From positions 23,122,104 through 23,186,103 of the forward strand of contig NC_088645.1 of the NCBI RefSeq assembly GCF_964019385.1: a stretch of DNA of 64,000 nt. The letters run 5' to 3'. The position numbers and the translations under genes were made by a program. This document shows positions 1-64,000 of the stretch, in pieces. Numbering within the stretch: the first letter of the stretch is position 1; each line of letters begins with the position of its first letter. Below the pieces are notes generated by a model. That model was not told the origin of the DNA, ran no database searches, and saw only the letters and a list, made by a program, of their open reading frames with translations. The stretch is from Sycon ciliatum (Eukaryota; Porifera; Calcarea; Leucosolenida; Sycettidae).

Positions 1-976
1 AGAATTTGTCGTGAGAAAATATTGGGGCGCTTTCGATTACATATTTATACGTTTACACAATTCTGGATGTGGGTTTTGTAATTCTCGAATGACCATAATG
101 TATGGATTGCGGCCATGTAAACGGAACGACTGGCATTCACAACGCATCATGTCATGTCCAGCATCGCGTACCAGTCCGTCCCGGTGAAGGCTCCATTTCC
201 GCAACAATACTGGGCTTCGATAAAGCAGAACGCGTGTGCGAAAGGACCACGCAAAATGATCTGGTAATACTATTAATCAGGTCCAAACGTAAACTCAACT
301 GCGGCAATTAGCTTTTCGGGAAGACAAAAGTAGCCCCTGCTTTCGCGCCACGCCGGCCAGGGAGGCTCTTCACGTGCTTTAGTCATGCATAACCAGACCG
401 GTATAGCGCGGTAACATGCCAAGTGTGCAATTATTTGTCGCCAGAATTAGAGAAATTCTGCCCTCACTTCAGAATTGACTGAATTGGATAATTATAATCA
501 ATTCTAACGACGGAATTTGTGTAATCGAACTGTGCCCCAACAATAACTAATTCTAGAATTGACCGAAATGTATGAAATCGAACACGACCATGGTCAAAGC
601 ATTGCTCATTGCAGGCAAGGTCCCAGGTCCTAGTATTGTTGGAGTGGTCCGTGGGGCTAGCCTTTGGCACTGGCGATGACCAATACTAGTGTAGTAGTAG
701 ACACGATTATGAGTGATCCAAAGGACCAAAAATCAAGCAGCGGCATATGACTCCTGGATTGTCAGCAGGGAACAGTGTGGTATTTTGCTTTCCCGTGATT
801 GTAAGCCCATACTTGTGCATGTACACGCATTTCAAACTCATACGTCATTGAAACCTGTAACTAACGACCACCGCTTGGGGCCAGAGAAAGCTGTCTTTAG
901 TGGCAGGTGGTCCTTAGTTAGAGGTTTGCACCGCACAACCATGAATGTGAGACCGTCCGTGCCTGGCGAAGTGGTC
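1..976. other. No gene seen; degenerate repeat DNA
   Basis: No open frame here has recognisable protein features. Around 840-976 there are diverged pieces resembling the 52-bp unit that follows (for example a GGTGGTCCTTAGTTAGAGG stretch), so the tandem array probably once extended further left. Confidence 0.5.
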
Positions 977-1496
977 TGTAGTACCAGGCTGGTCGCTAGT
1001 CACGGTGGTCTTTGGTTACAGGTTTTACTGTAGTACCAGGCTGGTCGCTAGTCACGGTGGTCTTTAGTTACAGGTTTTACTGTAGTACCAGGCTGGTCGC
1101 TAGTCACGGTGGTCTTTAGTTACAGGTTTTACTGTAGTACCAGGCTGGTCGCTAGTCACGGTGGTCTTTAGTTACAGGTTTTACTGTAGTACCAGGCTGG
1201 TCGCTAGTCACGGTGGTCTTTAGTTACAGGTTTTACTGTAGTACCAGGCTGGTCGCTAGTCACGGTGGTCTTTAGTTACAGGTTTTACTGTAGTACCAGG
1301 CTGGTCGCTAGTCACGGTGGTCTTTAGTTACAGGTTTTACTGTAGTACCAGGCTGGTCGCTAGTCACGGTGGTCTTTAGTTACAGGTTTTACTGTAGTAC
1401 CAGGCTGGTCGCTAGTCACGGTGGTCTTTAGTTACAGGTTTTACTGTAGTACCAGGCTGGTCGCTAGTCACGGTGGTCTTTAGTTACAGGTTTTGC
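977..1496 (+). repeat. 52-bp tandem repeat, 10 copies
   Basis: Ten head-to-tail copies of a 52-bp unit start at 977, 1029, 1081, 1133 and so on. They are nearly identical: the first copy has TTTGG where the others have TTTAG, and the last ends in TTTTGC. Near identity indicates recent amplification. No coding content. Confidence 0.95.
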
Positions 1497-1538
1497 TGTA
1501 CAATGTGTCATGTTGTTTTTCCGTGTTCGGAAACAGTC

Positions 1539-1880
1539 ACGGACCTTTCTACAACAATCCACGGTTGGTAGAGCCCCGGTCGGTTGCGACCATCTGAACC
1601 GTATGGGGGCTCTACCAACCGGTTGTAGAAAGGTCACCGTCAACCAACAACAACATGTTTGAACAAACAAGGTTAACATGTACATGTACATGTACATACA
1701 TGTACATGTACATGTACATGTACATGTACATGTACATGTACATGTACATGTACATGTACATGTACATGTACATGTACATACATGGTTGACAGCATGTAAC
1801 AAGGTGGAGGACACCGTGTTCGGAAACATTGTTACATGCTGTCAACCAATAACATGTTTGAACAAACAAGGTTTACGTGC
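1539..1880. repeat. Hairpin repeats around a TACATG microsatellite
   Basis: A hairpin at 1541-1633 (arms ACCTTTCTACAAC / GTTGTAGAAAGGT plus GGTTGGTAGAGCCCC) is followed by a TACATG microsatellite (about 1675-1784) and a second hairpin (arms 1784-1801 and 1830-1847, GGTTGACAGCATGTAACA). A direct repeat AACATGTTTGAACAAACAAG lies on both sides (about 1651 and 1852). The hairpin sequences recur in the foldback element at 9749-9909, so this looks like a rearranged member of that family. Confidence 0.75.
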
Positions 1881-1919
1881 AACACACATCAGGAATCGTC
1901 ATTGTACTATTAAGTATTA

Positions 1920-2295
1920 TAGAAAACCTATGGTTGATAAATATGGTGGTAAAGACACACCTGGCAATATGGCGGTAAACACACGCCTGCCCACACACGC
2001 TCTCTAGGCTGCAAAGTTCTGGCACAGAGCTCTCCTTCTCACCACCACCACCACCATCAGTTCGCGCCTGGCGCCTGGTCGATGCATGGTTGGCGGTATC
2101 CGGCATAGCAGGCTGGTACATCAAGTAGCGCATGGCACATAGAAGATGACACAGCAACTACGACATAGCTCGATTGCGACGTACGTTTCGTCCCCGCTGG
2201 ACTCATCAGGCAATCTTCTTCTTGGATGTCTTCATACGGAGCTTGGCTCGGGAGAATGAAGTTGAAGACACCACTGCAGCTGTACTTACGGTTGA
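1920..2295 (-). mobile_element. Hammerhead-bearing dispersed repeat, copy 1
   Basis: This stretch is the reverse complement of the segment near 48,590-49,050. Shared landmarks in the same order are the ATGGCGGTAAA and CCTGGCAATATGG motifs, a CACCACCACCATCAGTTCGCGCC stretch, the hammerhead core and the GGGAGAATGAAG end. It is non-coding. Two copies in opposite orientation suggest a mobile non-autonomous element. Confidence 0.7.
2172..2215 (-). ncRNA. Type I hammerhead ribozyme
   Basis: Read on the minus strand: stem I strand GATTGC, core CTGATGA (2209-2203), stem II GTCC/GGAC with a 5-nt loop, core GAAAC (2189-2185), a very short stem III, cleavage triplet GUC (2180-2178) and the other stem I strand GCAATC (2177-2172). 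All conserved hammerhead core bases are present and stem I pairs perfectly over 6 bp. Short stem III hammerheads are known from animal retroelements and satellites and often act as dimers. Activity is inferred, not shown. Confidence 0.85.
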
Positions 2296-2305
2296 TAAAT
2301 ATAGA

Positions 2306-3397
2306 AAACCTAAGTTAGAGAAATAACACCAAGAACAACAGCAGTGAAATTTACAAGTGTGAATTTTAACCATGAAAGCGAGAGCAGTCATGAATGCGTG
2401 TGCTGACCATAAACTTGCAAATGAAAAATGAACAAACAAGAGAACGAAAGAAGGAAGGACAAAGTGATAACACATAACAGCAATACATTTCACCTAGAAC
2501 ACTAAGGGCCAAGCTTGGCCACACCAAACACGATACGTTACTTGAACAATTTCAACCTAATTATACTATATTTCTGTACACACAAATTAGCCTTGTACAA
2601 ACGCTGATAAAAAGGCTTCCAACACTTTTAACTGTAGTCCATAACCATGACGATCACGGCACAATACAGTGAAAGAAGAGTCGGAATACGAATTGCAACA
2701 ATCAGGACTAGCTAGCAGATGATTGTACATGTACACTGAAGATTTTCTACTACGAAACCTACGCACAACACCAACACTCTCACGACCACTCCCACCATCG
2801 CTTTCCGACTCACTGCTTCCTTCGCCATCCGTTCCATCCTCCGATTCCTCTGCGCTCTCTCTGTTTGGTCCATCCCGCCTGGCCCGCTCCATTGAAATTG
2901 ACTCGGCCGTCAACCTGCTGTCACGTCCTTCCCTTCGCCCTTGGCCGTTGAATGCGTAGCTTCTGTTGTAGTTGGCTGTTGATCGTCTTGGTCTTTCAAT
3001 AGTGGGATTGCATGGCGGATTAGTTGTGGTTGCTGTAGATTGCGTTGTTGGTGTTGGTGTGGGAGCCGGTGATACGCAAGGTGGGTCTTTTTGAGTCGGT
3101 AATTGTAGTGTTAATGTCGCTGCCTGTGTTGTTCGCGGCCTGCCACTGGCAAGCTCCACCACCACAAGAACCGACGGCGGAGGATCAGGAGGGGGCAATG
3201 GGACTGGGACCACATGCGGCACCGCCTCAGCCAAAGCCGCCGGGGGCACTGACGAAGGAGCCACCGACGGCAGGAGCAAAGGCGGCGACACAAGCCGACC
3301 CGAATGATTGCTCTCGCTTTCATTGTTAGAATTCACACTTGTAAATTTCACTGCTGTTGTTCTTGGTGTTATTAAAATTTTCTCTTACTTAGGTTTT
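2306..3397. mobile_element. Foldback element with ~85-bp inverted arms
   Basis: The arm at about 2306-2388 is almost the perfect reverse complement of 3304-3397; the shared core includes AATAACACCAAGAACAACAG and the following GTGAAATTTACAAGTGTGAA. The arms enclose about 900 bp. No target duplication is obvious. It could be a foldback transposon or an inverted duplication of a local segment. Confidence 0.7.
2587..3351 (-). CDS. Hypothetical 254-aa low-complexity ORF inside the foldback
   Basis: This open frame of 254 codons starts inside the right inverted arm. The N-terminal half is Pro/Val/Thr-rich. The middle carries a basic stretch (IERPRRSTANYNR), followed by a Ser/Glu/Asp-rich segment with EESEDGTDGEGS and a basic FRSRKS patch. 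There is no signal peptide, membrane segment or catalytic motif. The basic RPRR-type stretch followed by acidic sequence is reminiscent of retroelement polyprotein tails, but I cannot assign a family. The ORF may be fortuitous. Confidence 0.25.
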   Translation of the reverse strand: MKFTSVNSNNESESNHSGRLVSPPLLLPSVAPSSVPPAALAEAVPHVVPVPLPPPDPPPSVLVVVELASGRPRTTQAATLTLQLPTQKDPPCVSPAPTPTPTTQSTATTTNPPCNPTIERPRRSTANYNRSYAFNGQGRREGRDSRLTAESISMERARRDGPNRESAEESEDGTDGEGSSESESDGGSGRESVGVVRRFRSRKSSVYMYNHLLASPDCCNSYSDSSFTVLCRDRHGYGLQLKVLEAFLSAFVQG

Positions 3398-3398
3398 A

Positions 3399-5081
<1,683 letters not shown>

Positions 5082-5150
5082 AGTGAGAAGGATAACACAA
5101 GGCAGCGAGCATAGGTCTATTTGCAGGACGTGTAGTAGCCGTTGGGCGAA

Positions 5151-6020
5151 ATGGCAGACGTGCCCCATTCTCTTCGCATCGCCTTGGTAGTTCTCTGTGG
5201 ATTTGGCGCGGTGCTATGCACTGACACAGCAAGCTCAGTGCAATCGCACCGTAGCAAGAGAGATCTGCCATTGAGCCTGGAGTGCGACCCTAGGGTTGCG
5301 TCCGGAGCGAGTCGTTGCTTCAAAGGCGATCTTCTTTCTCAGTCGGTAGGAGACTGCAAGAAAACGGGCTCCAGGGTCTGGTCTTGCTCGCCCAAGGGAG
5401 GCCGTTGGTTTAGCACGTCTACGGATGTTGCAGACACGAGCAAACATGGTGTGAACTGTGTCCCGGACACAAGTAAGCCGGTAGCGTGCGGTACCAAGGA
5501 TACGCGGTGCGTCTGCGATTCACCCGTGGACATTACCAGCCCGCTGAAGCGTCCCTACAAGTTCAACAACTGCAGATGCCAGTACTGGCCTGCAGTGGAT
5601 GTGAGAGACTCGCGACCCAACGTGTGTCGGCAATACGACCACGGTGGTACGTCTAGCGTGCACTTCTACGCGTGCTGCAACAATTGCGCATCGTCGGAGA
5701 GCACCTGTGATGGACAAACGTACCAGGGCGGTGGCTCCGAGGGACAGTACTGCGCTCCCTGCGGCAAGCGTGTGGCCGAAGAGATGACGTCCCGTCACAC
5801 GTACACCTTCAACTGCGGCGGCTGCAAGCAGCAGGGCGTGTGCAAGCAGCAGTGTGATGAGAAGTACCCGATCGCCAGTAAGCTGCCCGGGCTGTGTCCG
5901 ATGTGGGCCGGTTGCTTTAGGAGATGCTGTCTACAAGCCGTGCCCCAGCAAACCAACTCGCGCAGATCTGCTGCACTGGCCAAGTTTAGATTCTTGCTCC
6001 GCGCCTATCTTCAAGGCTAG
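5151..6020 (+). CDS. Secreted cysteine-rich protein of unknown function
   Basis: A single-exon ORF. I prefer the ATG at 5151 (an in-frame ATG lies at 5142) because it places a hydrophobic signal peptide (IALVVLCGFGAVLC) near the N terminus. A dibasic SKR follows about residue 40 and could be a propeptide cleavage site. The rest has many cysteines in pairs and CxC patterns: CRCQYWP, YACCNNC, CAPCGKR, NCGGCK and FRRCC. The QTYQGGGSEGQYCAPCG stretch followed by NCGGC looks like a conserved extracellular module, but I cannot name it. There are no catalytic motifs. High GC and many cysteines contrast with the flanking repeats and support a real gene. It is probably secreted and disulfide-stabilised; function unknown. 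Confidence 0.75.
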   Translation: MADVPHSLRIALVVLCGFGAVLCTDTASSVQSHRSKRDLPLSLECDPRVASGASRCFKGDLLSQSVGDCKKTGSRVWSCSPKGGRWFSTSTDVADTSKHGVNCVPDTSKPVACGTKDTRCVCDSPVDITSPLKRPYKFNNCRCQYWPAVDVRDSRPNVCRQYDHGGTSSVHFYACCNNCASSESTCDGQTYQGGGSEGQYCAPCGKRVAEEMTSRHTYTFNCGGCKQQGVCKQQCDEKYPIASKLPGLCPMWAGCFRRCCLQAVPQQTNSRRSAALAKFRFLLRAYLQG

Positions 6021-6362
6021 AGCGGCTCAAGCACAACGGCAATCCCAGCCAGTCTTGCCTTCACAGAAGTTCACTATCGGCGCTAATCATCATATTGACC
6101 ACCCTTCATAATTATTTCAGTTCACGCCCATTTATGCCAGATTGGGTTTGATATTTGTCCAGAATTATCCGTCCAATATGTCATTCACTTGGTCACAGCT
6201 ATAGTGATTATGTAAATCGCCATACAATGAGAAGCTATACAGTTATGTACAGTCATGTACTTATCTGCTAAGTTCCTAGTTTGTCTTTCAATCCTGCCAA
6301 CAAGCTCTTCACAACTGTCCTTTCCAAATCCTCCCTTGCGTGCGTGTGTGCACAGTCATACA

Positions 6363-6364
<2 letters not shown>

Positions 6365-6439
<75 letters not shown>
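6365..6439 (+). repeat. (GT)n microsatellite
   Basis: About 37 GT dinucleotides in the 3' flank of the cysteine-rich gene. Confidence 0.97.
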
Positions 6440-6442
<3 letters not shown>

Positions 6443-8485
6443 ATATGGTGCAGTAGTGTGTGCAGTCGAATTACAATCGAGAGGTTGCGAATCAATTCCC
6501 GACGATTATGGTCACACACGTCTTTCTTCTCGTGCTCATTCTCCTTGCTCTTCTTTCATTCTCCTGGGTGGTTGCCAACAGCCAGTGCATGCCGGAGTAT
6601 GTGGTATGGTGTGTGCGTGTCAAAAAAATGGAGAATGAAATAATGAAAAAAGTGAGAAATAGGGATTCAATGGCCAGAAAAAGCCACCTCAATCAGCTGT
6701 GTGGTGTAGACCAGGCCAAAATTAGTGGCGGTCAATTCATTATCCTTGCAAGCTGTTGAATGGTGTAATCCCAGAACAAGTTGCCATGTCTAACATACAT
6801 GTAGTTGTTCACTATCATCGCTTCCGCGATAGATAGGCATGGGCGGGTAATGCTAGCATTATGGCTGGCATTATAGTCCCTTTTTTCCAGGCGGCATAAT
6901 GCTGGCATTATAACACCATTTCGCATGCAAAATTGGCATTACAAGCATAATGTCGCCGGTCAACAACGGTGTCATGCATGAAGCTGGCTAGGTCCAGTTC
7001 CGAAAATCGTGCATCTGAACCCGTCCAGCTACATCCGGAGACTTGACGTTGCAAATCAACCTTCTCAGTGGATTGTTTCAGACAACATGCTCACTGCTGT
7101 TTAAGTTTTTTGCTAGGCAGGTCTTATCTGAGGTGAGGTGTGTGTGTGCGCGCGCGCGCGCGCGTGTATGTCTGTGTGACCGTGTGTGGGTGTACGTGCG
7201 GGGTGGGTGCAGCATGTTGGGTGGGGTTTGCCGGAGTCACACCGGAATAATCATTATCATTCTTATAATGAAATCGAGCAATGCCTTGCAGCCGTGCACA
7301 TATCAGAGCAATGTTGTTCTAAGCCGGTCCAACCTGATTCCGGTTTGGCGGATATATTCAAACGTTTCGGTTATTTTTAAAGAACTTTGAAGCCCATTAC
7401 GCTCACACGACGCGCATAATGACGGGTAACGTTGAAGGAAAGTGACCATGGTGATTGGGTCGCATGCCACGAAAATCATAATCGCACCGAGAAAAAACAT
7501 CAATGGTTGCTCGGAACCTTGAGCACAACGGGCACTCTATGTCACCCGTATAGTATGTGTGTCACTGTGTGTGTGTGGGGGGGGGGGGGGGTAGTTCGAG
7601 CTGCAACTCCCGGTGCCGAAAGGCGGGCTAACGCCCCTACATGGCTACTTCCCCTTGTCTAACCCCCAAGACGAAAATTAATGATAGTACCCGACTGGCC
7701 GAAATTGAAAAAAAAAAAGGCTACACTAGTCCTTGCATCAGTAGTCTTGTATGTGTGTGATCAAGTAAGGTTACGTGTCTTTGTTAGCAGTGCGTACCAT
7801 GATGCCCAGGCATCGAGGTTACATAGTGAGAAGAGGGGTGGTGTTTCGTGGTTGTCGTGACGAGGTGCTACGGAATGAGACCGGACCTGATCCAACATCA
7901 AAGTCACATACCGTATCATCTCTAATATAAGCACAGTCTCCAATAATGGCACGTCTCCAATAATAGAACACCTTGGGGCGGCATTCAAAAAATAAAGTGC
8001 TCAGTCTCCATTATAAGCACACTGTGTAAATTCGTTATCTGTACCGGCGAAAAAAACCCTGAAATGTGTGTGTTTGACATGAATTTAGCATGGCAACATG
8101 CCTCTGAAATGAGGTTGAAATAATAATGGAACAGTCTCCAATAAAGCAAGGGGCGGAGATACATTGAAAAAATAAGGACCGTGCTTATTAGAGATAATAA
8201 TTATGGTAACACGTCGTGATCATGTGATCAGAGTGATTTGAAAGAAAACAGCGCGTTGCTTACGCGGGTACAACAGCCACTAGCTGCTTAGACCGACGAA
8301 GCCCAAGAAGCTTTGCACTGTCTGTGCCTTCGCCGGCTTCGGTTCTTCGCTGGAAAACGCACCTGTATACTATTCGTATGCGTCCATTCATTTTATTTTG
8401 AATGTTGTAAGAGGGGAAGCGACAGGCAGAGAGCGCGCTGTGGAGTGGTTGAGTTCACGGATAGTTCCAGGAGGGGACGTCGAAA
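6440..8485. other. No gene seen; repeats
   Basis: Contains GCATTATA-type repeats (6850-6960), a CG/GT-rich patch near 7140-7200, a 15-G run (7577-7591) and the inverted-repeat element at 7908-8208. No coding signal until the sulfatase start. Confidence 0.5.
7908..8208. mobile_element. MITE-like element
   Basis: The ends are imperfect inverted repeats: left ACCGTATCATCTCTAATATA then AGCAC, right GTGCTTATTAGAGATAATAA then TTATGGTA. Inside are repeated CAGTCTCCAATAATA motifs. A related fragment occurs at about 63,095-63,190. There is no ORF, so it is non-autonomous. Confidence 0.6.
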
Positions 8486-14556
<6,071 letters not shown>

Positions 14557-15825
14557 ACGCACAGGGTATATCCACTGGTGTCCTCCACCGAATACGAACA
14601 CAGTTCACTGCACAATTCCGTCATGCTTGAAGCAGGAAGGCCGTAAAGAATGTATTTTTGTATTTGTATTTATGGATTCTCCGTAGGCCTTAGCCTAAAT
14701 CGAGGGAGTCTCCGTCAACAACTTTTGTACTGTACTAACTTTTGAGATTGCCTCACAATGGAGCTGTTGCACATTTAATTATACCATTGGTCACAGTGTC
14801 TGCTCTAGTATCTCCTCTAGGATTTCAAACCAACAGGGTTCACGTGTACCTGGCAAAAACCATTGCAACCGGGTCAGAGCCGGGTCCGTTCAAGTGCGGT
14901 TGGCTACTGCATGACTTGTACATCAGGGAGTTGTAAATATTTTAGGGCTCCATGATGTACATGTATTTTGAAGTATTTCCAAGCGGGTCACAGGTGTTCT
15001 TTTCCAAACGGGTCCAAGTACCCTCCCCCCCCCCCCCCTGCCGGGTCGCTGACCCGGATGACCCGGCTCTGGAGCAGACACTGGACCATAGAAGGTAGCC
15101 ATGTTGGTCGCAGCTCCAGTCAATCTCTTCATCTATGGGCCACATGATGTCGGCCACGTTGGTTCCACTGTCTGCATGCAATGTACACTTTCTATCTGGG
15201 AGTCGTAAAATATGTACCACATTATACTTTCGACATCCTGCTTTCTACCCAGATGTGGTTACAGAACCAATATGTGGAGCAAATCTATAAAAAGCTGAAA
15301 GGCTGAAAGCTATGATTGAGTTTTGGAGACAGGAGAATGGTCGAGGAGTGTGTGCATACCATTGGCATTATAAAGGAATCCGTACCTCATTCATCATCTC
15401 TATTGCCAACTGTCCCCACATAGGTGACTGACAACCCCCCCCCAGACACACAACGAACACACTGCCCTCAATCCCTTTGCAGGGATGTCAGTTCAAATCA
15501 TCAGAATTAGTTCGCCTGGCTTCTTTGCAAGCCCTTCGGTCAGTCACCGCTCCGCTGATGAGACCCAAGGAGATCGAAACACACATCTGTCCGCAAACTG
15601 AGGAAGGATCTCATTGCGTGATGTTGCCGGTATTCGAGAGTTTGATTGAACAGACTGAACGCGGGACGCAGGTCTAATCGCCGATCTAATCTTTGCTGTA
15701 CACTACACTACACTACACTACTGGTTGGTGGACCTGATCTATCCTCCCCCACCGTTTAGGAGCCGCATCTGACGCCTGATCATGGGGTGGTTGCGTCCCA
15801 CGGAAGCGGAAAGGTGGTTCTTGAT
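14557..15825. other. Sulfatase 3' flank; no gene seen
   Basis: Contains a local inverted motif set around CCGGGTC/GACCCGG (14,870-15,065), poly-C tracts and the degenerate hammerhead at 15,549-15,600. Confidence 0.45.
15549..15600 (+). ncRNA. Degenerate hammerhead ribozyme-like motif
   Basis: CTGATGA (15,555-15,561), an imperfect stem II GACC/GATC, GAAAC (15,576-15,580), a short stem III and a GTC triplet (15,589-15,591) are in the right order and spacing. Stem II has a mismatch and stem I pairs over only 2 bp. Probably a decayed copy related to that at 33.3 kb (same GTCCGCA...TGAG context). Confidence 0.5.
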
Positions 15826-16221
15826 AGGCCTTGACGGATTATGCTAATATTTTCGTGAAATTATGCTTTTCGCATTGCTGAGAAAATGGCCGAATTATGC
15901 TATTTTTATTAGTGGTGAAACGAATATTCGAACATTCGTTCGGTTTGTCACATTCGAATATTCGTTAAGGTGGGACACCACCTTCCAGGGGTCAAAAAAT
16001 CAACTTTCGATTTGTCACCTTTTTGCTATTGGAAATCAAAGCATATGCCCTGAGGTGTCAGTATTCCAAATTTGAAGCGATTCGGACCAACCGTTGCAGT
16101 CATATGACCGTTTGAAATTTGAAAATATTTGAAAAATTTGTACACATCGATGTTCGTACACTAAAAAGTTGAAAAAATTGTACACATCGCGATGCTCGTG
16201 CACTAACGAGCTGTCAAGATT

Positions 16222-16866
16222 GTGGCCGTGGAGTTTGGGAGTTTTGAAGGCGCGCTTTTACTTCCAAATTTTGTTGCCATGGCAGCAGTGACCCGTGCCA
16301 CGTGCAAAAAAAGTGCAAAAAATTCTTTCCCAAAGGACTTCTTTGCTGTTGCAATTAATGTCGAGCGCGATGCACAATGGGGAACAAGAAGAGCAGGTCG
16401 TGCAAGCGTCCTGCAAAGAGAAGATTCTCACTGCACCTGTCCAGGAAGCTGCTGAGGGAGTTTATGAAGCTGAAGCAGTGCCAGAGTCCGCCTCGAAGCG
16501 CAAGTTGTACGATGGCGTTCCAAAAATAAGAATACAGTGATCATAATAAAAATTAATGGATTCAACTGAGCGATAGTGAGTCAGATTTGGAGGAGAGCTT
16601 TGATGGATGTGCGCTGGCCTCGAACTCAGACAGTTGCGCCCTCGAGTGATTCCTCGTTCTCTGAAGACTGTCATGGCCCAATCGCTGAAAGTTGTGATTC
16701 AGACGCCACTGGACTTGAATTGTTTACGAAATTTGATTTTCTCTGCTTGCTCGTGTAAATACTGTGGAGGTGAGCTGACCATTGCTGAAACTGCACGTTC
16801 TGGCCTTGCATCCACTGTCAGAATCACATGCTGCAATGAAGAGCCAGTGTTCAGCAGGCACCAGTA
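16222..16866 (+). pseudogene. Transposase N-terminal part, decayed
   Basis: Spread over several frames: a basic start (MPRAKKVQKILSQ), then SASKRKL, then a segment with CKYCGGELTIAETARSGLAS followed by another cysteine pair. The C-x2-C, then GLAS, then I-x-C-C arrangement is typical of the N-terminal zinc-binding region of Mutator-like transposase-domain proteins of animals. Frameshifts and stops break it. The C-terminal part appears 7.4 kb downstream at 24,240-24,907. Confidence 0.6.
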
Positions 16867-17785
16867 GTCGGGGATCCAGGACAAAAAAAAGTGTCTAAAT
16901 CTGAAAGTGGTCTGCCACTAGAATCCGAGTAAAATCGAACTGTACAGGTGGAGAGAGTACCTGTTGTGGAGTCGAATGGTAGTTGTTGGCCCGTCTAGAT
17001 CGGGGAAGGAGCTCCGCGAGAGGCAATTTTAGTTCAGCTTCGTCGGTCACTTGAACTGCTCACCTTTCGTCTCGGGCCGATTCTGAGTTGCGTAGAGTAC
17101 GCACATGACAACCAAATGCAGTCAAATTTGAAAACTCAAAGCGAGTGTCTGATCTGGTCGGCGACTTCACTTTGTTGTTGATCATATTCTTGGTCAAGAA
17201 GTTTACTCTCGCTCTTGTAGAAGTAAAGCACAGGGACTTCGTAAGCCTAGCCTAGATATCGTTTGGTCCTTCCACTACCCACTCGCAATGGCAGCCAACA
17301 AACTACCCGCCGTGTCGTGTAGTTTGACGCCGCTTCGCGAGTGATCTCAAATGTTTTCTTGATTGGAATTTCGTTGATACGATCGATACGAGGGACACCT
17401 TACCTATCATTCTGCAAAGGTAAGCTTGGACCCTTTCTCTGCTTCTCTCTCAGGCACACACACCTTCAATAGCACTCGATTAAATTAGAGTTAGAGAAGA
17501 CTAGAAATGATATAAACGCATTGTAGTCACTACAAAATCGAAAATACTACAACTGTAGTAAGGAAGACATGTCCAGTGCTGTGCAATTCATGGACAATAT
17601 GCCCAGTTTAATATGTAAATTGGAATAAAATGTAGGATGATAGCGTCATCACTTTAGTAGCCAAGCTATGTACAAGCAGTTTATATACAATGTTTGAACA
17701 GGTTAGGTGTGTTGACAGCCATAGCCATAATTCACAAACACAATGGGTGGCTTGGACCAGGGGAGGACGGTGCAGTTGCCAGTGT
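16867..17785. other. No gene seen; 3' flank of the minus-strand nuclease-like gene
   Basis: Non-coding sequence between the transposase N-terminal remnant and the end of the minus-strand gene. No repeats were recognised and no clear polyadenylation signal was assigned. Confidence 0.4.
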
Positions 17786-20700
17786 CTACAGCGAGTCGTC
17801 AAACTCCTGATCTGGATCCTCATCAGAATCTGAGCTGGAGTCAGACTCTTCAAAGTCGTCAGCACCAGTACTTTCCTCGCTCTCACTGTTTTGGTCGCCT
17901 TCACATGCAGTTGTTCCCACATCTGCGGCACCGGAGCTGTCGTTCTGTTCGAGTACGGCCCCAAACGGATTGGCGCATGAGCAGCACGAGCAGATGTCCG
18001 TGCAAGCCAAGGACGCCTTCTTGCACGAACAGTGCTGACTTACGCAGTGCCTTGTCTTGCACCCACAGCTCACCAGTTTTAGTATGTCAGCAGGAGCGAC
18101 GCGCTGCAGCATCCAGGAGATGGAAAGCGTGCCGTCAGTCTCCGACTGCCAGCCATGGCCCACTGGACTCGGTACTTCTGGCATCGCAGTGGTGGCGCTC
18201 CGCCAAATGTGGGCCTGGTAGTTAGCCCTGGCCACATGTTGATGGAGAGCGTCGCGTGAGGGCGGTAGTTTGTGCGGAGCACAGGATGTGGCCGCACAGA
18301 ACTTTTGGTAGCGCTGGCTGTTGATGTCTTGCTGGCCAGGATTGCCATACAAGGCACACGCAAACCACTCACATTCAGAAAGCAGCTGGTCATCCGATGT
18401 AGCATTGACACCCAGTGTCGCCAGTGCCTCTGCCATTCGCGTGCTTGACAGGAGCAGCTTCAGCGGAGCAGTCTTTCCCTTCCCAGAAAAGGAACTGACA
18501 CTGTCACACCCAGTAAGAGCATGCAGTCCAACAATTGCAGACGAAACCAGGGGGCCCAGCGTCTGTGACAGCTGGGTAAGGTCGATGAACCGCCTCCGTT
18601 GCTGCGTGCCAGTCTGGAATATGAGCCGACCGGGAATGCTGCTAGCGGAGCCAATGGCAATCACGGCTACATCCGTGTCTGGCGACCGAATGACAACATC
18701 TGGGAATCCTTGCTGCACAGCATCAGCGGCATGAAGGATCAGCCGGGTGTCTGCTTCCTCATGATTGCTGGTCAACCTGTGAACATGATCAAAATTGTAA
18801 AAAGAGCAAAATGATTTCCCGGGCATTCAGAGAACGATAACATGGCTCTGCCAGATTATGTGATTTTCATCACCGAATTCAATCCATCAGCAATATCCTA
18901 CTTGTACTTGTGGGACCAATATGCAGCAAATGTTTTATACCACTTGCTTGACAATAGTCAAAGTCGCAATAAACATGACATTGTACTGTTTGTCTTTTAT
19001 AATACTAACCTGGACACCTGGTGCCGTGAAAGTGTCGATTTCCCTTCTTCTTCTTGCAACACGTAGCACTGCTGTCCCACGGTTATGAATACACTGCGAC
19101 TGACACCCAATGTTGCCTTGAGCTCCGGTGTAGAACTCCAATGGTCAGCGAAGAACTGGATTAGGCCGGCCTTATTCGCTCCGCTTGCCATGAACCGCTT
19201 CCACTGAGTAGGAATAGCCTGGTCTGGACGTTGTACTGCCACTCGCAGGGGCTCAGTTGAGGCCGTTCGCTTTGAGCGCTCGCACGACTTAATCGACGCA
19301 GTGTGGTATTGATCTGCTACGAAGTCAACTCGTGCTGGAGGTGTAGCTGGAAGGTAGGAGACTAGCTGCTTGAAGACTTGTTCGCTGAGCTGTCCGAATG
19401 TCGGTGGCGCAGATGTGTAGCTCTGCAGTAATGCCATCGCGTCGACCATAACAGCAGGACCACGCGGAACTGACTCCAGTGGGTCAACTTTCTTCTCAAG
19501 AGCAAGCAGCAGCTTACTCTTTGGAGTCTTCACAAGGGATCCGTCTGCGTTGGCCAGGGCCCATGGGACTGGTCCAAGCTCATGCTGGAAGAGTTCCTTC
19601 AAGTCGAATGACCTTGATTGAGCCATAACTAGTAGCCGGCCGAATAAGCTCCTATCTGCCACGATCGCTGTTGTCTTGGAAGACTTCTTTGCTGCAGATT
19701 TGGTTTCCGAGAACGTCTTCAGGTTCAGCCGTGATATCGGTGTGAAGAAATCAACTGCCTGTAGGAAGAAACAAGTCACGCATGCACACACACACAAATG
19801 GGTTGACAACTTAGAACGTAGTGCATGGATTACGGAGTACAGAACGGAATTATAACATCCCCTACAGCGTCACTTTTGATTTCAATGTGTTTGGTAACAA
19901 AGTATGTCACCAAAACATGCATCCTATCATATATCCACACGTCAAGACTTTTAACATGGTGTGCTGCAAAATCATAACCGTCTTACCTGACTCTCCAAGC
20001 GGTCTGCCACGAACTTGCTCATTGCACTCTTTCCCTGCGTGTGACTGGATAGGAGATCGGAGGTTGCTTGAGCAGAACAGACTTTCCCACTGGAGAGGCT
20101 GATCAAATCTTCACCAAGGAACGGATGGCTGAACTCTGCCAACCGCTTTTCGAGCTTCCCATAGTCGCTTTGATCCCGTTTCATTCTGCTGTCTGTGTTG
20201 TCCTTGTGTGGACGTGCTGTGCCATCATAGTCCTCCGCTTTGACGAGGTCGTTACATGCACTTGCAACAGCCGCTCGCTCGTGAGCTGTGAGCACCCAGC
20301 GGTGAACAGTTCCTTTATAGGACAATTATACAGAAAAGGGAAGGAGAAATACATCATCATGTACATGTAATCCACAACTGTTCAGGATCACATTAGAGTC
20401 GAATCATTTCCTATTCGTGATGCAGGTGGGCAGCACTGTGTTTGCATAGTGTACATTGGTTGCTTACTGTTTGATCTTGCATGTGGGATCATCAGGAAGT
20501 ATCTCCCCATCAGTGTACATGTATGTTCTATTGGATAATTTGAAGTTTGGTCAGTTGTTACGAATTTTTGCCCTTACCTGGGTTGCGGCTGAAGCCAATG
20601 AGTCCTCCATGTGACTTGCTTTGCCGGTTGATGGTCTGTTCAATGCACTGATCAACAGCCACCTTCGAGAAGCTGTTCGTAGACCTTGCAACAGAGAAGC

Positions 20701-23700
20701 AACCTCCTGATAGGGCTTTGTGGGCAGGAGGGTTGGTAGCAGGCAGTTGACGCATTTGTTGCCAATACAGCGACAGGTACCTGTGAAGCACAATGTAATG
20801 AGAACTCAATTTAGGAGAACTGAATGATTCGTATTTGAAGCAAAATGTTTTAATTGCGTCGGTCACACAGCTGATAACTTAATGAAGGGCCCAAGCATCT
20901 CACCTGGAGTAGTTCTGTCGATCGTATGCAAAGAACCATGGCAACATGTTCTCTATGCATGCCAGATGTAGCGACCAGTTCCCTGTCCGCGTAGCTCGGA
21001 TGAATTGAAGCAGCAGGCCAACCATGTCGAGGTATGTTAGCCAAAACTGGGCCATGGGTGATGCTGGGCTGGTGCGTTGCAGCTGAACATGCTTTCGGTA
21101 CCCTTGCTCAAGTTTCTGGTAGCTGGATGAACTGGTTACTGACTCAGCACCATCAAATATACCAGATGTGCGCAATGCTGACAAAGTTCCTTCAAGATCG
21201 CTTGACACCGTGTCTCCTCCACCTTCAATACATGAACACACACGCACATGTACATAGGTCAGAAAATTAGAACACAAAGTGCTACATGCAGACCACTGGA
21301 GTGAGAACAACAGGCACCATTTCTCAAACTACTTCACTTCGTCTAGTGTGCACAGATGGAATGCAATAAAGAAAGTTTGCAGCACAACTCCTATGTTTCT
21401 GTCCCCTCACCTTCAATGCTGTCCTCGTACAGCTTCCAGTTCACTCCCAGCAGACACTCAAAGGCAAGCTTATGGAGGCGAACACCACGGTTGTAATGCT
21501 TGCCGGCCATCACCTGCTTGCACGCATTGCTGCCAACTACGCCTGACTCGACGAGGAGGTCTTCCAAGCCAGCACTGCCAAACCTCTTCCCAAGAACAGC
21601 AAGGAAGGCACACGACGTATGGAATGCACCCATGCGGAGGACTACATCCTTCAGCTCAGCATTTTTCCAGCAAACTTCCACAGCTTTGGCATAAACTGCT
21701 TGGTCGGCGGTGATGATACAATGTGGCTGATTCAGCTTCTTCGATGTGCGGAGGGACCGGACAACAAGCTCATAAACTGTGCTCATGGCTGTAGGCGATG
21801 CTGGGATGATCGGCAGGTAACCGACTGTTGTTGGTGTCCCTGGCGCGGTTGACTGGTTCAGTTCAGCATTGAAGCCGGACCATGCGGGTACCAGTTGTGA
21901 CTCGTCATCAGGTCTACCAAACTTCGGTGATACCGTCTGGTCTGCGCGCAACAAGAACCAAATCAGGTCAATCGATGCCACAGTGAGAAATGGGTCAATC
22001 GAGCCTTGTGCATCAGGAACTGGATGGGCCATTGGAGGAGGTCTTGGTCTCGCACCGCAGTTGTATTCTAGGCTCGGAACTGCAGGTGGGGCAACACTTC
22101 GCGGTCGGCGTTGGTTACCTGGCTCGGCACGGCTCGTACTTTCTGGTGGACACGGATCGTCCTGGAAGGGCAGCGAGTGCTGGAGCACAATGCCGTTGGT
22201 GCAGGGTGTCGTCCCTTGGCCACTCAGAGTTTCCTCGTTGAGGTCGTTATTGTCCCAGCAGAAATGAACATCACCTCCACGCTGGGAAATGCCACGGGGT
22301 ACTACAACACTGCTGGCTGCGGAACTTCCTGCTACTTCGAGAGAATACCCGGTTTCTACTTCTCGCAGCTTTGAATACGATATGCCATGGCCGAACTGGT
22401 TGAGAAGATCCACCATGTGCTTGCTCCTCGTGTGGTGGTGGACAGTAAGCGCCAAAGCTACGTGCTTTGGTGTCAGAATAGATCCACGAGTTGCAGCATA
22501 CACAATATCCTCAGCAATTGCCAAAATCTTGCAATGGATGTCGGCAGGGACATGGACACGGGAGTCCGTCAGGTCACCAATGTCACACTTCTCAGGGCCG
22601 ACAATGGTCATGGCAAGCACATTGTAGAGGATGTCTGGCACTGGCGCATTCTCATTTACGATATCACTGGCATGTGGCATGGTGGGTATTGTGGGCTGCT
22701 GATCACGGATGGCGTTGTTCAGAGCCATGGCTGTGTGGAAGGCATGTACCTTGCAGCTGCTATCAATAGCTGGAGGTGCATCTTCATCCGCCATATCATC
22801 TCCAGCATATTCGTCGGCGCACTGCTGGGCTGCCTCAGCCTTGGCTACTGCTGCACCAACTACTTGTAGCAGTTGTGATTCTGTCAAGGAGCTGCTTAAA
22901 ACGCTCTCGGGTGACAATGGACCAGGACGGACGAAGTTGATGCGTTTTCCAAAATGCTCCAACAGGCGCTTCTTCAGCAGCCATCGTCGGTATTGACTTG
23001 CAGCTCCGAGCTCTGCCAGCTTGGCGCTGTACTTGGACGTCAGGCTGTCCATACGCATCGCTCGTATTTCTGTCTCACTGAAGAGCTCCTTCTCCATGCA
23101 TACAGCCAGCCACTCAAAGGCTCTATCGTACACATTGTCGTCTGCAACTGCCGTCGTCTTCTTTGCCTCCAGTGCTGCCACCGTGCTAGAATGAGTGTAG
23201 TTACGGTAGCAGCAGAAATGGTAGCATATGTCCGATGCTACACAATCGGGACTGCCCTCCTGGAGGGTAAGTAAAATCCGCTGGCCTGCTTCATCTCCAC
23301 GTGCATTTGCCGCACGGATCAGGCTTTCGCCAGCACGGAATTCTGAACAGAGGGTAAGCGGTTCAGCTTTCCGGTTCTTTTTTTTTTGTTTTTTGTTGAC
23401 ATATTATACACAGAGTGATGTCGATGGTTGTCACTTTGCTTCGTGTCATAACACGCTTCTTGGGAGGTTCATCCTCACAGGCATCTGCGTCACCCACCTC
23501 CTCTGCGTCAACATTGCTGGCAAGGCCACCACTCTCCTCTCCCTCAAAACGACTCAGAGTCTTCTTGTGGGTGTAGGCTGCATAGCAGCGCCTATGGTAC
23601 CAGCCACGCGGGGTGCTCTCATCCGTGCTACACTGCTCCTGGCAGAGAAAGGCCCATGTGCCGTCCTGGCGAATTTTGGCAGCAGATACCACTCGAGACC

Positions 23701-23875
23701 AGCTGGTGTTCGTGAAATTTACTTTCTCCTCCTTTTCGCTTCCTTCGATCTTCACACAGTGGCACAAACATGAGCCCCACGAAATTTCCGAAACCTGAGT
23801 ACTGGCTGAAGCCACTAAATGCCCAACACTACCTGGACTTTGTGCACAGGAGGCACAATTCTCGTCTTCCTCCAT
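17786..23875 (-). CDS. PIN/FEN-like nuclease with CXC tail, transposon-borne, 7 exons
   Basis: Exons on the minus strand: 23875 to about 21411 (treated as one or two exons, see below), 21222-20904, 20780-20578, 20312-19987, 19758-19010 and 18776-17786. Each junction is GT-AG and phase-consistent. Order of features: Cys/His segment with YHRRCYAAYTHKK, a CIIC zinc knuckle, a long middle region, FWLTYLDMVGLLL and NMLPWFFAYDRQNYSRY, VAVDQCIEQTINRQSKSHGG, HRWVLTAHERA, then AVMVDAMALLQ and VDFVADQYH. The last exon has NHEEADTRLILHA, SPDTDVAVIAI and LTGCDSVSSFSGKGK, then a CXC-like CGCKTRHC/CSCKKASLACTDICSC tail and an acidic end. The EEAD, DTD and GCD acids followed by GKGK resemble the active site of PIN/FEN nucleases (inference). 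The family is widespread but uncharacterised in invertebrates. At the T10 run 23,378-23,387 the frame changes by one base between the CIIC exon and the next conserved block, so this copy is either frameshifted or has a homopolymer error. Confidence 0.7.
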
Positions 23876-24239
23876 GCTTACTCGCGTAGGATTGAAATTG
23901 AAAGACCTCGTGCTTCCTCAAATAAGTTCCCCGGCCAGCGTCGTCATTTTCTACGGCGTCGTCATTTCCTAAATTTTTCAAATGTTTGTCGTGGGTGCGC
24001 AATGTGTGCATGCTCAAGCCATGCGCGTACGGACGCACGGCGAAAATAAATTTGCGACCTCCTTGAGAACGCTTGAGAAGGCTTGCGAAATCGTCGACGA
24101 AAACCCTCTCGCCGCTCGTCTCCTTCCCCGATTCAGAAGGGCCAACAAACATTTTTGACCTTCTATAACCATCACCTATCAGCTCTGAAAGCGGCAAATA
24201 CTCGGAGTGAAGTGGCAGACCCAATTTTATTTTTGAGCT

Positions 24240-24907
24240 TCGGATCCTGTACTACAGCCTGCCAGTGGTGGAGAAGTCAGGACGGTTTTATGAGTGCAAT
24301 CGCCGCAGTGTTCTGGCATCGCGCACTCTGGGAATTGGCCATGTTGGCTGGCAAATATTTTGCGGCCTCATGAATTTGCCCCACCTGTTCAGCTATCTGC
24401 ATTCCAGCGGCACCAGCGAGCATTGTGCAAGGCGGCAAGGTCAGTTGCGCAAATCAGCATGAACGAAGCAGCAGATGAACAAGACAATGGACAGACCTGA
24501 GCATATAACTGCTGTCACCTATGATGGTACGTGAATGAAGCGCGGGTTTTCCTCCCTGCACGGTGCGTTTACGGCAATTGACTGGCAAGTCGGGAAGGTC
24601 CTTGATGTGCATCTAGCTTCCAAGTACTGCCATGGCTTCAGCTTGTGGAAAGCTCGCCAGGCGCATAGTGAAGTCACAGCTGACGAGTATGAGAAGTGGA
24701 AGTCGGGCCATATCCCTCTCTGCAATCGCACCTGGCGTTTTTGCAGAACGCCAGCTCATGTTGGATAGTATTAGAGTGGCCAAGGCTGAGAAGAAGATGA
24801 AGCAGGAGGAAAAACAGCGAAGGAAACAAAGGAGGAGGTGCAGGAAGGGAATTGAGGAGTAGATTGTGGAAGCTGAGGGTGTCACATACGAGGCTGGTGG
24901 GTTTTAG
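24240..24907 (+). pseudogene. Transposase catalytic/C-terminal part, decayed
   Basis: Conserved pieces appear in order but in different frames: YECNRRSVLASR and FCGLMNLP (24,280-24,380), KAARSVAQISMNEAADE (to 24,480), TYDGT then a TGA where Trp is expected (24,515-24,535), KRGFSSLHGAFTAI and TGKVLDV-like VGKVLDVHLASKYC, EYEKWKSGHIPLC. The end is a basic stretch and EAEGVTYEAGGF after an in-frame TAG. This is the core and tail of the Mutator-like transposase domain family of animal elements. At least two stops and one or more frameshifts make it inactive. Confidence 0.65.
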
Positions 24908-25509
24908 TTGGAACAATAGTCTTAGAATCTATGAAAAGGACACCTAAATGTTTGTGCTTTTTGGCCTTTTTCTGCCTTCTTGGACATGATTGCGGCTAGT
25001 GTGTTTATTTTAGACCTATCAACCCATACATTTTTGGAATCAGTGACTTGTTGCGCAGGGATTGAACTACAATGGTGATCATAGGACCTTTTACATTGGA
25101 TTTTGAGCTCCCACAGTGCCTTCTATTTTACGCGTTTTGCGGCTCGTCCTGTTTTGTCTCTGCATTTGGGGTAGTAATACCTGTCAGATAGAGTTCATTG
25201 TAGTTCATTCCCTGCATAGGCATATGGACTGGGTTTTGCTGCATTTTGGAACTGTCTGTGTTGATACATCTTGCTGCAAAGTTGTCCAAAAAAATTGCTG
25301 TTTGTGCGCACCCGTAAAGAATTTGTGTAGCCCATCAATCATTACTGGGATGAACTGTAAATTCTCTTTTTGGTGCCTACATTGTGGAGCAGTATATAGT
25401 GATTGAACAGAGAAAATTTGAAGGCAATCTGCCAATCCGTTTTCATGATATGCCTATTTCAATTGTATGCGGTCTGATATGGGCCGCGAATGGTGGTGTC
25501 CCACCTTAA

Positions 25510-27670
25510 GTCACATTCGAGTATTCGTTACGTCACTTCGAATGCAGTGCATGTACATACATGCACGCCGAACACAGTATAGATACTATAGTGCATTGCA
25601 TCCAGCCTGCCTGTGACTTTGTACTGCATGCATGCACATGTACATCCATACTGGACTGCCAATGTTGCACATAACATGTATGAACTTCGAAGTAGCCTTA
25701 TGTGGCAGCACATTTTACGTGGCACTACCGTTTGTCATACCTAATAATAAAAAAAGGATTGACAATATCCATCAAATGACTGAGAGGAGGGCATGTGATG
25801 TCATCTGTGTTACCAAAAGAATATTCGTTCATTCGTTCGTTAAGCTGAAGAATATTCGACTAGTAGGTTTTGACATTCGTTTCACCACTAATTTTTATGC
25901 TAAAAGTTATCATAATTATGCCGCATCATGCTCACATATGCTGCTAATGTATATGATGGTTCTGCGCAAAATAACAGGGGAATTTTTTGTAGAGGACGTT
26001 GTACTGTAGTAGCAAAAGATCAACGGGGTCAACGCACCGTCCGACCTACATGTACATGTATATATGTAGCTACGACCGTCACTGATTGTAGCTACATGTA
26101 GTGGACTGGACATGTTATCAAGGGAGTCGTAAACCTACGAATTCCTGGCGCATCTACTTGTACTTGTACTTGTAAAACATGTACAACTGTATGGAATTTG
26201 ATGCGAACAGGCGGATTATTCCAATTTATGCGATTCGTATGCAATTTGCCTCGAATTATGCGCTTATTCGATTTTGGTAGGAATTATGCGAAAAATTATG
26301 CTAGCATAATCCGTCAAGGCCTAGTTCTTGAATCTTGACCTAGGAGTTGTACGACTCCTTGTTCTTGACCGGCCCGGTATGCGAACCCGTCGAATTTAAT
26401 TTTTTTAATTAGTTTACACTACACTACACACTGCTGTTAGAGGGTCGTAACACCCGGTACGCGGTCCGGCCGATCTGGCCCTGACAGCCGTGCCAAAATC
26501 CGAAAATGTAGACCGACCCAATTCTGGCAAAACGAGGTTTTCTTCCATCAATCATGTTCATTTCCGGTCAATAATGCAATTTGGCCGGACAACCTGACGA
26601 GATAGACCTCCCCGGCTATTTGTCCTGACGCCGCTTGCTTATACAAGCAGAACAAACCTCACAGCACTGCTAAAATGCATAATAATTAGTATCAGATTGT
26701 GTCCCAGGCTCTCTGCACGTGCATTAACAAGGTCTGGTGACATTTCGAACCCCTGAAGTTGAAAATTAAGGGGGTTCGGGACAGTTAGGCCCAAAAATTT
26801 AATTTCAACATCAGCCCAATCTGACATCAGGTTTGAATAGGTACAGCCTTATATTTTCGCTTAGTAACATCAGTTTTTCAATTGCCCGAATAGGTCTTGC
26901 CAAAAACACAATTTTCCTTGATGACACAAAATGACACAAAATCCCAAAATTGATGAGAAATCGTCCATAACATCAGTTAGGACAGAAAATATGACATAAA
27001 ATTTTACAGACTGTTCGAGGTATTGACTAAGATGATATCAACACCGAAAAATGTACACTTTGGTTGACGATGGGATCCAGGTCGTCATTTCCTGGAGAAG
27101 AACAAAAAGACGCAAAAAATGAAACTTTGAATATTTTTTGCAGCTTATTTTTGAGTTTGCCCCATATGTGGATACTTCAAACACATTCTATTAGTGGGTT
27201 GGAACAGGTTTACCGCGGCGAAAATAGGGGTCACCGTGCATATTCTGGAGAAAAATCCAAAAAACTGTCAAAATTTGCCTAAAATTGGTAAATTCACGTA
27301 TCTATATTGCTTGTACTTCTCTGCTGCTGCTTTGGTCATAACTTATTTGATTTTTGGCTGTTAGGTGTTGCATAAACTCACTAGAGCCCTCGGCGCTCAG
27401 AACAATACAAGGATGGAATAGCTGAACTAGTAAATTTGCCGGAAAACCCTGGGTGCACGCATTATCGATAGGTACTCTTTTCTCCATGATTACTCTCCTG
27501 TTGGCACTTGGTTGTGATACATGTACATGTAGCTATGATAGCGCTTAGCACTGCCCCATATCAAACTACAATGAAAGCTGACGTGTTGGAACGAATCAGA
27601 CAACATTGAGTCCTCTTGTTCTTCAACTATGCGAGCTAGAACGTGTCCCCACACTGGCAAAAATGATGGT
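25510..27670. other. No gene seen
   Basis: The right flank of the outer element (to 26,322) has ATTCG-rich inverted sequences and TACATGTA palindromes near 26,045. After that the DNA is AT-rich and non-coding to the next pseudogene. Confidence 0.45.
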
Positions 27671-27673
27671 ATT

Positions 27674-28228
27674 TTACGGTGCGCACAAACAAGTGAAGCA
27701 CTGTGCCACAGAGCGTTCCTTACAGTTGGGTTGCTGCTGGTTCTTCGCTAGGTGTTCAGCCACCACTAGTATAATCTTCCTTGAGACTGTCACCCGCTTC
27801 TTACCTCCGACTTGCTCCTTCATCAGTCTGGAAATGGCTGGCTCACCACTTCGTTTGTAGGACAAGACAAAGTGCTTCATCACCAACCCACTGGCAGCTG
27901 CCCGCACTGCAACTGATTTAGAGAAGCACGTTGCTTGGACCAACGGTTGAAGGGTGGCCAGCCGCTTTTGCTGATGTTCTGCAAACTCCATCGCCGAACA
28001 TGCTGATGCAAAAGTGACAGAGTGCTACAGGATACTGGCATCAGGGCGAGCTTCGACAATTTCAGCTAGGGCCGCAACATCCGCAACAGCATCATGAGCA
28101 GCGAACTCATTCCCAACGATGAACTATAAATCAATCTGAGGCTGTAGTTTGGGAGCTCCGGTATCGCGGTTTAGGGATCAGAGTGTTCACCAATCACAAA
28201 ATGCACACCATCGACACACACATCCGTG

Positions 28229-28290
<62 letters not shown>

Positions 28291-29120
28291 CATGCTCTCA
28301 CACGCAATAGAACACACGCGCGCGTACACACACATACATTCACGCACGCGTGCGTACCCACCCACATGCATGTGCACACACATGTGCATGAGTGGAGATG
28401 CCCGCATACACATGTCACACCAACATGCCCTGGGAGCGGTCATGCACGTGTGTATAGTATGTGTGCGAGGGCACGTCCACATGAGCGCATATGCATGTGC
28501 ATGTTCATACATGCGTATGGTGCACACATGCACAAACATGCAGGTCTATGCAAACACACAGACGCTCGCGGCCGCCGCGCATACAGTGTGCTCATACATT
28601 TCCATAGCCATAGGGTGGCAATGACTCGCAAATATCATGAATAAATCTTATGAGATTGAAAAACGCACTTACTCAAAGCAGCTTTGGTGTTGCTTGTGGA
28701 AGCACGGGGGCCAGGGTGTTGAGCAGTTACAGGGCTATCTGTATCTATACAATTCTCCATCCCACACTGCTGACACGGAATGACAAGTACGCTGCCCAGG
28801 TCGTACCGACCTCTTCTCTTCAACGCAATCAATGAGCGCCAGAGGTTTGCCACATCCAGGATTCTGGCACGCAGACAATCCCACAGCCAGATACCTGAGA
28901 TGAACGATTCGTCGACCGTGAAGAGGGGCACTGAACGACCTCTTCGCGGGAGTCGAATCCAGTGGCGTTAGTGATGGAGATCGCCCTTTCCGTTTTTCAG
29001 GAACTCGATCGATCGTTTGAGTTTGCGAAGCGTCCCCCTCCTCGGCTTCTTGCGTCGTCCAGTACGCAGAATGAGAGGCCGCGTCGTGGGTGACGGATTA
29101 CTCTCCCGCGTCTTCATCTC
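27674..29120 (-). pseudogene. Remnant of transposon-like gene with exonuclease-like segment
   Basis: Minus strand. An exon-like piece around 28,900-29,100 has SPSLTPLDSTPAKRSFSAPL. The next (28,931-28,680) has VLVIPCQQCGMENC followed by STSNTKAALS, ending at a GTAAGT donor. After a region with a CA microsatellite, another piece around 28,130-28,040 has EFAAHDAVADVAALAEI, like the H-x4-D end of DEDDh exonucleases, then a stop. A helical piece follows at 27,991-27,674 (SGLVMKHFVLSYKRSG). Similar protein pieces occur in invertebrate transposon proteins. Stops between pieces suggest decay, but unrecognised introns are possible. Confidence 0.4.
28236..28290 (+). repeat. (CA)n microsatellite with CATGCA-rich flank
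   Basis: CA run followed by about 270 bp of degenerate CA/CATG/TGCA-rich sequence. Long open frames through it (Cys/Val or His/Thr repeats) are artefacts. Confidence 0.9.
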
Positions 29121-29701
29121 CACTGACGACACGTCGGCAGGAGAACCGAGCTACCCAAAAACCGCCAATGTCAAAACAAATCCGCAAGTCCACTAGTGGC
29201 TGAGCTTCTTCCTCAAATCTTGTCTCGACTCGAGCACGCGCTGCGAAGTCATGGTCAAACTATTTTCTGTGCATGATCGCGTCCCATTTTTCCACTCCGA
29301 AAGGCATTATTTTTCAGAAATAAATTCGGAAATCCAACATGGCGCTAACCGTCGCGAACCTCCTTAACGTCGAAAGCAGCAAAGAATTTACATGTATTCG
29401 AATATCGTTACATCCCTGGAGTCGAATACTAGTAAACCACAACTCCCTGATCCCTAATGCAAACCGGTTTGATTTCACAAATCAATGGGACGTACATGTA
29501 TGCATCAATCCCCCCGAGCCATTGAATGCTATAACGAGTTGTACCTGCCAAGTTTGGGGCAACTAACTTGCCCCGCAAAAAGTTGACGGCCAAATTTGAG
29601 ATGCATACCTCTTCATTATGTCTAGAAAATGCTTGCGCTTTGCAATACGTTGCCAACAACAACAGAAGACTTGTAGCTGTGGGTGGAGTGGGTAAAGCAG
29701 T
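29121..29701. other. No gene seen
   Basis: No coding signal on either strand. Contains a short ATTCGAATAT stretch (29,397) like those in the 15.9-kb element. Confidence 0.4.
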
Positions 29702-29918
29702 TACTGTAAAACCGGAAAGTCTAACGAGTTCAAAAGTCTAACGTTTTAACGGCCAATTATTTTTCGTTATTTGAAAAATACGCTAGATGTCTGTGTAAAG
29801 ATGCGCATACAGATGGGTGGCCAGGTAGCCATCGTTAAACTTTCTGCACGTAATCATGCCAAAATTACAAAAACGTTAAACTTTTTGGTCGTTTATTAGA
29901 CTTTCCGGTTTTACAGTA
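29702..29918. mobile_element. mariner-type MITE with perfect 23-bp ends
   Basis: TACTGTAAAACCGGAAAGTC (plus TAA) at 29,702-29,724 is exactly mirrored at 29,896-29,918. If the outer TA is the target duplication, the 217-bp element has a Tc1/mariner-like structure. Internally it repeats AGTCTAACG/CGTTAAACTTT. It lies about 150 bp upstream of PLA2-1. Confidence 0.85.
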
Positions 29919-30102
29919 GTTGGAGAAAGATGATTGTTCAGTCTCCATGGTCTTGTTTCAGGCCAGCAGTTTCTACATTCACTCTGGCAAGAGCTGCAGC
30001 AGGAATTAGAAAGAGAGCGCTCCACTCTCCTCCACAAAGTGACAGTTCCGCAGAATGAAGACGACGTATTCAAGAATGTTCCCCATCCGCTTCAAGCACA
30101 CC

Positions 30103-33100
30103 ATGTCTTTGCTGACGGTAGTGACTTCTTTTCTTGTCGTAATCGCTTTCTGCACTGTTACACTTCAAGCAGCTAGCATTCACACAGGAAGAAACGAAAT
30201 TCTTCGCGACGTTTCGTCCGGCAATTACCCTGCGGCCAAGAGCCGGGCGAGGCGTTCTCTCTGGAACTTCGGCGGCATGCTTGCGTGCGCAATTCCGAAT
30301 GTCGGCAACCCTGTCACAGCCGCTGCGCGATACACGAACTACGGCTGCTGGTGCGGAGTGGGCGGGAGCGGCGCACCCGTCGACGCTATCGACCGTTGCT
30401 GTCAAGTGCATGACGGATGCTACGATGCGACACGCGGGGCTGGTTGCGACGGCCTGAAGTTTCTTCCGTACAACTGGCAGTGCAAGGCAGGAGGAAGGAC
30501 GTCATGTGGCCAGTTTTACGAATCAGCGTGGGATCGCCTGCTCAGTAAGTATATTATATTAAATTTTCATCATGGATTGTACCTCATTCCAGTCACCCAC
30601 ATGCGATTGCCCATCTACAGTGTACATAAGTGGTGGGTATTGCTCAATATTCGCCGATTTTATTCACCACCGGCTGTTACAGCACCAGGCATCGTACTGG
30701 ATACGAGTTAGCGATACTTACGGTGCTTGGTGCTGCACTTGATTTCTCTTCAGTCAGCGCACCGGAGCTGGCGAGTGCCCTGGAAAGGTTCTATACGAAC
30801 TTCCGTAAACAGGACGTACCAACGAAATTCCTTGCTTGCCGCTGGATCCGCATGTGTGTTGAAAAGTCATCAGCCAACAGCGAGCATCTTCACAGACCAG
30901 CAAACAAGGTTTTGGATGCTCAGCATGTCGGTGGATTGCGGATCGAGCGGCAAGCAAGGAATTTCGTTTCAAATCAAGAGAAGTCCTGTTTACGGACGTT
31001 AGCGTAGAACCTTTCTAGGGCATACAACAGCTCCGGTGCGCTGACTGAAGAGAAATAAATGAGGGCAGAATCGCTTAGCTCGCTGTTCATAAACTGACTC
31101 TCGAATTGGCGCGATGCTCGCGGATTGGTCAAATCTTCGCATCGAAATGGATGATTATTGGCTCCCGCCATGCACGAGTGTGTTTTCCAAGGTGATTAGC
31201 GCCAGCTGGTTCTCCAAGGTGTCACCTCCCGGGCCACATGCACCAGTTTCGTGTACACGATCGATCCTAACAAGGTTGAACAAGATTCTGTCAAGAGCAC
31301 GTCATTCTCCGATTCATGCCAGAACATGCCAGTCGGTTTAAGATGGTATGGAGCATCAGAAAATCGAATTTTCGGTTCGATTATGGATGTGTCAAAGCGA
31401 AAGACAATGCGAAAAGTCGAATGAAAAAGGGGTTCAGCATGTAGCAGCAATTTTCGACTCCGTCACTCGAGTAAGTACTCGTACTGCAGTCTGTAGTTCT
31501 TTTCGAGCTTGAGAGCTAAACATTTTGAGATGCGCTGTGGTTGTTGCAATATGGCAAGAGTATGTAAACTTCGAATAGCAGGATAGCAAGTCGATTGGTT
31601 GGACTCGCTTCTCCTCCTTGCTGAAGGTCACCTGGATCGAACGGAGTTGCTGCTGTTTCTCGCGGCCGTTGAGGATGACGCGAAGCGACGGATGCTTCAT
31701 TTTGGATCAGGCCATTGGCGATCGGATCTCTTTGGCTGATCTCGCTGAAGCGACCGCCATGAACCGTTTTCGCTCTGGAAAAGTAACATTAGTTGGAGGC
31801 TACCTGGGTTAGCTAGGTCACGACGACTGCGCCGAGTGTTACAAACAACTGCTCCGTGTAGCACTGGAGCTGCGCTGTGCAGGTAGATCTACACGGTACG
31901 CAGATGAGAGCACTGCTTCATCATGCACAGCGAAACCTGTCTATGACGACCGCTCAAGGGACCTTCAAAACCTGGTCTCTGCTACCAGGTGGTCTCCTTA
32001 TGCAGGGTCATTTGACTGGAAATAGAATTCCTCGGTGCTGCATAATTATAGTTTCTGCGGTCTTCTAGGACAGGTGGTCGCCTTATCCGAGTGGTCGCCT
32101 TGACAGCCAGGTTTTATTGTACATGACTACAGTACTAGTGGTACTGGAGATCCGTGCAAGACCACTGCACCATGTACATGGACCGCGCGAGCTGCATTCG
32201 AAACTACGTTTCTGTTTGCGGGCCTTTTTCAGTCGAAACAAGCCCTAGTTTAGGGCTCTTTGAGCACCTGTCGTGACGATTCTCGAATTTCACTCGAAGA
32301 TTCGATTTGCTGATGCTCCGTAATGAAGTGATAACGACTTACGTTAGTTCTGCGCACATGTATACACGTATGACCAACATGACTCGTTTGTTGGGCTTTA
32401 GGGACGTTCGGGTGAATATGGAGAGGTAAGTGTAATTATTAACTTCAGCCTCGTGAATATAGGCGAATACTTACTAGTCTTCAAACCCTGGCTTCGCCTC
32501 GGCTTGTATCATTATCATCATCATCTGCTTTGCCGAAAAAAATAATAATACTAAAATAAAATAATAAAATAATAAACAGCATTATCGGTTTGTATACTAG
32601 TTAGTATTCGCCCGTAAGATATTCACTTCGGCTTCAGGTAATATTATATACATACACTTTGATGAAATCGGATGCTGCACCAATAATACAATGTGTACAA
32701 GACTAGCTCATAACTCGTACCCATGTGTCCTAATACACAGTTTGAAGTGGCACTAACTGTGGGTTTGAAATACCTACAGCTGCGCTCACTGAAATCCGAC
32801 CCAACGTGCAAAGCTGGCGCCCTCAACTTCCACAGCCCTCGATGCCCTGGAAATGGAATGAATGCGGCTGGGCGTACACATGCACACATGCAATGATGTA
32901 ATCGGAACTTGTCCAGGGCGCCAGCTTTGCACTTCGGGTCGGATTTCAGTGAGCGCAACTGTTCATTGAAATCCAGTCGCGATACTCAAGTTTGCGCCAT
33001 CTTGAATCCCAGTGTACACAAACATACACCTGGCCGGCCGGAATCAGTTCAGTTGGTCCGCAGGTCCTCACCGGACCAACATGTTGCCCACTGAGGCATG

Positions 33101-33524
33101 TTTAGTGCTGATGAGGTGCTGTGCACCCACTACATCCTGCACAGAGTGAAAGGCTGTGCTATGGCCGAAACGATCAAAAACTTGCTTTATGTGGTCCTGC
33201 AAAACGCATAATATTGTTATATTGGTCTCCGGGCCTGGGTTAAATCTGGCTTTGGAAAATGTATCTTTCATTGCTACCAGGTTCAGCCTCACCTCCTCTG
33301 TGCTGCGCTGATGAGTCCACAAAGTACGAAACAGTTCTGTCCGCAGATTGAGTATTGTGTATTGGTTGCATGTTGTCTGGTGTTGTGCAGATGGAGGCAA
33401 CAGTCGCTGTTCGCTCATGCTGTGCGACTGCGATAAGATGGTCACGGAGTGTTTCCTGCTGCACAACAGTGCCTACAACGCGTCGCACATCCAGTGGTTT
33501 GACCGAGGCCACTGCCAGCCTTAA
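30103..33524 (+). CDS. Secreted phospholipase A2, paralogue 1 (PLA2-1)
   Basis: Two exons: 30103-30544 (in-frame ATGs also at 30055 and 30076) and 33391-33524. The donor A|GTAAGT and acceptor GTGCAG join in phase 1. A hydrophobic signal ([19 protein letters not shown]) is followed by a propeptide ending in a basic RARRS site. The mature part has the calcium loop YGCWCGVGG and the catalytic [10 protein letters not shown] with His-Asp. Exon 2 carries the [11 protein letters not shown] cysteine motif typical of group I/II-like secreted PLA2. The product should hydrolyse the sn-2 ester of phospholipids with Ca2+, outside the cell. The 2.8-kb intron holds a foldback, a MITE and a hammerhead motif. 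No break is seen in the coding parts. Confidence 0.88.
30707..31083. mobile_element. Foldback element in PLA2-1 intron
   Basis: The left arm (about 30,735-30,822) and right arm (about 30,985-31,075) are reverse complements. Shared blocks are TCTCTTCAGTCAGCGCACCG then GAGCTG, GAAAGGTTCTA and GTCCGTAAACAGGAC. The inner part is again an inverted repeat around TTGCTTGCCGCT. Non-coding. Confidence 0.8.
32773..32962. mobile_element. Foldback MITE, GAAATCCGACCC family
   Basis: Arms contain GCGCTCACTGAAATCCGACC then AAAGCTGGCGCCCT, mirrored at 32,915-32,960. Related short foldbacks are at 36,971-37,122 and 41,701-41,781. Located in the PLA2-1 intron. Confidence 0.8.
33303..33346 (+). ncRNA. Hammerhead ribozyme motif in PLA2-1 intron
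   Basis: Stem I CTGCG/CGCAG pairs perfectly (33,303-33,307 with 33,342-33,346). CTGATGA is at 33,308-33,314, stem II is GTCC/GTAC (one mismatch), GAAAC is at 33,328-33,332, stem III is a minimal CAG/CTG, and the GTC triplet is at 33,339-33,341. It lies 45 bp upstream of the exon 2 acceptor. The surrounding ~130 bp recurs around 38,755-38,870. Confidence 0.75.
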
Positions 33525-35733
33525 CTAAACAGTGCGCCGCTACGCTGCATGCTGCAGCACGCTCACCGGTACCTCGACATGGTGCTGTACGCTGATGATG
33601 TAAGTAACGCAGCTGATAGACACATCGGCGCACATTGACACTGACAATACTGGCACAGTCTCTATATACATGTATGTACATTACAGTACACTGCTACTGT
33701 GCACAGATCAGCATGCTGCGTACCTGTACCTGTATGTGCGCTATGAACAGCCACAGAGGATGCTACTTAATACACGATTCTTGGATAATTTTAATTCCAA
33801 AATCATTTTTCCGATTCAGGTGTCCGAGTCGAATTTTCAGAAAATATATAATTATTGTTAAAAGTTTTCCTACACAAAAGTTGAAGAGCAAAATAATATT
33901 ATTGTGTTACAGTTTCTATTCTCTGGCAAAACAGTGCAGTCTTCTTGGTGGAGTGTTGGTCAGGCTGGCTTTCCCGCATCTGCAGAAACGCCACCACCCT
34001 CTAGGCAAGAAGATGAAGTTGCTGCAGCTGCTCAGGTAGTCCCGGAGTGTCCGACGGGGACATTTTGAAAATAGGGTGAAAATCCTGCATTCTGGGAACT
34101 TTTGGCATTGTGCTAAAAAAAGTGGTCCGGCCACATGCACAGCCATACCGGCCACATGCACAGCCGGACCGGCCGGACCGACTGCTACGCCCCTGCAAGT
34201 TCTGCTGAGCATCGAATCCCAAGTAACCAGACATAAGCAGAGTAAGCAGACATTGTAGACGCAGCAGCAGAGTGAACAACCAACCCATGAGCACCCTGGC
34301 GACACACAGGCCAGTGTATCTCCCCAGATAGCTGGGACCGCTTCGGAGTACTACGGCACACTATTTAGACCCGTCCAAGTCCAGTACTCCATGATGAACC
34401 GAGTCGTTTATGCCCTGTGGCTGCATGTGCAGCTCAGTTTACTTCACAACTGTTGTTTTGATGCTGAAAATGCCAAATCAAAGGCAGGCATAGCACGGAG
34501 AAGTGTTTTCTTCTCACACTCTACATGGTTCTGAAGATGGGGTGACTGGCCCAAAACGTCATAATTTTTTCGGCATAAAAGATAAAGAAGTTTTCATCCA
34601 GCGCATGCGCCGAGTGTGAACAGTAACTGAATAGAGCGGTTGTGAGTTGACAAACCCCCTTTTCTTTATAAGGCAGTTGCGTGATGTCCACCACTCTCTG
34701 ACTGTCCATGTTGAAGTAAGTAAGGTGACTTATCTTCCACATGGCCACTAGAAGGAAAATAGTAGCTATAGACTGAAGACTAGCTTTAGACTGAAGACTA
34801 AGGTACGTGTGCTAGTACCAGAAGAATGGCAGAGTAGGCGTTTCCCAAATCGGCTGGCCGAAAAATTCGCCAAAAACAGTGTTTTTTTTTAGAAATCACT
34901 GATCTTTTCGCCCAATATGCAATTTTCGCACTGAATTCGCCGAAAATCGACGGCTGGCACTAGAAGGAAAACAGTAGCTATAGACTGAAGGCAGGAGACT
35001 AAGGTACGTGTACCAGTACCAGAAGAATGGCAGGGGCTTTGTGCATTCGTGTGTGCACTGTCTATAGGGACTGGAGCAGAAGTAACTGGAAATGGGACCT
35101 GCAAAATGAACGACTGGAGACAGAGCCGTTAGATGTGTGCTTGCGTGAGCCACGAGGGACGGCGATAGCACGATATTTCTTGACAAGTGATCTAAATCCT
35201 GTTTAGAACTGGCCGCCTTCACATTCACGTACGAAACGACAACGAGAAACAAAACGACATGAAGAGTCGACGAGGAGACAAAAAGTTTTAAAAATTGCAA
35301 CTTGTTTAATATAAAATAGAAGAGGAAAACACATGAAAACGAGTTATGAAGCAACTATCCACGAATATGACAAGATGAAAAGCGGTCAGTACGCGCGATA
35401 ATATCGTTTCCATGTGTTTTCTTCTTCTATTTACATGATTTCATACTTGTTCATTATGCGAGTTCAAACTTGTTTTAAATACCTTGATATTCTTTGTTCA
35501 CCGCTCAGTGATGCACTCTCACTGATGACAACACAAGAAAACGGTCTCAGAGACAACAATTAAATCGTTCCTTGATGATGTGTGTACAGGTAGATGCATG
35601 ATAACACAGAGTGACTGCGCAGTGCGCACTTTATCTTATTCGTTTGCAATTTAAAAACAACGTGAAAGCAAGAAAGGAGAAGTTCAATTCCACGAGCATG
35701 CAGACGGGTGCTGCACGGCACGCCTGGCATGGT
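33525..35733. other. Between convergent PLA2-1 and PLA2-2; no gene seen
   Basis: Mostly unique-looking non-coding DNA. The stretch AGTAGCTATAGACTGAAG with AAGGTACGTGT occurs twice (34,761-34,820 and 34,972-35,030), a diverged ~200-bp direct repeat. A CGGCCACATGCACAGCC motif is duplicated near 34,128-34,160. Open frames are short and lack protein features. Confidence 0.45.
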
Positions 35734-36362
35734 TTAGCATCCGTCAAACCGGTTGAAGTACTTGATGTTTCTGCTGTTGTATAGGTAGTTGTACCGCCTC
35801 CAGCACTGAACGGCCACTTGATCACACCTGCACATCATGTGCTCGCACGCGGTGTTAGTCTTGGAGGGGTCTAAACCACGCATAGGTCAGACAAGAACAG
35901 AAGGAGAAGAGCAATGTTGGTGACTAGTGGCCGACACAGTGTAACACATTACGGAGTCTGCAAGGTACTCATATCAACACTCAAGCAAACAAACATTACC
36001 TGAAGCTTTCTAACAATTGAAACAATGCAGAAGCTCTTTAGCCATAAACTAGCATAGCAGTACTTGTGGTAGTAACCAAGGCGATTCGTGTCGATCCGCC
36101 AAAGTACTGAAGCACTGGTTAGCCTTGCGTGCATTATAACACCGAGAAAGGAGGTGTTCCTTACATGGGAGCAAGAAAATACTCTTGCTTGGGGTACCCC
36201 CCCCCCCCCCGTCCCTCACTTCCACGATTGTAAGTCGCACTTGATTAAAAGTTGTCCCCCATTTGATCTCAATAAAACCTTCCTGACATGATGCCTCAGC
36301 TGATACTGTTTATTGCCATCCTTAAACTGGTGTCACCTCGCTGCGAGTGTGTGTGTGTGTGT

Positions 36363-36410
<48 letters not shown>

Positions 36411-36621
36411 ATGTGTGTACGTGTGTGTGGGCGTGCGTGTGTGTGTGTGTGTGTCTGATAGAGCGTCGTATGGTGTTCGCTGTTCTCGCTGCTGCAACCG
36501 TCAGTTCCGTCGACAGAGTGACCCGAGTCGTCATCTCCGTTTCTGCTCCTGACAATGACTCTGGCTCCTTTCGGAGTGGCGTGGCCCTTGTGGCAACCAA
36601 GCTACAGTAGTAGTAGTAGTA

Positions 36622-36654
<33 letters not shown>

Positions 36655-36673
36655 CGTGTGTGCGAGTGCACGC

Positions 36674-36745
<72 letters not shown>

Positions 36746-37845
36746 ATGTGTGTGCTGCTACGACAGCGCAAGCCAAATTCCACTACTAGTATCGGCGCAC
36801 GTTTATGGTCCCAAGCCTCAAATGTAGCCGGGAAGCTGTGCATGGTAGCCTAGTTCCCCAGTCCACACCGGGTCAACCATACGACTAACGTACATCATTG
36901 TACTCATGTCGTACTAGTAAGTCTCGAGCAATGCACTGGCCAGCGTACTACACAATGTTCATTTAGCCGGCACAGTGCTGCTCAATGAAATCCAGTTGAG
37001 TCACTCAAGTACGCACCGGGCGTTGCACAGCCCTAGACCTGCGAGCACTGGGCTGAGAAATGGTGGAAGGTGCAAACGTGTTACGTGAGTGACGCGACTG
37101 GATTTCATTGAGCGGCAGTGTACAGAATCATTGTGCATCAGGATCGTCACTGCGCAAGCCATAGGCCACGGGTACTCATCCTGCGGATACGTGTGAGCAA
37201 TAACAATAAAACCATAAGGATACATACGCTGCTTAGGACGGTGCAGCACTTACTGATGTATGTGCGGTATATGTTGGAAACATGGCGAGTCACGCGTCGC
37301 GCCGTCCTGGAAAGACGACTAGTCACGCGTCGCGCAGTCCTGGAAATGCGGCTAGTAACGCGTCGCGCGGTCCTGGACAGGCGGCGCAAGAAGCTCCTCT
37401 TCTTCCGTCCCCGCTCCTCCTGTGGAGCGCACTGTACGCGGCCTCCGGAGCAACTGTGTTTGTAGGTGTAAAACTTTGGATTCTCGCAGCGGGCAGCAAT
37501 AGCTCTGTTGTAACACTCGTCGTGTGCCTTACAACACTCATCTATTTTGTCGACCGTCCTACCTTTGCCTCCGACGCCGCACCAGCATCCGTAATTGATG
37601 TATCGGACTGCACCCTGCACGAAGTTCACGTTCGGTATCTCGCAGTCTATCATGCGTGCGAACTCCAACAGGCTGCGCTTGCCGCGACTCAGTTCGGCTG
37701 CGGACGAGGCGGCCAAGATGTCGGAGTGCTCGCCGGCGAGTTTCGCCCTGCCTTTGCGCTCCGCACCGGCTGCCGGTTTGCTGCAGAATGCCAGAACAAT
37801 GCAGGCAGCAAGCAGGGCTGCCATGATGCCAGCTCGCGACGCCAT
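35734..37845 (-). CDS. Secreted phospholipase A2, paralogue 2 with Arg-rich insert (PLA2-2)
   Basis: Minus strand, two exons: 37845-37254 and 35870-35734 (stop TAA), joined in phase 1 like the other paralogues. A signal peptide (MAALLAACIVLAFCSKPAAG) and a propeptide ending RGKRS precede the mature part. The mature part has [11 protein letters not shown] and ECCKAHDECYN (calcium loop and His-Asp), and exon 2 has CRCDQVAVQCW. Oddly, between the cysteine after GGRVQ and the exon end there is an inserted basic segment: RGRKKRS, then three 11-residue repeats SRTARRVTSRI / SRTARRVTSRL / SRTARRVTRHV. Its relatives have a short acidic/aromatic KEAKYWYDY segment there. The insert could bind membranes or polyanions, or be released by proteases (inference). 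The intron holds long GT microsatellites. Confidence 0.87.
36343..36765 (+). repeat. (GT)n/(TG)n microsatellites in PLA2-2 intron
   Basis: Two blocks (about 36,345-36,455 and 36,620-36,760) of GT repeats with CG interruptions, separated by about 160 bp. Cys/Val and His/Thr repeat ORFs over them are artefacts. Confidence 0.95.
36971..37122. mobile_element. Foldback MITE in PLA2-2 intron
   Basis: Arms CACAGTGCTGCTCAATGAAA then TCCAGTTGAGTCACTCAAGT are mirrored, with changes, at 37,085-37,122. It shares the AATGAAATCCAGTC end sequence with 32,962-32,985. Confidence 0.75.
37281..37390 (-). repeat. 33-bp coding tandem repeat in PLA2-2
   Basis: Three 33-bp units around AGTCACGCGTCGCGCCGTCC (plus strand) encode the 11-residue SRTARRVTSR(L/I) repeat. 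Period and reading frame agree, so copy-number change would keep the gene open. Confidence 0.9.
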
Positions 37846-39344
37846 TCTATCGCGTTTTCCTTGGTGGGATCTCAGAGCAAAGGCTCGTAGTGATTGCCGT
37901 TATCACTGGCAAGACGGCACACTAGCAGGAGTGGCCACAGCTCGTCGACTAAGTCTCTAGCGCCTCACAACTGAAACAACGAGTACTGGTAAAGGGAAAT
38001 AACCGTTTGGTAGCTCCACTGCACTCGATGTTTGGCACAGTTCGGAGGAGTAAGGATTTTTTGAAAGCTCCAGCGACTCGTGTCAACGCCCCTAGTTTTC
38101 TCTGCAATGACCAAACACGGTCCTTTCAACTGCCACCGAGTCTCCGCGCTAGACAAGTACAGCGATGGTCCATAATGATTATGTACTCCACGGGTAGTCC
38201 CTTGTCTCTTGCCTTTCATTTCAGCTTGTCCATGACAGGACAACCATGAACAAGACTACAACACGTACACACGTTGACGGAATCTGAGCTAGGGCTGTTT
38301 CACATTGCCAGGCCTAGTATTGGCAGCCTCAACTACTTGCTCAAGTACAAGTCATGTACAAGTCATGTAGATGTATCTGCCAGTGAGTCACTGTGCAACA
38401 GATGCGCCTAACTGTCAACTGGAAGCGAACTAACACATCGCTCGCTGAACTCTGCCGCATGATATCTTACTGAAGTACAATAATACATATAGCTGCGGAA
38501 TGATTGCATTGTGGAGTCTCGGAGCAATGTTGAACGGACAGAGCCAAGCCACGGAGAACATTTTGCTTTTGGTATTCGCCTACTAGGGCTACGCTGGTGC
38601 GGTACTACACATACATGTAGTAAAGGAGCGGCGTTTGAGTTGCCCACTGGCCTGGACTAGTGTCATCATGACAAATGTAGTACAATCGTCATGTACTACT
38701 TGGAGCATTCTAGCTCTGGCAAGGTACGTTCGGGCATGGTTTTAGGTATTAAATCTGGCTTTGGAAAATTTATTTTTCATTGCTATCAGGTTCGGCTTCG
38801 TTTTCCTCTGTGCTACGCTGATGAGTCCACGAAGGCCAAAACAGTTCTGTCCACAGATTGAGTTTTACTTCGAAGTAGTATGTTGTTCGGGTAGCGACTA
38901 GAGAAGAGCAAGAGCTTCAAAACAACTTTTCCTGTAGCTGTGTGCTGCCAAACGCAGGTTAACCGTTACCATTGCCTAGCTTAAGGCCACTGCTAAGCGC
39001 CTTTTGCCAGACGTCCAGCAGCGATGAAACAGACCTATGATAAATTAGTCATTCGTGCTAGGGTTTCCGCCACGTAATAATGCCTCCTGGTGCGATTGAA
39101 GAAGCCTCTTATACGAGCAATCACACAACGTGCTATCACTGGCCTGACACAACAACTAAAGAAAAAGGAAAGAAAAAAGTAATGCCTCCTGGTTGTCGTG
39201 GTTTGTTCGCCCTGCCTGGTGTGGGTGAATGTGAGTAAACGAGTTCTTACCTATACAGCGGTAGCTTGAGGATGACAGCATATTACAAGGTGGAGGACAC
39301 ATTTATAGAGAGGTTAAATAAATATGCACGCTATTTCCGACGTG
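37846..39344. other. No gene seen
   Basis: Non-coding flank of PLA2-2. It contains the diverged repeat at 38,755-38,870 with a dead hammerhead, and a fragment GACAGCATATTACAAGGTGG (39,274) of the foldback family seen at 9.75 kb. Confidence 0.45.
38814..38857 (+). ncRNA. Decayed hammerhead motif
   Basis: CTGATGA and GTCC/GGCC are present, but the GAAAC element reads AAAAC, so an essential core G is lost. The stem III CAG/CTG and GTC triplet remain. The flanks match the 33.3-kb copy, so this is a mutated relative and should not cleave. Confidence 0.6.
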
Positions 39345-39825
39345 TAGCCCTTTCCCAAAGGTGCTCGCCCTTTTTTCGCCCCTTTTGGCCCTTTTTGGAA
39401 AAGCCCGTTTCTTTCGCCCTTTTTTGCGTTTTTGGTGAATATCGCCCTTTTTGAGCATTTTTCTAGCTCAAAAAGCGCTAAAATCTGGTTGCTCGTGCAT
39501 GCGATCACAGTTTCCGAGTGCTCGACGGACCTTGCAGTTATTGGCCCGCCGCTTTTTTTGGGGGGGGGGGGGGGCAACAAGTTGGTGAAGCTTGTACAAG
39601 TACTACACAATGCTGTAAAAAGTGTTTTTTTTAATACTTTTCTTCCTGTTTTGCCTTTCGCGCACCCATAAATGGAAGAATGTGTATTCATTTCTCAGCT
39701 TGGGTTCATATCTGAACATATATCATGGCTATGCTTCACTGAAAAAAGAGCACTTTTTCAGCATATTTTGAGGGACGCGAAAAGCACTAAGTGCGAATTA
39801 AAAGAGCACCTTTGGGAAAGGGCTA
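39345..39825. mobile_element. Non-autonomous element with perfect 22-bp ends
   Basis: TAGCCCTTTCCCAAAGGTGC (plus TC) at 39,345-39,366 is exactly mirrored at 39,804-39,825. The 481-bp interior is rich in AAAAAGGGC/GCCCTTTTT and has no transposase. Confidence 0.85.
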
Positions 39826-39959
39826 CCGGCGTGACGCGCAATTTCACGTCAAACTTGGCATAAAACCCCAAATTTCGACGTGAGCAGCAAGTCACTCGCG
39901 TTGATTTTTCGACGTGCGACGGTGCGAGTCAAATAACGCGAGCTGAACTTTCGCGTCGC

Positions 39960-40106
39960 GTCAGAAATAATGTATAGTAGTTTATCGCCTTCTTAGTATT
40001 TGACCCCACTAATTTCCCTGATACCTAAGCGGTCAAATATATCGCGTATTTGACTGCTTAGTCAAATGCACGATATATTTGACTACTTATATTTGACTCC
40101 TTAGAA
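39960..40106. repeat. Palindromic AT-rich repeats
   Basis: Multiple TATTTGAC/GTCAAATA motifs in both orientations form nested palindromes, for example around ATATATCGCG and GCACGATATATT. Confidence 0.6.
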
Positions 40107-40510
40107 TTTCTTGGACTTAGAAATTTTCTCTCCAACTTAGAAAAAGAAATTTTTGAAGAAAGCAGAAACACACAAGATGGGATTTGAACCCACAACCTTG
40201 TGAATCTCAGTCACTCTTCCTTACCACCCAGCCACTGTGCTACCGATGCTGAACCTAGTTTAAACAATGATCCTGACTTTCAATGCAGTACAATGCAGTA
40301 TAGGCTATAGTATAATACTAGAATTACAAGGATATGTCGTAGAAGCGAAACTATTGCGTGGAGAACACGATAAATAGATTATAGACCTCATAGTTGGTCT
40401 ATACGGGATATATAGACCTCGTAAAAGACCTCGGGGGACCTCGGTCTTTTACTCGGTCTATATATCCTGTATAGACCTCCTAACCGGTCTATAATCTATA
40501 CTTATCACTC
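40107..40510 (-). mobile_element. tRNA-Leu-derived SINE joined to a foldback, copy 1
   Basis: On the minus strand 40,246-40,170 resembles a tRNA-Leu gene: GTAGCACAGTGGCTGGGTGG (A-box), an anticodon arm GTGA-CTGAGAT-TCAC and a T arm TGGGTTCAAATCCCA (B-box). The acceptor stem is not complete, so it is not a working tRNA. Next to it, 40,370-40,505 is a long hairpin around GACCTCGTAAAAGACCTCG / CGAGGTCTTTTAC-type arms and TATAGACC. The same two parts recur at 40,620-41,040. Confidence 0.65.
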
Positions 40511-40619
40511 TTCTATATGGACCTCCACTAATTCTCGTGATCCCTGACTGGTCCTATATTACCCATATCACCGCAATATCGACCGCTTGTATCGACCACT
40601 TAGGCATTGTAATCTTTCG

Positions 40620-41040
40620 ACTTTGGAGGGACTTAGAATTTTTCTCTCCACTTCAAAAAGAAAAATTGAAAGAAAGAAGACAAAGGAAGAGAACAAGCAG
40701 GATTTGAACTCACAACAGTATGAATCTCAAGCAACCCCTTATACCACCCAGCCACTGTGCTGCAGATGCTGAAATCTGTTGTTCTTACAGTCTTGTACCC
40801 AAAATAGGCAACATCCTATGTACACTATAGTACAAATGCTATACTAAAAAGGTTAAAATAGCTCCTAAAGGTTCAAATTTTGGGGTTATGGCAAAGGAAT
40901 CGTGATAAATAGGATATTGACCTCGACTTCGGTCTATATGGGAAATATAGGCCTCGTAAAAGACCTCGGCGGACCTCGGTCTTTTACTCGGCCTATATTT
41001 CCCATATAGACCTCGTCTTGGTCAATATCCTATACGTATA
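40620..41040 (-). mobile_element. tRNA-Leu-derived SINE joined to a foldback, copy 2
   Basis: Second, diverged copy of the unit just described. It has GATTTGAACTCACAAC and ACCACCCAGCCACTGTGCTG (tRNA-like part, about 40,695-40,765), then a hairpin at 40,905-41,035 (GGCCTATATTTCCCATATAG against its reverse complement). Spacing from copy 1 is about 520 bp in the same orientation, so a tandem duplication is likely. Confidence 0.65.
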
Positions 41041-41426
41041 GTATAGTATTTATTCATATTTCTCTAGGGCAGTCCCCACAGACCTATGGTCTCCTTACGG
41101 GGTACCCTAGCCAATCTAGGAGTGCGGTACGAAATTGACTTGGTGAAGCAGCAAGGCGGACCGATGCCGGAATTGAGTTCCAGCGGTCAGCGGCTAAATA
41201 GGAAAGAGAGGAATAACCAAATCGAGAGGAGGCTCGTGGCAGTACGTGCATCTTAACCTCTCTACTGTGCTGATTCCTGACCTCGAATAAATATACTCAG
41301 TGGTTGGTAGAGTCCCGATCGTACCGTCTCAACCCTATGGGGCCAAGTCCCCTGATCGAACCCTCTGTATTCTAGGGGGGGGGGAGGGGGGGGGCGGGGG
41401 TAAAAAAGTAATAAAAAAGTGTTACA

Positions 41427-41560
41427 ACCGGCTATACAATTGTATTGAGAAGCACAACCCGCTTAGGAAGTTTCGCTTGTGCCAAGCCACCACCTTGCCT
41501 GTAATACCAGGGTGGCAGATGCAGCGCCTCACGGGGGGAGGTGACCTCCTAAATCCTCGA
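41427..41560 (-). mobile_element. SINE 3'-part fragment
   Basis: Reverse complement of the tail of the 13,996-14,300 SINE (CCGGCTATACAATTGTATTG, AGGAAGTTTCGCTTGTGCC, TGGCAGATGCAGCGC). Confidence 0.65.
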
Positions 41561-41700
41561 TTTGTACCCGAGATCTTCAATCTGCTGTTTAGTCCGTCCA
41601 TTCTTCTGTTCTGTGTAGCGTATAGAGCAGCTGGAGTTGGTAGACGGCCCGGGCTTTTAAAGACTCCCAGCTAGAGAGGCAAAGCGCTGGCTGTGAACTA

Positions 41701-41781
41701 CAGTGCTGGCAACTGAAATCCGACCCCCTTGCCAGCGCGGCGCACCCAGCAAGGGGGTCGGATTTCAGTTGCCAGCACTGT
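41701..41781. mobile_element. Perfect 32-bp-arm hairpin MITE
   Basis: Arms start CAGTGCTGGCAACTGAAATC and continue CGACCCCCTTGC, with a 17-nt loop. Perfect pairing implies recent origin or strand-exchange maintenance. Same CTGAAATCCGACC end as at 32.8 kb. Confidence 0.9.
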
Positions 41782-43017
41782 GCATGTACATTGTATGACA
41801 ACATTCCTGATAGTGATATCGCCTGACCTGCATGCTCGAAGGTGCATTGTTCATTGACTATGCGCTGATTGGTCTCCGTGTCGACATTGCGAGGTGAGAG
41901 GAAACTAGCGGAAATAATGAAGCTTGGCTGCATTGAGGAACCGTTTACCGGCGCACGGCAGTGTTCCACTTCGCAGAGCGGAATTCACCATTGAATAGGC
42001 GCACTGGTATCGTTCCTTGATCTCATTCATTGTTACAATCATTGAATGTACCAGCAGTCTTTGCATCCAGCAGCAGTAGTGAGGGTTTAGCCATCCTTCC
42101 AGCCTGCACTGGAGAGCAGGTTTGAAAAGGTCTAGAACACTCCTTGTAAAAAAATCTTTGGAGCTTTTCTCGCTGGGCCTGTGTTTTTAGTTAACATAGT
42201 GGACGGGGGGGGGGGGCTATATGCCCCCAAACGAACTATCGTAGGAGCACTAGTATGGCTGGAGCACTGCCTGCTCTTTTTTAATCTGCTGACAAGACAA
42301 GAGTGACATGTTGGCACCACTGACATTGTTTCAGACATGTGTCACGTGAACTGGACTAGCATACACTGAGCGATATATCCAGACACGCAGGATGCGGTAG
42401 GAGGTGAAATTTTGTCCGGCCACATCCTTCCATTGAACTCGAGCAAACCGACAGGATTGTCCAGTCTTATGATGACCACACGTCAGTTCATTGGTCTAGG
42501 TGTTGTGGAACTCGGACTTCCAATCCGTTTCAGGTGACCTGTGTCGGAGTGGATGGGACTATGTGTATGTTCAATAGACCTGGCTCGAAATCAAGAAAGG
42601 AAATGGACAGCTAGCATCTGTACGCATAGGCCACCCATTCAGCAATGCATCATACACTGTACATCTGTCATTGCGTGGGTGCACTCAGCGCAGTGGCCAA
42701 TCATCCTGCAACACCTCCACATCTACAGTGTACAGTGTGCTAGTGTTTACTACTCTGCCTCTTTCTCCATCACATCAGCTTTCTTACAAAAATTAATAGT
42801 AATGCCGTCGCGGGTACATGTACATGTACCTGTACATGTATGTGAAGGTGGGGAGGGATTGCATGTGTACTTAGTACTCAGCATGTGTACTTGGGTGGAT
42901 CATAGACCCGAACTGCATTCCGTGAAACGGATCACTGCAGTAGTTCAGGATCTTCTCTTCTTTAGAATCAGGGCACGATCCAGGTACATGTACTTGTGCG
43001 CAGTATACTGTATAGGG
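41782..43017. other. No gene seen
   Basis: Open frames here are short or cross repeat boundaries. A poly-G tract (about 42,206-42,217) and TACATGTACATGTAC palindromes (about 42,815) are present. Confidence 0.45.
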
Positions 43018-43205
43018 CCCGGCGGATTCTGCCGGCAGAAAAATTGGCAGAATTCGCTTTTCTGGTACGTTTCATGCATGTTTGGTATGTGGATAAAGAA
43101 ATGGAGCAGAATTCGAGGAATTGACCGCCATAAGGTTTGTATGGTTCTGCCAATTTCACTGCTTTTCGAGCAGAATCTGCCACCTTTTCGAACAGAATCC
43201 GCCGG
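43018..43205 (-). mobile_element. MITE copy A (CCGGCGGATTCTG ends)
   Basis: 188 bp with inverted ends CCGGCGGATTCTG. The interior (GGAGCAGAATTCGAGGAATT, ATAAAGAAATGG) is shared with copies at 43,686-43,880 and 49,365-49,542. No coding potential. Confidence 0.88.
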
Positions 43206-43685
43206 TCGCGCAGCAGTCAGGAAAATACTCAACTTGCCTGCACCTGGCCGTGGATGGCTGAGTCTAACTGCATGCTAGTAGTGAAATGTACACGTACATG
43301 TACATTATTCTACTTTATACTGACTGAAAACTAATAATTCTTCTGAATTGTATCTTTTCACTGTATCTTTTCACAAAATGTTGAAGGATGCTTCACGCAG
43401 CTTCATTACACTTGCATAGTTTGCAGGCAACCTGCCTATACTCAAGAGAGCACTGCATTTCACTCAAATCCATTTGAGGTATAGTCCATTAGAGGTACAT
43501 GTACATGTACCTTAGCCTAGGGTGAGAAAAAGCTGCCAGCGTACATTGTTGGCATGGCATTTCGCTATCATGCGTCACTGCCTTGCATTGAAACCAGCGG
43601 TTCCAACGATTTATTTGCCAGTAGCCAAAACACTGGTACATGAGAATCGCCTAGACCAAGTTTTCCACATCCGTGGGAATTAGGC

Positions 43686-43880
43686 ATTGGCGGATAATGC
43701 TCGAAAAGGTGGCAGATTCATGCACGAAAAGTAGTGAAATTGGCAGAACCATACAAACTTATGGCGGTCCATTCCTCGAATTCTGCTCCATTTCTTTATC
43801 CACATACCAAACAAACATGCATGAAACTTACCAGAAAAGTACCGAATTCTGCCAATTTTTCTGCCGGCAGTATCCGCAAA
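43686..43880 (+). mobile_element. MITE copy B
   Basis: Same family, opposite orientation to copy A. The ends are more diverged (TTGGCGGATAATGCTCG / CGGCAGTATCCGC). Confidence 0.85.
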
Positions 43881-44386
43881 GGCCTAGTACAGTGGGAGTG
43901 CCACCACCCTTAACGTAAGGGCCACGTGAGTCACGTCACTCACGTGACGTGGCTAGGCGGGCCGTGGCAAGGACTTAGGTGATCGTACCAGGGCATGACA
44001 TGCTGGACACTACATCAGTACAGTCATGAATGAACAGGAAACTAATTACTTACTCGGTGGGGTTTATCTATTGTCATGTTTCACAGCTGGAGATAACATC
44101 TAGTAAACAGTATCATGTCTATGAATCGCTACCTACTAGTACTGTAGTCTGTGAAAAGAACGGCCTAGTGGACTCGTACGAGTCGTAGGCAATACACCGA
44201 GAAATCATGCCGAATCCCAGAGAATGCTAATGCTCAACGTTCACAGCCAAAATGCCAGCATTCTCAGACAATACTGAATAGGTCACTTGTCCTTGAGGTG
44301 GTACACATATATGTAGCACCGATGCAAGATATTATAATTGTGGTGTGAGATCCAGCTCTGCAAATGGAGAAAAGCAGTGATCGGCC
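43881..44386. other. No gene seen
   Basis: Includes a short palindrome GTGAGTCACGTCACTCAC (43,927). No coding signal. Confidence 0.4.
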
Positions 44387-44705
44387 ACCAATGTGATACA
44401 AGCCACCAATGTGATACAAGCCACTAATGTGATACAAGCCACCAATGTGATACAAGCCACCAATGTGATACAAGCCACCAATGTGATACAAGCCACCAAT
44501 GTGATACAAGCCACCAATGTGATACAAGCCACCAATGTGATACAAGCCACCAATGTGATACAAGCCACTAATGTGATACAAGCCACCAATGTGATACAAG
44601 CCACCAATGTGATACAAGCCACCAATGTGATACAAGCCACCAATGTGATACAAGCCACTAATGTGATACAAGCCACCAATGTGATACAAGCCACCAATGT
44701 GATAC
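44387..44705 (+). repeat. 18-bp tandem repeat, ~17.6 copies
   Basis: Unit CCACCAATGTGATACAAG, very uniform; a few copies have CCACTAATG. The multiple-of-three period keeps several frames open on both strands, giving spurious repetitive ORFs. There are no spacers, so it is not a CRISPR array. Confidence 0.97.
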
Positions 44706-46145
44706 TAATGACTTGTAGTACTTCCACTTCTGAATTAGCTGCGCAGACTGATAAGAAGGCGCAGGAGAACAGCTAGAGAGAAAAAAAGAAAGTCAAAGAG
44801 TGTCCAGATGGAAAAGGAAAGATAAGGACATTGAAAGGATCGGTCACCACGCTATACGGTTGATTCCCATCGTCGATAGGAAAATCCTTCAATTGACATC
44901 CCTACGTAGGAAATATTGTACATGTACCTGGTAGGTCGTTAGCTGCGCAGGCTGAGATATCATCATCATTTCCATTGGCACAATGTACGAGCACATACTC
45001 GTACAGTTTAGACAGGCCCTGTAGTCTAAGGATTAGTCCTCCGTTGACGGAGCTAATACTAATAGACGATATTGTTGATTGGCAGATATCTAGGTTATTC
45101 TCAAGATAATGGAGTTCAACTTCGCCCACAACTAACTGATCATGGCCAGCGGACAGAGTCTTTCATTTTACGGTGCACATCCCTAGGGACAGACGACAGC
45201 GTAGAAGATCGAAATCAAAATACGTATAATATTCGCTATTCGTATCGCGACTGCTTGCGTCATGAACTTCAGAACTAACGTGATGTACATTGCAGTAGTA
45301 AGTGGTCAGAAGGTCCCAGTTTCTTGCCGCTCGTGTTGCTGGTGCTTGCACAGCTCCCTCAGCGCGACGGTGCAGCACAAACAGACTATTGACAACTTCG
45401 TTGATTCATGCTACTCGTGCGTTAGTCGAGACGTATGTGGAGAAGAACGAGGAGAAGGAGACTGTTTGATGATAAATCTTTGACAGGAGCCAGTGGAGCT
45501 GGCACTGCACTCACTGTCTATGAGCATATCGCGAACGGATGTGGAAGCGGCTTTAAACCCCGTCTGATTTGAGGGGAGCGCAAGGCCTCAGGTAGTGCCA
45601 CAAAAAATGATCAACAAGAGCCTCCCGCCACGCTGGCGGTTTCTGAGGCAGCTATTGGTGTTTAGTACAAGTATTTCTTTTAGAGCTTTACTATTCATGT
45701 GTATTTGTGCAGGCTTTATGGCCGGATTCCTCATTGTAATTATCATGACACAGCGGCATTGCTCAGTGCTGCCCCAAGGTAGTGCACATGCAAGTGGCTG
45801 AATGTGAATAGGCACTTTGCGCCATGCATACATGTACACACGGAAACCCGACAACAATTCATGCAGGAAGGCGGAGGAAGAGGCTTGATATCGTAAATAA
45901 CAAGCTTACCATGTTTACATGTACATGTACTAGCAGGTTGCAATCCGCTATAAAAGACGAAACCTTGGCGGAGCCTGGAGAGCAACACTACCTGGACGAT
46001 GTCGGTGGCCGGTATCTTCTGATTTTTCGGAAAGAAAAGACGAAACCTTTCCCCGTAAACTGAGAAAGCTTATCAAGGCTGGGTTGGTCCAATAGTTGAT
46101 TATACTGCAAGGAACTGATTTGTTTCAAGTTGGTCGCCTCTGACA
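44706..46145. other. No gene seen; PLA2-3 upstream region
   Basis: No protein-like ORF. TACATGTACATGTAC occurs near 45,918. The last ~100 bp should hold the PLA2-3 promoter and 5' UTR, but no TATA box is clear. Confidence 0.4.
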
Positions 46146-47114
46146 ATGGCGCTGAAGTCCTGTTGCGAAATTCTGATCGCTGTTGTTGTCGTCAACCTTG
46201 TCATTGTTGCCAATGCTGTGCCGTCTCCGATCCTGGACGGGTTTGATGGAAGCGATGAGATGCAGCAGCAACAACAGAACCACGAGCAGGCTCTGAGTGG
46301 TCGGACCCAGAGTCGCAGCAAGCGCTCGCTCATCAACTTCTCCAGCATGATCAAGTGCGGTGTCCCGGGAGTCAACTCGCACGCCACTGTGACGGCCCTC
46401 TACGGGTCCTACGGCTGCTGGTGCGGCGTCGGCGGCAAGGGGAAGACAGTGGACGCCATTGACAAGTGCTGCAACTAACCACGACAAGTGTTATGGTCGT
46501 GTGAGCAGCTGCGGCCCCAAGGTCATTCCCTACCTGTGGAAATGCAAGAAGAGCAAACCGTCCTGCATCAGGAAGGCGAAATACTGGTATGAGTACTTTG
46601 GTGAGTTTGGCAGCACATGATTATGAGGCACATCATACTATGTAGATGCTCCCAATGTCGAGTGCATGGTTGCAGTAAAATGCCATCACAGCGCATGTAC
46701 ATTGTACCCTCCCTGCCGTTGTGCAGAAACTGTGCTGCTCAACTACCTTCCACGCATGAGCATTCTCTTCAGTCTGACGATTGAATGGTTGTGCATGAAA
46801 CTCTGAGTTCCAACCACTGAGCCTCACTGTTCACTGCTTGACTGTCGTATGCTCTGTGTCCACGGTCCACGGAATTTTGAGACCTCTTTGCACACTGGGT
46901 GCATCCCTCGTCCTCGTAAAGAATTCTCCAAATGTGTTATGCTGACTAGAACGTTCGTACTTGCTATTCCTGTTTGCCCACCAACACTGCAGGTTACAAC
47001 ACATCCTGCATGAAGAAGGTGTGCGACTGCGACCGCGCCGCCGTGCTGTGCTTCAAGAAACACCATTCGTCGTACAGCCTGGCTAACGTCAACATTGGTC
47101 TGACCAAGTGCTAG
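46146..47114 (+). pseudogene. Secreted phospholipase A2, paralogue 3, frameshifted (PLA2-3)
   Basis: Exon 1 is 46146-46600 and exon 2 is 46993-47114 (stop TAG), phase 1. A signal peptide (IAVVVVNLVIVANA) is followed by a Gln-rich propeptide ending RSKRS, then the calcium loop [12 protein letters not shown] and the start of the catalytic helix DKCC. Directly after this (46,474-46,480) there are 7 bases where 6 are expected before the CACGAC His-Asp codons. The extra base creates a stop three bases after the second Cys. Beyond it the correct frame resumes (KCYGRVSSCG, KAKYWYEYF) into a normal exon 2 with CDCDRAAVLCF. Either a recent pseudogene or a one-base sequencing error; everything else looks intact. 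Confidence 0.85.
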
Positions 47115-48589
47115 CCCCTAACATTCCTCTTCATAATCCTCTTGGCTAGCACTAGCAGGCACTGGGCTGCAGTAGATTACATACAATAATATTATGCATA
47201 ACTAAACAATGCTACGGCGTGCAAGCTGACGTGCATGCTCAGTACGACAGTAGTCGTCCGGCTTGTGCTAGTTTCATGCTGATCATCCTTCTCTATCATT
47301 TCCGAGATATGCACGTGGATATTATAGTGAAGACTACATCCGGAATCTCCAGTTACCCGTGTATGAAATTGATATTGTACTCGTTTTGTCGCCAGTCTCC
47401 TTCCTTCTTCCCCTTGGCCCGTCCTGCACACTCCCCCCCCCCCCTCGCTGCCTTCTGAATTCATCTCTGACTCTGTTAATCTCTCAGGAGTCAGGTCACG
47501 TCCAATGGCGAAGCAACATTACCAATTGTTTGGGAGGTTGCTTTTCGCAGTCCTGCGTCAATTTTACACAGTGTTCTGTTGATTCCATCATCGTCGATCC
47601 TGATCTACACACTTTCGTGTCGTGCATTAACTTAAGTAATTTCATAAGCGATGGTCCCTGGTTCGAGTCCTGGTAGTGGTAGACAGTTTTTTCTTCCAAC
47701 TTTCCCCTTTCAGCTTCCTCTAGCTCCAGAGAGTATCCAGGCTTCGCATGGCGAGCCAAGGGAGGCAGAGGAAAGCACAGGGGGGGGGGGGGGGGGGGGG
47801 CAAGCGGTGCGTTAGACTAGAGTCCACCAGCAAAACTACACTCGTCTTGAGAACATCCAGACGCGCACGATTATATTTAAGCCAAGCTGACAAGGGATGC
47901 AGAGACAGTCCACGTCATGATTGATGTTGTACAAGCTTGAGTCGGATCGTCTAGTAAAAGATCTGGTTGCCGTAGGTCTTGACATGTAGTGTACTCAGTA
48001 GCATGCACGGCCTGGTCTAAGGCTACCGGAGGCACTACCCACACTGCGTGAACACACGTATCTAGAGCTCACCCCGGCTCGGCCTGGAGACAAGTTTAGG
48101 AAGTATTTATATAATACAAGAATAAGACAAACTGCAACAACTGAACTGCAACTGAACTGAACTACAACTAGCGTTGAGGAATATACTAGGAAGACAATTT
48201 TAAAAGACAGACCAATCATTATTATTATTATATTATGGAAGAACTAACTACGTCACAGTACGTGTACTAGTACTGAGTGGTGATGGTGTAATGTGAGTAA
48301 AACGAGAGTAATGTACACAATACAAGCTAGTGTAGAGTGTATGTAAGTAAGATGCAGAACGAAATCGAAGAAGCACACACAGCACCCGTTCTGCGAGCAG
48401 AATTTTTCATCTGAACTGCAACACATGTACGTAAAAAGCAGATCACCTGTCAGTGTGCAACTGCACTTGATCAGGCTGGCGCATACGCAACGTTAATTGC
48501 GTTTTACATGTACGTCGTAGTGTGTAAGAGCTGGGATGTGCAGTAGATGTGAACGTGTTAGTGTTCGGGTGATGACACCACTGCACTGC
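47115..48589. other. No gene seen
   Basis: Contains a 21-G run (47,780-47,800) and a B-box-like GGTTCGAGTCC (47,660) that might belong to an old tRNA-derived SINE; no clear A-box was seen. No coding signal. Confidence 0.4.
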
Positions 48590-49050
48590 TGTACTTATGC
48601 TTCATTCTCCCGAGTCAAGTATTAGTTCCGTATGAAGACATATGAAGACATCCAAGAAGAAGATTGCCTGATGAGTCCAGCGGGGACGAAACGTACATGT
48701 ACGTAGCAATCGAGCTGTGTCGTTGCTGTGTCATCTTCTATGTGACATGCGCTACTTGATGTACCAGCCTGCTTAGCAGCTATGTCGGACACCACTAGCC
48801 ATGCATCGACTAGGCGCCAGGCGCGAACTGATGGTAGTGGTGGTGAGAAGGAGAGCTCTGTACCAGAACATTTGCAGCCTAGAGTCTAGTAGAGAGCGTG
48901 TGTGCGCAGGCGTGTCTTTACCGCCATATTGCCAGAGGTGTCTTTACCACCATTTTCTTCACTGTACTCCGGTTACAGTCCGGTATTTTATTCATAACTA
49001 CTAGTATGGTGGTAAACACGCACCTGGCAATATGGCGGTAAATGCACGCC
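48590..49050 (+). mobile_element. Hammerhead-bearing dispersed repeat, copy 2
   Basis: Sense copy of the repeat at 1920-2295. After the ribozyme it continues to TTTACCGCCATATTGCCAG (48,918), mirrored at about 49,000-49,043 (TGGCAATATGGCGGTAAA), so the right part is a foldback. Confidence 0.7.
48662..48711 (+). ncRNA. Type I hammerhead ribozyme
   Basis: Stem I GATTGC/GCAATC is perfect. CTGATGA is at 48,668-48,674, stem II GTCC/GGAC has a 5-nt loop, GAAAC is at 48,688-48,692, and stem III is the self-complementary ACGTAC/GTACGT. The cleavage triplet GTA ends at 48,705. All core bases match the hammerhead consensus. Compared with the 2.2-kb copy, stem III is longer and the triplet is GUA instead of GUC. 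Confidence 0.88.
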
Positions 49051-49364
49051 GGACAGTGATTATACAACAGGAAGAAAGGAAATAAATACATGTAGCTGTA
49101 AATACAGTCTAATGTCATAAAATGGCTGTAAATACTGGCTAATGTAAATAATAACAATTATACTTCCAAATGTACAACTACGATGTACTTAGTACAGTCA
49201 TGTCAAAAACCGGCCTTGGACACCGAACACAACTGCTGCCTCAGGACCGGATAGCCGCTTCAGCCACCAGGCCCACCACCCTCACGACAGAGGTGTCCAT
49301 GTCTGGCAGGGGACGAATCCGCCGTGCGCCCCGCAAACAAGCAATGCTGGATCTCAGCTAGAGA

Positions 49365-49542
49365 CCGGCGGATTCTGCTCGAAAAGGTGGCAGATTCTGC
49401 TCGAACAGCAGTGAAATTGGCAGAACCATTCAAACCTTATGGCGGGCAATTCCTCGAATTCTGCTCCATTTCTTTATCCACATACCAAACATGCATGAAA
49501 CTTACCAGAAAGAGTACCGAATTCTGCCGATTTTTCTGCCGG
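49365..49542 (+). mobile_element. MITE copy C, left part (split by Ginger-like insertion)
   Basis: Starts CCGGCGGATTCTGCTCG and runs to CTGCCGG at 49,542. The missing end (CATTATCCGCCGG) is at 54,954-54,966, on the far side of the 5.4-kb transposon. Confidence 0.85.
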
Positions 49543-49690
49543 TGTACTATAGTAGAATGACCCCCCAGCAGATGGACCCCCCGGGCATTGTACTATATAG
49601 TAGAGTGACCCCGGGGTCACTCTACTATATAGTACAATGCCCGGGGGGTCATTCTACTATATAGTAGATTGCCCCCTGTCATTCTACTAC
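49543..49690. repeat. Left palindromic terminal repeat of the Ginger-like element
   Basis: Contains repeated CTACTATATAGTA palindromes and a large hairpin: TGTACTATATAGTAGAGTGA-CCCCGGGG-TCACTCTACTATATAGTACA. GGGGGGTCATTCTACTA modules alternate in both orientations. Confidence 0.85.
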
Positions 49691-49930
49691 AGAGTCCACC
49701 AGACTTGTCGTTTCGCACGTGCAATACCAATACTGATCCAGATCTGGTGCATTGATATTATTATAATAATATCCTCGATCCTTTTCAGTAATAGAGAAAT
49801 TCATAAGTAGGTAAATAGGTGAAATAACCATTCTCATTCTAAGTGTTAGACCATTATTTTGTAGCTGTTCAAGTATTTCACTTTTAGGTATCAATATTTT
49901 TTATAGTATCCTCTCTTTTCTATTCGGAAC

Positions 49931-52684
49931 ATGGAGGGTGAAACGTACGAGGCTATTTGCGCCTACAAGGAGAGTGGGAGCTATCCGCATCACATCCTGG
50001 AGATGGCGGACAAGAATGAGGCGAAACAACAAAAGCGAAACTTCAGGAGAAAGTGCGAGGCTTACACTCTCAAAGAGGGAGTCCTCAACCATATTCCCAC
50101 ATCAAAGAAACCCAACTCCACGAGAGAGGTTCCCAGAGAGGGCGACCATGCTCGGATCATTCGGGCATTTCACGGAAATCCTGCTGGTGGCTGCCACTTT
50201 GGTGTCACAGCCACTTTCAATAAGCTTTCTGAGCGGTTTTATTGGAAGGGGATGTACGACGCCGTGCAAACCCACGTAAATGCCTGCGAGGAGTGCCAGC
50301 GGCAGAACACCCTGAAGAAGGGGCCATCCCAGCTCCATCCAGTGCCCTTTCCTGACCACTGCTTTGGTCAGTGGGGCATGGATTTGGTCGGTCCCCTCAA
50401 GGCAACGCCCGGTGGTAACCAATACATCATTGTATTCACTGAATACCTATCGAGATGGGCGGAGGCCAAGCCTTTGCCCGACAAGACAGCGGTTGGTGTG
50501 GCCAGCGCTCTAATTGAGTGCGTTGTTTCAAGGTTCGGGTGCCCGTCAACCATCATCAGCGACCAGGGAAGGGAATTTGTGAATGCCATAAACCAGGAGC
50601 TCTGCAGAGATCTCGATATTTCGAGGAATCTCTGCAGTGCATATCACCCGCAGTCCAATGGCTTGACGGAACGCCTGAACCAAACCCTCGTCCACCAGCT
50701 GCGAAAGCTGGTTAATGAGTCCATGGACAACTGGGACAGCCTGATCCCATGGGTCCTGATGTCCTACCGGGCAAATAGGCAGGCATCAACGAAATTCTCA
50801 CCGTTTGTTATCGTGTACGGGCAACAGATGCGATTGCCCATTGAAGTAGATGGCGAGCAAGACCACGAAAGCCAACCCTATTGTGATGCCGATGAAGAGA
50901 AAATGATGAGTCAGCGGATGGAAAGGATAAAGGGCTTGCCATCTTTCCGCACAGCATGCAAATCCAACATCACAGCCGCTCAAGAAAGACAAAAGCAGCA
51001 ATATGATGCCAAGCACCAGCCACCAACTTTTAAAGTTGGTGGTCTCGTCTGGTATCGGAACACCAGACGAGACACAAGAAAGGGCGGGAAATTAGAGTCT
51101 GTGTGGGTAGCCAAGGCCATAATTGAGGAGGTACTGGCCAAGGGCACTTACAGGCTGGAGGGATTGGCCCGCATGTACAACGCGGCAAACCTGCAGAAGG
51201 CCACCACTGGAGTTCACGCTGCAACCATCAATGGAGCTGCCACCATCAGTACCGACAGCAGCAATACCACCACTGCAACCAGCAATGGAGCTGCTACCAC
51301 TAGCAACAGCAGCAATACCACCACTGCAACCAGCAATGGAGCTGCCACCACCACCAGCAGCAGCAATAACACCACTGCAACTGGCAATGGAGCTGCCACC
51401 ATCAGTACCGACAGCAGCAATAACACCACTGCAACTGGCAATGGAGCTGCCACCATCAGTACCGACAGCAGCAATACCACCACTGCAACCAGCAATGGAG
51501 CTGCTACCACTAGCAACAGCAGCAATACCACCACTGCAACCAGCAATGGAGCTGCCACCACCACCAGCAGCAGCAATAACACCACTGCAACTGGCAATGG
51601 AGCTGCCACCATCAGTACCGACAGCAGCAATACCACCACTGCAACCAGCAATGGAGCTGCTACCACTAGCAACAGCAGCAATACCACCACTGCAACCAGC
51701 AATGGCGCTGCCACCACCACCAGCAGCAGCAATAACACCACTGCAACTGGCAATGGAGCTGCCACCATCAGTACCGACAGCAGCAATACCACCACTGCAA
51801 CCAGCAATGGAGCTGCTACCACTAGCAACAGCAGCAATACCACCACTGCAACCAGCAATGGAGCTGCTACCACCAGCAACAGCAGCAATACCACCACTGC
51901 AACCAGCAATGGAGCTGCTACCACCAGCAACAGCAGCAATACCACCACTGCAACCAGCAATAGAGCTGCTACCACCAGCAACAGCAGCAATACCACCACT
52001 CCAACCAACACTGGAACTGCCACCACCAGCAACAGCAGCAATAACACCACTGCAACCAACAATGGAGCTTCCACCATCAGTACTACAATCACGACAACAG
52101 CTACCACCACAAGCAGCCGCAGTCCTGATGTTGTTATTACTGGCACTACCACATCACCATCGCAACATCTCTTTGCTCCTCCCAATGTACAGTGGCAAAG
52201 AAAGGTGTGCAACAAGGAGAATCTAACATATGTGTCTAAATCCGGGCCCTATGGCCAAGTATGCAACAAGCCATTCAACGCTTTTTCAAAGCCGACCAGG
52301 AACAAGCAGATTGGAGGTGATGGCAACTGCTTTTTCCGAGCTGTAGCCTATGCAGTGACTGGCAGCGAGGACCAGCATGCGGAAGTGCGTCAACTTGTTT
52401 GTGAGCACATCAACGGGTCAGCTCTGGAATTTGACGGAACAACTGGTGACGACTACCTCCAAAGGAAGAAGATGCGAGAACTTGGAGTTTGGGGCACAAA
52501 CGATGAATGCCAAGCGGTTGCCGACTGGCTTCAAGTTCCTGTATTTGTTCTTTGCCAGTTTGGAAGTCGTCTGAGCTGGCAGAAGCATACACCTCGCAGT
52601 GCAGGCAAGAACCAGTTTGGGATTTACCTCGACAATTCCTCTGGGTGCCACTACAATATTGTGATGTCTGTTGGACGAAAGTAA
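49931..52684 (+). CDS. Gypsy-type integrase fused to OTU cysteine protease
   Basis: 917 residues, uninterrupted. An H-H-C-C zinc finger (H81, H89, C119, C122) precedes the DDE integrase core with D151 (GMDLVGP), D211 (ISDQGREF) and E247 (LTERLNQTL), plus AYHPQSNG. Residues about 360-420 (VGGLVWYRN, then VWVAKAIIEEVLAKGTYRL) form a GPY/F- or chromo-like C-terminal region. A long linker of Asn/Thr/Ser/Ala repeats follows (about 430-730). The C-terminal 121 residues are an OTU-type peptidase with DGNCFF (D797, C800) and SGCHYNI (H907). The integrase would cut and join transposon ends. The OTU part would remove ubiquitin, perhaps to stabilise the transposase (inference). All catalytic residues are present, so it may be active. 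No gag, protease or reverse transcriptase is nearby, which argues against an LTR element. Confidence 0.9.
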   Translation: MEGETYEAICAYKESGSYPHHILEMADKNEAKQQKRNFRRKCEAYTLKEGVLNHIPTSKKPNSTREVPREGDHARIIRAFHGNPAGGCHFGVTATFNKLSERFYWKGMYDAVQTHVNACEECQRQNTLKKGPSQLHPVPFPDHCFGQWGMDLVGPLKATPGGNQYIIVFTEYLSRWAEAKPLPDKTAVGVASALIECVVSRFGCPSTIISDQGREFVNAINQELCRDLDISRNLCSAYHPQSNGLTERLNQTLVHQLRKLVNESMDNWDSLIPWVLMSYRANRQASTKFSPFVIVYGQQMRLPIEVDGEQDHESQPYCDADEEKMMSQRMERIKGLPSFRTACKSNITAAQERQKQQYDAKHQPPTFKVGGLVWYRNTRRDTRKGGKLESVWVAKAIIEEVLAKGTYRLEGLARMYNAANLQKATTGVHAATINGAATISTDSSNTTTATSNGAATTSNSSNTTTATSNGAATTTSSSNNTTATGNGAATISTDSSNNTTATGNGAATISTDSSNTTTATSNGAATTSNSSNTTTATSNGAATTTSSSNNTTATGNGAATISTDSSNTTTATSNGAATTSNSSNTTTATSNGAATTTSSSNNTTATGNGAATISTDSSNTTTATSNGAATTSNSSNTTTATSNGAATTSNSSNTTTATSNGAATTSNSSNTTTATSNRAATTSNSSNTTTPTNTGTATTSNSSNNTTATNNGASTISTTITTTATTTSSRSPDVVITGTTTSPSQHLFAPPNVQWQRKVCNKENLTYVSKSGPYGQVCNKPFNAFSKPTRNKQIGGDGNCFFRAVAYAVTGSEDQHAEVRQLVCEHINGSALEFDGTTGDDYLQRKKMRELGVWGTNDECQAVADWLQVPVFVLCQFGSRLSWQKHTPRSAGKNQFGIYLDNSSGCHYNIVMSVGRK
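51213..52090 (+). repeat. 51/54-bp coding tandem repeat in the integrase-OTU linker
   Basis: About 16 units encoding NGAAT-(T/I)S-(T)-(D/N)SSNTTTAT(S/G), alternating between 17- and 18-residue versions in a higher-order pattern. It keeps the sense frame open. The antisense frame is also long (Val/Leu repeats) and is an artefact. Confidence 0.93.
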
Positions 52685-52843
52685 TATATATGCAACATAT
52701 TGTGCGTGCATCCTCCCCTAGCTTTCATTCAGTGTGTTGATGATTGTTACTTTTCTGTGTAGCTGTTTTTTGTTACTGCTGGGGCCCCGCTGATTCCTTG
52801 TTGGCCCCGCTGGGTCCAAATCTCTAGCAACATTTAGTGGAAA

Positions 52844-54155
52844 TTGTTATTTATTCAGTGGATTTTAAATGGAAAACACCAAGAAAAGTTACAGTTGGTA
52901 TGCAGGTTAGGCGGTGAAAAGTTGTGTAGTACTAGCCGTGGAACTCAGCACCTTGTGAGAGATCATGCGAAAGCCATTGAATCTGTGCTGAGTATTAATG
53001 TGTTGTGTGGTGACCAAAAAACTCATGCATATGAATATGCATGTAGCTCCAGCCTCATCCAGTCTGCATTTAGACGATGCAACAATTGGCATGGATATTC
53101 CCCTGATGAAACTGTACGACATTGCATCACCGCCATACAAAGCAATAGCTGACTTGCTGCCGGAACGCTTTAAATACGGAGTTCGTTGCAGCAGGTGCCA
53201 ACTTGCAGCACGCACGGCGGTACAACAACGTGATTAGAAAAGCCATTCTTCCTGTTGAGCTGCAAGACGTGTGTATTCCTGTGCTTCACCTAGATCTAGG
53301 GATTTATCCCTGGATTTACGGTGCACTTTGTGCTGACACACATCAAATCGATATTGCACTGAGCAAATGTATGTTTCTTGCTGCAGATGACGGTGACTCT
53401 GCAGCGTTTACAGCACTTATCAATTCCTACAAGAACGTACACGACACAGCAACACAACAACTACACCTACAGTCAGAAGCACAAAGCATTCTTAGGCAGC
53501 TGCAGTGTGTGACGCTGCACATTCAGCAGCAGGAAGTAGTGGCTGCTGGCTTGCAGACTGTGGCATCAAATCTGCACTTCCTATGGAAGGAGAAAGAAAA
53601 GGAACTCAATTTGATGAATGAGAGGTGATGAATGAGGTGATGTGGCTCGAAAAGAGCATGAGAAATTAACAGTAAAAGATTTAAAAAAAGCAGCTGGCCC
53701 GTGCGTAACTAATTACTTCCTTGGAAGCAGTACTGCCACAGTACCAAATAAAGCGGCAAGCATATCACTCTGGAGCATTTGTCGGCAACCACATACACCG
53801 TGCGTTGAAACCGGATGTCATTGCTGCCCTCACTTCTGTTCCCCTTACAGTCGTGCAGAGCCGCACACCTGCGGACAGCGGCGAGGTTCAGCTGCTTGCC
53901 CAGGCAAAGTCCTTGAGAGATCGCTACTCGAGACTCTTCACAGAGTATGCAGCATGTCGCAAGCTGGTTTTTACAACAGCAACAAAGCAGGTTCTGGGTG
54001 ATGCCATCCACACCTTCATGGCCACCTGCAGAGCGAAGGTTCTGGCACGCAAGTTAAGCAATGTGACTCCTAAGCTTCACCTTCTCGAGTGCCATGTCCT
54101 TCCTTGTACAGGGTTGAAATTAATTATTGTTGATCTGTTCGGCCACACACTCTGA
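52844..54155 (+). pseudogene. Remnant of a second transposon protein
   Basis: Protein-like pieces in three frames: LDDATIGMDIPLMKLYDIASPPYKAI (about 53,060-53,150), VCIPVLHLDLGIYPWIYGAL (53,270-53,330) with a helical tail to 53,625, then AYHSGAFVGNHIHRALKP (53,755-53,810) and TPKLHLLECHVLP (54,066-54,105). Similar blocks occur in uncharacterised invertebrate transposon-related proteins; I cannot name the family. Stops and frame changes show decay. The last block runs straight into the hammerhead-like tandem array. Confidence 0.45.
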
Positions 54156-54485
54156 GCTCCTCTGATGAGACCTAACAAGGTTGAAATTAATTCTTGCTGA
54201 TCTGTTCGGCCACACACTCTGAGCTCCTCTGATGAGACCTAACAAGGTTGAAATTAATTCTTGCTGATCTGTTCGGCCACACACTCTGAGCTCCGCTGAT
54301 GAGACCTAACAAGGTCGAAATTAATTCTTGCTGATCTGTTCGGCCACACACTCTGAGCTCCCCTGATGAGACCTAACACTGTAACAGGGTTGAAATTAAT
54401 TCTTGCTGATCTGTTCGGCCACACACTGTGAACTCCGCTGATGAGACCTAACAAGGTCGAAACAGCTATAGCTGTCCGGAGATTG
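54110..54485 (+). repeat. 67-bp tandem array with hammerhead cores
   Basis: A unit of 67 bp repeats with CTGATGA at 54,162, 54,229, 54,296 and 54,363. A fifth copy at 54,438 is spaced 75 bp because of an 8-bp insertion. Each has CTGATGA-GACC-TAACAA-GGT(T/C)-GAAA. The first four continue into TTAATTCTTGCTGATCTG and lack a proper stem III and stem I; only the last is a full ribozyme. It lies inside the Ginger-like element. Confidence 0.85.
54433..54481 (+). ncRNA. Type I hammerhead ribozyme ending the tandem array
   Basis: Stem I CTCCG/CGGAG (perfect, 54,433-54,437 with 54,477-54,481), CTGATGA (54,438-54,444), stem II GACC/GGTC with loop TAACAA, GAAAC (54,459-54,463), stem III CAGCT/AGCTG, triplet GTC (54,474-54,476). 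Complete consensus. Confidence 0.88.
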
Positions 54486-54844
54486 AGTCAACTTGACAAA
54501 AAGTTCTCCTCCGATCCGAGGCGCAGGTCGTCATTTTGCGAAAGAGTCCTCAGCACATCTCCTTTATCTGCTACTGAGCGGTATCCGTTGCACTTCGCGG
54601 AGCACAGCTGCCTCCAACAACATTTTTTGACGAGCGAGAGACTGAAGAGACGAAATCCATAAAAGTACTATTTCAAGTATTCGAAGTGACAGAACCTTTT
54701 CTTTCTGCAGAAATGATCATGAAAATAATAATTTGAAAAATGCGATGAGCGTACCCACGCTTTCCGTGTGACCTCCGTTGCCAGGGGCGTTGCTACAGGT
54801 CGCCGCCATCTTGCCAAGTGACCTCCCCGTAACAGCCGTGCGAG

Positions 54845-54949
54845 GGGGGTCGTTGTACTATAATAGTAGAGTGACCCCGGGGGCAATCTACTATTATAGT
54901 ACAATGACCGGGGGGCCTTCCACTACGGGGGTCATTCTACTATATGACA
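54845..54949. repeat. Right palindromic terminal repeat of the Ginger-like element
   Basis: Mirror of the left end: TTGTACTATAATAGTAGAGT, GACCCCGGGGGCAATC and GGGGGTCATTCTACTATATG ending at GACA. Confidence 0.85.
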
Positions 54950-54953
54950 CCGG

Positions 54954-54970
54954 CATTATCCGCCGGACCC
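54954..54970 (+). mobile_element. MITE copy C, right end
   Basis: CATTATCCGCCGGACCC completes the MITE copy interrupted at 49,542. Confidence 0.75.
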
Positions 54971-55910
54971 TAATCTCAGCATGGCAAAAGACAGCCGGCA
55001 CCGGATCCACGACATGACCTGGCTGTACGGCTCCTTCGTCTTTCTGAGACTAGAGACGCGACACGCTTGTAGAAGGTGGCGGCGGATTTCCCCATCCCAC
55101 CACTGGCTGAGAAAACCAATGGCAGGAAGGTGGCATGCTCAATGTCCCTGACGCGTTGGCCATAGTGTCGACGTTTTTATTTCTCATGGCGCTGGTACGT
55201 GCTGGTGAGTGAGGAGGTCCGATTCGATTGCGTGAAAGGGTTGCAAACCCGTACATCGAGAAACACACGCTCGAATCTTCCGCCCCACACACCACCATGT
55301 TTCTCAACTACGAAAGCCCATGCAGGGAAATAGGCCTTGGGCTCCAATCTGGGTAGAGCTCAGGAGCAAAAGCCTGAAATGGGTGGTGAGACTTTAATAC
55401 AATGTAGTGCACTCGGCCGACCTGAGGACTGAGTGAGGTCTCGGCTTCATAGACATAGTGACTCGGCTCTCGACTTCATACTGACTCGGCTCTCGGCTTC
55501 ATAGTGAGCTAGATGCACTACGAACTAGACATACCAATCATGACACTAAATAGGCTGAAAAAGGGGAGAGAGGGGGAGAAAGAATGTTAGGGTAAGAATA
55601 AGTACCTTGGGCATGGCCAGTAAGTAGTGGAGGCACTGTCCTACTGCCCGTGGGGTTAGCGTCTCACAAGTAACACGTTTAATAGTTAGTTAGTTCTCAG
55701 CGTTCGGCTGTAGTTGTGCGGCGGCCACGAGACAGAGGAATGTGTACCAACAGGTGGGTGACTTGGCCATGGTACGGTGACGTGTGGTGATCGTCATGGT
55801 CCGCAGAGAATGCAATTACGTAACGCATAACGTTATGCGTGACGCAGTACGAACATCATGGAATAGGTTTCACGTTACATTTATGCACTGTCATGTTATA
55901 GCTAGCTGTA

Positions 55911-55960
55911 CATTGTACTGATGAGGCCTTTGTGGCCGAAACTGCTTGCTGTCCATAGCA
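55911..55960 (+). ncRNA. Hammerhead ribozyme-like motif, weak outer stems
   Basis: CTGATGA (55,918-55,924), a perfect stem II GGCC/GGCC with TTTGT loop and GAAAC (55,938-55,942). Stem III has a T-T mismatch and the triplet is GTC (55,951-55,953). Stem I pairing is poor. Confidence 0.6.
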
Positions 55961-56023
55961 TTGTGTATGCAATGTAACATACACTCTACAATGAATGACT
56001 ATCGGTATCTAGAGTCAGTATTC

Positions 56024-56063
56024 GCGCTGATGAGTCCACAAAGGACGAAACAGTTCTGTCCGC
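56024..56063 (+). ncRNA. Hammerhead ribozyme, minimal type I
   Basis: CTGATGA (56,027-56,033), perfect stem II GTCC/GGAC with ACAAA loop, GAAAC (56,047-56,051), two-to-three-pair stem III CAG/CTG around TT, triplet GTC (56,058-56,060), stem I GCG/CGC. Same family as 33.3 and 38.8 kb, and the least mutated of the three. Such tiny stem III versions are known to work best as dimers. Confidence 0.8.
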
Positions 56064-56556
56064 AGATCGAGTACAGTCCGTACTCGATATTCTGTTACTG
56101 GCCTACACACGACCTCCTCCCTGTGCGGGCAAGCCCACAATCATTAGTATTCATTACACATGCGCCAGCTACTACTAGTAGTAGTAGTAGTAGCTGCTGA
56201 TCGAACACTGTCTGTGACTACAAGTACAAAGGAATGATAGGATCTGGCTCAGAGAGGACATCACCACTTTGAGGAACTTTGTTCAGCTTTATCATTAATT
56301 TGTTCGGCGAGGGAGACGCAGCCACGCATCTTTCAACTTCTCCCGGTCACTGACACATAATCGTACGCACTGAACGGATTGAGAACTGCACTAACTGTTC
56401 GTCGTCGCTGTAGCAAGTTAGTTTTTCGATGGCAGCGATGGCTCTGAAGCCAATGTGTGGGATTTTCATCATGGTCTCAGTGTTTCTGGTCATCGTGCAA
56501 ACCAACGCCTTGCCCTCTCCGATCCAAGCGGAAGCTGATCAGGAACATGGGCTACA

Positions 56557-56608
<52 letters not shown>

Positions 56609-56924
56609 TGATCACAGCTCACAGGCAAAGACAAAAAATTGCATAGTGGGAGCATAGTGATGGTGAGGCTTTTTTGCCCTCAGCCGACCTGAGGTCTCGA
56701 CGTCATGGGGACATAAAACGCACCAAAAAAAGAAAAAAAATGAAAGGAGTGACAGGTACATGATACGAAATGTTAGGAGGAGAGACAGTACATTAGAAGG
56801 AGGGGAATGATAAGACAGACAGTGCTAGGAGGAGAAGGAGAGAAAAGAAGAACAGACGTTATTGGGAATAGTATGTGGAGCGGAATTTGGAAGTCATGGG
56901 GTGAGGCAGATATGATGCTGATGA

Positions 56925-59807
56925 TCAGAGATGGTCATGTGCCCACGACCAGTCGTTGGTCTTCAAATAGCGGTTGGCTGCAACTTTGAAGTGTTGCAAG
57001 TTCTTGGTGCAGAAAGGACCAGAGAAGACTCCGGCGGGCAGCTGGTTCCAGATGGGGACAACTGCGTGAGGGTAGGCTCGACACAGGTTGTTTCGAGAAC
57101 GGACTGGAAGTTCATTGGCCAGTTGGTGTGCGTGAGCATTACATCTCTGGAATGTACTACGGGTGGAGTGGACTGTTCGGTGTTGGGGCTGCTGGGGTGG
57201 CAGCATCCTCTGTAGAAGGGGATGCGCATCCGGACAATGCATCTTGTACAGGAGGCAAAGTGCTGCAACCATCCGACGAAGAGCAAGACTCGGCAGCCAA
57301 CACATTGGGGCGATGGCACGGATGGCCCGGGCTTGCACACGGTCGAGTCTTGCAAGATGGGATGGGGCCGCTCCCATCCAGACAATAGGGCAGTACTCCA
57401 TCACTGGGCGCACAAAAGCATTGTAGGCTTGGATGCGACCGGGCACGTCTAGGAGGTGGAAAGCCTTACGCAAAGCACCAAGTCGCTGTGTTGCCCGGAG
57501 GGCTACGGTACGAAGGTGGCGCCGGAAGGTAAGCTGACCATCGAAACTGATGCCCAAGATTTTGAGCTCCTCCTGTTCCATCACATTTGATCCGTTGAAG
57601 TCAATCGGTGGCATGTCCCATTGAGTGCGGTGGAAACTGACGGTCAGTGCCTGGGATTTGGCTGGTTCAAATTTTATTTTCCATTCTTGACCCCAGCGGG
57701 AGATGTTGTTGACTGCTAGCTGGAGGGCTTGGGTGGTATCTTCTTGGGTAGTGGGGGTGATGTTGGCATACAGCGTAGTGTCGTCTGCGAACGAGGCTAG
57801 GTCAGCACCGGCTGGTACGTGGTCCTCGCAGTCGTTCACGTACATGAGGAAGAGAGTCGGACCCAGAATACTGCCCTGGGGGACTCCAGCCTGAATTGGG
57901 AGCCTTGAGGATGTCTGGCCACAAATGACCACTTGAAGGTAGCGTTCACGGAGGTAGCTGCTGAGCCACTGGTGCAGTTTCCCACGCAGGCCGTATACGT
58001 CGGACTTGTGTAGCACACCGGGGTGTGATACGCGATCAAACGCACCGGCGATGTCAATGGCGAGTATGCGTGCTGCGCCTTTCTCCCCGGCTGTATGCAG
58101 CCACTGGTGGTGGAGGCTGGTAAGGAGGTCGGCTGCACTATGACCATGGCGAAATCCAAACTGTCTGGTGGAGAAGACGTTGTTCGACTCAAGGAAATTT
58201 GTGATTGTTCTGTTGATGATTGTCTCCATCACCTTGGACAGAATACACAAGAGCGAAACTGGACGGTAATTGGAGGGTAGAGACTTTGATTTCCGTTTGA
58301 ATATAGGGACTATGTTGGCAATCTTCCATGTCTTGGGTTGTATCCCAGTTTGGAAGCATTGGGTAAACAGTATGGAAAGCGGTTGCGCCAGTTCAGCAGA
58401 GCAGGCTTTCAACACTCGTGCCGGTATCCTATCCGGCCCGGTTGCCTTTGATGGGTTGAGCTGGCGAAGGGTGCGTTCAACAGCAGCGACGCGGAAACGG
58501 ACGTCCGAAAGGGCCTGGTCAGTTCGAGGTCTGACATATGGGAATGGGGCGGACAGGTCATCTTGTGCGAGACTGCATTTGCTTGCAAAATAGCGGGCCA
58601 TGCATTCTGCTTTGTCTGCGCTGGCTGTGTACTCTCGTCCATCGGGATCACGTAATGTCGGAACAGATTGACTACGCCCATTGCCAGAGGCACGCTTGAC
58701 GGTGCGCCACCAGTCACTGGGTGGCAGCTGCTTTGAGGTCATTTTCTGTCTCAGTTTCGCCATGAAAGCACTCTTGGCAGTTTTGAGACAGGCAATCGTT
58801 GAGAGCCGTGCATCTTGGTAGGCTGACTGCCGATCGTGGTCAGACTGGTCATCTCTCAGGCACCTCCATGCACGTCGTTTCCTCACTGTGGCAGCAGTGC
58901 ACTCAGGGGTCCACCATGGAGGATCTGATGCTCGGGTTTTCAGAATTTTAGAGGGGATGAATCTCTTCATACCCTCCAGGATCCTCTCTGAGATGCCAGT
59001 GCATGACAGGTCTGGATCAGTCCGAGCAATAGCTGCCCAATTGGTGGTTCTGAAGAAGTGACGGAGCCTGGCCCAATCAGCATGCTGATACCTCCATACT
59101 GTTCTTGATATGGGAGGCTCGCGTGATGCACGGATCTGGAAGTCAGCAAGTATACAGGCATGGTCAGATTTGCCAAGAGGTGGCAAGACAGTAGCCAATG
59201 ATTCTACGGGTAGGTCGGACATAATCAGGTCCAGTGTGTTGCGGCCACGCGTTGGTTGGTCGACTAGCTGCTCAAGACCGTGCATGTAGCACATGTCCTC
59301 TGCATGCTCGCCGGCTCTAGTTGTTCTGCTACTGTGGAGCCACTCTTGGTTATGTACATTGAAGTCTCCAGCAACTATCACAGCAGAGTTGCGGCAGGCT
59401 GTGGAGGTGAGGCCCCTGCAGATCACGTCGAAGATGCTGGTGTCTGTGTCTGAGCACGTTCCAGGACGGTATGCAGCACATATAGCCACAGGCCGGCCAT
59501 TTGACAGTTTGACGTTTAGCCATACTAGCTCCTGGCCGAAGACATCAATGGTATCCAGTTCGTTCATGGCTAGCGTGGCCTTCACCCAAACTGCCACCCC
59601 GCCACCATGGCGGTTTCGGTCGCGTCTCAGAGGCTGGTAGTAGCCAGGGAGTGTCAACTCTGCTTGAGTCACAGCCTCTGACAGCTTAGACTCTGTTACT
59701 ATGGCAACATCTGGGGATTCAGCATGGAGCACATGGCGGAATTCATCTAACTTACTCATTAGCCCAAAGGCATTTGTTACGAACAGTTTCAGGGTTTTGT
59801 TGGTCAT
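56925..59807 (-). CDS. LINE A ORF2: AP endonuclease and reverse transcriptase
   Basis: 960 residues, no internal stop. The N-terminal AP-like endonuclease has N12 (TNAFGL), E39 (VTES), GDFNVHN (D148, N150), LDLIMSD and SDH (D215, H216). The reverse transcriptase has NPSKATGPDRIP, NYRPVSLLCILSK, LAIDIAGAFD (D585), GVPQGSILGP and FADD (residues 673-676). The C-terminal part (VRPVMEYCPIVW, RLDRVQARAIRAI) is typical of this group. It nicks target DNA and copies the LINE RNA at the nick. The start ATG overlaps the ORF1 stop as TAATG (59,809-59,805). All catalytic residues are present. Confidence 0.93.
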   Translation of the reverse strand: MTNKTLKLFVTNAFGLMSKLDEFRHVLHAESPDVAIVTESKLSEAVTQAELTLPGYYQPLRRDRNRHGGGVAVWVKATLAMNELDTIDVFGQELVWLNVKLSNGRPVAICAAYRPGTCSDTDTSIFDVICRGLTSTACRNSAVIVAGDFNVHNQEWLHSSRTTRAGEHAEDMCYMHGLEQLVDQPTRGRNTLDLIMSDLPVESLATVLPPLGKSDHACILADFQIRASREPPISRTVWRYQHADWARLRHFFRTTNWAAIARTDPDLSCTGISERILEGMKRFIPSKILKTRASDPPWWTPECTAATVRKRRAWRCLRDDQSDHDRQSAYQDARLSTIACLKTAKSAFMAKLRQKMTSKQLPPSDWWRTVKRASGNGRSQSVPTLRDPDGREYTASADKAECMARYFASKCSLAQDDLSAPFPYVRPRTDQALSDVRFRVAAVERTLRQLNPSKATGPDRIPARVLKACSAELAQPLSILFTQCFQTGIQPKTWKIANIVPIFKRKSKSLPSNYRPVSLLCILSKVMETIINRTITNFLESNNVFSTRQFGFRHGHSAADLLTSLHHQWLHTAGEKGAARILAIDIAGAFDRVSHPGVLHKSDVYGLRGKLHQWLSSYLRERYLQVVICGQTSSRLPIQAGVPQGSILGPTLFLMYVNDCEDHVPAGADLASFADDTTLYANITPTTQEDTTQALQLAVNNISRWGQEWKIKFEPAKSQALTVSFHRTQWDMPPIDFNGSNVMEQEELKILGISFDGQLTFRRHLRTVALRATQRLGALRKAFHLLDVPGRIQAYNAFVRPVMEYCPIVWMGAAPSHLARLDRVQARAIRAIAPMCWLPSLALRRMVAALCLLYKMHCPDAHPLLQRMLPPQQPQHRTVHSTRSTFQRCNAHAHQLANELPVRSRNNLCRAYPHAVVPIWNQLPAGVFSGPFCTKNLQHFKVAANRYLKTNDWSWAHDHL

Positions 59808-60600
59808 TACCGGCTTAGGGGTGCAAACGCATTGCCAACTGAGACAGGGTACTTGGCTGCTTGGTCTGCAGGTGGTGAATCTCGCTGGTGGGAGCGAGCT
59901 TTCATCCCTGGAGTTCGACTCGAGGTACCTGCATCGGCAGAGCTTCCATCCTCACTGTCCCTTTCATCTGCACTGCTTGCGTTGCCAGTGGTGTTTGCCT
60001 GTGGTGCGGAAGATTCTGCGGTGCTGCTGCTGTTGCTGCTGCTGTTGTCGCTGCTCAGGCTGCTGTTGCTGCTGTTGTCGCTGCTACTGCTGCTGCTGTT
60101 GCTGCTTCTGCTGTTGTCGCTGCTGCTGTTGTCATTGCTGCTGCTGCTGCTGTTTTCGCTGTTGCTGCTGCGGTTTCCGCCAGAGTGTTTGGAGAAGCGC
60201 CATGGTCGGCAGTACAAAGGCCTAGGCCAGAAGTTGGGGGCGGTCACAATAGGCATGGAGGTGGCATCTACAGTGACTCTGGCTGATACTCGTCCACTCT
60301 CTCCTACATGTACACTGCAGGTATGCACGGGAATGGAAGAGCCTGACATTGCCTGTTCGCTTCTGTCCATGATGAACTGTTTCAGGCGGTCCTCTGTGCA
60401 ATCTGGGGAGATGTTGCCCACATAGGCAACAGAGCGCTTGGTCTTGGGTGGTCCTGCAGAGACCAACTTCCAAGAGTCGTCCGTGATGGTGCTGAACACA
60501 GGCTTGGAGTTCTTGACTGGCAGGAGTTCAGTACCCTCTGCGTCAGAGTACATGACATTGTACTCCGTTTCCGTGTCCACTGAGGGCACCGTCACCGAGA
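59807..60600 (-). CDS. LINE A ORF1, C-terminal part
   Basis: About 262 residues without an ATG at the upstream edge, because LINE B is inserted at about 60,600. VAYVGNISPDCTEDRLKQFI looks like an RNA-recognition-type fold (RNP-like VAYVGNI). A long Ser/Asn run and an Arg/Asp-rich tail follow. ORF1 proteins bind LINE RNA. It ends in the TAA that overlaps the ORF2 start. Confidence 0.7.
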
Positions 60601-60605
60601 AACCT

Positions 60606-61255
60606 TCGTAAAGTGCCTAGTGTTGCCAGATTTTCTATATGCATCAAATTGTTTTTCTGCTGGCCTTTCCTTAACCCAGTTAGGTAGGCTTGAACGAATG
60701 CTAAAGCGAGCTTTGCGTTCAGTGTATGATACTGGTTTTTGTAGCCCATCAAGCCCTTTATTTGCGAGACTTGGTCTAGATCGTTTGGCAACCATGTATT
60801 GCAAGAAATTACTGTATCTGACGTGGCGCTGTTTGGAAGGCCGCTGTAGTGTCACATTAAGTCAAATGTTCGAGCGTTTAAATAATGGTCTTGCAACGCG
60901 CAGCCTTGTATCACGCACTCTTAAGTTGCCCATGCTCAGAACTGCCTTTGCCCGTCATGGCGCTTCCTTCCAATGTGCTAAGCTGTGGAATGATTTGCAC
61001 CCTCTAGCTCGCTGTGTGGATAACTCCGCCCGTTTTAAGAAACTGTTACCCCAATGCCTTGCTTTTTCACGCTAGTAATTATGACTTTCAGCTATGCAAA
61101 ATGCGAACATGATCACCTATCCAATACCGGTAGTCTACTATGTTAATTATTCATATCTTTTTGCATCTTTCCCTCGAGTGGGTCTATTGTTATTAGGCAA
61201 TTGTCTGTTATAGTCACCACTATAAATAAAAATCCAATCCAATCCAATCCAAATC
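60606..61255 (+). mobile_element. LINE B, 5'-truncated 3' end, plus strand
   Basis: The open frame 60,620-61,075 is the C-terminal end of a reverse-transcriptase protein (RLERMLKRALRSVY, KLLYLTWRCL, LPMLRTAFARHGASFQCAKL, WNDLHPLARC). A 3' UTR follows and then an (AATCC)n tail at 61,230-61,255, typical of some CR1/L2-type LINEs. It is inserted in LINE A ORF1. Confidence 0.8.
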
Positions 61256-61665
61256 CGTCTTGCCTGCGTGCCAGGGTGTGGCAGCGCTACGGGTACGGGG
61301 TTCAGTGTGCGTTCCCACGTGTTCTGCCTGCTGCTTTGACTTTTTTCACTATTTGCGCGCGGCTTAGACTTTCCAGTTAGCGTACGGGTACTATTCGTAC
61401 TACTAGCTGCACTCTCCTTGACCTCCTCGCCTTTTTGTTGCTGTTGGTCGACATGGGCAATGGCGGACTGCCTCAAGGAGCTCAGTTCGCCTCGTAACTC
61501 TGAAACGTGTGCACATAGCTCATCCACACGCCGTTTCACGCGCTCCTCTCTATCTCTAGACTCACTGACATACGACGACAATTGCTGGATCAAGCTGATG
61601 ACATTGGCTTCGATGCCTGGGAGACTGCACAGAAGTCTCAGGGGTTCACCTGCCAGCTCGTCCAT
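61256..61665 (-). CDS. LINE A ORF1, N-terminal coiled-coil part
   Basis: Open frame on the minus strand starting at an ATG near 61,664 ([12 protein letters not shown]). It has a heptad-rich segment ([20 protein letters not shown], then [20 protein letters not shown]) and a Ser/Lys/Arg-rich stretch up to the LINE B tail. Coiled coils are common in LINE ORF1 proteins. The open frame also extends upstream over PLA2-4 exon sequence, probably by chance. Confidence 0.55.
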
Positions 61666-62340
61666 GGCGGTGATCTGGACAACCAGCAGAAACACCACCA
61701 ACAGCCTCTGGCCAGTAGGAGTCGCCATAGGCGCTCGCTGGTCGATTTCGCCGCCCAGATCCAGTGCTCAACACTACCATCAACATCGTTCACTAGCGCG
61801 GTCGTCGGGTCCAATCCGGGCCATCTCTTGGGTTCTGCTTTAGTCTGGGGATCATACGGGTGCTGGTGTGGCGTTGGCGGCAGTGGAAGAACTGTGGACG
61901 CGATTGATGAGTGCTGCAAAGTACACGACAAGTGTTACGAACGTCAAGATAGCTGTTATCCCAAGTCGATTCCCTACTTTTGGCATTGCGAGAACGGAGC
62001 GCCGATTTGCTCCTCCAAGGAGGCTAAATACTGGTACGACTATCTCCGAGGTAAGGCCGATACATTTATTGTTGTTGCATGAGCGCACTTTGAAGCAAGT
62101 GGTTAAAACTCTTATGCAGTTCACTAGTTGTGCGAGAGAGCATCATCTCAACACACAACATAATTATAGATGTACACCTTACACAGGGCTTTTCCGGTGA
62201 AACATTTGAAGGCTCTCAAATCTCCCCAATGCTGTGTTGCTGTTCCCGTCACTGTACAGTCAGTCACTGTACAGTCAGTCACCTTCTTGTGTAAAGACCT
62301 ACTAGTATTAAATAGAAGTTGCGACTTCGGCGATGATTTT

Positions 62341-62728
62341 GTTTAGGAATGGGTTTGCTCCCACACTCACCGTCCAGGAGCGATAACTGACTCACGCTGC
62401 TATCTGGTGTTCACGAGGTGTTTGTCGCGCTGGAAACGGAGTGTCTCTGTAAGTTTGTATCCCTGGTGATGTTTGTGCCTGGACAGCACTATATAAGTGG
62501 TGCTTTTCAGGCGCAATCTTCCTCAGCCTACTCAAGCTCAACTGATGAGGGGTGAATTCCCCGAAACACTGTGTATTGAGCAGGGAGTGGTGCTTTCTTG
62601 CAGGCTTGCCGAGTCGAAGGTTCGATGGACTTCTCGTGTTCTCTGGATGGCAGTCGTGAGTCAGTCAAGTGTCAAGTCGTCGGCGGAATAGCGCGAGCTC
62701 CAGTGTGGGAGCAAACCCATTCCTAAAC
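62341..62728. mobile_element. TIR element carrying a hammerhead ribozyme
   Basis: Perfect 27-bp inverted ends: GTTTAGGAATGGGTTTGCTC (plus CCACACT) at 62,341-62,367, mirrored at 62,702-62,728. The 388-bp interior is non-coding and has a complete hammerhead at 62,537-62,580. ACTAGTATT occurs at 62,301-62,309 and 62,731-62,739, a possible target duplication, though the left copy is 31 bp away. It lies in the PLA2-4 intron. Confidence 0.8.
62537..62580 (+). ncRNA. Type I hammerhead ribozyme inside the TIR element
   Basis: Stem I CTCAA/TTGAG (perfect, 62,537-62,541 with 62,576-62,580), CTGATGA (62,542-62,548), stem II GGGG/CCCC with TGAATT loop, GAAAC (62,563-62,567), short stem III ACA/TGT, triplet GTA (62,573-62,575). 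Complete consensus. Confidence 0.87.
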
Positions 62729-63089
62729 CAACTAGTATTGTAGTGGAAAATAGAAATGTGAAAAGGACCTCCAATCTCCCCAATATTCTGCTGTATAGAT
62801 TATAATGCTGCCCCCCCCCCCTTCCGAATTATTAGTTCCAGGCTGTAGATTCAGTCAAAAAAAATGATTGATGAGATTCGCTCCGCTAATCGCTGTACGT
62901 TTGGCTCTCCAAGTTTCCATGGACGATACATGTACATTTTGCTCTGCGCGTTACCGAAAAGTCATTGTGCATGGAGTGCTATGATCGTGGTGATAGTGCC
63001 TGCGTGCGTTGTGCGTACGCGTGGTCTCTGGATGTATGATATCTAGCATGTATTTCTTCTTGCTCTCAGTCTGTATGGATATATTGGTT

Positions 63090-63195
63090 GAAAAAATAAT
63101 TATAAGCACGGTCTCCAATGTAAGCGCGGTCTCCAATATAAGCACGGGGCAGAGGGGTGTTGAAAAAATATAAGCACAGCGCTTTTTTAATTGTT
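63090..63195. mobile_element. Fragment of the 7.9-kb MITE family
   Basis: ATTATAAGCACGGTCTCCAA and a GTTGAAAAAATATAAGCAC end match motifs at 7908-8208. Located in the PLA2-4 intron. Confidence 0.55.
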
Positions 63196-64000
63196 TTCGT
63201 AGGTGCACAGCATGATTGTTTGTCTCACTACACAGTTTTAGCGTTATTATTAGTTTCTCACCCGCCGTTGCACTTAGCTCTCACTTCACTTCTATTGTCT
63301 CACCTTCCCTTATTCTATTTTGGCACTGTATTTTGTTCTCGAAACACATCATTGAATGTATATTTAATCATTGTTCAGCATGGTTACTCTTCAGTCACGG
63401 CTTTCCACTGATGAATGTGACAAGAAAATTAATTCTGGTAAACTTTCATGACTTCGTTGTAGTGTGGCGATGACTGCAGAATTTGTTCTCTTTATTGCTA
63501 TTATAAAATTGTTGTCTCCACGTCGATTATTTACAGCGCTTATAATAAAACATTTTAAAAAGGGTAGTAATAATCGGAGCAAGCTCGTCCACATGTTCAA
63601 GTAGACAATAATAGTATTGCCTTTCGCTCTGCTTTTCGCTGCAGGCTACAACAGTGGCTGTATGAGGCGTGTGTGCGAATGCGACCGTGAAGCGGCACTG
63701 TGCTTCAGGAGACATGCCTCGGTTTACAGTTCGAGTAACGTCAACCTCGGTCAAATCACGTGCTAGTTGTGTCGTGTAATTTGGGCTCCGTACAATCATA
63801 CTCCTACCTTGCCACCAACATGCACTACAGTGATTTTAATGGTACCATTTACATGCACATGCACATGTACATGCGTTTGCGTCTTTCCCTCAAACCAGTG
63901 AATATTTCACAATCATGTATCTTTCCTTTTCTCTGATTCACTTTTGCACCATGATCATCACACTATGCATGGTTTTCCGTTAGACTTGCGATGTAAAACA

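Follow-up and report, generated by a model that had tools for sequence, protein, structure and literature searches.

Hammerhead ribozymes in a 64-kb window of a calcareous sponge genome: several non-LTR retrozyme families, two of them probably mobilised by a Penelope-like protein

A 64-kb stretch of the Sycon ciliatum genome (the window) contains many copies of the hammerhead core, which raises the question of whether these are real ribozyme motifs, what carries them, and how the carriers came to be inserted. As a simple pattern count, CTGATGA...GAAA occurs 18 times in the window against 1.68 expected, and none of 100 shuffles reached 18. A full-structure descriptor that demands the core, a stem I of at least 4 bp, a stem II of at least 3 bp, and a stem III of at least 2 bp recovered five sites (2209 on the minus strand, 48668, 54438, 55918, and 62542) and none in 60 shuffles. 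All five show the type I hammerhead fold, with the CUGAUGA core, stem II, GAAA, a closed stem III, an NUH triplet, and a stem I open at both ends; at 2209(-), the descriptor settled on an alternative pairing, and the usual GTC fold, in which stem III has 2 bp, fits too (by eye). At gathering, Rfam returned a single hammerhead match, Hammerhead_1 at 2172-2215(-), with 35.4 bits. A first-pass annotation of this DNA had judged the hammerheads genuine and beyond chance, and the Rfam match and the descriptor count bear this out: the window hammerheads are real motifs, with self-cleavage itself predicted from sequence.

The Rfam type I model, which the annotation had named as a check, confirmed that one site above gathering, whereas the remaining sites were below cut-off or unreported. 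With E values up to 5, sub-threshold matches were found at 54421-54498 (HH9, 28.9 bits), 56025-56062 (type I, 25.5 bits), 55903-55947 (type III, 23.0 bits), and 33291-33363 (HH9, 21.6 bits). The hammerheads at 48668 and 62542 went unreported even at E up to 5. Rfam also reported neither the hammerhead of family E (see below) in the five E loci scanned (L010, L081, L083, L084, and L086) nor the minimal hammerhead of Penelope-like elements (PLEs) in L069, L074, and L079. Since the 62.5-kb motif and its relatives escape Rfam at the cut-offs applied, a count based only on covariance models would come out too low. Eleven family B hammerheads (L010, L015, and L033) reached 35.4 bits with Hammerhead_1 (RF00163) and four A-type hammerheads (L001-L004) 34.6-34.9 bits, all above the gathering score of 34. 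For type C and several A copies the best model was Hammerhead_HH9 (RF02275), but their 27.8-33.3 bits do not reach the HH9 cut-off of 52. A comparison of 11 different A-type variants for compensatory changes in the stems showed pair 2 of stem II as C-G in 8, T-A in 2, and broken in 1, differences that probably go back to one event.

The hammerheads fall into several sequence families, as had been proposed. The idea of small non-autonomous carriers also stands, with their nature revised: families A, B, and E are multicopy, often tandem non-LTR retrozymes, and type C lies in a DNA transposon with terminal inverted repeats (TIRs). The units of A, B, and E are small and non-coding, each includes a type I hammerhead, and they occur both in tandem and dispersed; target duplications longer than 4 bp accompany B and E (20 of 24 sites) and A (19 of 34). 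We consider it likely that the window hammerheads come from several such families, with B and E mobilised by a Penelope-like protein, most likely via a circle, and A by target priming from one site. The B, E, and A locus samples are the best-scoring copies and not random ones, and all copy counts are lower bounds.

Family B has a 352-bp unit and is small, non-autonomous, and both tandem and dispersed in the host genome (538 Mb), with at least 264 matches when 40 of 1530 first-look candidates were scored. The window copy at 1929-2302(-) comprises one full 352-bp unit plus an overlap, runs in one direction, has an S-type 3' end (unit position 345; S and L denote the two alternative ends described below), and is bounded on either side by the target duplication TATAGAAAACCTA; its type I hammerhead (2172-2215(-), GTC triplet) is the one above Rfam gathering. 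An older B insertion at 48570-48953(+), in which a short minus-strand block (48570-48599) is joined to a plus-strand block (48600-48953), was left out of the 3'-end and target-duplication counts. Within it lies a complete type I hammerhead (48662-48711(+)) with a GTA triplet, a 6-bp stem I, a 4-bp stem II, and, by eye, a stem III of 5 bp closed by a 4-nt loop. A 46-bp remnant of a B 3' end is found at 49005-49050(-) (unit 287-332, 91%). The head-to-head arrangement can be seen in 14 of 19 distinct fetched B insertions, and B 3' ends sit in two narrow zones, at unit 340-345 or 25-40. B units are closer within a locus than between loci, also across opposite blocks (medians 0.0048 and 0.0032 versus 0.0145). 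By locus, the within-locus median was lower than the median to other loci in 10 of 13, and 3 of 13 were no more alike inside; the seven units of L015 have a median distance of 0.0000. Self-pairing of the B monomer was not unusual (z = +1.08).

Family E has a 476-bp unit and at least 113 matches (40 of 596 first-look candidates scored). Its two-ended window copy, at 62310-62730(+), has the longer 3' end on a minus-strand block (aligned at 62318-62362) and the shorter 3' end on a plus-strand block (aligned at 62366-62722). Because the alignment stops some nucleotides short, both ends, and with them the outer limits of the copy, were read from the target duplication ACTAGTATT (62301-62309 and 62731-62739). 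The complete type I hammerhead of this copy, which Rfam misses, lies at 62536-62581(+), with 6 bp in stem I, 4 bp in stem II, a short stem III, and a GTA triplet. Seven of eight E insertions, the window copy included, are head-to-head, and E 3' ends also occupy two narrow zones, at unit 360-365 or 392-397. Within-locus medians were 0.0061 on the same strand and 0.0079 on opposite strands versus 0.0189 between loci, with L081 and L083 as the main contributors; four of seven E loci were no more alike inside than to others.

The insertion anatomy common to B and E is the new part of this analysis. In both families, tandem units form two head-to-head blocks between target duplications, mostly of 9-17 bp, and a duplication score of at least 9 was reached at 20 of 24 sites tested versus 2.9% of 922 mismatched flank pairs. 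The two alternative 3' ends, S and L, are 32-40 nt apart. Both ends could be seen in 19 two-ended insertions (12 B and 7 E); 16 of these have one S and one L end and thus head-to-head blocks with a 30-40-nt tail at one end, the signature of PLEs; none has two like ends. The three exceptions (L029, L080, and L087) combine one zone end with one end elsewhere. In L024, the shorter end falls 11 nt before its zone. ATT repeats host copies of B, E, and PLEs (L010, L015, L081, L084, L086, and L074).

A PLE is present in the same genome. Locus L069 contains an 807-aa open frame with a GIY-YIG domain (24.5 bits) and a YIDD motif (by eye), the reverse transcriptase (RT) being called from this motif and from relatives that carry RVT_1, with RVT_1 not itself scored in L069. 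It has inverted ends of ~385 bp, one with a 34-nt tail, and a minimal hammerhead at 3602, so that RT and GIY-YIG in a single ORF, inverted ends, and a hammerhead are found together, as in PLEs. A tblastn search of the window with the genome's own PLE protein gave no match at E up to 1, in agreement with the first-pass annotation, which had reported no Penelope protein nearby. This does not separate the elements from Penelope: B and E insertions bear the PLE signature, and PLEs lie elsewhere in the genome. B and E lack RT and GIY-YIG coding (units of 352 and 476 bp, in a window without PLE protein); they insert like PLEs but are not PLEs. Since B/E insertions pair S with L ends and a PLE with the same end structure is present in the genome, the PLE protein probably mobilises B and E, which would be transposition in trans.

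Kinship in sequence between PLE ends and retrozyme ends is weak, and a shared motif was dropped because it was mostly not significant in tests. For the tails, 96 (PLE-B), 1154 (PLE-E), and 252 (B-E) of 2000 shuffle pairs scored as well. For the region before the S end, the figures out of 3000 shuffles were 97 (L079, window) or 430 (L071, L010) for PLE2-E, 2692 for PLE1-E, 180 for PLE1-B, 2043 for PLE2-B, 2500 for PLE2-A, and 1619 for PLE1-A. The 9-mer CTACTTCGT is common to PLE1 and E at the L site, and 92 of 352 B positions match it as well as or better than B's own site there. A hairpin with a GUGU loop before the end is present in PLE1, PLE2, and E (chance ~0.018) and absent from B under a strict rule.

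Family A has a 228-bp unit and at least 54 matches (40 of 53 candidates scored). The window holds a 5'-truncated copy at 33240-33356(+), which ends at the foot of its hammerhead and has a stem II mismatch at 33308-33331, a 5'-truncated and decayed copy at 38749-38866(+), and an extremely 5'-truncated copy at 56024-56073(+) that is the hammerhead alone. No target duplication was found at these three copies; across the family, duplications were found at 19 of 34 sites versus 1.7% in the control. A has one 3' end, at the hammerhead foot 12 nt past the cleavage site: 26 of 31 fetched ends halt at ..TTGAG or one letter off, and none of the 31 has the tail of the Penelope-like signature. A arrays mix unit types (within-locus median 0.031 versus 0.035 between loci). 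Outward A blocks 243 bp apart, each flanked by its own TA repeat, were seen in L041, and an inverted A block with 3' ends facing one another in L068. A scan of viral contigs with the A hammerhead gave 0 matches.

By analogy with related retrozymes, multi-unit transcripts would be cut by their hammerheads and the monomers joined into circles. B/E RNA, most likely as a circle, would be bound in trans by a Penelope-like RT/GIY-YIG protein that cleaves both strands of an AT-rich target. Reverse transcription would have two internal start sites on the RNA, separated by 32-40 nt and each serving one target strand; passage around the circle more than once would yield tandem units, and two randomly truncated cDNAs would be joined head to head between duplications mostly of 9-17 bp. 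Family A would use target-primed reverse transcription from a single site at the hammerhead foot. We tentatively suggest a stricter version, in which one PLE-type dimer copies a single ribozyme-made circle onto both cut ends, one subunit per fixed site, to give two head-to-head rolling-circle cDNAs, while the second retrozyme class uses another enzyme and its own hammerhead as start mark.

Circular RNA is perhaps the template of B/E insertion, as the analogy would have it. The alternative, in which the template is linear RNA transcribed from a source array, multimeric or read-through, seems somewhat unlikely but would account for the mixed A arrays, for the 4 of 7 E and 3 of 13 B loci that are not homogeneous, and for ends that lie away from the cleavage site (12 nt beyond in A). 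A long linear transcript of a homogeneous array could also yield homogeneous arrays. However, many B arrays are homogeneous on both strands (as with the seven units of L015), as expected from one circle, and PMC7229834 describes related animal retrozymes as abundant circles.

As to the enzyme, LINEs also give 5' truncation, inversions, and target duplications of like size. An ordinary LINE could move B and E, the blocks then being products of twin priming, like the 5' inversions of L1, and the end zones alternative transcript 3' ends; a LINE encoding endonuclease and RT domains is present in the window (56925-59951(-)), and family A resembles LINE insertions. We regard this as unlikely. The internal site taken by the second primer varies in twin priming, whereas both outer B/E ends are confined to two narrow zones and pair S with L in 16 of 19 insertions, and tandem units are not expected of a linear LINE template. 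The window LINE also seems to end in poly(A) (T46, 56559-56604), a feature absent from the A, B, and E ends inspected, and the tail pattern is termed unique to PLEs in PMC11167929. Satellite-like spread by unequal crossing-over, rolling-circle DNA, or gene conversion, with hammerheads as passengers, would fit the tandem arrays of near-identical units, and hammerhead-bearing newt satellite DNA is mentioned in PMC7229834. This origin was rejected as very improbable: copies are scattered over many contigs, a target break is needed to explain the clustered ends and the target duplications that surround arrays as well as single copies, and crossing-over does not make head-to-head blocks with paired ends. 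Least credible of all is an ordinary TIR transposon or MITE, to which the 30-bp inverted ends of the window E copy might point; it was rejected for B and E because the inverted stretch may be as short as ~30 bp or span entire multi-unit blocks, the two ends are offset by a similar 32-40 nt, and one-directional copies occur.

Mobilisation of B and E by a Penelope-like protein can be set beside known systems. PMC3846280 describes a PLE with inverted pLTRs, a 9-bp duplication, and a 31-bp tail at one end, and in PMC11167929 a PLE protein cuts and extends both strands, with two internal start sites that define the tail and a preference for ATT. B and E share with PLEs the tandem and inverted layout, short target duplication, 30-40-bp tail at one end, ATT-rich targets, and a hammerhead in the unit; they differ in being non-coding and in having a fuller hammerhead, that of the genome's PLE being minimal, with 2 bp in stem III (by eye). 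With the metazoan non-LTR retrozymes of PMC7229834 (Cervera and de la Pena 2020), the sponge families share type I hammerheads, small tandem units (~170-400 nt there, whereas the E unit is longer, at 476 bp), dispersed multicopy occurrence, the lack of a protein frame and of LTRs, and target duplications of more than 4 bp. PLEs figure there only as strong candidates for the mobiliser, and a review (PMC7761336) states that retrozyme repeats show no motif betraying the mobiliser; here, in contrast, the insertion scars of B and E implicate PLEs, and A stands apart. If true, this would answer how animal retrozymes spread, the enzyme having been left open in these papers. The two-site tail rule is a genomic fingerprint usable in any retrozyme-bearing animal genome, and here it names a candidate partner; PLE biology would gain a small natural template whose start sites are mapped, and B/E and A would become two retrozyme classes told apart by mechanism inside one genome. 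Described retrozymes would also extend to a calcareous sponge; a full-text search of the open-access literature for hammerhead ribozymes in sponges found no paper.

The other window hammerheads have different settings. Type C is a 67-bp tandem array riding in a CAC...GTG-ended DNA transposon, the right part of which is present at 52754-54838(+) with the right end ..CGTAACAGCCGTG; two full copies elsewhere begin CACGGCTGTTACG. Placement of the array inside a Ginger-like integrase transposon (49.54 to 54.95 kb) was dropped, as copies elsewhere show a 2.6-kb element with CACGGCTGTTACG ends. The array, at 54108-54462(+), has five CTGATGA..GAAA sites, the four upstream ones incomplete, without stem III and cleavage triplet (by eye). 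The last, at 54.4 kb, is a complete hammerhead (54433-54481(+); GTC; the 28.9-bit HH9 match below cut-off) with 5 bp in stem I, 4 or more in stem II, and 5 in stem III with a 4-nt loop (by eye). The tiny stem III put forward earlier thus holds for some copies and not for those at 48.7 and 54.4 kb. The 54.4-kb hammerhead has the ..GATTGAG end of family A. Neither the C array nor its solo relative L093 showed a target duplication. Type D, at 55909-55976(+), has relatives in L040 and an intact core; graded as decayed, it can fold fully, stem I reaching 9 bp, provided that stem III may be 26 nt long. It exchanges places with the 56.0-kb site, graded as complete, whose core is intact; the A copy there starts inside stem I (match start 56024), which leaves that stem with no more than 3 bp (by eye). 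These are the two changes among nine site gradings. The sites at 33.3, 38.8, and 15.5 kb are defective as graded (by eye). The last of these, the decayed hammerhead F (15540-15603(+)), has a broken stem I (by eye) and is 75% like the A-family copy L005 over 57 bp.

The window hammerheads are real and, as the first-pass annotation had claimed, far exceed chance: 18 core motifs were found where 1.68 were expected, and a full-structure descriptor for type I hammerheads matched 5 window sites and nothing in 60 shuffles. The Rfam covariance check proposed there placed 2172-2215 (-) over threshold and weakly supported four further window sites but gave no report for the hammerheads at 48.7 and 62.5 kb. 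Elsewhere in the genome, Rfam gave 35.4 bits to 7 of 7 family B units at locus L015, left the B hammerheads in the plus-strand block of L010 unreported, and did not report the family E hammerhead in any of the five E loci scanned. Two gradings of single sites differ from those first assigned: the 56.0-kb site, called complete, is shortened in stem I, and the 55.9-kb site, called decayed, is foldable.

The proposal of several sequence families was confirmed by searches of the host genome (538 Mb, 313 contigs; the window is 23122104-23186103 of contig C3). Family B is present in the window at 1929-2302 (-) and 48570-48953 (+), and family A at 33240-33356, 38749-38866, and 56024-56073. At least 264 matches were found for B (40 of 1530 candidates scored), 54 for A (40 of 53), 113 for E (40 of 596), and 44 for type C (40 of 466), each count being a minimum. 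The A, B, and E units (228, 352, and 476 bp, respectively) are single or tandem, contain one hammerhead each, and show the marks of non-LTR retrozymes as set out in PMC7229834. The expectation of small non-autonomous carriers is supported; type C rides in a DNA transposon. The carrier of the window hammerheads is of a known kind, and its insertion signature ties two families to Penelope-like machinery.

For B, 30 fetched loci (L009-L038) yielded 19 distinct insertions once the window (L009) and loci repeating an array already included (L013, L014, L016-L018, L021-L023, L034, L035) were set aside; the window's second B copy is likewise outside the counts. In 14 of 19, a minus-strand block is followed by a plus-strand block, with 5' ends central and 3' ends outward. 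The outer 3' ends fall at a shorter site, S (unit 340-345), or a longer one, L (unit 25-40), ~40 nt onward round the circle. Both ends are visible in 12 of these 14 insertions (all except L020 and L025), and 11 of the 12 pair S with L, counting L024, whose S end lies at 329; in L029, S is paired with a different site, 283. Of the five copies running in one direction only, L011, L012, and L019 have an S end, and L030 and L033 have an L end. The E set (L080-L087 and the window copy) comprises 8 distinct insertions, L081 and L082 being one. Seven are two-ended, and L083 is one-directional with S. Here, S lies at 360-365 and L at 392-397, and 5 of 7 two-ended insertions pair them, the exceptions being L080 (S with 439) and L087 (S with 94). 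The alignment of the window E copy ends at 383 (left) and 357 (right); positioned from the duplicated ACTAGTATT, its ends are at ~391 and ~365, the longer on the left. Across both families, S is found with L in 16 of 19 two-ended insertions and like with like in none.

Target duplications accompany these insertions. With L020, L025, L080, L087, and the window's second B copy left out, 20 of 24 B and E sites score at least 9 as a direct repeat, compared with 2.9% of 922 mismatched flank pairs. Most duplications are 9-17 bp, with 22 bp in an AAT repeat at L015; several lie inside ATT repeats and others in plain sequence, e.g. TGGATTATACCCCA (L026). The head-to-head junctions also form long hairpins (L015:1419-1566, L081:1271-1421) that match Rfam microRNA families below the cut-off and might give rise to spurious microRNA calls.

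A typical Penelope insert, as described by Arkhipova and colleagues in PMC3846280, has direct and inverted pLTRs, a 9-bp duplication, and a 31-bp tail at one end. In PMC11167929, Frangieh and colleagues report that the protein of a Penelope-like element (PLE) cuts and extends both strands and initiates at two internal sites, the interval forming a tail called unique to PLEs; no strand difference in start site was seen in vitro. The per-insertion pairing of S with L adds to that two-site result, and the word retrozyme is absent from the main text of their paper. In the host genome, PF01541 matched at least 13 places (150 of 944 candidates scored). One PLE locus, L069, encodes an 807-aa frame with GIY-YIG and a YIDD motif, many of whose 66 relatives contain RVT_1, PF26215, or PF01541; the element lies between inverted ends of ~385 bp, one longer by 34 nt, and contains a minimal hammerhead motif. 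L070 and L074 terminate with the tail. Counting against the link, PLE and retrozyme ends are only weakly similar in sequence. A GUGU-loop hairpin ahead of the S end is present in the PLEs PLE1 and PLE2 and in E but, by a strict rule, absent from B and A, and a 9-mer at the L site is common to PLE1 and E only. Because hammerhead mutations left PLE insertion in vitro unaffected (PMC11167929), the ribozyme may serve in producing the template instead of in insertion.

Taken as a whole, the best explanation is that a PLE-type protein mobilises B and E RNA, probably as a circle, and we consider this likely. That a protein dimer copies one RNA circle onto both target ends from two fixed sites is a more tentative proposal. 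Array homogeneity, compared by medians only, bears on both. In B, median distances between units of one locus are 0.0048 on the same strand and 0.0032 across opposite blocks, compared with 0.0145 between loci, and 10 of 13 loci (not L010, L012, L027) are more alike internally than to others. The corresponding E values, from pairs mostly of L081 and L083, are 0.0061, 0.0079, and 0.0189, with 4 of 7 loci (L010, L085, L086, L087) no more alike internally; A gives 0.031 within and 0.035 between loci. One template per insertion is thus supported for B, weakly for E, and not for A. A linear multimeric or read-through transcript could instead be the template, as the A arrays, 4 of 7 E loci, and 3 of 13 B loci lack homogeneity. 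The linear template is still rather doubtful, but this patchy homogeneity counts in its favour and takes a little from the confidence in mobilisation by a PLE-type protein and in copying from a circle.

Family A differs from B and E in having one end. After omission of L002, L039, L051, L056-L058, L063, L064, and L068 (repeats of others or unclear ends), 26 of 31 fetched ends exit the unit directly past ..TTGAG (or one letter different), at the distal end of hammerhead stem I, 12 nt past the cleavage site; five (L007, L052, L062, L065, L067) are off by a few letters. Duplications scoring at least 8 occur at 19 of 34 sites (the 31 and 3 window copies; control, 1.7% of 1302 pairs), with none at the 3 window copies. 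They commonly start with TA, the element's next letters, which suggests primer pairing. Copies of about hammerhead-only length exist (L001, L005), so we interpret the window's solo hammerheads as 5'-truncated retrozymes. A blocks facing outward were seen once (L041), 243 bp apart with a separate TA repeat for each, and we take these as two insertions. An A array at L068:1501-1959 has an inverted block tail to tail, the opposite of the B and E arrangement. L002, L043, and L053 mix unit variants inside single A arrays, as might result from template switching by the enzyme or from the copying of a mixed array.

The 67-bp C array and its single complete hammerhead sit in a repeat of ~2.6 kb, with two full copies running from CACGGCTGTTACG to CGTAACAGCCGTG, flanked by CGTAC at one and by C runs at the other; the window copy is truncated at 52754. 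The CAC ends with 5-bp duplications are reminiscent of Transib-type transposons. The final complete hammerhead is identical through stem III in 6 of 8 fetched loci (L088-L091, L094, L095); L092 is without it, and at L093 a C hammerhead stands alone outside the transposon. No target duplication was found for the C array or the L093 solo. On the simplest account, C would be a retrozyme hitch-hiking in a DNA transposon. An open frame in the carrier, 53709-54155 (+), has three relatives, one an uncharacterised protein of the sponge Amphimedon, and no Pfam match.

Other elements and genes were noted in the window. A long ORF at 49907-52684 (+) that encodes integrase H2C2, rve, and OTU domains adjoins palindromic ATT-rich repeats (49537-49698) that recur inverted at 54853-54955; the arrangement resembles a Ginger-type transposon. 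A LINE at 56559-59951 (-), with endonuclease and reverse transcriptase in one 1008-aa frame, is followed on its strand by a 46-base A run and lies 0.5 kb from a solo hammerhead. A tRNA-like Rfam match barely at the cut-off (40169-40240 (-)), within a duplicated 400-bp stretch (40026-41039), is possibly a tRNA-derived SINE. At least three phospholipase A2 genes lie in 32 kb (30043-30711 (+), 37147-37899 (-), 61519-62082 (+)), and a sulfatase gene has exons at 8841-9302 and 12651-13591 (+), the first identified by domain score and later ones by eye.
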